Assembly: GCA_963691705.1 (NCBI GenBank)
Contig: OY829545.1
Span: 43,635,475 to 43,699,474, forward strand
Direction: 5' to 3'
Length of the DNA: 64,000 bases
From: Viola odorata
Taxonomy: Eukaryota > Streptophyta > Magnoliopsida > Malpighiales > Violaceae
Shown here: one piece after another, positions 1-64,000 of the stretch
Layout: each line of letters starts with the position of its first letter
Numbering within the stretch: the stretch's first letter is position 1
The notes under the pieces: generated by a model
What the model was told of the DNA's origin: nothing
The model's database searches: none
Seen by the model: the letters and a program-made list of their open reading frames with translations, nothing else
Program-made: the position numbers and the translations under genes

Positions 1-3000
1 CGTCCAAAGGATCCTCTGTAAAGGTACATTCCGCTATGAAATCGGCCAGGATCTGGGCTTTTACGGACGGTCGCGACTGATACCTCAATCCATACTGTTC
101 TAGTTCAAGCGCCCAAATCAACATTCTTCCGGAAGATTCAGGCTTTCGAAATATTCTTTTCAGAGGTTGGTCTGTGAGTACGATAACGGAATAAGACTGA
201 AAATACCGATCCATTTTGCGGGTGGCTTGTATCAGAGCGAACGCTGTCTTTTCAATTCGGGCATATCGCAACTCCGCATCCTTCAGGACGTGGCTCACAA
301 AATAGACCGGGCGATGAGAATGGTTATCGTCGCGAACGAGGACGACACTGACCACTTCATCCGCGGCGCCAAGATACAAATATAAAGTATCGCCTACTTC
401 AGGTCTCGTCAATAATAAATCAGACGATAGGTAATCTTTTAGGCCGATAAATGCTTCCTCACATTCCGGGGTCCACCCAAACGAGGCTTTCTTGCGTATG
501 ACTTTGAAAAAAGGGGGACACTTTTCTCCTTGCTTGGAAATGAATCGCCCAAGGGCAATGACTCGCCCTGTTAGACTTTGCACCTCTTTAATGGTTCTTG
601 GCGATATCATGTCCTGTATGGTCTTAACCTTTGAGGGGTTAGGCAGGATGCCTTTTTGGCTGACCACGTAGCCCAAGAATTTTCCTGTTTGAAATGCAAA
701 CATGCATTTTTGGGGATTTAACTTCATGCGATACCTTTTCATCACGTCAAAGACTTCCTTTAAGTCTCGTAGGTGATCTTGAAAGCTTGCGCTCTTTACC
801 AAAATATCATCAACGTATGCTTCCATATTCCTCCCTATTTGCTCTTCGAATATCTTATTGGCCATACGTTGGAACGTAGCCCCGGCGTTCTTCAGCCCGA
901 ACGGCATCGCCGTATAACAGTAGGTGGCCTTTGGAGTGAGAAACGCAGTCTTTTCTTCATCTTCTCGGGCCATGGGAATCTGATGATATCCAGAGTTGGC
1001 GTCCAATGAGCTTAGATAAGCTTATCCAGCGGTCTGATCAACTAACTGATCTATGCGAGGAAGCGGGTAGCAATCCTTAGGGCAGGCATCATTTAAATCT
1101 GTGAAGTCAATGCATATGCACCAATCCCCATTGGGCTTAGGAACAAGGACAGGGTTCGCTAGCCAGGTGGGATATTGAACTTCGCGGATAAACCCTGCGT
1201 CAAGGAGCTTTGCTACTTCCTTATCTACAGCCAACGCCTTTTCATTAGAGAACGCGCGTCGCTTTTGCTGTACCGGCCTGGCATCTGGGTCCACATTGAG
1301 ACGATGTTCGGCTATTTCCCGCGACATACCTGGCATGTCGGAGGGTTTCCACGCAAAGTCTCCTTGGCATTTATTCAGCAGCCGGGCCAGTTGAAGGTTT
1401 TCCGCTGGGCTGAGTTTTTCACTGACCAGGAAACTTGCTTCCTCTATACCAATTGCCGGAATGGGTACCATTTTGTCTAGAGGTTGAGCACGCTTCTCAT
1501 CACTCTGCTCATAGGGATCTGCTGTTATACATACGTACCTATCGCAGCTTCTTTGAGTCATGAGCGAGTAGCATTCCGCCGCTAGCTTTTGATCGCCTTT
1601 TACCGATACTACCCCATCCCAGGAGGGGTATTTCATCTTTAAATGCTTCTGAGATATCACCGCTCCAATGCGGTTGAGGAAAGGTCGTCCGAGCACGACA
1701 TTGTAAGGCAAATTCAGATCCACGACAAGGAACAACAGGTTCTCTAATCGCTTGTAAGTGTCTTCTCGGAAATATATGGGCAAAGTAACTACCCCCGTGA
1801 TAGGAATTGGAACCCCATCAACGCCGACTATAGGTCGTTTGCTAGGTGTTAGCTCATTATCAGGTCGCTTCATAAGATTGTAAGCTTCCAGCGAAAAGAG
1901 GTTCACCGCACTCCTGTTATCGATAAGAGTTCTTCTGATTCCATGACTGGCGATGACGGGCGTGACCACCAATGCATCGTTATGCGGATAGACGACGCCT
2001 TTCTCATCTTCTTCGGAAAAGGATAATACCATTCGATCCAATATGCCTATCGCTTCTCCTTTTTTTGTCATGCCATCACGTGTGCGTTTATCTCTTTTCG
2101 CGGCTGCCGATTGCTCTGATTCGTCCATATAAGGGGTTCCTCCCGCGATAATGTTAATCATAGGGATATATTCGTCATCAACCGCAAGAGTTTCCCTATC
2201 TTTACCTCTGGGAGCATCATCCTTTTGCGGAACGCGAGGAGGAACTGGTGGTTCGTCTGTTGTCCTTTTCATGAGATTATTTCTGGCATCTTCTCTTATT
2301 TGGGTAGCAAATTCCCCCAAATATCCTTCTTCTACCAAGTGTTCTATCGCCGATCTTAACTCCCTGCACGCTTCTATGGAATGGCCCCTGGCTTTGTGGA
2401 ATTTACAATAAGCATTTTCCCTTCTCCCTAGAAGCACTCCTGGTTTCGTAGGCGCGGGGTAGCGGATGGGAAGATTTCGCTGTTCCGCTATCGCTAAAAT
2501 CTCTGCCCTTGGTACGTTAAGAGAAGGAAAATCTGGGTCGTACGTCCGATTCTTGTAAGAATCCCCGTGACGTCGAGAGGGGGAACCACCGGTTTTTCCC
2601 TTCGAAAAATGACCCTTCTGTTTGTTGGAGGCCTTGGGGATATGGTCTTTCCTCCTGGCGTAATCGTCGATAAAATGGTCGTCAGGTAGTAGCTTCGTGG
2701 GAGCAGTAGTAATTTGAGATGTCCCATGCGACGCGTCATACGTCTTATCTCTATTTTCTTCCTCTTCCATTTTTGCGTAATTGTGGGCTTTAAGCCTCAA
2801 CGCATCTAAAGTCACTGGAGGATCCACCATGAGCGTGTCTTTCAGCTTTCCATAGCGGCAGTTCCTTTTCAGAGCTTCTATAGCAAAATCAATAGTAACG
2901 CCCGGTGTTAAGGACATTTCCAAATCGAAGCGACTAAGAAACTCCTTTAAGGTTTCTTGAGGCCTTCGTTGTATGTCAAATAACGCGGTGGCAGATTTCC

Positions 3001-3125
3001 TGATTGGAATTGCCGTGCTAAATCTGCTCCGGAATTTAGATTCTAATTGCGAGAAATTATTAATGGATCTACCAGAGAGACCCTCAAACCAAAGACGCGC
3101 CACACCCGATAATGTCATAACAAAT
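1..3125 (-). mobile_element. Tat-type Ty3/gypsy retrotransposon, gag-protease-RT-RNase H part (outer element, partial)
   Basis: Minus-strand coding region of a Ty3/gypsy element that leaves the window at base 1. Reading from 3120 downwards it shows the gag C-terminal half, a zinc-knuckle-like C-x2-H...H-x4-C motif near 2365-2408, a protease-like LIDNRSA segment near 1900-1930, and RT starting near 1185. After an in-frame TAA at 1022-1024 the same frame continues with RT (YVDD at 806-817) and RNase H to the edge. The upstream gag half lies at 25060-25987, and the two halves were separated by the Ogre-like insertion at 3126-25059. Counting the CAAAT duplication once, the reading frame matches exactly across the gap, so gag was open when hit. 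The long ORF seems to begin at 3151 only because it reads a few codons into the inserted LTR. The protease motif has Arg where the family has Gly, so it is probably inactive. Confidence 0.9.
3121..3125. other. Target-site duplication (left) of the Ogre-like element
   Basis: CAAAT directly before the 5' LTR. The identical 5 bases directly follow the 3' LTR at 25060-25064. This fixes both ends of the inserted element. Confidence 0.95.
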
Positions 3126-4057
3126 TGTTGATACCCGAATTTTGACGCCATTTTTACTTAATTTTAGCATTTCTGTCATTTATTTAATTTACCGTCATTT
3201 TTACTTAAATTACAGTCGTCTGTAGTTAAGTTACTATCGCTAGCATTTTTAGGGTTTTCATCGCATTTTAGCATCATCGTTAGCTTCATCAGCTTTCGAA
3301 ATCGCGTTTTTAATTTTTCGTCAAGTATTTTTGTTATTATTATCATTATTATTTTTAGCCTTAAAAATCACATTTTTTACTATCCAGCAGTCGTTTGCTA
3401 GTTTTTTCTTCATTTTTGAGCATCTCGTGAATTTTAGGATTTTTTGTATTTTATCGCATTTTTTAGTATTTTTATTATTTTATTATTATTTTTATTCGAG
3501 CTTTTATTGGACCCGAGTAAGCCTGCTCGGACAGCAACTTGACTTTAAAATGTTTTCCATCAACTAGTTGCTAGATTTTTTTCTGCTCGCAACGGTCTAC
3601 AGCGTTTCGTGTAATTTTTGGCGTAACGTCTTTATTTTTCCGTTCAAACGTTTCACGCAAAAATAAACACGTTAAACGAAAAATTCTCGTCATTCGCTGT
3701 AGACGGTTAAACCCGTCGTATTTTTCTCTACGCGACAGCACCTCCGGCTTGAAAAGTCAGTACGTTTGCCCGCGAGACTCGGCTCGAGGCCATTTAAATG
3801 AGACTTAATGGCCTTTGATCTCAACAGTTGATCTGGTCAACCAAGGAAAGTCAACCAGATCAACGGTTGACAATTTAATGTGCATAATGCACATGCACAG
3901 TGCCAAGCAACACGCAGCGGAGCAGCCCTCGCCCAAGCCAACTGCTCCCGTAGCCCTTGTCCCTCCGCCATCATCACGCCCTAGCCGTAGCTCCGCCACC
4001 TCGACGTCCGGCCAAGCCACGCGCGTCCCTCGCATCCGGCCACCACGCGTCTTTCGC

Positions 4058-4065
4058 CTATAAAA
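4058..4065 (+). promoter_or_regulatory. TATA box of the Ogre-like LTR promoter
   Basis: CTATAAAA in a locally GC-richer stretch of the 5' LTR, repeated at 21751-21758. W-box cores (TTGACC and TTGACT on the minus strand at 3835-3840 and 3849-3854, TTGAC at 3867-3871) lie 190-230 bp upstream. No other convincing plus-strand TATA precedes ORF1. Confidence 0.6.
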
Positions 4066-5639
4066 CCCGACCACCTTCATTCGCAAACGGACCGAAATTT
4101 TTTACACAAAAAAACCACACTCTCCCTCCACATTTTGCCGGACCAATACACGCACCCTCAAGCCTCACTCCCCTTCGTCCAAACGTAGCAGCAACCGCAC
4201 GGTAAGTTGCTTTCTCTCTCCCTCACCTACTGTTTTCTTTTCAAAATTGTTTCTCGCTTTAGTTGATCGTTTAATGGCCCCCAATGTGTTCTAATAGCTT
4301 GAGTGTTAAGTTAATTTCAGTACGCTAGCATCAATTAAATTGTTTAAATGCTTGAAATGTTTATGTGCTAATTAAACGGTTTAATACGCATTCTTGTTCT
4401 TGTCGCAATAGTCACTGTTTTGGTTCCCGCTTTCTGGCTGTGATTGCTCGGTTGCGTTGTAGGAAGAGAGAGGCTCCTTTTGGGCCAAGAACCAGGCGAA
4501 TTGGTCGCCTGGTTCGTCACCTCCGTCGCCGGCAGTGGCGCCGGCGACGTGAGGTTGAAGATGATGACTTCATGGGCCATTTGGCCCTTCGGCCGAAATA
4601 AAGAAAGGTGATGGGCTTGGCCCATCACCATTTAAATGACTCACCTTGGGCCAGGAACTGTTCCTGGCCCATTTCTTCAAATTTTAAATAGGGCCCAGCC
4701 CATTTAGATTTTTTCCGAGTCGCCGATTCGTCATTTTTTTACGCAAAATGCTCGCATGTTTCATATATTTATTTTTTCACGATACATGCTATTTCTCGTA
4801 TGTTTTATACATGAATCGATTAATTCACTTTTTTTTTTTTTCGTAAAATATTTCGTATGCTTTTTATTTTATCAAAATTGTTTATTGAATTGTTTATACG
4901 CGAATTGCTCATTCTTTATCGTAATATTTATTTTCACATGATCTAACCTCAGTCATTTATATCTAACTGTTTAAATTCAGTCATTTAAAATACCGCCTAT
5001 ATGGTCGGTCGCTTTTTTTTAATTTTCGTAAATATTCAACTGCTTTAATTTTTCGCAAACTGCTGGAAATCCTTCCGCAAATTATCAATTGTTTAATTTT
5101 CCGCACTTTAAATTCTAGCAATTTACTTTCGGCAATTTAAATTCAGTCATTTAAAATACCGCCTTTATGGTCGGTCGCTTTTTTTTTAATTTTCGTAAAT
5201 ATTCAACTGCTTTAATTTTTCGCAAACTGCTGGAAATCCTTCCGCAAATTATCAACTGTTTAATTTTCCGCACTTTAAATTCCAGCAATTTACTTTCGGC
5301 AATTTAAATTCAGTAATTTAAAATACCGCCTTTATGGTCGGTCGCTTTTTTAATTTTCGTAAATATTCAACTGCTTTAATTTTTCGCCAAACTGCTGGAA
5401 ATCCTTCCGCAAATTATCAACTGCTTAATTTTCCGCACTTTACCTTTCCGCACTTTAATTTCTCGCAATTTACTTTCAGCAATTTAAATTCAATATACCG
5501 CCTATATGGTCGGTCGCATTTATTTTCTGCAAATATCCAACTGCTTATTCTCTGCATTATCAATCAATTTTATTTTCTGCAAATCATCAAACCTTTTTCC
5601 TTTAAATTATCAAACTACATGTAATTTTTCTATATTCAT

Positions 5640-6480
5640 CAACTAGCATTTTAATTTTTCTCACATGCGTAAAATAAATCATTTTTCGCATGCAATCAAC
5701 GTAGCATTTTAATTCTTCTCACATGCGTAAAATCAATCATTTTTCGCATGCAATCAACGTAGCATTTTAATTTTTCTCACATGCGTAAAATCAATCATTT
5801 TTCGCATGCAATCAACGTAGCATTTTAATTTTTCTCACATGCGTAAAATCAATCATTTTTCGCATGCAATCAACGTAGCATTTTAATTTTTCTCACATGC
5901 GTAAAATCAATCATTTTTCGCATGCAATCACGTCAGCATTTAATTCTCACATGCGTAAAATTCATCATTTTTCACATGCAAATTACGTCAGCATTTTAAT
6001 TTTTCTCACATGCGTAAAATCAATCATTTTTCGCATGCAATCAACGTAGCATTTTAATTTTTCTCACATGCGTAAAATCAATCATTTTTCGCATGCAATC
6101 ACGTAGCATTTAATTCTCACATGCGTAAAATTCATCATTTTTCGCATGCAAATTACGTCAGCATTTTAATTCTCACATGCGTAAAATACATCATTTTTCG
6201 CATGCAAATCACGTCAGCATTTAATTCTCACATGCGTAAAATCCATCATTTTTCGCATGCAATCAACTAGCATTTTAATTCTCACATGCGTAAAATCCAT
6301 CATTTCTCGCATGCAATCAACTAGCATTTAAATTCTCACATACGAAAAATCCATCATTTTTCGTATGCAATCACCTAGCGATAAATTCTCGTATGCTTAA
6401 AATCAATCATTTTTCGCATACAACCAAACTCAGCATCTCATTTCGTATGCGTGAAATCCATCATTTCTCGTATACAATCA
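5640..6480. repeat. Palindromic minisatellite in 5' LTR, about 57 bp, about 15 copies
   Basis: Each unit carries CATGCGTAAAAT, a short loop, then ATTTTTCGCATG, so every unit can fold on itself. Units vary between about 52 and 60 bp. The 3' LTR has the matching array at about 23340-24230 with one more unit. Confidence 0.85.
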
Positions 6481-7312
6481 ACTGTCATTTAAATTCTTGC
6501 ATTCATAAATTGCTTATTTATTTCTCGAGCTATCGCTAACACTCTCATTTTGCAGGTTTTAGTTTCAAGCTTCGCTCGAAAGTACGCCTTTCGATTCCTT
6601 TTTATTTATTCGATGCTTTCTGCAAATATCCATCGTATGCATGATATATAGAACTGCTAGAACTAAAATCAACCCACATGCACAACGTGTTTAAAGACTT
6701 TCTTAAAATGCCGCGTTCATGTGATTTTACTTCTCGCTTATATTGACTGCATGTACATGGGGACTTTCGATCCCACAGCAAACTATCATTTTAAATCCAT
6801 CATTTAAAATGGTACTCTGTTAGCAATCCATGTTAGGATCACGTAGTAATTAAGTTAATCATGCATGGCCCGATGATGAAAAAAGAGGGCGCTCATTCAG
6901 TCTTACGGAAAATTCAGTCCCATCACGATCATAATAAAGACTAAAGTGACGATTCCTCTGAGGGCCCACTTTTCAAAACGCATTTCATCAAAACACCTTT
7001 GAAACACCTCTCTCATCAACCGGTAACCGTTTTCGGATGTGACTCGGGTGCCTAACACCTTCCCGAGACCATAATACGACCCCGAACCTTTGTCTGGGGT
7101 CCAGACCCCTTTTTTTTTGTGCCTTTAGTTTTTTACTTATTATATTTCCTATGCCATGACGATTAGGGTTCCCTAAGCCTAGCAACCAAATTAGGGTGGC
7201 GACTTCATTGCATGCTGCGAGGCGTCCATCTACGCTGAGCATTGTAAGGTCCCGAATTTCGTTGCACACTCGTGAATTAGCATTCCTCTGTTAATTTTCG
7301 TGGGGCGCGACA

Positions 7313-7812
7313 GTTTGGCGACTCCGCTGGGGACAGTAGGGTCGGAGCCGGTTTTATTTTTTAGAGAGGTGTTTTCTTTGTTTATTTATTTGCTTTATCA
7401 ATTGTCATATGCATTTCATAGCGCCCTACACCCAGGGGACAATTACCAAAATAGGAGGGTAGTAGTGACGCCCTAGGACACATGTCCTAGGTAGTGTTCA
7501 CCAAACCCAACTCGGATGAACCCCTAAAGCCAGTCGAAAGGTTATACGATTTCGCAAGGAATCGGGCGACTGGACGACACTTTAGGGACCTTTTCATGGT
7601 ATCATCCGGGAACCATTCAAGCCAGCTAGAAATGTCGGAATCAGAGCCCCAGCACGTGCATCATAATTATAACTGTTTTTCGTGGCTCTATTTGTCTTGA
7701 TGGCATTTTGATCTGATTTTTCCTGTTATACAAACTGCGGGTTTCTCACACAATTTACTTAGCACTTGAATTTTACTTTCGTCCCCAACAAGACCCATTT
7801 TGCTCATTCGCT
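7313..7812 (+). other. Primer-binding region and leader of Ogre-like element
   Basis: Directly after the 5' LTR comes TTTGGCGACTCCGCTGGGGA. This has the position and type of the tRNA-complementary primer site I know from Ogre/Tat elements. I could not align it to a tRNA here. The rest of the leader up to ORF1 has no clear gene. Confidence 0.6.
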
Positions 7813-9540
7813 ATGACTGCGCCTACGCTACTTTCATTTGATATTTTCGGGGGACGAAGCTTCGATGATCAAGCTGCCCGAGGAGATCTGTTAAAACAAG
7901 GGTTCGCCCCTGACATCACCACTAAGATTAAGGTAGAAGCCGTGGACTTCGACTTAACTAGGATTCGGATGTTGAGAAACGAGCTGACTGAAGACGAGGA
8001 GACCCAGTTTGAGGGTAGTTATGGCAAGCTACTGACCCTAGTGGACGTGAAAACTGATTGGGATTGCATCCGGGCAGCCCTGAAGTTCTGGGACCCCTAC
8101 TATCGTCGCTTCTCTTTTGACAAAGAAGTAGATCTGACTCCCACGCTAGAGGAGTACTCAGCTTTGATGTGCTTCACCTCCCCCATTTCAGCCATATACC
8201 AGAACGTCCGACTCGACTCTGCAAGTGTAAAAATAAGGCTCGACAAGCTATTAGGAATCACTACTCGTGTTAGAGAGGGTGACTACTTCTGGTGCTGGTC
8301 GGATATCGAGGCACGGTTTGAGCTGTCCAATGGAGTGAAGCGCTTAAGGATCCTGGCCTTTGCCATTGTGGGATTCGTCATTTTCCCAAGGATGAGGAAC
8401 GCCATCGACTTTTCAGCAGCCAACATCTTTTACGAGATGGAGGTTAATTCCATCAATCCTACCACAACCATTTTGGCCGAGACCTTTCGTTCCTTGGACT
8501 CCTGTCGGAGAAAGGGAAAAGGGAGACTTACCTGCTGCGCCCAGTTGCTGACAGTATGGCTAATCAGCCACTTCAAACAGATTCCTGATCAGTCCATTTT
8601 CTTTGAAAGCTACATAAGGTCGTGCCCTCTGCTCAGAGTTATCAACGCCATGACCACGGACAAATGGGAGATGGAAAACAAGGACGTCTGGATTGACCGA
8701 TTCGTAAACCTCTCAGAAGAGGACTTCAGTTGGCATGCCAAGTGGCTGCGAACCTCCAATCCCATCGTCTGTTGTGGACCCCTACCATGGGTTCCTTTGA
8801 TCGGAGCATGGGGATGTACTCACTATTGCCCAGCCCTGTTACTCAGGCAGTTTTGCATCACACAAATCATTCCGGTAACATTCGGCATGACGAAATAAGA
8901 TCTACCCCACACTGGAGAAAATCAGAACATTCAGTTGTACGCCCAAGACTGGGCCCACCCCTTTTGTCTCAAAGGGCGCATTGCCCCTGCGGCAACGATA
9001 CCACAATACCCACAGTAGAGGATGAGGCGAGTCAACGGCAACGTCTTGCCTCACCCAGAAAATCAGAAACCGATGGAAGAGGAAGGGGAATCGCAAGTAA
9101 GTGGAGGAATAGATGCCATGGCATATGCCCAAGTGGTAGAACAGATGCGAGCGGCGCAAGAGAAACGAGATCTGATGATAGAAGAAAGGGATATCGCTGA
9201 AGCTCGTCAATGTGGCCTGGAAGTACAGATGAATGAACTGGACAGGCATCACAAGGATTTCGTCCGCGTACAAGCATTACAAAAGAAGGTGGCCCTCAGG
9301 GCCTTTAAGGAACGTTTGAGCAGCGAAACCCGTAAGAGAGAAGCGTCAAGCGCCATAATTGAAGACCGGGATTCAACGATAAGGGTCTTGACTACTCGCG
9401 CAGATTTGGGGGATAGGAAGAACCAGGCACTGCAAAGCCGAATCACTGCTTTAGAGGCTGAGTTAGAGATGCAGAAAGGGGAGATGGCTTCAATGGAATA
9501 CCTTTGGCATGAGCAAGAGAATTCCGATCCCCAGGATTGA
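7813..9540 (+). pseudogene. ORF1 of Ogre-like element, two in-frame stops
   Basis: One reading frame of 575 codons starts at ATG 7813 and is broken by TAA at 8896-8898 and TAG at 9016-9018, with no frameshift. The first 361 residues contain the conserved block FWDPYYRRFSFDKEVDL and TPTLEEYSALM, typical of the extra ORF upstream of gag in Ogre/Tat elements and similar to the plant mobile domain. The part after the second stop is a charged, probably coiled-coil tail (EKRDLMIEERDIAEAR). The function of this protein is unknown even in intact elements. Translation would stop at 8898. Confidence 0.8.
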
Positions 9541-10344
9541 CACCTTCATAGGAAGGCTCGAATATCGGCAAACCTTTTCTTTTTCATGTAACTAGGATCC
9601 CTGATTTCATCTATCTTAGCCAATTTTGATGAATTTAGGTTGTTGGCAAGTTTACCATATTTTTGTAAACACTTTTAATAAAGTCGTACTCTTTCGGATA
9701 TTTATTAGATTACCTCATTTTTCACATATCGACTATCCGTCCGATACCACACAAAAGACCATCACAAAAAGAATGAGAAAATCCCTCCTGGATAACCACA
9801 ATCATTTCACCCAAAAAAAAAAGAGAAGAAAAAACCGAAAAATCAGACCAAACATCCGAAAAACAGCCAAGTAGCGTTCACTCATGGCTGTATCCTCTTA
9901 GCTTATCACAAAACACTCCGAGTTCATAGCATAGATCATCGTCTCTCCCCTCGGTTGGGTTCACCAGGCATCAGGCCTTGCATCGTCGAAAGCATAGTAT
10001 AAAAGAGATCTTCTTAGCGTGGTGGCATTGGTTGCCCCTGCGGAGTTGGGTTTCGCCGTTAGCATCTCAGATTTACTTCATAACGTTGGAATGTATAGAG
10101 GCTTCCTTCGTATCTTGCCGACAACTGGGATTCCTCGCCTCTCCGACCGCCCTGGAAATATCAAATGAAAGTATTGCCGGAAAAGTGAATGAGCAAATGT
10201 GGAGACCTCGGGATTGCACATCACCTGTATATCCTCACTTATACTTACTCTTTTCTGCGTTTTTCCTTTTTCAGGTTCACAATAGCTCCGCGGAAGCAAG
10301 CTACTCCGCACAGGCTCCCTTTAACTAGACTTCAAAAGCGAAAA
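9541..10344 (+). other. Spacer between ORF1 and gag
   Basis: About 800 bp without a supported gene, including an A-rich run near 9810-9870. It is a normal part of the element's layout. Confidence 0.6.
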
Positions 10345-12429
10345 ATGACTGAACAGGCCAAGACCGACGAAGCACTAGCAGCTAGAATCGTTGAGTTAGA
10401 GGAGCAAGTTAGGATCACTACAGAAAGGGCCACCAGGGCTGAAAAGGAAAGAGATGAAGTTGTCGCCGAATTGCCACCGGGTTTCGATCCCCCTCAAGCA
10501 AGAGGACCTCCCTCTTCGCTCACCGTCGCAGGACCTTCTGTACCCCCGCTACTTTCTGTACCCCCGGGGCATTGGAGATGGGTTAGCCCATTCACCGTAC
10601 CCACCGCCGCAAATCCACCAGTTAAGACGGGTGAAGAGATCTCCTCGTCACTTCAGCACCTTTCAACCAACCCTACCGTTGCAACAAGTACAACCAGACA
10701 ATATTCCTACCCGTCTCAGGGCTGTTCTACCCGAGTCGCGATTTTTGGACCATCGAAAGCTAAGCTTCCGGGAGGCGATCTGACACATCCACAATCCTCT
10801 CTTGATTATTCACCTACCATAGGTCTTGGCACCATTAGTGCGAAAGGGGCCGGTATTGATCGATTGGGTCCCCCAGAGGAAAAACTAAGGGCTATTGAGA
10901 GATATGACCCTAGGGATCCCGCTGTTGAAAGCATAATGCTAGGAATCACGACACCTCGGGAGTTCAAGAGGCCACAATCTGAGGGGTGCTCGGGGATTGA
11001 ACGTCCCAAAACTCGCCTCAAAATTCACCACCACGAAATATCCGAACGGTACAAGCTCGATGTAGAAATCACACCTGACCGTTCTGATTTGCAAAATCTA
11101 GAGAAGAGGGTTGAGGAATCAGTAAGAGCTTATGCTCAGAGATGGAAAGAACTAGCCGCAAGGATTTCTTCTCCTTTGGATGACAGACAACTCTTGTCAA
11201 TTTTTGTGAATACCTTCAAAGCTCCCTACTCCGCTTATCTTACCCTCGGTCCTTCGAGTAGCTTCCCCGACATAGTCCAGATTGCTGAGAGAGTGGAGCA
11301 AGAGATTAATTCCGGAAAGATCATCATTCCTAAGCCAGGGGCGATGCCTATCATAAGGAGAGACGTTGGCTTTGTCTCTCCCCAACCTAATCACAGACGA
11401 CCTTGCCCGCCGCCTCCCCCTTATTTGTCACCACCACTATATCGACCCACCGTTTTTTCTTTTCCACCAATGCTCGTTGCTAACAGGGCTTCCCAAAACC
11501 CTGCACCATCTCTACGTTTCCCATCACCCCCAACACAAATACCGCAACTTACCCAACCTAGACCGTATAATCCACCAAATAAACCTAGAAACCAAGATAA
11601 CCGTTGGGATCGAAGGCCACTGCCACCGCTTCCCATTCCTTCGGAAGAGATTTACGAGCACCTTTTGGCAGCTAAACAAATTGTACCCACCCCAATCCAA
11701 CCTTTGCAGCCTCCTTATCCAAATTGGTACGATCCTAATGCTAGATGCAAGTACCATGCTGAAGCTCTTGGTCACACCCTAAAAGACTGCCGCGCCTTTA
11801 AGAAAAAGGTATATCAATTGATCAGAGGTGGGTGGATCTCTTTCGAGGATTTAGCCGAAAGGCCCGCACAACCTAGGCCCTCCAATCCACCGAAGGCACC
11901 AAAACGAGGACCAGTACCGCCACTCCCACTTCCCGCGGGAGAGATCTACAAACATCTCTTGGCAGCCGGTCAGGTTGTGCCAATCCCGGCCCGACCTCAG
12001 CAACCTCCATACCCGATTTGGTACGATCCCAACGCTACATGCGAGTATCATGCTAGGACACCGGGCCATACGCTGGACAATTGTTTTACTTTCAAACGGA
12101 AGGTAAATCAACTAATCAAAAGCGGATGGGTCTCCTTCAAGGGCTTGGCCAAAGGACCTGACATAACCACCAGCCCTCTCCTGAACTGCGCCACGGGTGG
12201 TGAAGGTATGAATGCTATTTCGATGGAAAAGGCGGGGAAGAAGACTTGTGAGGTAGAGGCAGTCGACACCGTCAATAACGATCTTCCCACCTCTTGTTCC
12301 CGCAAATATATGTCTCAAGCTGGGCCAGTAACGAGTGAATTTGCTGATACTGGGGGCATGACATGGAAGGCCGAATGTATCCCCACATCAGAGCCACATT
12401 CTCCCTCACAGTCAGAGTCGTCGACATGA
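10345..12429 (+). CDS. gag of Ogre-like element, with duplicated zinc-knuckle module
   Basis: The frame is open from 10189. I prefer ATG 10345, which opens a coiled-coil start (MTEQAKTDEALAARIVELEE), giving 694 residues. A gag core segment (SVRAYAQRWKELAARISSP, LLSIFVNTFKAPY) lies at about residues 240-320. It joins abruptly to unrelated-looking sequence upstream, so the front of the gag domain seems shortened. A module of about 100 residues with IYEHLLAAKQIVP, then C-x2-H...H-x4-C, then a basic helix occurs twice in tandem, at about 11630-11870 and 11930-12170. The end (GGMT...) resembles the gag/protease border of this lineage, but no protease follows. Confidence 0.82.
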   Translation: MTEQAKTDEALAARIVELEEQVRITTERATRAEKERDEVVAELPPGFDPPQARGPPSSLTVAGPSVPPLLSVPPGHWRWVSPFTVPTAANPPVKTGEEISSSLQHLSTNPTVATSTTRQYSYPSQGCSTRVAIFGPSKAKLPGGDLTHPQSSLDYSPTIGLGTISAKGAGIDRLGPPEEKLRAIERYDPRDPAVESIMLGITTPREFKRPQSEGCSGIERPKTRLKIHHHEISERYKLDVEITPDRSDLQNLEKRVEESVRAYAQRWKELAARISSPLDDRQLLSIFVNTFKAPYSAYLTLGPSSSFPDIVQIAERVEQEINSGKIIIPKPGAMPIIRRDVGFVSPQPNHRRPCPPPPPYLSPPLYRPTVFSFPPMLVANRASQNPAPSLRFPSPPTQIPQLTQPRPYNPPNKPRNQDNRWDRRPLPPLPIPSEEIYEHLLAAKQIVPTPIQPLQPPYPNWYDPNARCKYHAEALGHTLKDCRAFKKKVYQLIRGGWISFEDLAERPAQPRPSNPPKAPKRGPVPPLPLPAGEIYKHLLAAGQVVPIPARPQQPPYPIWYDPNATCEYHARTPGHTLDNCFTFKRKVNQLIKSGWVSFKGLAKGPDITTSPLLNCATGGEGMNAISMEKAGKKTCEVEAVDTVNNDLPTSCSRKYMSQAGPVTSEFADTGGMTWKAECIPTSEPHSPSQSESST

Positions 12430-12578
12430 ATCCTACCGTGGTCAATATAGCTTCAGATTCCTGTATTGATGCTCCGGGAGAAGAAGAATCGTCGCCTGGT
12501 TCAGTCATTTTCGTAAAGAAGTCAGGGGAGTCTGTGTGCAACTGGACCATCGCCATGCTTCCGAATGTCTCTCCGAAA

Positions 12579-12728
12579 GTACTCCTTTTGAAAAAAATAA
12601 AAAAATAATAAATATATATGTGTTTTTTACGTTTTCTTGCAAAGACATTTTGTAGGGACTCATGTTTCCTTTTGTTAAAAATCAATATGTATGCAATTTC
12701 CATTTTTATGCATCTCTTCTTTTCGCAG
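12579..12728 (+). other. Possible intron before RT in Ogre-like pol
   Basis: A GTACTC donor at 12579, a T-rich run and TTCGCAG ending at 12728 enclose 150 bp. The frames upstream (open from 12363) and downstream are the same, and stop codons occur between them. Ogre elements are known to splice an intron just before RT. No transcript evidence is available here. Confidence 0.4.
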
Positions 12729-15700
12729 TTTAATTTCGGGATGAATGTTAGTTCGGATTGTCTTGATAAAACCTATGTCTTTACTGGCGAAGAAATCTTC
12801 ATCAAGACCAAAGACAAGGCTGAAGTTTCTGGCAAATTGGCCCGTTTCCTGGAAAGTTCAGAAAAGGAAATAACCCCTCATCAGGAGAAATTGGACGAAG
12901 TAAACTTGGGGGCAAGCAATGAGAATCAGAAGTTGGTCAAGATCGGAACCACCTTGGACATGACTCAGAGAGAAAGGTTGATCTCTCTCCTCAAAGACTA
13001 CTCAGACGTATTCGCGTGGTCATACGCCGATATGCCAGGTCTCGATCCTGGGATAGTCGAGCATCGCATCCCCTTGAAGCCTGAGTTCCAACCTGTCAAG
13101 CAAAAACTTCGGAGGATGCATCCAGACATCCTTCTGAAAATCAAAGAAGAGGTTACCAAGCAGCTAGATGCGGGTTTCTTGAGAGTTGCCGAGTACCCCG
13201 AGTGGATCGCCAATATAGTGCCAGTGCCTAAAAAAAGATGGGAAGGTCCGCATGTGCGTGGACTTTCGGGATCTAAACTGAGCCAGCCCCAAAGATGACT
13301 TCCCACTTCCCCACATCGACATATTGGTAGATAGTGCCGCCAGAAATGACATGTTTTCCTTCATGGACGGATTTTCGAGATACAATCAAATCAAGATGGC
13401 ACCCGAAGACAGTGAGAAGACAACCTTCATCACGCCCTGGGGAACCTTCTGCTACAAAGTAATGCCCTTCGGATTAAAGAACGCAGGAGCCACTTATCAA
13501 CGTGTTGCCGTCACCCTTTTCCACGACATGATGCATAAGGAATTGGAGATATATGTCGACGACATGATAGCCAAGTCCCGTGGAACGCAAGATCATGTGG
13601 ACATATTGAAGAAGGTATTCGAAAGGCTAAGGCAGTTTCAGCTACGGCTAAACCCAGCTAAGTGCACCTTTGGGGTGACCTCCGGAAAACTGTTAGGATT
13701 CATCGTCAGCAATAGGGGCATAGAGGTGGATCCTGATAAAATAAAAGCAATACAATAGCTACCCGCTCCCAGCACCGAAACAGAAGTGCGAAGCTTTTTA
13801 GGACGTATCAACTACATCGCTCGCTTTATCAGCCAGTTAACCCTCACCTGCGAGCCGAGGTTCAAAATGCTAAGGAAACACGAAGAAGCAGAATGGGACG
13901 AAGACTGCCCGAAAGCCTTCGAGAAAATCAAGACATATCTGCAAAGCCCACCAGTACTGGTTCCCCCGACGCCAGGACGACCCCTGCTCATGTACATGAC
14001 GGTCACAGCCAGCGCCATGGGATGTGTTTTGGGACAGCACGACAAATCAGGAAGGCGTGAACAAGCCATCTACTACCTCAGCAAAAAATTCAACGAGTGC
14101 GAGATGCGCTACTCCATGTTGGAACGAACTTGTTGCGCCCTAGCATGGTGCGCTCGAAGGCTCCGACAGTACATGTTGTATTACACGACATGGCTAATCT
14201 CTCGCATGGACCCACTGAAGTACATCTTCGAAAAGCCGTACCTATCGAGTCGCATTTGTAGATGGCAAGTCTTGTTAGCTGAGCACGAGATCATCTATGT
14301 AACCCAGAAAGCAGTTAAAGCAAGCACCCTCGCCGATCACTTGGCTGATCATGCCTCGGACGAATATGAGTCATTGAGCTTCGACTTCCCCGACGAGGAC
14401 ATCATAGTAATCGAAGAGGAGATCGCAGCAGACCTCCGAGATGATGATTGGGGGACCATGTTCTTCGATGGTGCGGTGAACCTCTCGGGCAAAGGAGTGG
14501 GAGCCGTGGTCATAGCCCCAGACGGCCGTCAATTCCCCATAGCATGTAAGCTGAACTTCCCGTGCACTAATAACATCGCCGAGTACGAGGCATGCGTCAG
14601 CGGTCTAATGGCAGCGATCAACTTGAAAGTGAAGAAGCTCAAGATCTTCGGTGATTCAGCACTCGTCATCTACCAAGCCCAGGATCTCTGGCAGACACGG
14701 GATTCTAAGCTCATTCCTTATCAAAAGTTGCTCACTCAGCTCACGCGGGAATTCGAGGAAACCAAGTTTGACCGGGTCGACAGAGAAAAGAACCGCTTCG
14801 CAGACGCATTGGCCACATTGGCATCAATGTTCAAGTTAGAGTGCGGGATAATGCTTCAGCCATTGAGAGTGGAAGTAAAGGAAACTCCGGCTTGCTGTGT
14901 CATCTTAGAAGAAGAACCCGATGGGAAGCCATGGTTCTACGACTTGGTACAATTCATCAGAAATCGGGAGTACCCACCGGGGGCAAGCCGGGTTAGCAAG
15001 AAGACCCTTCAGCGCTTGGCACTAGACTTCTACCTCGATGGTGAGGTTCTATATAAGAGGAGAGCGGATGGAGCTTTGCTTCGTTGCGTCACCATGACCG
15101 AAGCGAAGAAAATCATAGCAGAAATCCACGAAGGAGTCTGTTCAACTCACGCAAGTGGGCACATGATGGCCAGACAGATCATGAGGCAAGGCTATTTTTG
15201 GCTCACCATCGAGCGCGATTGCATCGGCTATTTCTGGAAGTGCCACAAGTGTCAAGTCTACGCGGATCATCTCCATGTCCCTCCAGCCCCACTCTTCAGC
15301 ATGACATCGCCTTGGCCTTTTGCGATGTGGGGAATCGACATCATCGGCCAAATTCATCCAGCAGCCTCTAATGGCCATCGCTTCATCCTCGTAGCAATCG
15401 ACTACTTCACCAAGTGGGTAGAGGCTGCCTCTTACTCCAGCATCACCCAGAAAATGACCATGCGATTCATTGAGAGAAACATCATTTGTCATCACGGGGT
15501 TCCAGAAACCATCATCACGGACAATGGCACTAACCTCAATAGAAAATTGATCGACAGTCTTTGCCAACGTTGGAAGGTAAAGCACCGAAACTCGTCACCA
15601 TATCGACCAAAGATGAATGTCGCAGTCGAAGCAGCAAACAAAAACCTGAAGAGGATCATCCAGAAGATGGTGGTCACTCACAAAGACTGGCACGACATGC

Positions 15701-16179
15701 TCCCCTTCGCATTGCATGCTTATCGGATAGCAACTCGCACATCCACAGGGACAACTCCCTATTCATTAGTATACGGCATGGAAGCCGTAATCCCTCTTGA
15801 GGTAGAAATCCCTTCTCTCAGAATCCTTGCGGAGTCTGAAGTAGAAGAATCAGATTGGGCAAGGGTGAGGTACGAGCAGCTGAACCTCCTTCCCGAAAAG
15901 CGCTTGGCCGCTATCTGTCATGCACAACTGTATCAGCAGAGAATGGCCAACGCTTATAACAAGAAAGTACGACCTCGCCAGTTCAAGACTGGGGATTTAG
16001 TGCTGAAGAAGATTCTCCCTCATCAGGAGGCTAGTCAAGGAAAGTGGGCCCCAAGGTACGAAGGTCCGTACCTGGTCAAAAGTGCATTCTCAGGGGGTGC
16101 CCTAGTGTTAACCAACATGGATGGAGACGATCTCCTAAGACCGGTGAACGCCGATGCAGTCAAGACCTACTACGCCTGA
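12729..16179 (+). pseudogene. pol of Ogre-like element: RT, RNase H, archaeal-type RNase H, integrase (broken)
   Basis: RT begins after an acidic linker ending EVNLGASNENQKLVKIG. A run of seven A at 13230-13236 causes a frameshift. In the new frame TGA at 13279-13281 and TAG at 13756-13758 interrupt RT, whose YVDD is at 13552-13563. From 13786 the frame is open to 16179. It holds the gypsy RNase H (CVLGQHDKSG onward), then a second, archaeal-type RNase H from about 14446 (MFFDGAVNLSGKGVGAVVI), then integrase. The integrase has an H-x-H...C-x2-C finger at about 15125-15255 and the D, D, E catalytic positions in GIDIIG, ITDNGT and AVEAANKN. The second RNase H is diagnostic of the Tat lineage. 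No complete polymerase can be made from this copy. Confidence 0.88.
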
Positions 16180-19100
16180 AGCGTCGCGAACCGCCATCCG
16201 GCCAGACCAAGGACATAGAGTTTTATCATGACAATCTAGCACAAACATTTGTCCTGAAATTAATAAAACAAGTTTTTCAGGAGATGCGTATTGTTTTAAA
16301 ATTTTGTTATCCTTTTTCTTTTTAAACTGGTGAGATGACAAAAGGAGGCATGGCATAGATGGCTCCCCAGGAGTAGCTCAGGGCACGGCGTTTAGACTAA
16401 CGCCACTAATCAATTTTAAGTTTTGCAGGGATGTAAGCTCCCATGCCTCAGTTTGTCATCATGATAGAATCAGGGAGTTCCGCTCGTGGCAGCTCTTGAA
16501 TTGCCGCAGCAAGCCACCTTCAAGAGCGAATCAGGAAAGATTTTAAGGCAAACCATCGCCCTCTAAAGCAAAGTTTCTTTGTCCCGCAGTGCTACCAGCA
16601 CAACCGGCACCGTAAACCACCGGTCTCGAAGGACTGAATGCTGGACCAAAGTCACAAAGCCCATCCAACGCCGACTGAGCTGTCGGAACGCTAGCAACAT
16701 TGGCTCTCATCGCTGTCACCAATTCAGAGGAGCCCATCACCAAAACGCCAGTGTCGCCCAGCGCACCTTCGCAAGTGGAACTGCCAGAAAAGAAATGCGG
16801 TGAAAGCCTATCCCCCCTAGGATCACAATCAACATACATGATGCGGTCTTGTTCAAGAAGCTCCTCAACAGAATCAGCACGAGGAAGATCGATCCTCTAA
16901 TTTGTGGGCCACCAGCGGCTGACTGACGATATCACCCGAGCAAAGATAAGAGCTGTGATCAAGCCTCTAGAGCAAAGCCATCATCAACAAACATCCAACA
17001 CAAGTCACACCACAGTGACCTAGGGATGGCCCCTCCAAAAGGGAGAGCTTAAAAACTTATCCATCGCATTACTTTCACCAAAAATGGTCTTGCATTTACT
17101 CCTCATTTGTCATCACCTTGTCTGTTTCAGGAACCGGGTTACCCCCATTCATTGTCGGCATAAGAACGGTAAGCATACGCCCATGCAGCCCCACTGCACA
17201 TTTTGGAGACAGAGGGTCTTCCCCTTTATCCCCAAGCAATCAAGAAGCCAATCAACATAGGTCCGGCAATGACCGGTAAGCAAAGTGAACCAGCTGCAGA
17301 TCTCGTCCTCACTCCGACTTGGATCGTTGGTTCCCGCAAAGCAGCTGAAAAAGAAACCAATCAAAGCAAAGTGTCCCGGAGCTGGGACCACATCATAGGC
17401 ACCCTCGAAAAGCCGAGTTAAAGGAAGGGAGAATCCCTGAACTTATCTCAGTTTTGAGTTAATTTTATACTCTGTTGTCCCCTCTGTATCTCGCAGGGAC
17501 ACGAATCATCTCATTGTCATCCTCATAAAGCTTGTGGAAGACGCTCTTGCAGCCCCGCTGCACATCTCAGGGGAGTCTATCTTTCTTTTCCCCTATTTAG
17601 TTTTATTTTCACTCCGGCTCGCTTTATTAGCTTTAATTCGAGTACGGTCGTCTGGCCCACTGGGGGGGCAACCTTAGATTCCCATTAGAATGTTGCAAAT
17701 AAGTCATCCCCCCATCTCTAGCAATCAACCGTCTAGCAATCAAACATCCAGCAATCAAACATCCAGCAATCAAACATCCAGTAATCCAACGACTAGCAAT
17801 CGAACCCAGCAGTCAAACCATCAATCAGTCAAAATCAAAAATCAATCCAAATCCCTTTTTAGCCCAGCTAAAATAAAAAAGCATACTACTCTCATAAGTA
17901 TTTTCATGCATTGCATAGATCGAGAATTTTCAATCCCATTTCCAAAAAAAAAAAAACATCCATCTAAGTTGCATGCCATGCATGATATGACCTGTTTGCC
18001 CTTATATCCGCGGTTTGCACCAACGTAAGCAGTCATAGACAAACCCCGGTAAGCATTTTTGAGCCAACGCGCCTTATCCTTCACGAGTGTAAGGGCCTGA
18101 CTAGATACTAGTTGAGTTCGCATAATATCCAGGGTACATGCGCAATTAGACATGGGATAGCTATAAAATGTCATCACTCCCCTAAACCTTCGCTATCACT
18201 CATACCCCGGGAGCCAAAGAGCAGTTTCAGCTAAAATTGCCAGCCGGAAGTAAAAGCACGCCAAGTTCGAGTTCACGACAAAGGAGACGGAAAAGGTCAC
18301 CAGGAGATCGCTAAGGACTATCACCGAAGAAGCAGCAACGACGAAGGCCGAGGCCTCAAGACAAAAGGGGAAGAGATCAAGATAAAGGCTGTGCTTGCTC
18401 TGCTCTGTTGCATTTCAAATCAAATCAAAAAGGGGAGGGATATGTATAAAAAAAAAAAAAAAAACAAAAAAAAAGGGAGAGGAAAAAGAAAAAGGAGAGA
18501 GGGGAAAAAGGGAAAAGAAAAGAAAAGAAAGAAAATGCTCAGAGATCTTTGAACAATCGAAGAGCCAAAGCAAGCACAGCCCGGGGACAACTCAATTCGA
18601 GAAATCTCGAAGAAAACCTCCCCAATAGACTCGAGAGAAAGAGGCCCGAGGCCAACTCGAGAAAGCTCAAAGCATCCTTCCCTAGGAAGTCAAGCAAAAG
18701 AGGCCCAAGGCCAACTCGAGAAATCTCAAAGCAAGCCTCCCTAGTAAGGACATGAGAAGAAAAGGGCCCCAGGCCAACTCAGGTAGTGAGTCGCAAAAAG
18801 AGCAGCGACGACACTCCCCAATGAAGACTCAAGAACAGGGCCCCTGGCCGAAAGAAAAGCACCCCCAGCAAGGATCCCAGAGCTCGTGCACTCTATCAAG
18901 AAGGCATCCTCAGCAAAACACGAAGAAGTTCGCATACCTCGCCCACATCAGGGCCACTTAGCAAGACATTGCCCACATCCGGGACAATCAGCGAAACATC
19001 ACCTTCATCAAAAGCCTCCCCAGCAAAGCAAGCTCTCCCAAAACAAACTTCTTTCCGGACTTGTCATGTCCTTTCATTCTTTTCCGTAAAAGTCCCATCG

Positions 19101-20804
19101 ATTATTAGAATGCCCATGCATGTGCATCTTCAGTCGAAGTCTATTCACTCGGATTGACATTGCGAACTGTAAATTATGTATCATGTTAGTTGCATCTTTA
19201 TGAGCGTTAAACACTTAGCCTTGTTTCAGAGCGTGAGTGCAAACACTAATATCAGGTGAGGACTGCTTACGGCTGCAAATTGTGGGAAAGTCTTGTTCTT
19301 GGGGTCGTTACCTCCTGAGCAGGATGCAGGCGCATTCTAGGATCGTATCAACACCACTGGTGACAAGCATAGCCTAGTTTCCAGCATAGCATCTCCTCCT
19401 CCCAGAGTGACCTTAGTTTAGTTTCCGCATTCCGCGTCTTCTCCTACGGGAATTGACGTTATTTGCATTCCAGCCTTAGCATCTTCTCCTCCCAGAGTGA
19501 CAGCATAGCCTAGTCTTCAGCATAGCATCTCCTCCTCCCAGAGTGACCTTAGTTTAGTTTCCGCATTCCGCGTCTTCTCCTACGGGAATTGACGTTATTT
19601 GCATTCCAGCCTTAGCATCTTCTCCTCCCAGAGTGACAGCATAGCCTAGTTTCCAGCATAGCATCTCCTCCTCCCATAGTGACCTTAGTTTAGTTTCCGC
19701 ATTCCGCGTCTTCTCCTACGGGAATTGGCGTTATTTGCATTCCAGCCTTAGCATCTTCTCCTCCCAGAGTGACAAGCATAGCCTAGTTTCCAGCATAGCA
19801 TCTTCTCCTCCCAGAGTGACAGCATAGCCTAGTTTCCAGCATAGCATCTTCTCCTCCCAGAGTGACCTCAATTTAGTTTCCACATCTCGCGTCTTCTCAT
19901 ACGGGAATTGACGTTATTTGCATTCCAGCCTTAGCATCTTCTCCTCCCAGAGTGACAGCATAGCCTAGTTTCCAGCATAGCATCTCCTCCTCCCAGAGTG
20001 ACCTTAGTTTAGTTTCCGCATTCCGCGTCTTCTCCTACGGGAATTGATTTTATTTAGTCTTCAGCCTTAGCATTCTCCTCCTCCCAGAGTGACAGCATAG
20101 TTTAGTCTCCAGCATAGCGTTTCTTCTCCTTCCAGAGTGACATCGTAGGTTTAGTTTTCAGCATCAAGCATTTCTTTTTCTACCAGAGTGATAGCATAGC
20201 GAAGTTTTACCTTTTCAGCCTTGGTATTTCTTTCCCTCCCAGAGTGTCATCCTTCACATAATTCTACATTTCTGCATAATTATTCTCCTCCTCTTAGAGA
20301 GACATCATTAGGACAAATTATTCACACTTCATGCGAATCGCGCATTATCCTCTTGAAACAACGTCAGTCACATGTCAAGCAATTACCCCCCCAGTGGAGC
20401 CGTCATTTATGTTTTCGTAAAAATACCTTCGATTTCCGATAGAGTAGTTGTCATTTACATTTTCTGCAAATTATGTTTCTCTCGATATCCGAATAGATCT
20501 AAATTTATATATATCTTTGCAGGATCAACAACCTATCTCTTCCCAGAGTGACGTCAACAACCTATCTCTTCCCAGAGTGACGTCAACAACCTACCTCCTC
20601 CCAGAGTGACGATGTCAAAGCATGCCTCCTCCCAGAGTGACATCAAGCGAGCACCTTGTATCCCCAGTGACAGCATCCATCAACTACCTCCTCCCAGAGC
20701 GACATCATCACTGTAAGTTTAAGGTAAGACCTGCTGTGTCGCCAAAATTCGAATATCTAGGGGCAACTGTCTTTACTGCTTATCAAATACTTCGATAAGA
20801 CAGT
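16180..20804 (+). other. 3' spacer of Ogre-like element, repeat-rich, no gene
   Basis: 4.6 kb between integrase and the polypurine tract. It contains short tandem repeats of about 15 bp at 17715-17800, a pure-purine tract at 18441-18536, about four 60-bp repeats at 18590-18800 (GGCCAACTCGAGAAA core), and the large array at 19340-20240. Short frames here show no protein family. Confidence 0.75.
19340..20240. repeat. Tandem array, about 136-bp period, in the 3' spacer
   Basis: Units contain AGCATAGCCTAGTTTCCAGC, then CTCCTCCCAGAGTGAC, then TTCCGCATTCCGCGTCTTC. The shorter motif CTCCTCCCAGAGTGAC recurs beyond the regular array to about 20700, where units drop to about 30 bp (20521-20700). Confidence 0.85.
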
Positions 20805-20814
20805 AAAGAGGGGG
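20771..20814 (+). promoter_or_regulatory. Polypurine tract preceded by a hairpin
   Basis: AAAGAGGGGG at 20805-20814 lies four bases before the 3' LTR and is the expected plus-strand primer. The inverted repeat CTTTACTGCTTATC / GATAAGACAGTAAAG (20771-20784 and 20795-20809) runs into it. Confidence 0.7.
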
Positions 20815-20818
20815 CAAC

Positions 20819-23800
20819 TGTTGATACCCGAATTTTGACGCCATTTTTACTTAATTTTAGCATTTCTGTCATTTATTTAATTTACCGTCATTTTTACTTA
20901 AATTACATTCGTCTGTAGTTAAGTTACTATCGCTAGCATTTTTAGGGTTTTCATCGCATTTTAGCATCATCGTTAGCTTCGTCAGCTTTCGAAATCGCGT
21001 TTTTAATTTTTCGTCAAGTATTTTTGTTATTATTATCATTATTATTTTTAGCCTTAAAAATCACATTTTTTACTATCCAGCTGTCGTTTGCTAGTTTTTT
21101 CTTCATTTTTGAGCATCTCGTGAATTTTAGGATTTTTTGTATTTTATCGCATTTTTTAGTATTTTTATTATTTTATTATTTTTTTTATTCGAGCTTTTAT
21201 TGGACCCGAGTAAGCCTGCTCGGACAGCAACTTGACTTTAAAATGTTTTCCATCAACTAGTTGCTAGATTTTTTTCTGCTCGCAACGGTCTACAGCGTTT
21301 CGTGTAATTTTTGGCGTAACGTCTTTATTTTTCCGTTCAAACGTTTCACGCAAAAATAAACACGTTAAACGAAAAATTCTCGTCATTCGCTGTAGACGGT
21401 TAAACCCGTCATATTTTTCTCTACGCGACAGCACCTCCGGCTCGAAAAGTCAGTACGTTTGCCCGCGAGACTCGGCTCGAGGCCATTTAAATGAGACTTA
21501 ATGGCCTTTGATCTCAACCGTTGATCTGGTCAACCAAGGAAAGTCAACCAGATCAACGGTTGACAATTTAATGTGCATAATGCACATGCACAGTGCCAAG
21601 CAACACGCAGCGGAGCAGCCCTCGCCCAAGCCAACTGCTCCCGTAGCCCTTGTCCCTCCGCCATCATCACGCCCTAGCTGTAGCTCCGCCACCTCGACGT
21701 CCGGCCAAGCCACGCGCGTCCCTCGCGTCCGGCCACCACGCGTCTTTCGCCTATAAAACCCGACCACCTTCATTCGCAAACGGACCGAAATTTTTTACAC
21801 AAAAAAACCACACTCTCCCTCCACATTTTGCCGGACCAATACACGCACCCTCAAGCCTCACTCCCCTTCGTCCAAACGTAGCAGCAACCGCACGGTAAGT
21901 TGCTTTCTCTCTCCCTCACCTACTGTTTTCTTTTCAAAATTGTTTCTCGCTTTAGTTGATCGTTTAATGGCCCCCAATGTGTTCTAATAGCTTGAGTGTT
22001 AAGTTAATTTCAGTACGCTAGCATCAATTAAATTGTTTAAATGTTTGAAATGTTTATGTGCTAATTAAACGGTTTAATACGCATTCTTGTTCTTGTCGCA
22101 ATAGTCACTATTTTGGTTCCCGCTTTCTGGCTGTGATTGCTCGGTTGCGTTGTAGGAAGAGAGAGGCTCCTTTTGGGCCAAGAACCAGGCGAATTGGTCG
22201 CCTGGTTCGTCACCTCCGTCGCCGGCAGTGGCGCCGGCGACGTGAGGTTGAAGATGATGACTTCATGGGCCATTTGGCCCTTCGGCCGAAATAAAGAAAG
22301 GTGATGGGCTTGGCCCATCACCATTTAAATGACTCACCTTGGGCCAGGAACTGTTCCTGGCCCATTTCTTCAAATTTTAAATAGGGCCCAACCCATTTAG
22401 ATTTTTTCCGAGTCGCCGATTCGTCATTTTTTTACGCAAAATGCTCGCATGTTTCATATATTTATTTTTCACGATACATGCTATTTCTCGTATGTTTTAT
22501 ACATGAATCGATTAATTCACTTTTTTTTTTTTTCGTAAAATATTTCGTATGCTTTTTATTTTATCAAAATTGTTTATTGAATTGTTTATACGCGAATTGC
22601 TCATTCTTTATCGTAATATTTATTTTCACATGATCTAACCTCAGTCATTTATATCTAACTGTTTAAATTCAGTCATTTAAAATACCGCCTATATGGTCGG
22701 TCGCTTTTTTTTAATTTTCGTAAATATTCAACTGCTTTAATTTTTCGCAAACTGCTGGAAATCCTTCCGCAAATTATCAACTGTTTAATTTTCCGCACTT
22801 TAAATTCCAGCAATTTACTTTCGGCAATTTAAATTCAGTCATTTAAAATACCGCCTTTATGGTCGGTCGCTTTTTTTTTAATTTTCGTAAATATTCAACT
22901 GCTTTAATTTTTCGCAAACTGCTGGAAATCCTTCCGCAAATTATCAACTGTTTAATTTTCCGCACTTTAAATTCCAGCAATTTACTTTCGGCAATTTAAA
23001 TTCAGTCATTTAAAATACCGCCTTTATGGTCGGTCGCTTTTTTAATTTTCGTAAATATTCAACTGCTTTAATTTTTCGCCAAACTGCTGGAAATCCTTCC
23101 GCAAATTATCAACTGCTTAATTTTCCGCACTTTACCTTTCCGCACTTTAATTTCTCGCAATTTACTTTCAGCAATTTAAATTCAATATACCGCCTATATG
23201 GTCGGTCGCATTTATTTTCTGCAAATATCCAACTGCTTATTCTCTGCATTATCAATCAATTTTATTTTCTGCAAATCATCAAACCTTTTTCCTTTAAATT
23301 ATCAAACTACATGTAATTTTTCTATATTCATCAACTAGCATTTTAATTTTTCTCACATGCGTAAAATAAATCATTTTTCGCATGCAATCAACGTAGCATT
23401 TTAATTCTTCTCACATGCGTAAAATCAATCATTTTTCGCATGCAATCAACGTAGCATTTTAATTTTTCTCACATGCGTAAAATCAATCATTTTTCGCATG
23501 CAATCAACGTAGCATTTTAATTTTTCTCACATGCGTAAAATCAATCATTTTTCGCATGCAATCAACGTAGCATTTTAATTTTTCTCACATGCGTAAAATC
23601 AATCATTTTTCGCATGCAATCACGTCAGCATTTAATTCTCACATGCGTAAAATTCATCATTTTTCGCATGCAAATTACGTCAGCATTTTAATTTTTCTCA
23701 CATGCGTAAAATCAATCATTTTTCGCATGCAATCAACGTAGCATTTTAATTTTTCTCACATGCGTAAAATCAATCATTTTTCGCATACAATCACGTAGCA

Positions 23801-25059
23801 TTTAATTCTCACATGCGTAAAATTCATCATTTTTCGCATGCAAATTACGTCAGCATTTTAATTCTCACATGCGTAAAATACATCATTTTTCGCATGCAAA
23901 TCACGTCAGCATTTAATTCTCACATGCGTAAAATCCATCATTTTTCGCATGCAATCACACTAGCATTTAAATTCTCACATGCGTAAAATCCATCATTTTT
24001 CGCATGCAATCAACTAGCATTTTAATTCTCACATGCGTAAAATCCATCATTTCTCGCATGCAATCAACTAGCATTTAAATTCTCACATACGAAAAATCCA
24101 TCATTTTTCGTATGCAATCACCTAGCGATAAATTCTCGTATGCTTAAAATCAATCATTTTTCGCATACAACCAAACTCAGCATCTCATTTCGTATGCGTG
24201 AAATCCATCATTTCTCGTATACAATCAACTGTCATTTAAATTCTTGCATTCATAAATTGCTTATTTATTTCTCGAGCTATCGCTAACACTCTCATTTTGC
24301 AGGTTTTAGTTTCAAGCTTCGCTCGAAAGTACGCCTTTCGATTCCTTTTTATTTATTCGATGCTTTCTGCAAATATCCATCGTATGCATGATATATAGAA
24401 CTGCTAGAACTAAAATCAACCCACATGCACAACGTGTTTAAAGACTTTCTTAAAATGCCGCGTTCATGTGATTTTACTTCTCGCTTATATTGACTGCATG
24501 TACATGGGGACTTTCGATCCCACAGCAAACTATCATTTTAAATCCATCATTTAAAATGGTACTCTGTTAGCAATCCATGTTAGGATCACGTAGTAATTAA
24601 GTTAATCATGCATGGCCCGATGATGAAAAAAGAGGGCGCTCATTCAGTCTTACGGAAAATTCAGTCCCATCACGATCATAATAAAGACTAAAGTGACGAT
24701 TCCTCTGAGGGCCCACTTTTCAAAACGCATTTCATCAAAACACCTTTAAAACACCTCTCTCATCAACCGGTAACCGTTTTCGGATGTGACTCGGGTGCCT
24801 AACACCTTCCCGAGACCATAATACGACCCCGAACCTTTGTCTGGGGTCCAGACCCCTTTTTTTTTGTGCCTTTAGTTTTTTACTTATTATATTTCCTATG
24901 CCATGACGATTAGGGTTCCCTAAGCCTAGCAACCAAATTAGGGTGGCGACTTCATTACATGCTGCGAGGCGTCCATCTACGCTGAGCATTGTAAGGTCCC
25001 GAATTTCGTTGCACACTCGTGAATTAGCATTCCTCTGTTAATTTTCGTGGGGCGCGACA
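20819..25059 (+). repeat. 3' LTR of Ogre-like element (4241 bp)
   Basis: Matches the 5' LTR almost base for base. It is 54 bp longer, mainly because of one extra minisatellite unit near 23955-24010. Its TATA box is at 21751-21758. The polypurine tract lies directly upstream and CAAAT directly downstream. Confidence 0.95.
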
Positions 25060-25064
25060 CAAAT
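25060..25064. other. Target-site duplication (right) of the Ogre-like element
   Basis: CAAAT directly after the 3' LTR, matching 3121-3125. Confidence 0.95.
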
Positions 25065-25987
25065 ATTTGGCATAACGCCGCATCACTGTGGGTCTGAAAC
25101 TGAACAAAGTCCTTCACTTTATTAATGTGCGAGATGGGATCCTTGGTGCCATCATAAACATCAGTGGGAAGCTTCACGCGCCGACTGACCCTGTGACGCC
25201 TTATACGACGGCTAAATGGGTGGCCCGATGTATCATCAAGAATTTCACGCGCCTGACGCGGAGGAGACATTTCGTCCTGACGCCCCCTATTTCGTGGTTC
25301 TGGCGTAGGATGTCGTCTAGGAGATCGACTGCGGCTCCTGTGCGAACGACTTCGATACCTTCGACTACTGGATCTTTCGTTGTACTCAGGAGACAGACTT
25401 CTGTTGGCTCCTTCCCTCCGTCCGTCCCACCGGTTCCTAACCCCCACAAGCTGCCTGTCTCCTTGTAGGAGGAGACCTTGCGGCATTTGTGGTACGTAAG
25501 CCTCTACTCTTCCCTGAGTAAACTGCTCAACACTAATCGGAGGATTTCCCGCGGATAAAGGCATCTGGAGGTTTTCTGGAAACAACGGTGATAAAGGTCG
25601 ATCAGCGATAATAGATGGTGTAAACATGACGCGAGGAGGGAGACTAGATCCAGAAGCACCAGGCGTGACTCTTGCAGCCATTTCCGTCAAATATTCCAGC
25701 CGAGAACGAAGGGCCGCTATTTCCATTGCAAAAGGATGTTCACGATTAAGCACAGATCCCCCCGAAAGAGGAGTGGAAAAATCAGATCCCACTATCTGAG
25801 ATGACAAGATGTCCGTCTGCGAGGAGGCCTGTCCCCCAGCAATTCCAACCGAGAGGTCCAGAGATCCCGAAATAATTGGTTGTGTAGTCATAGAGAGGTC
25901 AGCAGTAGCAAAAGGGAATAACTGTCTACGGATTGAGAAAGGGATATTAGAGGATGATGATCGGATTGGCTCCGATCCCGTGATCAT
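25060..25987 (-). CDS. gag N-terminal half of the outer Tat-type element (interrupted)
   Basis: Minus-strand gag of the element whose remainder is at 3120-1. It contains a Ser/Arg-rich basic stretch and then the start of the retrotransposon gag core (DGTKDPISHINKVKDFVQF). The reading frame is open back to a GTG at 26038, but a TAA lies immediately before that codon. I therefore prefer the first Met, at 25987. The frame ends here only because the 3' LTR of the inserted element begins at 25059. The 5 bases at 25060-25064 are the right copy of the target-site duplication. Confidence 0.82.
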
Positions 25988-26072
25988 GACCGTTCCAATC
26001 TTCCGACTAGACGGAGCTTGGCTATTAAGGACGCTCACTTAATATACCAAAGCTCTCAATGAAAGCACCATT

Positions 26073-26688
26073 TGATAAGATTCTATGTTGATCTTGTAAG
26101 ATTTGGAGTCGTGTCTGATCGGAACGGTGGCGGTCGGTGTCGGATGTACCTGCAAAGCGCCGGAGGGGGGGCTCCGGCGTAGACACTCCGATGCTTAAGT
26201 CAGTTCGGGTTTCAAAAATAACAGAGGTTCGTCTCAGTGATCTTGATCTTACCTTCAGATTGGAAAAGTAGGGATATTTATAGGCCTGTTCGGCGATACC
26301 TGGCGATAACAATCCAGGCGATGTCAGATGGTGACGTCACAAGCGATACCGACAGATGACGTCATGAGCGATATCATACGGGCTGCCGGGAGCGATAAGC
26401 TCGTGAGTCCCTAGGATGGGATGGTGTCGTGCGTGTAGAGTCGCGTGAGCCCTCCCCCCCCCGCTGATGTCGACCATCCTAGGAATCCTTCTCTGATTCT
26501 CGGGCGATATGAAGATATCTTACGGGTCTTATGGGAAATCGTCCTGATGGGAGCCGCAAGTGTGGTAACACTGTTAGGGCTGTCTTGATTGTTATCAACA
26601 TTTAACATTTTTAAACCCCATATGTGCACACCAGTTTAACAACACCAGGAATGTCATCGTGTCAGAATCCACATTCTTATCGTCAACA
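26073..26688 (-). repeat. LTR of the outer Tat-type element
   Basis: In plus-strand order it begins TGATAAG and ends CTTATCGTCAACA, giving the TG...CA ends expected of an LTR. The side facing gag is followed by the motif CTCTCAATGAAAGCACCA, which recurs at about 45688-45705 beside a related LTR fragment. A minus-strand TATA box, CTATAAATA, is at 26275-26283. The gag start lies about 85 bp inside the inner edge. The outer edge is inferred from the TG/CA rule alone, because the partner LTR is outside the window, so it could shift. Confidence 0.6.
26275..26283 (-). promoter_or_regulatory. TATA box of outer-element LTR
   Basis: CTATAAATA on the minus strand inside the LTR at 26073-26688, oriented towards gag. 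Position and sequence fit an LTR U3 promoter. Confidence 0.55.
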
Positions 26689-27480
26689 TAACCCCCCACA
26701 TATTTCAATTTATTACCCTTCCACAAGCATACCCCACTAATATGTAAATGTAGTCTGGCCAACAGAAACCCTAATATACCAAGCGACAGCTACCTTACCA
26801 AGGACCACACAACAGGACCACACAACAGGACCACAACGACAACTACCTTACAAAGGAAATGTACCCCACTATTGAAGATTCCAATAAAGAAACGTACCCA
26901 CACAAGCTCCAATGAAAACCTCGTTCTTCACCAAACAGTAACGCACGCGCGCGTCCTCTTCACCACATCGGAAATCAATCGTTCTTCGAGATCTGACACC
27001 CTCAAAACCACAACAAGCTTCCGCCAAACCCGCTTCTCAAGTGATTTCTTGGATCTTCTTGGTAGTTCATCAATGTTTTGTGTCTATTTTAGGGCTTGCG
27101 AGTATGGCTGAGTGTAGAGAAAGGGGAAATTTAGGGTTTTTTTGGGAAATAGTTGGGTTGTTGTCTGTTTGTTCGCGACAAAAGGGAAAGGTGAATAAAA
27201 AGGGCGACTCTGCGGGCGTGAGAAGATGGACGACGCTGCGGTTTAATTTCTCGGATTGGTGGACCCAATTTGGTGGCTTGACACGTGGAGGATGACGCGG
27301 AAAAGAGAGGGACGTGGCACGATGACGTGGCACGCAGGGAGCGGGTGATGTGTCACATAACGACAGTCAACGGTGCACGTCAGATTTCTGTAACGGCAGG
27401 GTTGCGATTTTACAATATTGAGAAGACCAGGGTTGAGATTAATTAAAAAAAAAGTTCAGGGTTCCACTAATACAAAGCAT
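26689..27480 (-). promoter_or_regulatory. Possible promoter and leader of a truncated minus-strand gene
   Basis: Read on the minus strand this GC-richer stretch contains an AAACCCTAA telo-box near 27125-27135, pyrimidine-rich leader-like sequence and several ACGTGGC/ACGTGTC elements upstream (27290-27345). That resembles the 5' region of a plant housekeeping gene. I find no convincing coding exon. The LTR at 26073-26688 begins where one would continue. Weak call. Confidence 0.3.
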
Positions 27481-27502
27481 TAAAGTCCAGGGTTGTTTTA
27501 TA

Positions 27503-27762
27503 CTCCCTCTGGTCCGAAATGTATGACTTCCTCGCATCCCAATATTCAGTAGGGAACGCATATCGAGGAGGCCGGATGAGGCACTATTTGACCCCAAAAA
27601 ATTTCGTACTTTTTTTCGAACGTACGTTAATCTTTAACGTACTTCTGAGAAAAAATTCGGGGCAAAATTGTCTGAAATAGTAACTGTTTCGCCCGTCTTA
27701 AGATAAGTTCCGAAACAGTAAAAACAAATGCTAAAACGTCATATATTTCGGACCGGAGGGAG
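27503..27762. mobile_element. Stowaway-like MITE, 260 bp
   Basis: Terminal inverted repeats CTCCCTCTGGTCCGAAAT and its near-perfect complement at the right end (consensus CTCCCTCYGGTCCGAAAT), flanked by TA on both sides (27501-27502, 27763-27764). TIR and target site are those of Tc1/mariner Stowaway MITEs. No coding sequence. Confidence 0.92.
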
Positions 27763-27853
27763 TATCATTTTCCCCAATCCAAACTCAGCCTTCTTTTTCA
27801 ACCGGCGTTCGTTTGCGTGGGCGTATCAAGTAAGAACAGCAATTCTACTCAAA

Positions 27854-27957
27854 CACTATCAAACAAGAATACCATTCCTACTCAAACAGATATCTTGATT
27901 ACTAACCAAATCTGTACCTGTGTATATCACCAAATAATAATTACAGATAATTACAAA
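27854..27957 (+). repeat. Left arm of a split inverted-repeat element
   Basis: CACTATCAAACAAGAATACC onward to the hAT copy. The matching arm is at 59328-59438. In the present map the two arms are direct repeats. If the interval between the hAT copies is turned back, they become an inverted-repeat MITE with the hAT element in its loop. Confidence 0.55.
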
Positions 27958-30900
27958 TAGGGATGGCAATTGGGCGGGTATGGGCGGGTATGGGTATGTT
28001 AAACTGGGTATGGGCGGGTATGGGTAAATATCCAATTCATACCCAAAACTAAATATCCATTATTACCCATACCCAATATGCCCCATACCCAATTGGGTAT
28101 ATAATGGATATCCAATTCACCAAATTATTTTATTTTTTATAATTAATAAAAAAATTATTATTTAGATTCGTTTTCATTAATTATGCTCGTTTTTTACCGT
28201 TTTGGCTCGGTTTTTACCATTTTGGCTCGGTTTTTACCATTTTGGCTCGGTTTTAACCGTTTTGGCTCGGTTTTTACCATTTTGGCTCGGTTTTTACAGT
28301 TTTGGCTCGTTTTTTACCGTTTTGGGTCGTTTTTTACCATTTTGGCTCGGTTTTTACCATTTTGGCTCGGTTTTTACCGTTTTGGCTCGGTTTTTACCAT
28401 TTTGGCTCGTTTTTTACCATTTTAGCTCAAATTTTACCGTTTTGGCTCGGTTTTTAACGTTTTGGCTCATTTTTTACCATTTTTGCTCATTTTTTACCGT
28501 TTTGGCTCAGTTTTTACCATTTTGGCTCGATTTTTACAATTTTGGCTCGTTTTTTACCATTTTGGCTCGGTTTTTACCATTTTGGCTCGTTTTTTACCAT
28601 TTTGGCTCTGTTTTTACCATTTTGGCTCTTTTTTTTTACCATTTTGGCTCATTTTAACTCATTTTTTACCCTTTATAATTTTTCAACTTCAAAATTCAAA
28701 AGAGTCAATGTTTTATCGAATAAAATAATAATCTCCATGAAAATTAAAAAAAGCAAAGATAAATTCTGCCAAATGTAAACCTGTTCAAAATTATCTAAAT
28801 CTTCATAAACATGTGGGCCTGTTTAGTAAGTAACCGTGGAAATAGAGTAAGTAACCGTGGAAATAGCCAAACGCCGGGAGGTAAAAAATAAATTCTGCCA
28901 AATTAAAAATGTACTTGTATTTGGATAATAATAATCTGCATAATTTTCAAGTCAAGAAAATCAAAACTTCAGCCTTCAATTCCAATCAAGAAATTCTACC
29001 AAAGTAACACATTTTCAACAATTTCAACAAGCTGAATATCACCCAAGTCAAGCTGCTCAGCAATCTCATCCAGCTCAGCCTCACATCTATTCATGTACTT
29101 GTATTTGGATCCCAATCCTTAAAAACAGTAGCATATTCCGTTGAAGACATTTTGCCACCATCTAACAGAAGAGAAAAATCAATTGTGTAAAGGACATAGT
29201 TACAAACTAAAATAATTAAAATAATTAATGTGTTAAAAATACCTGCCCATAACCAACTTTGAGAACACATCAATGCCTCCACTGTATCTTCATGTAGTCT
29301 GCTGCGATTAGGACTCAATAATCTACCACCAGCGCTGAAAGATGACTCAGAAGCTACGGTAGAAACAGGAATAGCAAATATATCTCTAGCAATCGCCTGA
29401 AGTGTCGGATATACTATCCCATTCACTTTCCACCAAAGTAGGATAACGGGATAATTCATATGTAACAAGAGTGCCCAAAAGGTCATTAGAGAATTCATGT
29501 AAATAAAGTAATAGATAAAATTTTGGGTATATTACATAAAAAAAAAATTATTTATAAAATATCGATTAAGAATTCATATGCAAAAACAAAAAATCAAAAT
29601 TAATCAAAAACCATAATATTTGTAGGGCTCTTCTGACCAAATAAGTAATTGTCACTGAAGTTGTTTCTTGTTTTTTTTTTATAGATGATATCAATTCAAT
29701 ACCACCGAATCTGTAGCCACCTAGTGAAATTCCTGATTTTGAAAGCAATTATTATTAATTTAATTAAGTAATCTAATTTGCATATAAATGAGCGGATTTT
29801 ATATTAGAAAACTCAAGCATGTCATTACAGCATCATACATAGTGGATAACATGTCAGTGGCAATCATAAACTACACCTTGCTAGCTTTTGCACCCAAAAT
29901 ACATGAAAGACAGGGATGGTGAGGTATTATTGCTAACCTATTTCAACAAGGATTCACATAAACTTGCGAGACATACGAGCAACTAGACCATGTTGTTCAT
30001 TCTACATTTAAGCTGAAGTCTATCTTATTATGATAGGATTCACATGAGATGCTGAAGTCTATCTTATTATGATAGGATATGAAATTTACTATTTCAAGAA
30101 AAATACATGCCAAAGCCACCATCATATGACTGAAAGAACATGTAAGACCTTGTCAGAGAGGGAAACAGAGGGTAAAGGTCTGCCCAGAAGTCTCCATATT
30201 CTTCCACACAAGACTAAAAATGTCAATGAAACTTAACAAAGCCGTCATTTTAATGCTGAAATCAATTAAGTGCAGAAACTTTGGTTGCAATTTTAGACAA
30301 AACTGTGCACACTGCTTAAAAGATTAATTCTCTTATTTTGGCTTCATAAATGACAAATTGCAAGAGCAAATTAGTACCTAATTTTCTTGAAAGATCTCGA
30401 TCGAATAGCTACTAAACCAGGGCTTGTAGTTGCCTATCAGTGCTTTTCTTCTTTCACATTCTTCCACTTTTCCCTATTTTAGCATTAGCAGGCCACTAAA
30501 CTTTGAATTAGAACATCTTCACCTATCAGTGCTTTTCCACTTTTCACTGTAATCCTAACACATGGTTTCTTTTATGTTAGCTAGACCTTGGCGCAACGAT
30601 CTAGGAGGCTATTTAAGATAACCTTATAGAGATGCAGAGTTATATTTGGGATTAATAAAACAGTTGAACCAAGGGAATGGGAGGGGGGACATCTCCTTTG
30701 TTAATTAAACATTTCTGCAGTCATACTTTATTCCATAAGACATAGTTTTGCCCCTTTATTCCAATCAACAAAGAGGAAGAAACATAAAGAAAGGGAAGAG
30801 AAGCATGCATAAAGGAAAGGAAAGGGAATGGCAATCGAAACGACTAAAAATGCCACAATCTCTTAGGTTTCTTGAAAATTCCAAGCCCATAGGTTGAAAC

Positions 30901-31950
30901 AAAGATCTCTACCAGCAGAGGAAATTGCAGAAGGTGTTTAATAACTACAAAACTTCTACAACCATCTGACTGTCTAATATTTGAGACAGCTGATTTACAG
31001 TATGATACCTGACTGAACCGTAGCAGGTGTTTAACACCTATACTAATGCAGCAAAGCAGCAGTCGAGATTGGCATTCTAGTAAAAGAGAAAGGAAGGAAT
31101 ATATCATAAAACATGTGCTAAGCTAAAGGGAAGTAAGATGGGGGCATCAAAACGCGAGGACAACGAGCCCACCTCTGATTTTGATCGCGAACAACACGAA
31201 TAGCATCTATTGCAAGATTAAAATCAATTCAAGCCATTGATCGCAATTTCAACAGTTTTGAATTGCGTACCAATACACACAAACACCAAATTAAAACTTT
31301 TGAGCAATTAATAACAATGAAGAGGAACCCATAATTCATTCACTAGAAATAGTCCAAAATAGCAAAACCAGAGAATCCAACATATGTAAAATAGAAAACA
31401 ATACTTACTTCTGCTGGGCGGGGAGTCTCCAAGTAACTTTTGGACGAGCCCGAGCCCTGCAATTTGATAAGAGTATGTAAAAGATCAACTAAAACCCAGA
31501 ACGAAGAATGTTATCCCGAAATATCTTTATCGATTCTTTTTCTTCCTAAATGATAGACATTGATTATATATTGTTGCTATATTTTACAACTAATTATTAC
31601 CCAGAATAATGCAGCGAGAACAAGAAAAAGTACCTTGTGTGAGTAGTAGAGAGAGGCGACGCCAGAGAGAGGGAGGAGGAGGACGGCGGCCAGGGACAAC
31701 GGCCAGAGAGAGGGAGGAGGAGGACGGCGGCCAGAGAGGGATTGAGGATGGTGCGAAAGGACAAAGGAGGAGGAAATAAAATGTCATATCCATTCGGGTA
31801 TTTTCGGGTATTTTACCCAATGATACCCGAATGGGTATGGGTAATATCCAAACCATACCCAGTCAAATCGGGTATGGTTTGGATATTACCCGGTCAAACA
31901 GCTATGGGTATGGGCGGGTATCCGGGTATGGATACCCGTTGCCATCCCTA
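27958..31950 (-). mobile_element. hAT transposon (Ac-like ends), internally deleted, copy 1
   Basis: Ends TAGGGATGGCAA and TTGCCATCCCTA, with GGGTATGGGCGGGTAT-type subterminal repeats at both ends. The only recognisable coding part is on the minus strand (29498-29091): the hAT C-terminal dimerisation domain (IPVSTVASESSFSAGGRLLS, SRLHEDTVEALMC), split by a short intron. No BED finger or catalytic core is present, so it depends on a transposase from elsewhere. Nearly identical to the inverted copy at 59439-63440. Flanking octamers are ATTACAAA on the left and CTCAAATT on the right, which do not match each other. Confidence 0.92.
28186..28660. repeat. 20-bp tandem array inside hAT copy 1
   Basis: About 24 units of GGTTTTTACCATTTTGGCTC with small changes. 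It creates several long open frames on the plus strand full of Phe-Trp-Leu, which are artefacts of the 20-bp period. The same array is at 62740-63215 in copy 2. Confidence 0.93.
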
Positions 31951-32433
31951 CTCAAATTGCAGTAGAAACTCTTACTTGCAATTTCCATAAGTTTGGTTTC
32001 TTTCTTTCCTTGGATCTGCTGAATTAAAGTAATTAATTAATTGACTTGTTTCATTTAATTAATTAAAGGCTCGATCATAGGATTGATTTATGATAGTAAT
32101 TAATTCATTGGCCTGTTCCATTTAATTAATTACTTCATATGTCGATCTTGAAGAAAAAAAAGAAGAACAAAATTGATCCAAGGTCCCGTGATGTGCAAGA
32201 ACAAATCTAAGACCATGGATTTCTTTGCAAGATCAAATCCCTTGGTACAAGTTCCAAAGAAAATGTACATTCGAGGCAAGTCTTTCCGCAGTCGAAATTG
32301 ATCCGTGACAAATTTGGATCTACAATCAAATATGATTTCAAGTCCAGTCCCCGAAGCAAATTAAGCTCACTCGAAAAGGAAAAAGTTCAAGATTAATTTA
32401 CTTCATCAAGTAAAATAATCTTGAGGGTGCATT
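31951..32433. other. Intergenic, AT-rich, next to inversion breakpoint
   Basis: No gene seen. The first bases are the former upstream neighbour of the gene leader at 63449 onward. From about 32150 the sequence may be internal DNA of the retroelement whose LTR starts at 32434. Confidence 0.4.
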
Positions 32434-33101
32434 TGTAGACATCAAAATTGTTGCCCGTCTTAAAATACTCGGCCTAGTTTATAAAGAGACACGAAGTCCA
32501 TTTGCCAAAATCCATGAAACTTATTTGGTCGAAGCCCACCAGCAAGCTCATATTTAGAGGGATCAAAACTCATCTCATATTTATTAAATAATTTGATTAA
32601 ATGTAAAATTAATTAATATGCAAATTAATTAATAATGTCAGTTACACATTGGACCAATGAGATGAAGACACGTGTCATTTTTCCAATTCCAAAATCACCC
32701 TTATGAGCCTATAAATAGAGGCTTCATCAGAAGGTGAGGAAGAACATTTTTTGGAGAGAAGAAGTGCTGCAAAGATCAAGAGCTAAAACATATCCTCTCC
32801 AAGGAAGAAGGAGAAGGCACAAGCTGATTCAAGGCCGGTTTTCTCTCAGCTACATCAAATCAAATCAAGAAGAAGCCACAAGCTGATTCAAGGTTGGTTT
32901 CTTCTCAAATCAACCGTGGATTACACGCTGATTCAAGGCCAATCCGTCAACCATCCAACTCAAGTTCAAATCTAGATCCGGAGTGAAGACTGATTCATTA
33001 ATCGGAGGAATCAAGAGAAGAAGAACCACTTTTACTCTACATTAAACATTTGTAATTTGACACGTGTAATTTTCTCCTATTTTAGGAAAAATTGTGTGTA
33101 C
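32434..33101 (+). repeat. Probable LTR (solo or 3' LTR) of an unplaced retrotransposon
   Basis: Starts TGTAGACATC and ends TGTGTGTACA, with a strong TATA box CTATAAATAG at 32709-32718 and a leader containing four AAGCTGATTCAAGG-like repeats. The purine-rich CTTGAGGGTGC just before the start could be a degraded polypurine tract. No target duplication was found, so the ends are tentative. Confidence 0.45.
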
Positions 33102-33371
33102 ACGAATAAACAAATTTATACAAAAGAATAAATATAGTATTACTAGATATAATCATCTATTTTCTTGTATTACAAGAAATGGAAGAAACCTTATCAAGAA
33201 AAAAATAATAGGGAAGAAAAAACTTAATAATCTCACCCACTATTTAACATAAACATGTATATATAAGTATAGCTATGCGATATATATAAAGAAAAATAAA
33301 TATATGTTTACCAAAGAAAAAATATACCAAAGCACATACTCGTATGTACAAACGAGTAAAATCTATGAAAA

Positions 33372-33650
33372 AAACCCTATGGATTTTAATGTTTAATTAA
33401 TCACCCCCTGAACTGTTTAGTTGTGCAATGACCCTCCTAAACTTGTATATTTTTGTTTAAAGATAGCTTACGTTTTATGTACTCCGTTAAAAAAAATTAC
33501 CACGTCAGCGAAAAGTTGGCACGTCGTCACTGACATGTCAACTTTTTTTAACGGAATTCATGATAAAAAAATATACAAGTCTAGGAAGGTCATTAAACAA
33601 AAAAAATAGTACGGGGGTAATTAATTAAAATATTAAAATCCAGGAGATTT
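33372..33650. mobile_element. MITE-like inverted-repeat element, about 280 bp
   Basis: The two halves are imperfect reverse complements. GGATTTTAATGTTTAATTAA at 33381 pairs with the stretch ending ATTAAAATCC at 33641, and AAACTTGTATATTTTTGTTT pairs with the opposite arm. The centre carries ACGTCAGC / GTCACTGACATGTC. No coding sequence and no clear target duplication. Confidence 0.55.
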
Positions 33651-35235
33651 TTAACTTTCAAAAATGATAGAAAAACCTAAAAATACGGGCATAAAATATT
33701 TATTCTTTTAAAATTCATGATACTAGTATAATTTATAAAAATATTTCTCAAGAAATAAAGAGTTATACAAATGGTTACGAATATTTAAAGGATTAGATAC
33801 TTAATTTTGGTAATTTTGATAATTGAATATTTTTAAATATCACTTAATTATGCGTCTAAATAGTAGGTAAAAGAGAAAGAGAGTAAAAATTTTAAGAACT
33901 AGAAAAATAAATTAGAAAAGGAGAAATATATTATAAAATGAGAAAGAACTCAATCAATCCATTTTTTTCAGAGAAAGCAGATGCATTATATAAAGAGAAG
34001 AATGTTAGGATCATAAAAAATGACAATACAGAACAACAATTGATTCCACATAAATATAAAAATACGACTTAAGTAATTATTATTATGACTAAAATTAACT
34101 TGATTGATAAATTCACTCAAGTTTCAACCCAATTGTAAATGAATGTATAATAAATAAAAAATATATTTATAATTATTAAATTACAATTTATTATGCAATT
34201 ATTAATTGAATATGAATGTAGTAAGAATAAGAATGGTTATATTTTAAAGAGTTAAAACATTAAAATATGAAATATGATGAGTTAGAATGTAAAATAACTA
34301 AAAAATAACAATCAAAGAAATAGAAAAATGAAAAAATATAACAAATGAAAAACAATGAAATAATTAAAAATATGGGAGAAAAAATATAGTTTACTACTAA
34401 AGTCATGCTACGAAAAAAAAACTTCAAAAATAGACGGTGGTTAGTGATGTTTAATTAAATGGTTAGGTAATTATTATTTTTTAATTCAGCTAATGAAATA
34501 TTTTTAATCTATCTTTATTATGTGTATAAATCATAAGTTAAAAAAAATAAAAAATTATAAAATTGAAGAAAAAAAAAGATGAGAAAATGATTGAAAAATT
34601 AATAATAAATGAACAATGAAAAAGAAAGAATTACATGGAGAGAATGTTCCACAATTTATTGTGTGAAATAACTTATTTTCAACGGAAAAAAGTATACATT
34701 TACCCACACAATTTATTTAACTTACGAAAATACTAATTTATTTTAACTAATTATAAAAATAAAATTTAATTTAATTCGAAAATACTCAATCAATCTATTT
34801 ATAAATTAAAGAGTAATAAAATAAAATTAAAATTCGCGCAAGCCAATACTTTTATTCCTATAGTTTACTAAGGAGAAGGGTATGTTTTTAGTTTAATCTG
34901 AGTAACAAGTTTCCAAAGGTTGAAAAATGAGCGAAATATATTCTGGGTTGTATGTTGACCATGTCTCTGTCTGTCTTCCTCAACTTTGCTCCTACAGTTT
35001 ATTCCCTTTGTCTCCATCCTAATTTCATCTTTTGTTTATGCAATAAATTAATGCAAGAACGATTCTAAAAGCTGATGTCAGTGAACAAGAGTCCGCGTTT
35101 TCCATCTCTCTTATCATTGAGCATAACCTACCTACCTGACCTGTCAATCTAACATTTTCCTCCTTTTTTTTCTTCATCGGTTGTTTCTTTCTTTTTTAGT
35201 CTTCAAGATTCCAATTCTTCTTCCTGTTTAATTTC
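33651..35235. other. Very AT-rich intergenic DNA upstream of the kinase pseudogene
   Basis: No gene, repeat array or transposon end recognised. 35000-35235 would have been the promoter and leader of the kinase gene. Confidence 0.5.
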
Positions 35236-37582
35236 ATGGGGCAGGAAACAAGAAAGCTTTTGGATAAATATGAAGTTTCAGGAATTCTTGGAAGAGGTGG
35301 ATTCTCAGTTGTGAGGAAAGGTATGTTGAAATCTAGTGGAGACAGAAGGCTTGTAGCTATCAAGACATTGAAAAGAGAGGGTTCATCAGGCATGTTGCGA
35401 CCTCGAGGCTTAAGAGGGGAGCAAATGGTTGGTTCTGAGTTTTCCTATGTGGAAACAGGTTTCAATATCAGATGCTTTGCTTACAAATGAAATCTTGGTC
35501 ATAAGAAAGATTGTTGAGCAAGTGTTACCCCATCCTAATGTGATTGATCTTTATGATATGTATGAGGATCAAAACGGGGTCCATCTGGTGCTAGAGCTTT
35601 GTTCCGGTGGGGAGTTGTTTGATAGAATTGTGGCTCGAGCCCAGTACATGGAGCGCGAAGCAGCAACTATTGTTAGGCATGTAAAAGGGTTAGATGTCTT
35701 GCACAAGGCCAATATTGTTCATAGGGACTTGAAGCCTGAAAACTGCCTTTTCTCGAATGAGAAAGATGATTCTATGTTGAAGATCATGCACTTTGGATTG
35801 AGTTCCGTGGAAGAGTTTACCGATCCAGTGGTTGGGTTGTTCGGTTTGATTGATTATGTCTCACCAGAAGCTCTTTCTCAGGGCATATTTAGTACTAGAA
35901 CTGATATGTGGTCCTTGGAGGTAATCAGGGGCGGAGCCTTTAAGAGACCAGGGGGAGCCACTGCCCCTGCAAACTTTTTGATTTTTATTTATTATATACA
36001 TTATTAAATATATATATATGCATTAATAATATAGTTAAATATCTCACTTAAAAAAAATAAAAAACTTCATATCTCTCTGACTCTCTCTCCCGATGCTCCT
36101 CCTCCTCCTCTCCCTCTCCATCTCCAACCCTCCCTTTCAATTCCAATTAAACTCTCAAATCACCACCAAATTCTCTCAAATTTTGAACCCAAACTTCTAA
36201 TCCATCACTAATCAAAACCCAATTTTCAATTTGTATGAATAAACACCAAATCTTACTGAATTTTGAAATCCCCAAATATAAACCATAACCTTCATTTTTC
36301 CAGCTCCTCCTCCTGTATCATCTCCAACACACCACCGCATCCCTAAGACAACCTCCTCCTCCCGCTCCATCACCGGCGCCTTCGTCGCCCCACCACCAAA
36401 CCTTCTCCTTTGACGTCCGACCTCATCTCTCTTGTGGATGCTATAGTATGTTGTCGGTTCTTCATTTAATTTTCATTGTCGGTTCTTCATTTAATTTTTG
36501 TTGTTGGTTCTTGATTTAATTTTCATTATCGGTTCTTGATTTAATTTTTGTTGTTGGTTCTTGATTTAATTTTCATTGTCGGTTCTGATTTAATTTTTAT
36601 TGTTGGTTCTTGATTTAATTTTCATTGTCGGTTGGGTGCCTTATTTTAATTGATTTCACATTCTATGTTTGCTGGATTGGAATTGAAATGGGTAAATCAT
36701 GAAAATTATGAAAATTCACATTGATCACTTGTAAATTGAAATGTGTAAATCATGAAAATTATGTTTGCCACTTTGATCACCTTGTTGATTCACATTTTCG
36801 TAAAATCTCAGATAATGGGCAAGAGAAAACAGCAATACCTCGATTCATTTTTTAAAAAACAAAGCGTTCAATCCAAAGCTAGCACACAATCGGATGTTGA
36901 TGTTCAATCCTAAAGTAGAGAACAATTGTAAAAGGTATGTATATTGTTTGAATTCTAATATATAATTATTGTTTGTTAAGTTTATCTAAATATTTGTTAT
37001 TTAGTGACGGATACAAATACTCTTAAGCATTTTTCTAATTTTTCGTTCAGCTCACTTCCCTTCCCTTTAAAATACCCCAAAAAAAAATTTCGGGGCCGCT
37101 GCCCCCGAACCCCCACACCACTAATCTCGCCCCCTCAAACATTAAGGTCAGGATCCGCCACTGGAGGTAATCATGTATATTCTGCTCTCAGGGTAAGTAA
37201 TCAATTTTCTTTCATGTCTCAATTTGAACTTGTGATCTCTCAATAGTCTTAAGATTTCAGTTTTTATCCAGGTTTTATGCATTTGTGTAACTTTTTAGGT
37301 ATCCCACCTTTCATTGCTCAGTCAAATAGGCAAAAGCAACAAATGATAATGGTTGTATGTTGATACCTTTCATAATTTACAACACAGGATAATTGTCTTC
37401 CGTACTCTTTTTCTTCTTTCTTTTTCTAATTGTTTCTTGGTTTTCATGCAAAAATTGCTCAGTGCGCAAGGTGATTTCAGTTTCTATGAGAAGACTTGAA
37501 GAAAATCACTTCATCAGCCAAACAATTGATCTCTGACCTCCTGCAAGTTGATCCTGAAAGGAGGCCAAGCGCGCAAGATGTA
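35236..37582 (+). pseudogene. CCaMK: Calcium/calmodulin-dependent kinase CCaMK (DMI3-type) pseudogene, truncated
   Basis: In legumes and mycorrhizal plants CCaMK is the nuclear decoder of symbiotic calcium spiking. The start MGQETRKLLDKYEVSGILG, glycine loop GRGGFSVV, VAIK lysine, LVLELCSGGELFDRIVA, HRDLKPEN and SSVEEFTDPVVGLFG match this family. Damage: a one-base frameshift between about 35400 and 35440; the DFG motif reads HFG; a 1.2-kb hAT insertion after TDMWSL at 35926; an extra C in exon 2 (starts about 37299, FIAQ, NRQKQQMIM); and TGA for Trp in exon 3 (FSFYEKT then stop, about 37475-37582). Introns remain at family positions, so this is a decayed gene rather than a cDNA copy. The calmodulin-binding region and EF-hands are absent. 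Confidence 0.88.
35926..37163 (+). mobile_element. Tip100-like hAT deletion derivative inside the CCaMK pseudogene
   Basis: Ends CAGGGGCGGAGCC and GGATCCGCCACTG are inverted repeats with few mismatches, flanked by the perfect 8-bp duplication GAGGTAAT (35918-35925 and 37164-37171). Near 36816 a short frame (MGKRKQQYLDSFFKKQ) resembles the start of Tip100-type transposases, and the rest of the transposase is missing. About seven copies of a repeat of about 30 bp (GGTTCTTGATTTAATTTT) lie at 36450-36650. Confidence 0.88.
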
Positions 37583-39680
37583 ATAATATATAATTCTATG
37601 AAGTTTCAAGTTTCTTATATTATCTTAAACTCCATTTTGCTAACTTCTATTCAATATATATGACAAAGGAAAGGAATGATGTTACCGAGAGATACACGGA
37701 TGGAAACGAGGGAGGAGTTGAGCACAATGAGGAATGCCGCAACACCTTGAATACTTTAAGAACACACAAAAGGAATTAGTATAAGAAGCTCACGAAATAG
37801 TACACAACTCGTTTGCAAGAACGACTTGTATACGATTACACATAAACATCACAAATTACACAATGATGGTTTGCGTTTTACTTGTGAAGATTCAAAGCAC
37901 CATCAAGCTTAGAATTCCACAAGAGGAGTTTAGTGTGAAGAAAGAGTATTCTCACTCTACAAATTCACTCAAAATATCTAAACTAATGAAAATAGTAGCT
38001 AAGTCCGCCTTTCATACTTGAGTTACAAAAGATGGCCTTGTTATGGTTCTTGTCCTTGAACGCGTCCTTTATGTGTGAGGTTATGGCCTTTCTGATGGGC
38101 TTTTTAAGCCCACTTGGATTGGAAAAACCTTGGCTCATGCTAGGCTCTGTCGTATCTTCGAAAGATAGTTGCACGTCTTCATGGGTTGCTAGGGTTTGTG
38201 TGGGTGGCCTCATGGCTTGTTGCGAGGATTTTTCATGGTTTGGCCAACTAGGGCATGAGGCCACCGCTGGCTGCGATACACGTGAGAGGGCTTCATGGCT
38301 TACGCGGGCTTGATGCGAGAGGCTTTCATGCGTTGGCTGTGATAGGCATGAGGCCCGCGAAGGCTACGATAGATGCTAGATGGCTTCATGCATTGGCCGA
38401 CTATGGCATGAGACTTGCGAGAAGTCCTCGTGGCTTATCTGGCCAAAGCATGAGTCTTGGCTCCTATGGCGACGATAGCAACCATTCCAATGGTGATGAT
38501 GGCTACCAACCGGCTAGTGTTGATGATGATGGTTCCTATGGTGTCACTAGCAACCATTCCAATGGTGATGGGAGTTCATCTTGGACGTGTAGTAGTTACC
38601 AATCTCATGGTAATTAAGCATATGAGTCTTTTGGTGACGATGACTATGAGCATGGTATTGATAGTGCGGGCGAATACCAAGATCAAGATGCCGCAAGTGG
38701 TTATGAATATGGAGACTACGAAGGATCTCTAAGTTCTCATGGCTCAAGCTATGGCCTAGGTTCCAATTCCGGTCAAAGCCTTAGCCATGGCCCCAATTCT
38801 AGAAGAACCATCCTCCATACAAGTACACAAGTCCAAAACAATCATGATAGAACCCAAGGCCGAGCACCTACACCTTCTATTCAACAAGGTGGTCCAAGTA
38901 AGCCAAATTAGTTGTTGATTGCGATTTAATTGGAGATAATATGCATGAAACTCTTGTGTTGAAAAAAGAGAATTGTGGACTTGAGGATGATGTGCTTAAT
39001 AATTGTGTTGAGAATGATATGGTTGAGCACCCTATTGGTGAGATGAGTAGAGAGACAATTGAGGGTGAGTGTACCCAAACACTTGGGAAAGAGTTAGGTG
39101 AGTGTAGCTAAACACTTGGGAGTGAGTTGGGTGAGAGCCACCAAACACTTGGGAATGAGTGGGGTGAGTGCCACCAAACACTTGGGAGTGAATCGGGTAA
39201 ATACGTGGGGCTAGATGTGTTTGATGTTTTTGTCAACCCGTTCTTTAAATTTGGAAGGGTTATATTGGGGAGTGAAAAGAGTAAGCGTGCCATTGAGAGT
39301 GGATGCAACCTTGGAAATGAATTGGGTGATCACATTGAGCTAAATATCTTTCAAGGTTTTGACAACCCTTTGTTTGAACTTGAAGATATTAATTGGGAGA
39401 GTGAAAAGAGTGGGGAAAGGGATAGAGAGAATATATTGTATTCTAACATGGATGATCCCTTCTTTTCTATGTTTGATTCTCCTTTGCAGACATTTCCTAT
39501 GGGTTTGGTCAAGGAATTCAGTGCTTATGAGGATCCTTTCCTTTACTACATTCCTAGCCAACATCATACACTTCTAGTGATGTGCCCCTTGCAAGTAATG
39601 TTGAGTTATGTGCGCCCAAGCTAGGACCACAAATTTAAAGCAATGGATTCGAGGACGAATCCTTTCGAAGGAAAAGGTGA
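37583..39680 (+). mobile_element. Degenerate internal region of a Ty3/gypsy-like element
   Basis: Upstream of the LTR at 39681. From 38400 a broken frame rich in Gly, Ser, His and Asp (GSYGVTSNHSNGDGSSSWTC) resembles a gag spacer. After stops and a shift, 39127-39624 reads DNPLFELEDINWESEKSG and short CTQTLG / HQTLG repeats. A short frame at 39643 contains DSRTNPFEGKGDD, which resembles the end of chromovirus pol just before the polypurine tract. No RT or integrase, so probably a deletion derivative. 37583-38000 shows nothing specific. Confidence 0.5.
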
Positions 39681-40516
39681 TGATGCGATCACACATGGCT
39701 TCATTTCAGTGATAAATGAGCACACATTCGGAGGCCAAAAGACATGCCTACAGTCATCAAAAGTAGGCGAGATTCGTGCCAACCCGAGGCCACCCACGTG
39801 GTCGAGCTTTCCCCTCGAAGTGGCTGGACCAACCATGAAGAGTGCACCTGGCAACATACCGCTAGACACTAGAGGCATCTAGTGACATACCGCCAGGAGA
39901 AGACAAATAAATTGTCTTCTGAAGTGAGGCTAGCTACATACCGTTAAGCATCTAACAGTATATCGCCAGAGACATTTTTGGCTTCTAAGAAGAGTGTTTT
40001 CAAGGCCTTTTGTACTTAGTATAAATAGCTTTCTCCTTCATTTTTCTTCCTTAGTTTTTGATGCGTGTTTATTTCTTGAGTTAGAGAGTACTCCTCCTTC
40101 TAAACACCTTGAAATATCCTTGTAAGGATCAAGGTTAGGAGGCTCCTTGATTCATTGCAAGCAAAACTCCTTTTACCTTCAATCTTTAATTAATTGTTCT
40201 TGTTGCAATTGAATAGAACTTTGGGATTATTGTGTTTATTGAATATTATAGATTCCTATGAATGGATGATTGATTATAATATTATTTGAATGTTTTCCTA
40301 TTGATTGATCATTTCCGATTGGATTATTAACCGCAAATCATCTCTTAAATTCCCAGATTTTTGTTCTTCTTCCTTCTCTAAAATCCGTTGTGTTTCTTCT
40401 CTAATCCATCTCCGATTCTTGTGTTTCTTGTTAGAAATTGATTGGGTTTTGTCGGGTAACTCAAGCTAAATCTATTGGCATGATCCGACTCATTAAAATG
40501 AGGCTGGATCGCATCA
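39681..40516 (+). repeat. 3' LTR of a Ty3/gypsy-like element (836 bp)
   Basis: Starts TGATGCGATC and ends GATCGCATCA, so the ends are perfect inverted repeats. TATA box TATAAATAG at 40020-40028. The purine-rich GAAGGAAAAGG directly before it is a likely polypurine tract. Confidence 0.8.
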
Positions 40517-42028
40517 ATATGCGTTATCATTGATTCAATGGAGGACTTGTAAACGGTCGTCGCCTCTTGGACTCAATTTTCCTTACCGATAGTGAGGGAA
40601 ATGATCCTTGCGCCAATGAAACCAAACCCATTGCCTCGGTTCAAAGGATATGGGTGTCTTGCCTTTATTGTGTTCGCTAGCCTCATGGTCATTCATGCTC
40701 TCAATATTTTTGCGCACTTGCTCATGCAATTTCTTCACTTCAGCTGCCTTGGTATTCCCATCTACACACTTAAGAGGGCTAACGGGTAAAGGTAAGAGGT
40801 CATGATGGGTTAAGGGTTTGAACCCGTATACCACCTCAAAAGGAGAAAACCTAATGGAACAATGGTGCGCATGATTATAGGCAAATTCAACAAAAGTAAG
40901 ACAATCTTTCCATTTCACTCTATGTTTGGTAACCATTACCCAAAGTAGTGGCCCTAAAGTCCTATTCACCACCTCCGTTTGCCCATTTGTTTGTGGATGA
41001 CAAGTGGTGGAGAAGAGGAGTTTAGTGCCCAGCTTCACCCATAAGGTCCGCCAAAAGTGACTCAAAAATTTTGTGCCCCTATCGCTCCTAATACTTTTAG
41101 GCATGCCATGGATGCACACAACATGTTGGAAGAATAAATGTGTAATGTGGGTGGCATCATGAGTTTTTGCGCATGGTATGAAATGTGCCATTTTTGAGAA
41201 ATGATCAACAACAACAAAGATATAGCTATTACCAATACAAAATCCATAGATAAATCTACCTACGGGTGTTGAGCAATGGGAAGGGGCATGTAAACCGAAT
41301 GATGTTTAGAGGTAGATTTAGCTTTCTTGCACACAATACATCGGTTTACAGTTGTAGTAACATCAACTTTCATTTTTGGCCAAAAGAAATGTGATTAAGC
41401 GCATGTAAGGTTTTGGCAATACTAAAATGTCAACTTAGGGCTCCACAATGAGCTTCCAAAATAAGTAACTCTCGGATGCTAGAACCAGGTATGCAAAATC
41501 TATCATGCTTAAACAAAAAGTTGTCACACTGAAAGAAGTGTAAGTGTGGTCCGTGTGCACATGCAGCATATATGTCATAAAAGTCCTCATCATTTTTATA
41601 CAATGCAATCAAGTGGGAAAAGTCAAATATTTGTGCATCAAGAGAGTTCAAGAGAGCGTACCTTCTTTAGAGTGCGTCAGTAACTACATTCTCCTTGCCT
41701 TGCTCGTATTTAATGGTGTACGGGAATGCATCAATGAATTTCATCCATTTGACATATCATTTGTTCAGCTTTGCTTGGCCTTGAAGGAACTTCAAGCTCA
41801 AGTGGTCTGTGTAGATGATGAACTGATTTGGTAGCAAGTAGTGTTCCCACACCATAACCGCTCTCACTAAGGCATAGAGCTCACGGTCGTAGGTAGAATA
41901 GTTGAGTTGCCCCCCATTCAATTTCTCACTAAAGTATGCAATAGGTCAGTCTTCTTGGGTTAGGATAGCCCCGATGTCATGCCGCTAGGGTCACACTCTA
42001 GTTCAAATACTTTGGTGAAGCCCGATAG
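40517..42028 (-). pseudogene. Ty3/gypsy chromovirus fragment: RNase H and integrase, broken
   Basis: On the minus strand from about 42010 the order is an RNase H tail ([34 protein letters not shown]), a degraded linker with stops, and an integrase core in the open frame 41191-40583 (MAHFIPCAKTHDATHITHLF, STTCHPQTNGQTEVVNRTLG, FEVVYGF). It ends at a WVWFHWRKDHFP segment. Tekay/Reina-type chromoviruses are the closest relatives I recognise. Both ends are cut by neighbouring LTRs. Confidence 0.85.
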
Positions 42029-43029
42029 TGATACGGTTCTAACCCCATCGCACGCCACACGTTCCCGCACCATGTAGCTAGGACCAATCGGACCAAGACA
42101 TCGAGCTAGGGATGTCATGAAGCGTCAAGAGAGGTTACAACAACCTCTGAGCATCAAGACAAAGCCAGAGGCGCTGCCAGTTCAAGCCACAGGGCGAGGG
42201 ACGCTCATAACGGACGTGTTAGAAATGGAGATGTTTACACGTCTAGATCGTCAGATGGACCATGGTGACATTCTTATATGCAAGAAGTCGACGCGCAGAT
42301 ACAATAGGCAACTATATTAGAGCCGGTCCAAATTTGAAAAATCAAACGCAAGCGATCGACCTTGTTTCCTACATCTTGGGATGTTGGTGAGCATTGGAAC
42401 AACTTTCAGCCCAAACGCACAAGCCAATTGGAAGTTAGCCTGAGTCAACATTATCGCTGGTAGAGAGAGCGCAAGGCGACATCTGACTTAGGATGATAGC
42501 CCGTGTAAAGGCCCAGCCATGAAGGAAACCTCTTGAAGCTTCTGGAACTTATTTAGTTATATTTATTATTTATTTTAATTAGTAGATAGAGTTATTTTGC
42601 AGTTAGAAATCCTAGTTTTATTCCGAGTAGGAGTTGCGATAATCGCCTATTTAAAGAGTCGTTTGGCTCATTGTTAAGAGAGACCCTTTTTTATTAAATT
42701 GATTATTGAGACTTTGTCTTAGGAGTATTTACTCAGTTGTTCCTTTGCGAACCTTATTCCAATCTTCAGTCCCGAAGGCTAGGGTTGCTTGCAAGTAAAA
42801 CACGAAACTTCGATCCCATTGATCGTTTCCCTTCGGTTGATATTAACAGGTTGAATATAGGTCTAATATCGATCAAGAACCTCACTTGAAATCAACTTAG
42901 TTGGATAACACAGGTTGTTATTAGGTCTAGGCTTGTACTTGTGAGCCTCTATCCAATTTCCGCGCAATTCTCAAACCTTTGAGCTAGGTTAACAACTCAA
43001 ATCGAGCGTAGGCAACTAGGATCGTATCA
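42029..43029 (+). repeat. 5' LTR of a truncated Ty3/gypsy element (1001 bp)
   Basis: Begins TGATACGG and ends ATCGTATCA, so the ends are inverted repeats. It interrupts the minus-strand chromovirus fragment. Directly after it comes TGGTAGTGGAGC, a degraded form of the initiator-Met tRNA primer site TGGTATCAGAGC, which fixes plus orientation. Confidence 0.75.
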
Positions 43030-43977
43030 TGTGGTAGTGGAGCTTAAGGCGTTCTAAGGTTTGGTTTATATCCATCCATCCTTTAATGTTTTAATTATTT
43101 TCTTTGTTGAGATTGTTTCTTCTTCTACCCCATTTTATAACCAATCTTCTTATGTACCGTGTGTTAGTTTGTTTGAGTCATCAAGTCGACCTAAGTTTAG
43201 TTCCGTGTGTGAATTTACAAGCAAACTTGTGTGCTATTTGCTTGATTTAATTTATTTGTTTCTGTCTAGAAAAGAGTCACAAAAATACCAAAAATAGTAA
43301 GTATTTTAGCGTAGCTAAAAGAGTCAAAAAAATATTTAATCAGAAAAGAAACAAAATACAAAATACCAGAAAGTATTTGAGCTTCAAAACAAAAAGAAAA
43401 ATTGTATTTGGCGATCAAAATTAAAAGTTGGCACGGAAACAACAATCGTACTCACAATCGTACATCACGCACAATTCGTGAGCTATTTGAGTCTTCTTGA
43501 ATCTTTTGAGCTTTTCTTTGATTCCAAATATTATCTTCTACTCAAGCTTAACAATTGTTTAGTTGAATGCTCTTGCAACTAACCTCTTGTTAGGCATCAA
43601 AACTTCTTTTGAAGCTAGTTGTCTTTGTGTGTCTTCTTGGAAGTTTTCTTTGAAACTCTCGAGTCACTAATCGTTCATGCAGGAACATTGCAAAGATATT
43701 GCCAAGAAATTTAAGTGATTTGTGAGGACAATAGAGAGTTAAACATGAGAGTAAACACGTGAGGGAGTGCTAGGTTTAGTGCAATTTTATGTTTTATTTT
43801 ATATTGTGACTTTCAGGAGATACAGGTATGTCGAACAAATCGTCAGAAGGAGTTGAAAGACAGGAGTTGATCACCATTATGAAAAATCTCAATGCGAGGT
43901 TTGACGAGATGGAGCAATGGAGGAAGGTAGCCGAAGTCCATATGAAGGATAAGGCAGAGAAGTCGCGAGATGATTAA
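43030..43977 (+). mobile_element. Leader and gag start of the same truncated element
   Basis: After the primer site there is an untranslated leader, then a 49-codon frame at about 43831-43977 beginning MSNKSSEGVERQELITIMKN and ending in a charged helix. It resembles a gag N-terminus. The rest of gag and pol are missing. Confidence 0.5.
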
Positions 43978-44718
43978 CCATTAAGGCGTTACGTCTAAAA
44001 CACTAATGGTACCTGTAGTTCGCATATACAAGGCACGTCAAACCTAGATAAAATAAATATAAAATCTAAAAATCAAATTTCAGAGATAAAAAAATATATA
44101 TATATATTTTTAAAATATATCAAATAGGAACACTAGATTTATTTCAAGATTATTTAATAGAAACTGCAAATCCTGAAATAAGATATCTTTCAGTGAAGAA
44201 CATATTAGTGGTCACGGAGCATGTCAACAGTAATGATTTAAATTTGTCAATTTAAATAGCAATGGCATATTACTTTCTCAAGCATTGTTTCTATCATAAC
44301 AGACATTGCAAAAATTAAAGGCTTTAGGAGAATGTAATTGTACCTTAAAGCTTAATTGGTCTGTTTACCAAATAATATTTTTCATGGCTATAGGATGGGT
44401 TTCCGAACAACTCTTTTCATGGCTATTAGATGGGCTTCCTGACAGCTTTTTTCATGGCTATCGGACAACTTTTTAGTGGTTAACGGATGGGTGTCCAGAT
44501 AGCTTTTCCTATGGCTAACGGATATGCTTCCGGAAAACTTTTGTATTCCGTTTGCAAGCCTTCGTTTGCACAACCTGAAAAAGAGCAACACTTTTCCCTT
44601 CCGTTTGTGCACCTACGCCGTTAGATATCAAATTTCTTCCAATCAATAAAAACAACAAAAAAAGAACGTCGTTTCCGTTCCGATTGCGTGTCAATGCCGT
44701 CAGGAGAATCCAATGAAA
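43978..44718. other. Intergenic, degenerate repeats
   Basis: No gene. At 44380-44550 a degenerate repeat of about 47 bp (CATGGCTATAGGATGGG-like) occurs about four times. Confidence 0.45.
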
Positions 44719-44962
44719 TTTTACGTCTATCTGCCCAACCGATAGGTTGTGGATAGAGCAGTTTTGAGTTTTACATCTACTCGTCCAACCGATAGGTTGT
44801 GGACAGAGCAATTTGGTGTTTTACGTCTACTCGCCCAACCTATAGGTTGTGGATAGAGTAATTTGGAGTTTTACGTCTACCCGCCCAACCGACAAGTTGT
44901 GGATAGAGCAATTTGGAGTTTTACGTCTACCCACCCAACCGATAGGTTGTGGATAGAGCGAT
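44719..44962. repeat. Five tandem copies of a 50-bp unit
   Basis: Units start at 44719, 44769, 44819, 44869 and 44919, each with TTTTACGTCTAC, CCAACCGATAGGTTGTGG and ATAGAGCAATTTGG. The period is exactly 50 bp with few substitutions. Confidence 0.93.
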
Positions 44963-45685
44963 GAATATCTTTGAAAATTTTGCATGAAGCGTAGCTTTGC
45001 TTTCTTCTCTCTTTCTTTTCAGAATTGAAATTTTTGAAAACTACAATCACAGAAACGCAAGCTATGCACTTTTACGGTTAGAATATGTCAAAGCTAGTAA
45101 AGTATATATTTGTTAAGCGAAAATATTTTTATACTGATATTGACAAGCGTTACCGTCAAAAAATTATATTTTAACTTGATAATACATTGTTGATAGGTAA
45201 TTTACCTCACTAACCCGATATAGTGCGTAACGTGCTGCCGATATCATTTATATCATTTATAATTTTTAACTTTCTGTTAATACCTATGCATTGTCATTTA
45301 TATCATGTTAAGATTTAGTCGATACATGCGTTCACCGATACCTATTGGCTTCTAAGATGAGAACAAAGCAGTGTAGCAGTTGCCTCAAACAACCGTCAGT
45401 TCATATCATTCAACATAACAGACAAATGGAATTGGTTTCTTACCAACACATCATGTGTACAAACATGGCATTTGTTAAACACAGATAACTCTATTTTTTA
45501 TTCTCCAATTATTTGTATAAAACAAGAATACACAATGAATAATTTTTTGAGTTCAATGCCACCAAGGCATGACTCGAGCGTAAATAATAATAATATTTTT
45601 TTTTTATATTTTAAAGCATTGCCCATGCCAATTAATAAATATACGAAGAGTTTTTGGATCAAAGGAAACTCACTTTTTTATCCAA
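44963..45685. other. AT-rich intergenic DNA
   Basis: No gene or clear element seen. The right end may be internal DNA of the LTR fragment that follows. Confidence 0.4.
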
Positions 45686-46015
45686 AACTCTCAATGAAAG
45701 CACCAAAATGATAATAATGAATACGATACGTGGGCAAATTGGTAATATGATACCTCGAGTCCTTAATTTAGGACCGTAACGTAAGCGATTCGAACGATTT
45801 TGCTCCGTATATGGACGACCCGTGGATCCTTTTCGCTCCTTCTGTGAGTATCTGAAAAAGAGCGTCGGGGGAGCCTCTGGCATATACACTCCGATGATCA
45901 AGTCAGTCGGCAGTTATTACGAGTATATAATTAAATATACTGTTGATGTGCATAAGTACGTAATTAAACTTACCTTGAGGTATTTACGATTATGCCATTA
46001 TAATTAACATTTGGC
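45686..46015 (-). repeat. Fragment of a Tat-type LTR related to 26073-26688
   Basis: The CTCTCAATGAAAGCACCA motif (45688-45705) followed by TGATAATAATG parallels the inner border of the outer element's LTR. Further right GGGGGAGCCTCTGGC and ACACTCCGATGATCAAGTCAGT match the same order of motifs at 26165-26205. The far end is not identified. Confidence 0.55.
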
Positions 46016-47493
46016 ACAATTTACTATTCCTTTGCTTTTGTTTACCCATAGCTTGGGCAAGCATATGCCGTTAGCTTGCTGGAACCGTTTGGTTGGATGG
46101 GGTACGTGTTGGTGATGTTGTTTGGTGTATGACAACACCAACTAGAAGAAGATAAAAGATCATGGAGAGAGAGCCTCTCTCTCTATGGTTAGAGATAAAA
46201 TAAAACCTTCCCTTCTAAGTCTCTACTTCCCTCCTTTTATAGGAGACCAAAGCGGTGCGGCCCTGAGGCGATGCCTGGACAGTGGGTTAAATACAAAAAT
46301 ATCCCTGATATAAAGTACAAAAATGCCCCCCTAGTATTTATTAGTATTGTCATGTTGTCACTTGATTGAGACTTGGAACAAAAGAAATGAAAGGAAAATG
46401 TGTTTAGGACTTGAGTATTTGACACTAAGACTTAAAGAAATAAAAGATGAAAGACTTAACTGAGTTTAGAACAAATAAAGACAACTGACACATTTAAGTT
46501 TAGGACTCACCACGTTTTTCTCTTTAGGTGTCAGCTTTTGGGTGTTTTAGTTTAAGACTTGTGTGCCACTTGAGTTGTTTGAGTTTAGGACTTGGCCAGC
46601 TTTTGGAAGATATTTTGGGGGGGAAAAGTTGCTGCCAAACCAGCTGTGATGGTTGCTTAAACAAATAAGTTTCAGGTGGCTTTAGTAATCTCCCTTTGGC
46701 TTAGCACAAAAATGGCAATTTTGGGAAGAGAGTGTATGAGTAGGTGAGGGTTTTAAGGAAAAGTGAGAGGGTGTGGCTGCTGTTGACTTTGGACCAATCA
46801 AAATAAATATTAAACAAAGATTGAAACACAATTTTATCAGCTGAAGGTAAGAGAAAACGGATCAAACAAACTCAAAATGAAGAACATGAAGAACACCAAG
46901 CAGTCAGCTTAAGCTGTTCTTGGACTGTTCTTCAGATTTTGACTCAAATAAATAGAAAACGATGGTTACAATTAACGAAAATTTAACATGGACATTCCTA
47001 AGACACAGACCTACAATTTTCATGCAGGTAAGAAAAGAAAATTCCGCAGACAACACAGAGAAAACAGACCAAGAACACAAGAACTACACTTCTTTGATGA
47101 AAATTTTCGCACCTTTTTGTTTTGGCCGAAATGCATGAAATTTGTACAAAATTTCCAGGAGACTCAAAAACAAAAATTGTTACAGACAAGCTGAAGTGTT
47201 TTGCCTTTTGATGTTGGAAATCACACAAGGGTGCAACACAAATTTGACACTAAAACAAGGTGGAAAATTACAATATTTTTATTTGACTCAAGTCGTAGGA
47301 TTTCCGATCCAAGGAGGCAAACACCAAGATAGCCTAAGTTGGAATAAGGACACTAAAGCGCTCAGCTTGATTTCAACAAAAGATAGACTGAGTTACAAAA
47401 TAAGGAGGAAAGACCTATTTATAGTAAGTTACAAGAAGGCAAAACTATTACATAAAAAATAGCACAAAAATGTAATTTTCGCATTACTATCTA
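46016..47493. other. Intergenic, probably decayed transposon DNA
   Basis: No coding exon recognised. Short frames such as 46988-47194 show no family. Confidence 0.4.
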
Positions 47494-47541
47494 GAGATTA
47501 ACGGCATCCCGTTAAGGCCTTAACGAGATGCCGTTAATCTC
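47494..47541. repeat. 48-bp near-perfect palindrome
   Basis: GAGATTAACGGCATCCCGTT and onward pairs with its complement ending GCCGTTAATCTC: 24-bp arms, no loop, one mismatch. A second hairpin with a similar TAACGG start lies at 47572-47599 (arms TAACGGTATG / CATACCGTTA). Confidence 0.9.
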
Positions 47542-47601
47542 AGCAAAAATTACACCAAGACTATAATTTGCTAACGGTATGTCATTAGGCATACCGTTAA
47601 G

Positions 47602-49550
47602 CACTTGTTCTTCATAATAGCGAGGCTTCATTTTAGGTTTCCGAGGGCTCCGCCTGTGTTTTTCGGCTTCCTTTTGGCTCGCCATGACATTGTCCATTTT
47701 ATCCAATACTTGGCCCCCCTCATGCGCGTATCAGTAAGAATTATGGAGTTTCCTTAATAAACCGGCTTTGTAGCGGATCTAGGAACTTGGCCAAAGATCC
47801 TCCAACAGGATTCGACTATGATGGATCTATGATCTTGAGGATGTTCCTAGGAATATAATATGTATACATCATGAAACCTAGGAGAAGCTGATAGGACCGT
47901 CAAACTTATCAATTTGTTCGCCTACGCACCAAAGAGAGAAAAGCCGCTAGTGGGCCCGAGGGGGTTCCCCCTACTCAAGTTAGATAGTAATTGAGGTGGT
48001 TTGCATGCTAGATGTAGCATTGTGTCCGTACTTTGTGATGGAGATGACCTCTGATATTTTTTAGTGCTTAATAACACGTTTGGAGTACGATTCTGCCAGC
48101 CTGGTGGCAAAATTTAAAGTGTATTAAGTCCCCTTGTTAGAATTGGATTGTACCTCTTTAGAGAATGTACTTATCTCCTAGATTTGTGGGTGGAGAGTTA
48201 GATACATTCTATGATGCTAGATGTCAAGTCCTAGCATTAGGAGGACTCTTATGTAGCTTGTTGACTTGGAAATTGAGCCACCTGGGCCTCCACGACAGTT
48301 GCTGGCCATATCATTTTGTCCCCATATTTATATACATAGCTAGGGTTCACGTACCAAATACAAAATGAAATCTTTGAGTTGGAGTACTTCTCTATTGAGT
48401 TGGATTAGATCTAAGAGGATCTTTTTATTGTATTCATTATATTCCTTAATAGGATCAAAGAGTCAAGTATGTGCTTTTCTAGTGGGAGCAGTACTTCTAG
48501 CTTGGAGTGTACGACAAGCATAACAGCTTCTACTCCATAACACAAGGCGGTCAACTCTGTTCCGTTTGGAATAGGACATGAAGTCTTTCTCCATTCTCGT
48601 AATGTTCTTTTCCACAAAAATTCGCGCAAGGAGATCCTTATACAATTATGGGCCGACTATGCACCTCGTTGTTGTGAAAATCAATACGAATAAAAGCACC
48701 CATACAAAAAGAACACGAACAAATTTAGAGTGGCTCGAAGCCTTCTTGGCCTTTGGAAGGGCGGAATGACCTTCTTTTTCTTCTTGTTGAAGAGATAGGA
48801 TGGGAGAGCAATAGGATCTAGAATAGCAGGAGCCTTCTTGGCCTTGGGAAGGGCGGAATGACCTTCTTTTTCTTCTTGTTGAAGAGATGAGGATGGCTCA
48901 TTTTCTATTTGAATAGCAGAGGTTTCACTAGAGGATTTGAGTTCCACGTTCGTGACATGCTTAATAAGAAAGTAAAAGTGACTTCACCTTTATCAAAAGG
49001 CACTGTCAAAGTAGCAACCACGTGAGGCAAACCTTTCTCTTTCAAATAAGCAGCCATATCATCAACGAGGAACTTCTCCAAAAAGCATTGAATGATAGCA
49101 GCATAAGTATTCTTTACAAGCTTGAGGGCGTCCTTCCGAAGGGACTGAAACGAAATCTTCATGAGATGCCCGGTCACTCTGACGAGTCATTTCCAAATGC
49201 TCAATCTGCTGCTCCAAACCTGGATTTACCAACCGCCACGTGCCCCCAACCTTCTCCAATTCCTTAGCAAGCCCCTTCTCCTCTTCCAAGGCCTTTACCT
49301 GGGCAGAAAGCTTATGGATCTCCTCCAAGGCCTAATTAAACTGACCTAGGCTCGGCTCCATGGCAGAACCGACACCCCTAAGAAAGTTGGAAAGGGCACT
49401 AGAAAGGTCGAAAGAGGAGGATTTTGAATGTGCTTAAAAGCAAGAGAAAAATAAGGAACTTCTGTGGCAATGTTAAGAGCAGTGGCTCCCTTGCTCTTCC
49501 CTTTCACTGCTTGGAAAGGGGCATATCATCAGATTCTTCCTTCTCAATCA
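47602..49550 (-). other. Repeat-derived DNA with short minus-strand frames
   Basis: Minus-strand frames near 49328-48905 encode charged helical peptides (VKALEEEKGLAKELEKVGG, AAYLKEKGLPHVVATL) that look like fragments of plant retrotransposon gag or ORF1-type proteins, interrupted by shifts. A block of about 60 bp is repeated directly at about 48739-48801 and 48833-48890. No intact gene. Confidence 0.4.
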
Positions 49551-49828
49551 TTTTGTTGGGAGAAGCATATCTAGTGTTTTACTGTTTGAAGGGCAAAGTT
49601 TCCACCAAGGGGTGACAGCAAGCGGGAGTCCATATCTGAGAATATGGTACAACGCAGAGAAAGGAATTCAACAGATCCATAGAAGATATACAACCTAACT
49701 TCTGTATCAAATTTATGACACCGAAAACTCAGACATGGCTAGCAAACAATTACAAAAATAAAAATATAAAATGGTTGTCTTTTTTAGACGGGGGTGATAC
49801 ATAAATTATAAACTGCAGGGAGAATTGG
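49551..49828. repeat. 278-bp direct repeat, copy A
   Basis: Identical by eye to 50138-50415. The two copies bracket the last exon of the oxidosqualene cyclase. Confidence 0.95.
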
Positions 49829-49968
49829 GAAATTTGTTTCATTCGTTATTTTTCTTGCTTGTTATTCCATAGTCAGTACCAAGCTCACATACATGGCATG
49901 AATGACAACACACAACGTAATCTTTACAAGCTGAACAACTCATCTCGGAGCCCTCCTGCCACTACAAG

Positions 49969-52900
49969 TCAACGAGACCTCAGCACCTTACAACGATACT
50001 CTCCAAGCGCCCATATAGGGAAAATGTTCCGGTAAGCAGAGTAGCTAATCATGCAATTCTTGTTGAACACACCCGTAATCTCCTACACCCGTAATCTCCT
50101 GCACCTCAGCACAAACTCAAACTAGAATCTTGCACTGTTTTGTTGGGAGAAGCATATCTAGTGTTTTACTGTTTGAAGGGCAAAGTTTCCACCAAGGGGT
50201 GACAGCAAGCGGGAGTCCATATCTGAGAATATGGTACAACGCAGAGAAAGGAATTCAACAGATCCATAGAAGATATACAACCTAACTTCTGTATCAAATT
50301 TATGACACCGAAAACTCAGACATGGCTAGCAAACAATTACAAAAATAAAAATATAAAATGGTTGTCTTTTTTAGACGGGGGTGATACATAAATTATAAAC
50401 TGCAGGGAGAATTGGTAACTATTGTTGATAGATTTGTTGATTAAAGATTTAAAGTGGTGGGTTTTATTGAATCGGATCTAAACATTGGTGGAGTATGGTG
50501 ACGTGGTTGGAGGTTTTGGTGGCATGATTGATGGAAAGGCGAGTGGTGGAGATGATGGTGTGCCTGGCGATTGATGGTGGCTCCATGAGTGGTGCTGATG
50601 GTTAGCGGTTGGCAGTTATGTGACAGGCGGAGATGGTGGTTGGATGGGTGTGGTGGTGAAGGTTAGAAATTGAGAAGGAGATGGAACAATTTCGCAATAA
50701 AATTAATGAAATCTTAAATTATTTATTTTTAGGTTCCTAATCATAAAAACAAAACAATTATTTAATTATTTATTCTCGATTTAATATATGGAGTATTATT
50801 TGATTTGTGTATTTGGTCGGTTTTGATTTTTTGGTTTGTTTGGTTTTTGGGGTTGTGGCCGGCGGCGTTGATCGGTGGGAGGTAGAAGATGAAGGAAGGG
50901 GAATGGGTTTGGGTAGCTGGGTTTTGGTTGGTATGACCTGACCCGTTTTTAAAGTTCGGGTCGGATTTGCTTACGTGGCATGACACGTCAGGAGCTTATG
51001 ACGTGGCGTCCGACGTGTCATGCCACGTAGGATAGTTAACAGTGGGTGAGCAACAGCGTGAGATACCAAATGTGACATTTCTTTTGAGTGTAGGTACTAT
51101 TTAAAAGCAAAAAAGATGAGAGGTACTAAATCAGTCATTTAAATAGAGTGCAGGTGTCATTTTTTCTAATTTCTCCAGAAATTACTTGCATTAGTGCGGA
51201 ATCATTTGACGATCAAGATCTAAAGAGGAGCTACTAATTTCTGAAGAATGTGCTCTTCACTGGACTGCAGAATCAGTGCATTATAGAAGTCGGATATACT
51301 ATATAGAGCTGTAGAATGCTTTAATTAAGATTTAGCATGTGAATTTCTTATTAGATGTTGCGTGTGTTTGAATACTCTTTATGAATCTTGCACTGTAATT
51401 ATTGATACCCTTGACTTACTAGTTATGGAAACATCGTGTGCCACATCAAAGAGCTAATCCTAAAAACTATAAATAGCTATACTAAAAGAGTAGGAGTTCT
51501 AACAATAATAGGAAAGCAAAACTAATATAAAGTCCTAATCCTATTGGAATAGGTTCTGTATCATTTAGACAGCTCTGGCTTAATTGGAATATGTATTGCT
51601 CATGCTATTTCAATTAGCATGTAAGTAAGGCAGCATAGTGGCAGCATCCCTCGAAGGTGAATAAAAACGCATCAAGGGGCTGATTGTAATTCCTAAGAAC
51701 CTTAGGGGCTGTTTCACAACGTAAAATTTTCTGAAAATTTTGCAAAATTGGAAAATTTTGCAAAAGTTGTTTCACTTTTGTTTTTTTAATCTAGTTCAAT
51801 AAATCCATATTATTAATCTAAAAAAAAAATAATGTTATTTTAAACATATCTACCCTTGTAATTTATGTAAATTGATACAAATTGTGCTAAAAATATTTCA
51901 TAATTGATATTTAACTAACTAATGCTTCTAATTAAAATCATATGAGTAAAATTCAATGTTTAACATTGTAATGAATAACATTTTTTATCATGTTATTATC
52001 GAAAGTTACATTATGAAATAAATACAAACTCAATTTAAAATAAATAACTTCACACATCCTAAACAAATAAGAATAAATATGGCTAAAGATACACATTTTT
52101 TTTATATTTATCTAAAATTAATCCTGGTAAATTGATTCCAATGTTCTAATTGTTTTAATTAATCAATACTCCTAATTATATTTTTTTTTAGAGTTTTTAC
52201 ATTTTTTCTGGATTCTTAGATTAATTTTTTTTATGGATTTTTTAACTTTTTTTTGGGAATTTTTACATTTTTTGGATTTTTTACATTTTTTCTAAACTTG
52301 TAGTGTTAATTTTGAAAAACCGTTTTGTAATTGCAAAACTTCAAATATAGCGTTTGCAAAATTTTCTAAACTTGTATGTTAATTCTGAAAATCTGTTTTG
52401 CAATTGCAAAACTGAAAAATTTGCTAAAAATTTTCCATTTGCAAAATGTTGCTGTGAAACAAATTTTGGAAAATTTTCTGAAAATTTTTCAAATTTTTTT
52501 TCTCCCTAAATGGCTTGTACTTTTGAATTTAGACATGAATATATTTAGCATATTTATATTTGATCTTTAACAAATAGTGAGTCATCCGGCCGCTTTGAGA
52601 TACGTGCCAGAATAGTAAACGTTATTCTTTTGGGAAGGGAGGGAGAACCATTTAATATATAATGGAGAAGTCAATGAGTTATTTGATTAGTAGTAAAAAT
52701 ATCAGTAAAAATGTAGATGAGGTTGGAATTACCAACCGCCCGACTACAATCATACTATGAGCAATTAGTTTGCTCACGCGCTATTGCATGCTTCCTGACA
52801 ACTGAAGAGAGCACATGGAGACTTTTATTTGCTTCAAAGGCGGTCGTTGATTGTGTCTAGATGATCCTGCTTATGCCACTTTTGTCCGTCCAATGATGAA

Positions 52901-55900
52901 TTTTATAATGATAAACTCACTTCTCTTTAGATTTCCTTTACCAACTTAGACCAATAATTAAGAAATATAAATCCAAGTCACAAATTTTAGTCCAAAAATT
53001 TGCTGAAAATTTTCCATTTGCAAAATGTTGCTGTGAAACAGATTTTGGAAAATTTTTTAACAAAATTTTCCAAATTTTTTTTTTCTCCTAAATGGTTTGT
53101 GCTTTTAAATTTAGACATGAATATATTTAGAATATTTATATTTGATCTTTAACAAATTTAAAATAGGCTACTATTTAGTTTATTATTTTTTTTTCAAAAA
53201 AATATTAGCATTGTTTTTTAATTAAAATAAAATTGATTTAACAAAAATAGTATATTTTGTTTTTCAAAAAAATAAAAGTTGTTGTTTTGCAAAAACTGAA
53301 AATTTTACAAAACAGAAAATTTTGCAAAACAGAAATTTTGCGTTGTGAAACGCAGCCTTAGCCTCCAATTTCTTTAAGAATCAGACCCACCAGGAAGGCA
53401 TTATAATTAAGAGCGTAATTGAAACACACAAAAGATAAGATGACCTTGTTTTGACATGATAGGTAACTCTCTCCCCAACCACCTCTTGCAAGTTCTTTGG
53501 ACAGCAAATAATCGCAAGCTTTGCGAATGCTATTGCAATTATCAAATGTCCTACCAGTAGCTACCAAACCCTTTATTCCAAACCAACCTCCATAAGTGAA
53601 GCATACTCCCCAGGATCCATACCTGTTGAGAACAAGCATCGAATTCAATCACTATTTTAAAATATTATTCAAAAGAAGAGGCATTCAAAATATATATAGA
53701 ACCGTAACAAGGGTTCATTATATGCATGAGCAATGAACATTCGTATAGCAGGTGAGCAACAAGCATTCAAATAACTTAATTGAATTACAAGAATGAGGTC
53801 CGAACCCACCAAGAACCATCTGCAGCTTGAATCATTTCAATGAACAATGCAGCTTTAGAAATGCAACAATCTATGTCTTGCTTCCTGTAGCCAGGATACA
53901 AGTTCCTGAATGATGCCAATGCTTGGATTGCTGCTGAAGTGCACTCTACATATCTAAGTGGCAATACCACAAAAATCAAATTAGAATTTCATAAACATAA
54001 TAAAATACACATAAAAAGGAAAAATGGTCTAGAAATGATAACTGAAGCCTGATTAAAATCGTACGGGTAATCAATGACAATATCGCCAAAAGTTTCTGCA
54101 GGGTTGATTAACTGAAATAAAAAGAAAGGTTTATAGTCAGATAAAATGCTACCAGGAGTCAGACAGCTCAGGTTTGAAGGCCAGAACTTCATAACTAGTG
54201 CAGGATAATGATAACATGAAGCAAGGTTTAGGAATACACATTGTTCACCATCAATAAAAATCATGTTGCACATCAATTGTTGGGGAAAAAATTGTTAAGT
54301 AAATTGAATAATGGGGAAAAAAGAAGAAAAAACAACCTCATCAAAAAATGACCGAAAAAATTGTAACCAAGCATGATGCTTGTGATACTTTTAAAAGATC
54401 CAAAATATAATGGTCATCTAATTGTAGGGTTTCTCCCTCAGTTATGACCTCACAACAATTTGAGACAACCTCATAAAACCTTCTTTTATGCTGAAACATG
54501 TAGGTTTTCACTTGCACAACTTAGATGCAAACTACACAATTAAAGGTACAAACTCTGTTAGATAACCTGTTTCCACATACCCTTAATTAAAGAAAAATGA
54601 CCCACAGGCTATTACAAAGTTCATCCGCACGAAAAAATAGTGCCGGACTAAATTAAAACCACGTAACTCAATTCCCCATGGAATATTCAAAACCTCGAAG
54701 CAAACATGAAGCTCAAAAGAATCCAGGAAGGGCTCGAGCAGGTATTTACCTCCAACCATCGGTAGGACCTTGTCAATTCATATGTAGCAAAGCTACCATC
54801 CGCATTCTGAAGAGGTCCCAGACATGGAAAATGTTAGGAATCACTTGAAAACTATATCACCACCCACTATTAATAATAGGAATGTTATAGTATATGTTCA
54901 TATTGTCTGGCCACTACCTAGTCACATGGGCTTTTGAGTTAGGTAGTAATTAAATGTTCACCTCGGGTGTAAAATTTCCATTCCATTTCAATGTAAAATC
55001 CAAACATCTAGATCAATGCAATCACAAATCCTTACCTGTAAGGAAAGGGTTATATTTACTGCATCATAAAGCCGATCAACACCTAGTGGTTTCCCAACTG
55101 CTTCTGTAGGAAGTTTTGATAACAATAAAACAGCCTGTAAAAGGAAATTAATATTACTGATAAAAGTCATGACAATATGAAATCTCATAAAGTTTGATTA
55201 TTTTTAACCTTCAGCCCTTCTGCAGTGCAATCAGAGATGGGCCATCCATGATCTGCAGTTGAGAATGGCCAGGCACCTTTCGAAATGTGGCGATACCAAA
55301 AATTTAGATCACCGGGACAATTTTCAGTCACCTTCAAACAAAGAATAAATACTTGAGTAAGGACAAAAATTGGCGAATAAAGGGGACAATAATTGGCACA
55401 TGATGGAGTGCTCTCTAAGCAGGAACCTGTGAATCTTTAATGTAATCATGTGCTTTTCTTAAAGTTGAACCATATTTTTCATCAAGGTTAGTTGAAAGGA
55501 TTGCTTGAACAGCAAAAGCAGTATCCCATAATTGACTTCCGTTATAACCCTGTAGATTTCAATACAATTTCATCAGATAAGAATTTTGTGTCTCCACATG
55601 GTGTGCCGTTTGTTATTACCACACAAAAAAGTTCCATGGTTGGCACCTCCAAGAAATTGAGAGTCAATGTATTATAGTTACTATAGAAAAGATAAATGTT
55701 ATTTATGGACCTGCATTTTCATGCCATCTTCAGCAACCCACAAATAATCAAAGATCCTTGGAAGATGCAGTCTGAATGCGTCAGAGTGTCGGTCTTCCAC
55801 CCAACAACAAAGCATGTTCAATACCTGAATGGACACATGACTCAAAGCTCCATTGAATGAAAATTGACCTTCCGATGAAAACACAATAACATCAACAGAA

Positions 55901-58900
55901 ATACAGAAGCCATATGATTCTATTCTTAACAGAAATTACGCTTTGAATAGATATTCAAATTTCTGTTCTGTTTTTCTATCTAAGAAGAAAGGAAGATCAT
56001 GATCAAAATTCTTCCATGCATACCTTGTTGACTGGCCCTACGCAAACTCATCGAGTATTCTCATCTTCATAACTGATATTTTCTATCTAAGAAGAAAGGA
56101 AGATCATTAAAATTCTTCCATGCATACCTTGTTGACTGGCCCTATGCAAATGTATTGAGTATTCTCATCTTCATAATGGATATGCTGCATCACGGTGTCC
56201 AAAGCCTTCTCCCTCAACCTTTTAGCTGGCCAGCTTGTAAATATAGGCTCATATGCATAGTGAAGAGATGCCCAGAGAACATCTTGAACCAGCGGATGTG
56301 GGTAGTAAAGATCTTCCTAATGAAAGGTGGCCACATGAAAATAAAGTTATAATTCAAGTCTCAAACAAAAGAAAATGTTCTCCTTGAACTGCGAAGGCAT
56401 TTTTTTATTGTAAGATTGCAACCCCAAATACACAATTCCAAACAAAAAAACTTCTAACATATAATGGATCTAGTTGGTTTTTATTTATTTATAATACATC
56501 AATTGCTAAAATCAGCAGCATGGTCAAATATTATAGTTTCCGTACATTATTAACAGCATGTACTTTGAACATTCATTAGGCGCTCATCTACCAATTCATA
56601 AGCCAGATCAATATTCTGCCAGCATCTCCACACATTTTTCAATTCCAACATACAGGCATGAAAACCTGAACATAGACGAGTATTATAAGCGGCTTGATGA
56701 TATTTTCATTTCACCATTACTAAATACAATAACTGTGCTCTTCCAATTCATAAGCACAAAAACCTTAACCGTCAGCTCACTACATTGCACCTAGTTTTTC
56801 AAAAGAAATTTCACCGACTGAAAAAGAAAAAAGACAGGCAATAGAAAAGAAAAGACTTGCTCCCAATTAATGGAGAAAGCTCATGCACATTATATGATCC
56901 TGATTGTAGCTACGTGCAGTAAAGATATAAAACAATGATAAAGTTAGTTTAGAATATAGGTTTTGCGGGGGAACATCATTTAAAAAACCTTAGCGCATGT
57001 ACTGCGGGCTTTGTTCCAATCTACTTCATGATATGGAACTATATATATTTCCTTTCTCAGAGATGTAATTAAAGGTGTGATGGGACCAACAAATCTCTTC
57101 CCGTATAGGTATGACATTGGTAAATACACCATCCGACAATGGCACCACATCCGTCCTACAGAGGGAATTTTACATTATTTGTGAGTAGTGTAAAGCCAGT
57201 AGAAGTCGACAGCACTAGATCAGAATCAAACAAAATTAAAGGCAAATTGTATCCTAACTATCTAGAAAAGGTGTTGAGACAAGTTTTACATCAACCATAG
57301 GACAAGATGGAGCACATCTTTAAACAGAAAGAAAGCTAAAGATAACAGAAAAAAGGGTTTAGAAAAAACAAGCACTAAGAATGGAAAAAAGAAAATAAAT
57401 AAGAGAAAATAGAAATTAATTTTAGAATGGATTAAAATTAAAAAGGAAATAAAGACCCCTAAAATTTAAAACTAGTGATTCTGCCAAATTGAGATAAAAA
57501 GAGAGAACAATGTAGAGACAAACCTACACTTCTACATTGTTATACAACTGACTCCTTGCAAATGCTTTTATTTTCCCAAACCTGAGACTTTAATCATTAC
57601 ATCAAACAAAGAACCATTTACTAACAAATTTTTCCATTTGAAAAATTCTGTCAAACTTTTTGGTTAATTTAACAATGTGAAGGGAAAAATATCCGTTGAG
57701 TGGCTGAACATGTGTAGAAAACATAATAAGCAAGTATGTACATATAGGGACCTGGGTGCACAGGAAGAACGTAAGGGCAAAGCCATACTTCTGGTGGTAA
57801 TGGATTATTTCCAGACCATTCATACACTCCAAGTACCTGTCACAATCAAACATCAATCAAGTCAGAACAAATATCTTCAGAGTGCGTTGTTTCCAGAACT
57901 CATATAACAAAATAAAGGCAAGATTTCATACTGAGAGCCACATTTTCCCCCATGAAGTAATTGTGGTGGCACCACCATGGTCCAAGATCCACTGACGCCC
58001 CTTTTCCACTGCCCCATCTCCACACTCAGCTACTTCACCAAGCAACCTCAAGGAGACATAGTTTAGAGTAGTACCAAACATGGTGCTCGGGCCTTCAATA
58101 TGAAGACCCCAACCCCCATCTCTATTCTGTAAAAGAATGGGAAAAAATATACAGTAAAAATAGTGAATACAGAATTCCCTATACATGTTGGTCATGAACC
58201 TAATGATACCTGAGCAGAAGCAAGTTCCCTATGGCCTTGCAAAAATAAACTACTTTGGAGTATCTTATAATTCAAGCACTTGGGTTGGATGGAGGTATTC
58301 GACGAGTGAAACAGGAAACTTGACACTGAAATTGGGAATATGAAAAGGTAGGATAAAACATTGACCTGATGATTGTAAAGATATCTGCACATCTCAGTCT
58401 GGTGTTCTTTAGACAGCACAGCATTCAGGGTTCCTGTGATGGACAGAGTGATGACCTGTTGCAGTCTCCATGAGCAATACGGAAGTAGTTGAATGGAAAT
58501 GAAAGGCAGCAAAAGCAAAAGGTAATTAAGATTAAAGGAGCAGGTGGGGATTACCAAACCAGGGAGCAGAAACATAGGACCCCCATAATCACCAGGCCAG
58601 TGACCATCGGGCGCCTGGATGGTTGAATAAAACTCAAGTGCCCGGTGCAAGGTAGTTGTGACGGCCTCCTCTGTGGCATCTTCGCTCTCTTGAACATGTA
58701 CTTGAGCCAAAGTCGGGCATTGGTCGCCGTGCTGGTCCCTATGCTCTTTAGCAAACTACAGTTAATGATTAATTTATTCACCGATTAAGTATCCAGAATA
58801 AGGCATCTCCAGTGTTTGGATGACTACAAGAAAGAGATTAGTGATTCATTTGACTGATTTAAGGGAAATAAGAAAGAAGGTGAGATGTGAAACAGACCTG

Positions 58901-59110
58901 AAACCTCATGAGAAGATCAGCGCTGTGCTTTTTGTGGAAGCGGTGGTCTCGAAAAGCAATGCGAGCGTTTTCAACCTCCAAAAGTTCTTCGGGGGAGCCG
59001 GCGTCGGGACAGAAGTGCCATACTTGGCGGCCAACATGGTTGTTGACGCTGCTCAGCTCACTGCCACCGACCCCGACTACGCTCTCTGCTCCATTCTTCA
59101 GCTTCCACAT
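49969..59110 (-). CDS. Cycloartenol-synthase-type oxidosqualene cyclase, two exons missing
   Basis: Such enzymes cyclise 2,3-oxidosqualene to cycloartenol, the plant sterol precursor, on the ER membrane. Exons in gene order: 59110-58898, 58755-58555, 58455-58366, 58126-57932, 57836-57752, 57155-56989, 56316-56128, 55824-55711, 55549-55427, 55331-55209, 55134-55036, 54806-54750, 54111-54065, 53953-53810, 53622-53445, 50082-49969. All junctions are GT/AG in matching phase. They join to 712 codons without a stop, against about 760 in the family. [23 protein letters not shown] and DCTAE are present. The Tyr, His and Ile positions of cycloartenol synthases (Tyr410, His477, Ile481 in Arabidopsis CAS1) are kept in GYNGSQ and [12 protein letters not shown], so it is CAS-like, not beta-amyrin-synthase-like. 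About 55 residues between SYLSCQNK and the last exon (NTGWA and PLHRAA region) were not found, so activity is doubtful. Confidence 0.88.
50069..50100. repeat. 16-bp tandem duplication at the last-exon acceptor
   Basis: ACACCCGTAATCTCCT occurs twice in a row. On the gene strand this doubles the AG|GAGATTACGGGTGT acceptor, creating two candidate splice sites 16 bp apart. Only the one at 50082 keeps the frame from exon 15. Confidence 0.85.
50138..50415. repeat. 278-bp direct repeat, copy B
   Basis: Identical by eye to 49551-49828, at 587 bp distance. Confidence 0.95.
50416..51704. other. Non-coding DNA where two cyclase exons would be expected
   Basis: GT-rich stretch (50450-50680), then unrelated DNA. 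I looked for the two missing exons on the minus strand and did not find them. A hairpin with perfect 18-bp arms (TACGTGGCATGACACGTC, 50972-50989 and 51012-51029) lies here. Confidence 0.5.
51705..53357. mobile_element. PIF/Harbinger-like element in the cyclase intron, 1653 bp
   Basis: Terminal inverted repeats GGGGCTGTTTCACAACG and, from the right, GGCTGCGTTTCACAACG, with TTA on both sides (51702-51704, 53358-53360). Target site and GGGC-TGTTT-like ends fit the Harbinger/Tourist group. No transposase. A direct repeat of about 150 bp (about 52425-52575 and 52990-53155) brackets unrelated DNA, so the element is composite. Confidence 0.8.
55973..56185. repeat. Tandem duplication of the cyclase exon 7 end
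   Basis: Two units of about 107 bp (55973-56079 and 56080-56185). Each contains the end of exon 7, its donor site and some intron. The downstream copy (55973-56079, in gene direction) has TGA in the coding frame, so it is a dead pseudo-exon. Confidence 0.85.
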
Positions 59111-59327
59111 CTCCCTGCCAGTAACAATATAGCGTTTTGAATCTTTTGATTCCGGTTCTAATTTCTATGTTATTTTGTTTTTCTTTTGTCATTACCTGTA
59201 CTTATCAAGCAAAACCACCATTCCTACTCAAACACATGTGTTGATTACTAAATCAAATCATCCACCAAATAATTAATTAGATATTATTAGTAAATAAATA
59301 TTATTTGTAATTATCTATAATTATGAT
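59111..59327 (-). promoter_or_regulatory. Remaining upstream region of the cyclase gene
   Basis: The start codon is at 59110 and the hAT copy begins at 59439, so only about 330 bp of own upstream DNA remain. Part of that is a direct-repeat element (59206-59320) related to 59328-59438. No clear TATA box. Anything further upstream was moved to the left side of hAT copy 1 by the inversion. Confidence 0.4.
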
Positions 59328-59438
59328 CACTATCAAGCAAGAACGTCATTCCTACTCAAATACATGTCTTGGCTACTAAACCAAATTTGCACCTGTTAAT
59401 TAATTAGATATTATTAGTAGATAAATATCATTTGTAAT
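59328..59438 (-). repeat. Right arm of the split inverted-repeat element
   Basis: Partner of 27854-27957 (CACTATCAAGCAAGAAC... CATTCCTACTCAAA... GCACCTG). A further related copy is at 59206-59320. Confidence 0.55.
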
Positions 59439-62400
59439 TAGGGATGGCAACGGGTATCCATACCCGGATACCCGCCCATACCCATAGTTGTTTGACCGGG
59501 TAATATCCAAACCATACCCGATTTGACTGGGTATGGTTTGGATATTACCCATACCCATTCGGGTATCATTGGGTAAAATACCCGAAAATACCCGAAAATA
59601 CCCGAATGGATATGACATTTTATTTCCTCCTCCTTTGTCCTTTCGCACCATCCTCAATCCCTCTCTGGCCGCCGTCCTCCTCCTCCCTCTCTCTGGCCGT
59701 TGTCCCTGGCCGCCGTCCTCCTCCTCCCTCTCTCTGGCGTCGCCTCTCTCTACTACTCACACAAGGTACTTTTTCTTGTTCTCGCTGCATTATTCTGGGT
59801 AATAATTAGTTGTAAAATATAGCAACAATATATAATCAATGTCTATCATTTAGGAAGAAAAAGAATCGATAAAGATATTTCGGGATAACATTCTTCGTTC
59901 TGGGTTTTAGTTGATCTTTTACATACTCTTATCAAATTGCAGGGCTCGGGCTCGTCCAAAAGTTACTTGGAGACTCCCCGCCCAGCAGAAGTAAGTATTG
60001 TTTTCTATTTTACATATGTTGGATTCTCTGGTTTTGCTATTTTGGACTATTTCTAGTGAATGAATTATGGGTTCCTCTTCATTGTTATTAATTGCTCAAA
60101 AGTTTTAATTTGGTGTTTGTGTGTATTGGTACGCAATTCAAAACTGTTGAAATTGCGATCAATGGCTTGAATTGATTTTAATCTTGCAATAGATGCTATT
60201 CGTGTTGTTCGCGATCAAAATCAGAGGTGGGCTCGTTGTCCTCGCGTTTTGATGCCCCCATCTTACTTCCCTTTAGCTTAGCACATGTTTTATGATATAT
60301 TCCTTCCTTTCTCTTTTACTAGAATGCCAATCTCGACTGCTGCTTTGCTGCATTAGTATAGGTGTTAAACACCTGCTACGGTTCAGTCAGGTATCATACT
60401 GTAAATCAGCTGTCTCAAATATTAGACAGTCAGATGGTTGTAGAAGTTTTGTAGTTATTAAACACCTTCTGCAATTTCCTCTGCTGGTAGAGATCTTTGT
60501 TTCAACCTATGGGCTTGGAATTTTCAAGAAACCTAAGAGATTGTGGCATTTTTAGTCGTTTCGATTGCCATTCCCTTTCCTTTCCTTTATGCATGCTTCT
60601 CTTCCCTTTCTTTATGTTTCTTCCTCTTTGTTGATTGGAATAAAGGGGCAAAACTATGTCTTATGGAATAAAGTATGACTGCAGAAATGTTTAATTAACA
60701 AAGGAGATGTCCCCCCTCCCATTCCCTTGGTTCAACTGTTTTATTAATCCCAAATATAACTCTGCATCTCTATAAGGTTATCTTAAATAGCCTCCTAGAT
60801 CGTTGCGCCAAGGTCTAGCTAACATAAAAGAAACCATGTGTTAGGATTACAGTGAAAAGTGGAAAAGCACTGATAGGTGAAGATGTTCTAATTCAAAGTT
60901 TAGTGGCCTGCTAATGCTAAAATAGGGAAAAGTGGAAGAATGTGAAAGAAGAAAAGCACTGATAGGCAACTACAAGCCCTGGTTTAGTAGCTATTCGATC
61001 GAGATCTTTCAAGAAAATTAGGTACTAATTTGCTCTTGCAATTTGTCATTTATGAAGCCAAAATAAGAGAATTAATCTTTTAAGCAGTGTGCACAGTTTT
61101 GTCTAAAATTGCAACCAAAGTTTCTGCACTTAATTGATTTCAGCATTAAAATGACGGCTTTGTTAAGTTTCATTGACATTTTTAGTCTTGTGTGGAAGAA
61201 TATGGAGACTTCTGGGCAGACCTTTACCCTCTGTTTCCCTCTCTGACAAGGTCTTACATGTTCTTTCAGTCATATGATGGTGGCTTTGGCATGTATTTTT
61301 CTTGAAATAGTAAATTTCATATCCTATCATAATAAGATAGACTTCAGCATCTCATGTGAATCCTATCATAATAAGATAGACTTCAGCTTAAATGTAGAAT
61401 GAACAACATGGTCTAGTTGCTCGTATGTCTCGCAAGTTTATGTGAATCCTTGTTGAAATAGGTTAGCAATAATACCTCACCATCCCTGTCTTTCATGTAT
61501 TTTGGGTGCAAAAGCTAGCAAGGTGTAGTTTATGATTGCCACTGACATGTTATCCACTATGTATGATGCTGTAATGACATGCTTGAGTTTTCTAATATAA
61601 AATCCGCTCATTTATATGCAAATTAGATTACTTAATTAAATTAATAATAATTGCTTTCAAAATCAGGAATTTCACTAGGTGGCTACAGATTCGGTGGTAT
61701 TGAATTGATATCATCTATAAAAAAAAAACAAGAAACAACTTCAGTGACAATTACTTATTTGGTCAGAAGAGCCCTACAAATATTATGGTTTTTGATTAAT
61801 TTTGATTTTTTGTTTTTGCATATGAATTCTTAATCGATATTTTATAAATAATTTTTTTTTATGTAATATACCCAAAATTTTATCTATTACTTTATTTACA
61901 TGAATTCTCTAATGACCTTTTGGGCACTCTTGTTACATATGAATTATCCCGTTATCCTACTTTGGTGGAAAGTGAATGGGATAGTATATCCGACACTTCA
62001 GGCGATTGCTAGAGATATATTTGCTATTCCTGTTTCTACCGTAGCTTCTGAGTCATCTTTCAGCGCTGGTGGTAGATTATTGAGTCCTAATCGCAGCAGA
62101 CTACATGAAGATACAGTGGAGGCATTGATGTGTTCTCAAAGTTGGTTATGGGCAGGTATTTTTAACACATTAATTATTTTAATTATTTTAGTTTGTAACT
62201 ATGTCCTTTACACAATTGATTTTTCTCTTCTGTTAGATGGTGGCAAAATGTCTTCAACGGAATATGCTACTGTTTTTAAGGATTGGGATCCAAATACAAG
62301 TACATGAATAGATGTGAGGCTGAGCTGGATGAGATTGCTGAGCAGCTTGACTTGGGTGATATTCAGCTTGTTGAAATTGTTGAAAATGTGTTACTTTGGT

Positions 62401-63440
62401 AGAATTTCTTGATTGGAATTGAAGGCTGAAGTTTTGATTTTCTTGACTTGAAAATTATGCAGATTATTATTATCCAAATACAAGTACATTTTTAATTTGG
62501 CAGAATTTATTTTTTACCTCCCGGCGTTTGGCTATTTCCACGGTTACTTACTCTATTTCCACGGTTACTTACTAAACAGGCCCACATGTTTATGAGGATT
62601 TAGATAATTTTGAACAGGTTTACATTTGGCAGAATTTATCTTTGCTTTTTTTAATTTTCATGGAGATTATTATTTTATTCGATAAAACATTGACTCTTTT
62701 GAATTTTGAAGTTGAAAAATTATAAAGGGTAAAAAATGAGTTAAAATGAGCCAAAATGGTAAAAAAAAAGAGCCAAAATGGTAAAAACAGAGCCAAAATG
62801 GTAAAAAACGAGCCAAAATGGTAAAAACCGAGCCAAAATGGTAAAAAACGAGCCAAAATTGTAAAAATCGAGCCAAAATGGTAAAAACCGAGCCAAAACG
62901 GTAAAAAATGAGCAAAAATGGTAAAAAATGAGCCAAAACGTTAAAAACCGAGCCAAAACGGTAAAAATTGAGCTAAAATGGTAAAAAACGAGCCAAAATG
63001 GTAAAAACCGAGCCAAAACGGTAAAAACCGAGCCAAAATGGTAAAAACCGAGCCAAAATGGTAAAAAACGACCCAAAACGGTAAAAAACGACCCAAAACT
63101 GTAAAAACCGAGCCAAAATGGTAAAAACCGAGCCAAAACGGTTAAAACCGAGCCAAAATGGTAAAAACCGAGCCAAAATGGTAAAAACCGAGCCAAAACG
63201 GTAAAAAACGAGCATAATTAATGAAAACGAATCTAAATAATAATTTTTTTATTAATTATAAAAAATAAAATAATTTGGTGAATTGGATATCCATTATATA
63301 CCCAATTGGGTATGGGGCATATTGGGTATGGGTAATAATGGATATTTAGTTTTGGGTATGAATTGGATATTTACCCATACCCGCCCATACCCAGTTTAAC
63401 ATACCCATACCCGCCCATACCCGCCCAATTGCCATCCCTA
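59439..63440 (+). mobile_element. hAT transposon (Ac-like ends), internally deleted, copy 2
   Basis: Inverted copy of 27958-31950, differing by a few substitutions and one extra TACCCGAAAA unit. A first exon with donor at about 59764, a small second exon 59942-59990, and the hAT dimerisation domain exon (61900 onward, intron about 62157-62235, last exon to 62307) are on the plus strand. Flanking octamers are TTTGTAAT (59431-59438) and AATTTGAG (63441-63448). They do not match each other, but are the reverse complements of the left and right octamers of copy 1. Confidence 0.92.
62740..63215. repeat. 20-bp tandem array inside hAT copy 2
   Basis: About 24 units of GAGCCAAAATGGTAAAAACC, the reverse complement of the array in copy 1. 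Confidence 0.93.
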
Positions 63441-63480
63441 AATTTGAGTAGGAAATCCTTATGGCAAACTACCATAATTA

Positions 63481-63585
63481 AAACCCTAATTTTCCTTCCT
63501 TGTGTATATAAATACACCACATTAATCTCTCAAGCACCATTCTCCGCCTCTCTTCTCCGCTGCTGCATCAACAAAAGAAAAAGGT
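63481..63585 (+). promoter_or_regulatory. Likely promoter, leader exon and first-intron donor of a plus-strand gene
   Basis: Telo-box AAACCCTAA at 63481-63489, TATA box TATATAAATA at 63505-63514, a CT-rich leader from about 63535, then AAAAAG|GTAATT with the donor at 63584-63585 and T-rich intron to the edge. Telo-box plus leader intron is common in plant ribosomal-protein and translation genes. No coding exon is in the window, so the product is unknown. Confidence 0.5.
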
Positions 63586-64000
63586 AATTTTCTTTTTCCT
63601 TCTTTTTGTGCATGTATATGCATGGCTTTCTTGCCTTTGGATTGTAACGGTTTAATTTCTAACCATGTCCATTTATCCAAATCACACTACTGCACGAATG
63701 CATTTGTTGATCTTTTTTTATTATTATTTTACTTTTGGCCCAAATCAATTGCCCTCTAGTCTTTGCCCAAGCGAACTCCTGCGAGTCAATTTTCTTTAAC
63801 CTGCAAACCCCTTTTTTTCTTTGCTCCAGGAACGCCACAAGTGATTGAGCATTTTTTTTCCTTGCAATTTTGAGTTGGACAGAAAAGCATCTAGGTTTGA
63901 TTTTTTTTCCTTTTGATTTTTCTTGACACTGAGCTTTTGATTTTGTACTAACCTATTTTTTCTTCCTACGGGAGCATTGAATATACTCTCTTCTTATTCA

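Follow-up and report, generated by a model that had tools for sequence, protein, structure and literature searches.

In the passages of PMC2775673 that describe it, inversion 2z3 of Drosophila buzzatii carries oppositely oriented copies of the DNA transposon Galileo at its breakpoints, with target duplications exchanged between the copies and a single target copy in the un-inverted arrangement. Exchanged duplications with no new one are treated there, and in parts of PMC8225341, as the mark of the recombination mechanism. Maize Ac/fAc inversions produced by reversed-ends transposition also have hAT ends at both breakpoints, with tens of kilobases inverted and 8-bp duplications (PMC8225341, passages on these events). 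A third process, hybrid element insertion, would in a single step yield exchanged duplications together with identical copies; the passages of PMC2775673 and PMC3744419 that deal with it name it for P elements and do not name it for hAT elements.

The locus analysed here lies in a 64,000-nucleotide stretch of the Viola odorata genome (the window) and adds a new, clean example from a plant to a kind of event already known. It differs from 2z3 in that Galileo is a P-superfamily element with 7-bp duplications, that the Galileo copies are chimeric whereas the V. odorata pair has no chimeric sites, and that inverted and non-inverted chromosomes were compared for Galileo, whereas the comparison here is with paralogous empty sites only (PMC2775673, same passages). 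The maize inversions, as described in PMC8225341, differ in having one new shared duplication and a lost inter-element fragment, against two exchanged duplications here. A single genome suffices to read the ancestral order of the V. odorata inversion, since each insertion site sits in a repeat that is found elsewhere without the element. The features at the breakpoints are as follows.

27950..27957, + strand: octamer ATTACAAA, on the left side of hAT copy 1; first half of the site-1 target duplication, reverse complement of 59431-59438
27958..31950, − strand: hAT copy 1, 3993 bp, a deletion derivative
31951..31958, + strand: octamer CTCAAATT, on the right side of hAT copy 1; the inverted half of the site-2 duplication, pairing as reverse complement with 63441-63448
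31951..59438, no strand: segment read as inverted, 27,488 bp, from repeat copies over the right and left joins
59431..59438, + strand: octamer TTTGTAAT, on the left side of hAT copy 2; the inverted half of the site-1 duplication
59439..63440, + strand: hAT copy 2, 4002 bp, in the opposite orientation to copy 1
63441..63448, + strand: octamer AATTTGAG, right of hAT copy 2; second half of the site-2 duplication

All four octamers abut the element ends (TAGGGATGG.../...CCATCCCTA) without a gap. An inverted alignment of copy 1 (27958-31950) with copy 2 (63440-59439) spans 4003 columns at 99.6% identity with 11 gap positions, and the copies differ at seven places in total (five substitutions, one 1-bp indel and one 10-bp indel); both breakpoints thus bear homologous hAT copies in opposite orientation. 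The original prediction that left pairs with left and right with right across the copies, as exact reverse complements, held at all four positions; the target duplications are exchanged between the copies and no new duplication is present. Octamer pairs drawn at random from the window were exact reverse complements at a frequency of 3e-5 (2 million draws), which puts the chance of both pairs together at ~9e-10, or ~4e-9 when other pairings are allowed. The prediction had also called two chance matches extremely unlikely, with which this figure agrees; since repeat copies with empty sites exist, the octamer pattern is not a coincidence.

The un-inverted joins were predicted by undoing the inversion, and both were sought as empty target sites in the same genome, that is, as paralogs rather than orthologs. 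The right join concerns the interspersed repeat at site 2; its left part corresponds to the complement of the sequence from 31951 on, and its right part closes the window.

63441..64000, + strand: right part of the interspersed site-2 repeat; in two copies an unbroken match extends to ~63636 at the furthest

The 256-nt query placed one AATTTGAG between the complement of the sequence from 31951 on and the sequence from 63449 on; of its 42 match rows, 35 crossed it from one end to the other, at 73-89% identity (40 of the 82 first-look candidates scored). Five of these 35 were aligned and carried one octamer at the join (AATTTGAG in four, ACTTTGAG in one), with identities over ungapped columns of 91-94% to the left and 93-96% to the right of the octamer. 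Two site-2 copies with longer flanks gave single gapped alignments across the join, reaching 889 and 955 nt to the left and 188 and 161 nt to the right. In the corresponding control for the present order, which genome-wide covers the closure of copy 2 only, none of the 38 non-own rows entered the copy-2 left flank by more than 15 nt (40 of 84 candidates scored). The present order, considered as the ancestral one, is ruled out by this difference between the copy-2 closure (0/38) and the un-inverted right join (35/42). All five aligned copies have 19 nt, standing 27 nt from the octamer, that are missing from the right join of the window, and therefore none of the five is an exact pre-insertion copy. 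Separately, a repeat copy on C8 (52207780) begins four bases to the right of the site-2 octamer and is preceded by bases without the octamer; no hAT end was seen in 100 bases beside it, and we take the break there, judging from these bases, to be a different one.

At site 1, a repeat unit crosses the left join in seven copies, six elsewhere in the genome and one in the window itself (11 of 11 candidates scored). The lack of present-order rows in this comparison is no control, since most of the loci compared had been chosen by their match to the un-inverted left join.

59203..59327, − strand: repeat unit in the copy-2 left flank, matching the un-inverted left join across the octamer at 85% over 125 columns

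The window unit scored 159 against the un-inverted left join and 35 against the present-order join. For a longer copy of the left repeat at C9:18.80 Mb the scores were 258 and 230, a small gap that reflects the palindromic nature of the repeat; we give more weight to the unit copies and to the right join. The paralogs cover just 5-16 nt of sequence found only beside copy 1. The paralogs show both un-inverted joins to be real target sequences with a single target copy, strongly at the right join and less strongly at the left. The left flanks of the two hAT copies also carry a related repeat in direct orientation (score 76, shuffle maximum 41, n = 60); in the inverted sense they scored 38 against 28 for shuffles, which corresponds to the 59203-59327 unit. 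The copy-1 left flank compared with the complement of the copy-1 right flank scored slightly above shuffles (37 against 31).

With the un-inverted joins crossed and the present-order closure of copy 2 crossed by none, the present order is derived, and there is good support for 31951-59438 being inverted with respect to the order at insertion. The original prediction had held that the swapped duplications prove this inversion. The inversion itself stands, through the repeat copies over both un-inverted joins and the failed present-order control for copy 2; "prove" was too strong, as exchanged duplications also fit hybrid element insertion and an assembler flip would look alike.

Each hAT copy retains a transposase remnant, in copy 1 at 29091-29531 on the minus strand (hAT dimerisation domain PF05699, E = 2.2e-25) and the same in copy 2 at 61867-62307. 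Two further features are internal to the pair.

28091..28735, no strand: 20-bp tandem repeat array in copy 1, mirrored in copy 2 at 62663-63327
29441..29445, no strand: junction of a 2,039-bp internal deletion with a 5-nt overlap (GGATA), common to copies 1 and 2

Full-length relatives measure 6072 bp (C1) and 6071 bp (C7); the C1 relative has open frames of 218 aa and 472 aa, and the longer one contains the same dimerisation sequence when compared by eye. Among six relatives, from which the base rate of unmatched octamers was drawn, 8-bp target duplications were exact in C1 and C4, matched at 7/8 in C2 and were ambiguous by one base at C9:51.5 Mb, the C7 octamers were unmatched and the C8 relative had no matching left end. 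The dimerisation domain, the 8-bp duplications in the family and the full-length relatives, of which C1 has predicted transposase frames, place copies 1 and 2 in the hAT superfamily. The long C7 copy is flanked by the unmatched octamers AGTGGTAC/ACTTTGAC; an exact swap partner for them was not found, and the four one-mismatch matches to the first (none for the second) were taken as chance. Octamer mismatch alone is therefore not diagnostic.

On balance, we consider it probable that the segment was inverted by homologous recombination between the two opposite, near-identical copies. A deletion-derivative hAT element would have inserted at site 1 (target ATTACAAA). By local transposition, a second copy of it would have reached the interspersed repeat at site 2 (target AATTTGAG), facing the opposite way; site 2 may equally have been occupied first. 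Crossing over within the shared 4 kb would then invert the interval and leave each copy with one octamer from each site. We infer that both insertions came before the flip, that homologous recombination made the exchange and that the flip took place in the plant and not in the assembler. No chimeric sites were found in copies 1 and 2, each difference being private to one copy when compared with the C1 and C7 relatives, in a test that is powerless if the parents were identical; the Galileo-style positive test for recombination thus gives nothing here.

The octamers cannot tell homologous recombination from a one-step transposition using sister-chromatid ends. In such an event, a single hAT element present on both sister chromatids would contribute the 5' end of one sister copy and the 3' end of the other, and the hybrid end pair would insert 27.5 kb away in the same arm, giving an inversion that has a copy at either end and its duplications exchanged. 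The octamer pattern observed is the one expected, with identical copies, from the passages on this process in PMC2775673, and no second earlier insertion is required. A 28-nt pattern across the deletion junction, searched genome-wide with at most one mismatch, matched at copies 1 and 2 only, and with the junction limited to the pair, a single-element event explains it more simply. Both copies also differ from the two long relatives (C1, C7) in the same two bases and in a 40-bp shortfall of the tandem array, with all differences between them private. Against this, hybrid element insertion is named for P elements, for Ac/Ds the relevant passages of PMC3744419 name sister-chromatid transposition with directly oriented ends and reversed-ends transposition instead, and identical copies are equally expected if a recent local hop came before recombination. 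We regard one-step hybrid insertion, in which a single natural hAT element would have duplicated itself to both breakpoints with copies identical at the event, as a credible minority explanation. Studied together with relatives, the locus would distinguish directly between two hAT copies that recombined and a single one that transposed in one step.

An assembly error, in which the segment is un-inverted in the plant and the assembler crossed between the two 4-kb near-identical inverted copies, seems unlikely. The paralog tests give the ancestral order and not whether the change occurred in the plant, and the copies offer just seven places to tell them apart; however, the assembly places 699 Mb in 26 contigs and the window contains no N. 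Exact matches to six telomere units numbered 10,090 genome-wide, all of those listed lying near one C1 end, which suggests long telomere arrays and hence long reads that could span 4 kb.

Reversed-ends or another alternative transposition with ends of two separate elements is very improbable. It makes inversions with hAT ends at both breakpoints, but the events described in PMC8225341 leave one newly shared octamer and lose the inter-element fragment, whereas two pairs are shared here and, at the right, the two halves of the target site meet directly at a single octamer. The aberrant transposition using ends of both copies that had been offered as an alternative is accordingly disfavoured. A reading in which the two copies inserted independently into the present order, and their octamers match by chance or because the target repeats are related, is scarcely tenable in view of the chance figure and the copy-2 closure result given above, despite the related direct repeat in the left flanks.

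The inverted segment includes a gene that is predicted to be triterpene-cyclase-like.

53358..59164, − strand: predicted, spliced oxidosqualene-cyclase-like gene, from open frames and SQHop_cyclase domains

SQHop_cyclase_N and _C were recognised in two of nine gene pieces above the Pfam cut-off, with a third piece below it; the remaining exons are presumed ones, assigned by motifs. Through the inversion, this predicted gene, whose predicted ATG at 59110 lies 328 bp from copy 2, has new sequence upstream of it, namely the site-2 repeat on the far side of a 4-kb hAT element.

The two hAT copies (copy 1, 27958-31950; copy 2, 59439-63440) lie in opposite orientation in a 699-Mb genome assembled into 26 contigs, the window being 43635475-43699474 of contig C9. 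They were 99.6% identical over 4003 alignment columns, with five substitutions, one 1-bp indel and one 10-bp indel between them. The 8-bp target duplications (octamers) were ATTACAAA and CTCAAATT for copy 1 and TTTGTAAT and AATTTGAG for copy 2. The octamer pattern described in the original prediction was confirmed, as left paired with left and right with right across copies as exact reverse complements; the chance of both matches, presumed there to be extremely small, was computed as ca. 4 × 10^-9.

Re-inverting 31951-59438 brings the complement of 31951 onward up against the sequence from 63441 onward, leaving a single AATTTGAG. The same genome was searched with 256 nt of this un-inverted right join (octamer at query bases 110-117), and the best 40 of 82 candidates were scored. 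Among the resulting 42 rows, 35 matched from query base 5 or earlier to base 246 or later, and two others crossed the octamer, beginning at base 59 or 83; the remainder comprised the window's own halves (two rows), two 38-nt fragments and one row (C8:52207780) beginning four bases right of the octamer. In all five copies aligned from the 35, the octamer stood exactly at the join (AATTTGAG in four, ACTTTGAG in one), with identities in ungapped columns of 91-94% on the left side and 93-96% on the right. Because all five contained an additional stretch of ca. 19 nt, absent from the window and located about 27 nt left of the octamer, they represent relatives of the target rather than an exact copy. 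Two of these five, taken with extended flanks, gave single gapped BLAST alignments across the join, reaching 889 and 955 nt leftward and 188 and 161 nt rightward. As a control, the flanks of copy 2 were joined as they stand (59438 into 63449; best 40 of 84 candidates scored), yielding 41 rows, three of them the window's own. None of the other 38 extended more than 15 nt into the copy-2 left flank, and seven entered it by 9-15 nt, octamer included.

A 69-nt similarity in direct orientation links the left flank of copy 1 with that of copy 2; in the un-inverted order it turns into an inverted repeat around the insertion. All 11 candidates found with the left join (27957 running into the complement of 59430; octamer at positions 97-104 of the query) were scored: six places elsewhere in the genome crossed the join, as did the window's own unit at 59203-59327. 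These matches covered the copy-2 side wholly or almost so and copy-1-only sequence for just 5-16 nt; the left site is therefore backed less strongly than the right. The closest match, at 18.80 Mb of the same contig, had AATTACAGATAATTATAAATGATATTTATCTAC where the join has AATTACAGATAATTACAAATGATATTTATCTAC, a single mismatch. The window unit scored 159 against the un-inverted join versus 35 against the present-order closure, and the longer 18.80-Mb copy separated the orders poorly (258 versus 230). Taken together with the copy-2 control, these empty-site copies, which are paralogs within one genome and not orthologs from relatives, show that the present order of 31951-59438 is derived, which upholds this part of the predicted inversion.

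Comparison with longer relatives on contigs C1 (6072 bp) and C7 (6071 bp) shows that both copies are deletion derivatives. Both relatives carry an additional 2,039 bp at a single position, and it is there that the two window copies are joined, with a 5-nt overlap. In the C1 relative, open frames of 218 and 472 aa lie in and across this extra stretch. Whole-query matches to 2,276 bp of the element were confined to these four elements (40 of 94 candidates scored), and the 28-nt deletion-junction pattern (one mismatch or fewer) occurred at two places genome-wide, copies 1 and 2. Against the relatives, the two copies share a base at 28579 and another in their right part (alignment column 2074), and both lack 40 bp of a tandem array present in C1 and C7. 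Three substitutions (28431, 28509 and 28802) are private to copy 1; two substitutions and both indels are private to copy 2. At substitution rates of 7 × 10^-9 to 1.3 × 10^-8 per site per year, five substitutions correspond very roughly to 50,000-90,000 years between copies, which would be a lower bound for the insertions if gene conversion acted. The C7 relative (C7:31711299-31717369, 6,071 bp) itself has unmatched octamers, AGTGGTAC and ACTTTGAC, and may mark another rearrangement; a search for an exact copy with the swapped octamer partners found none.

Passages of a study on maize inversions (PMC8225341) associate recombination between inverted copies with exchanged, usually non-identical duplications, and reversed-ends transposition with a new shared duplication and loss of the inter-element fragment. 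For Galileo, the published case for recombination (passages of PMC2775673) draws on three marks: duplications that have been exchanged, one target copy where the order is un-inverted, and copies that are chimeric. The first is seen here, as is the second, via paralogs. The third is uninformative: all differences between copies are private, and with no site at which copies 1 and 2 each match the C1 and C7 relatives by a different base there is no chimeric signal, a test without power if the parent copies were identical. Recombination between the two inverted hAT copies is favoured because ordinary steps suffice for it: a copy would have hopped locally, and a crossover between the inverted copies would then have flipped 31951-59438. 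The Galileo passages also warn of hybrid element insertion, a one-step event in which a single element present on both sister chromatids would leave an indistinguishable pattern, with the copies identical (PMC2775673). The deletion derivative unique to this pair is a real point for such an event. In Ac/Ds, usually just one of two sister copies is competent to transpose, which would disfavour a mixing of ends. Hybrid element insertion is judged less likely than recombination. That the assembler rather than the plant made the flip, on which the empty-site paralogs are silent, seems improbable; the 10,090 exact genome-wide matches to six telomere units, those listed first lying near one C1 end, suggest long-read assembly data.

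The inverted segment contains the following:
35414-36007, fragment of a protein kinase (PF00069), a probable pseudogene
40583-41305, minus strand, integrase-core fragment of a retrotransposon
44719-44968, tandem repeat with a 50-bp unit
49551-49842 and 50138-50429, direct repeat of 292 bp (98-99% identity, 587 bp start to start)
Predicted ATG at 59110, minus strand, oxidosqualene-cyclase-like gene, assigned partly from sequence motifs

The predicted ATG of the last lies 328 bp from copy 2. Before the flip, the upstream side of this gene would have faced the site-1 (left) flank with a hAT copy between; it now faces the site-2 (right) repeat across copy 2, and any effect on expression is hypothetical. 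Elsewhere in the window, direct repeats of ca. 4.2 kb (3123-7312 and 20816-25059; 98% alike, 17.7 kb apart) enclose retrotransposon frames (RNase H, integrase) and probably represent an LTR retrotransposon with long LTRs.
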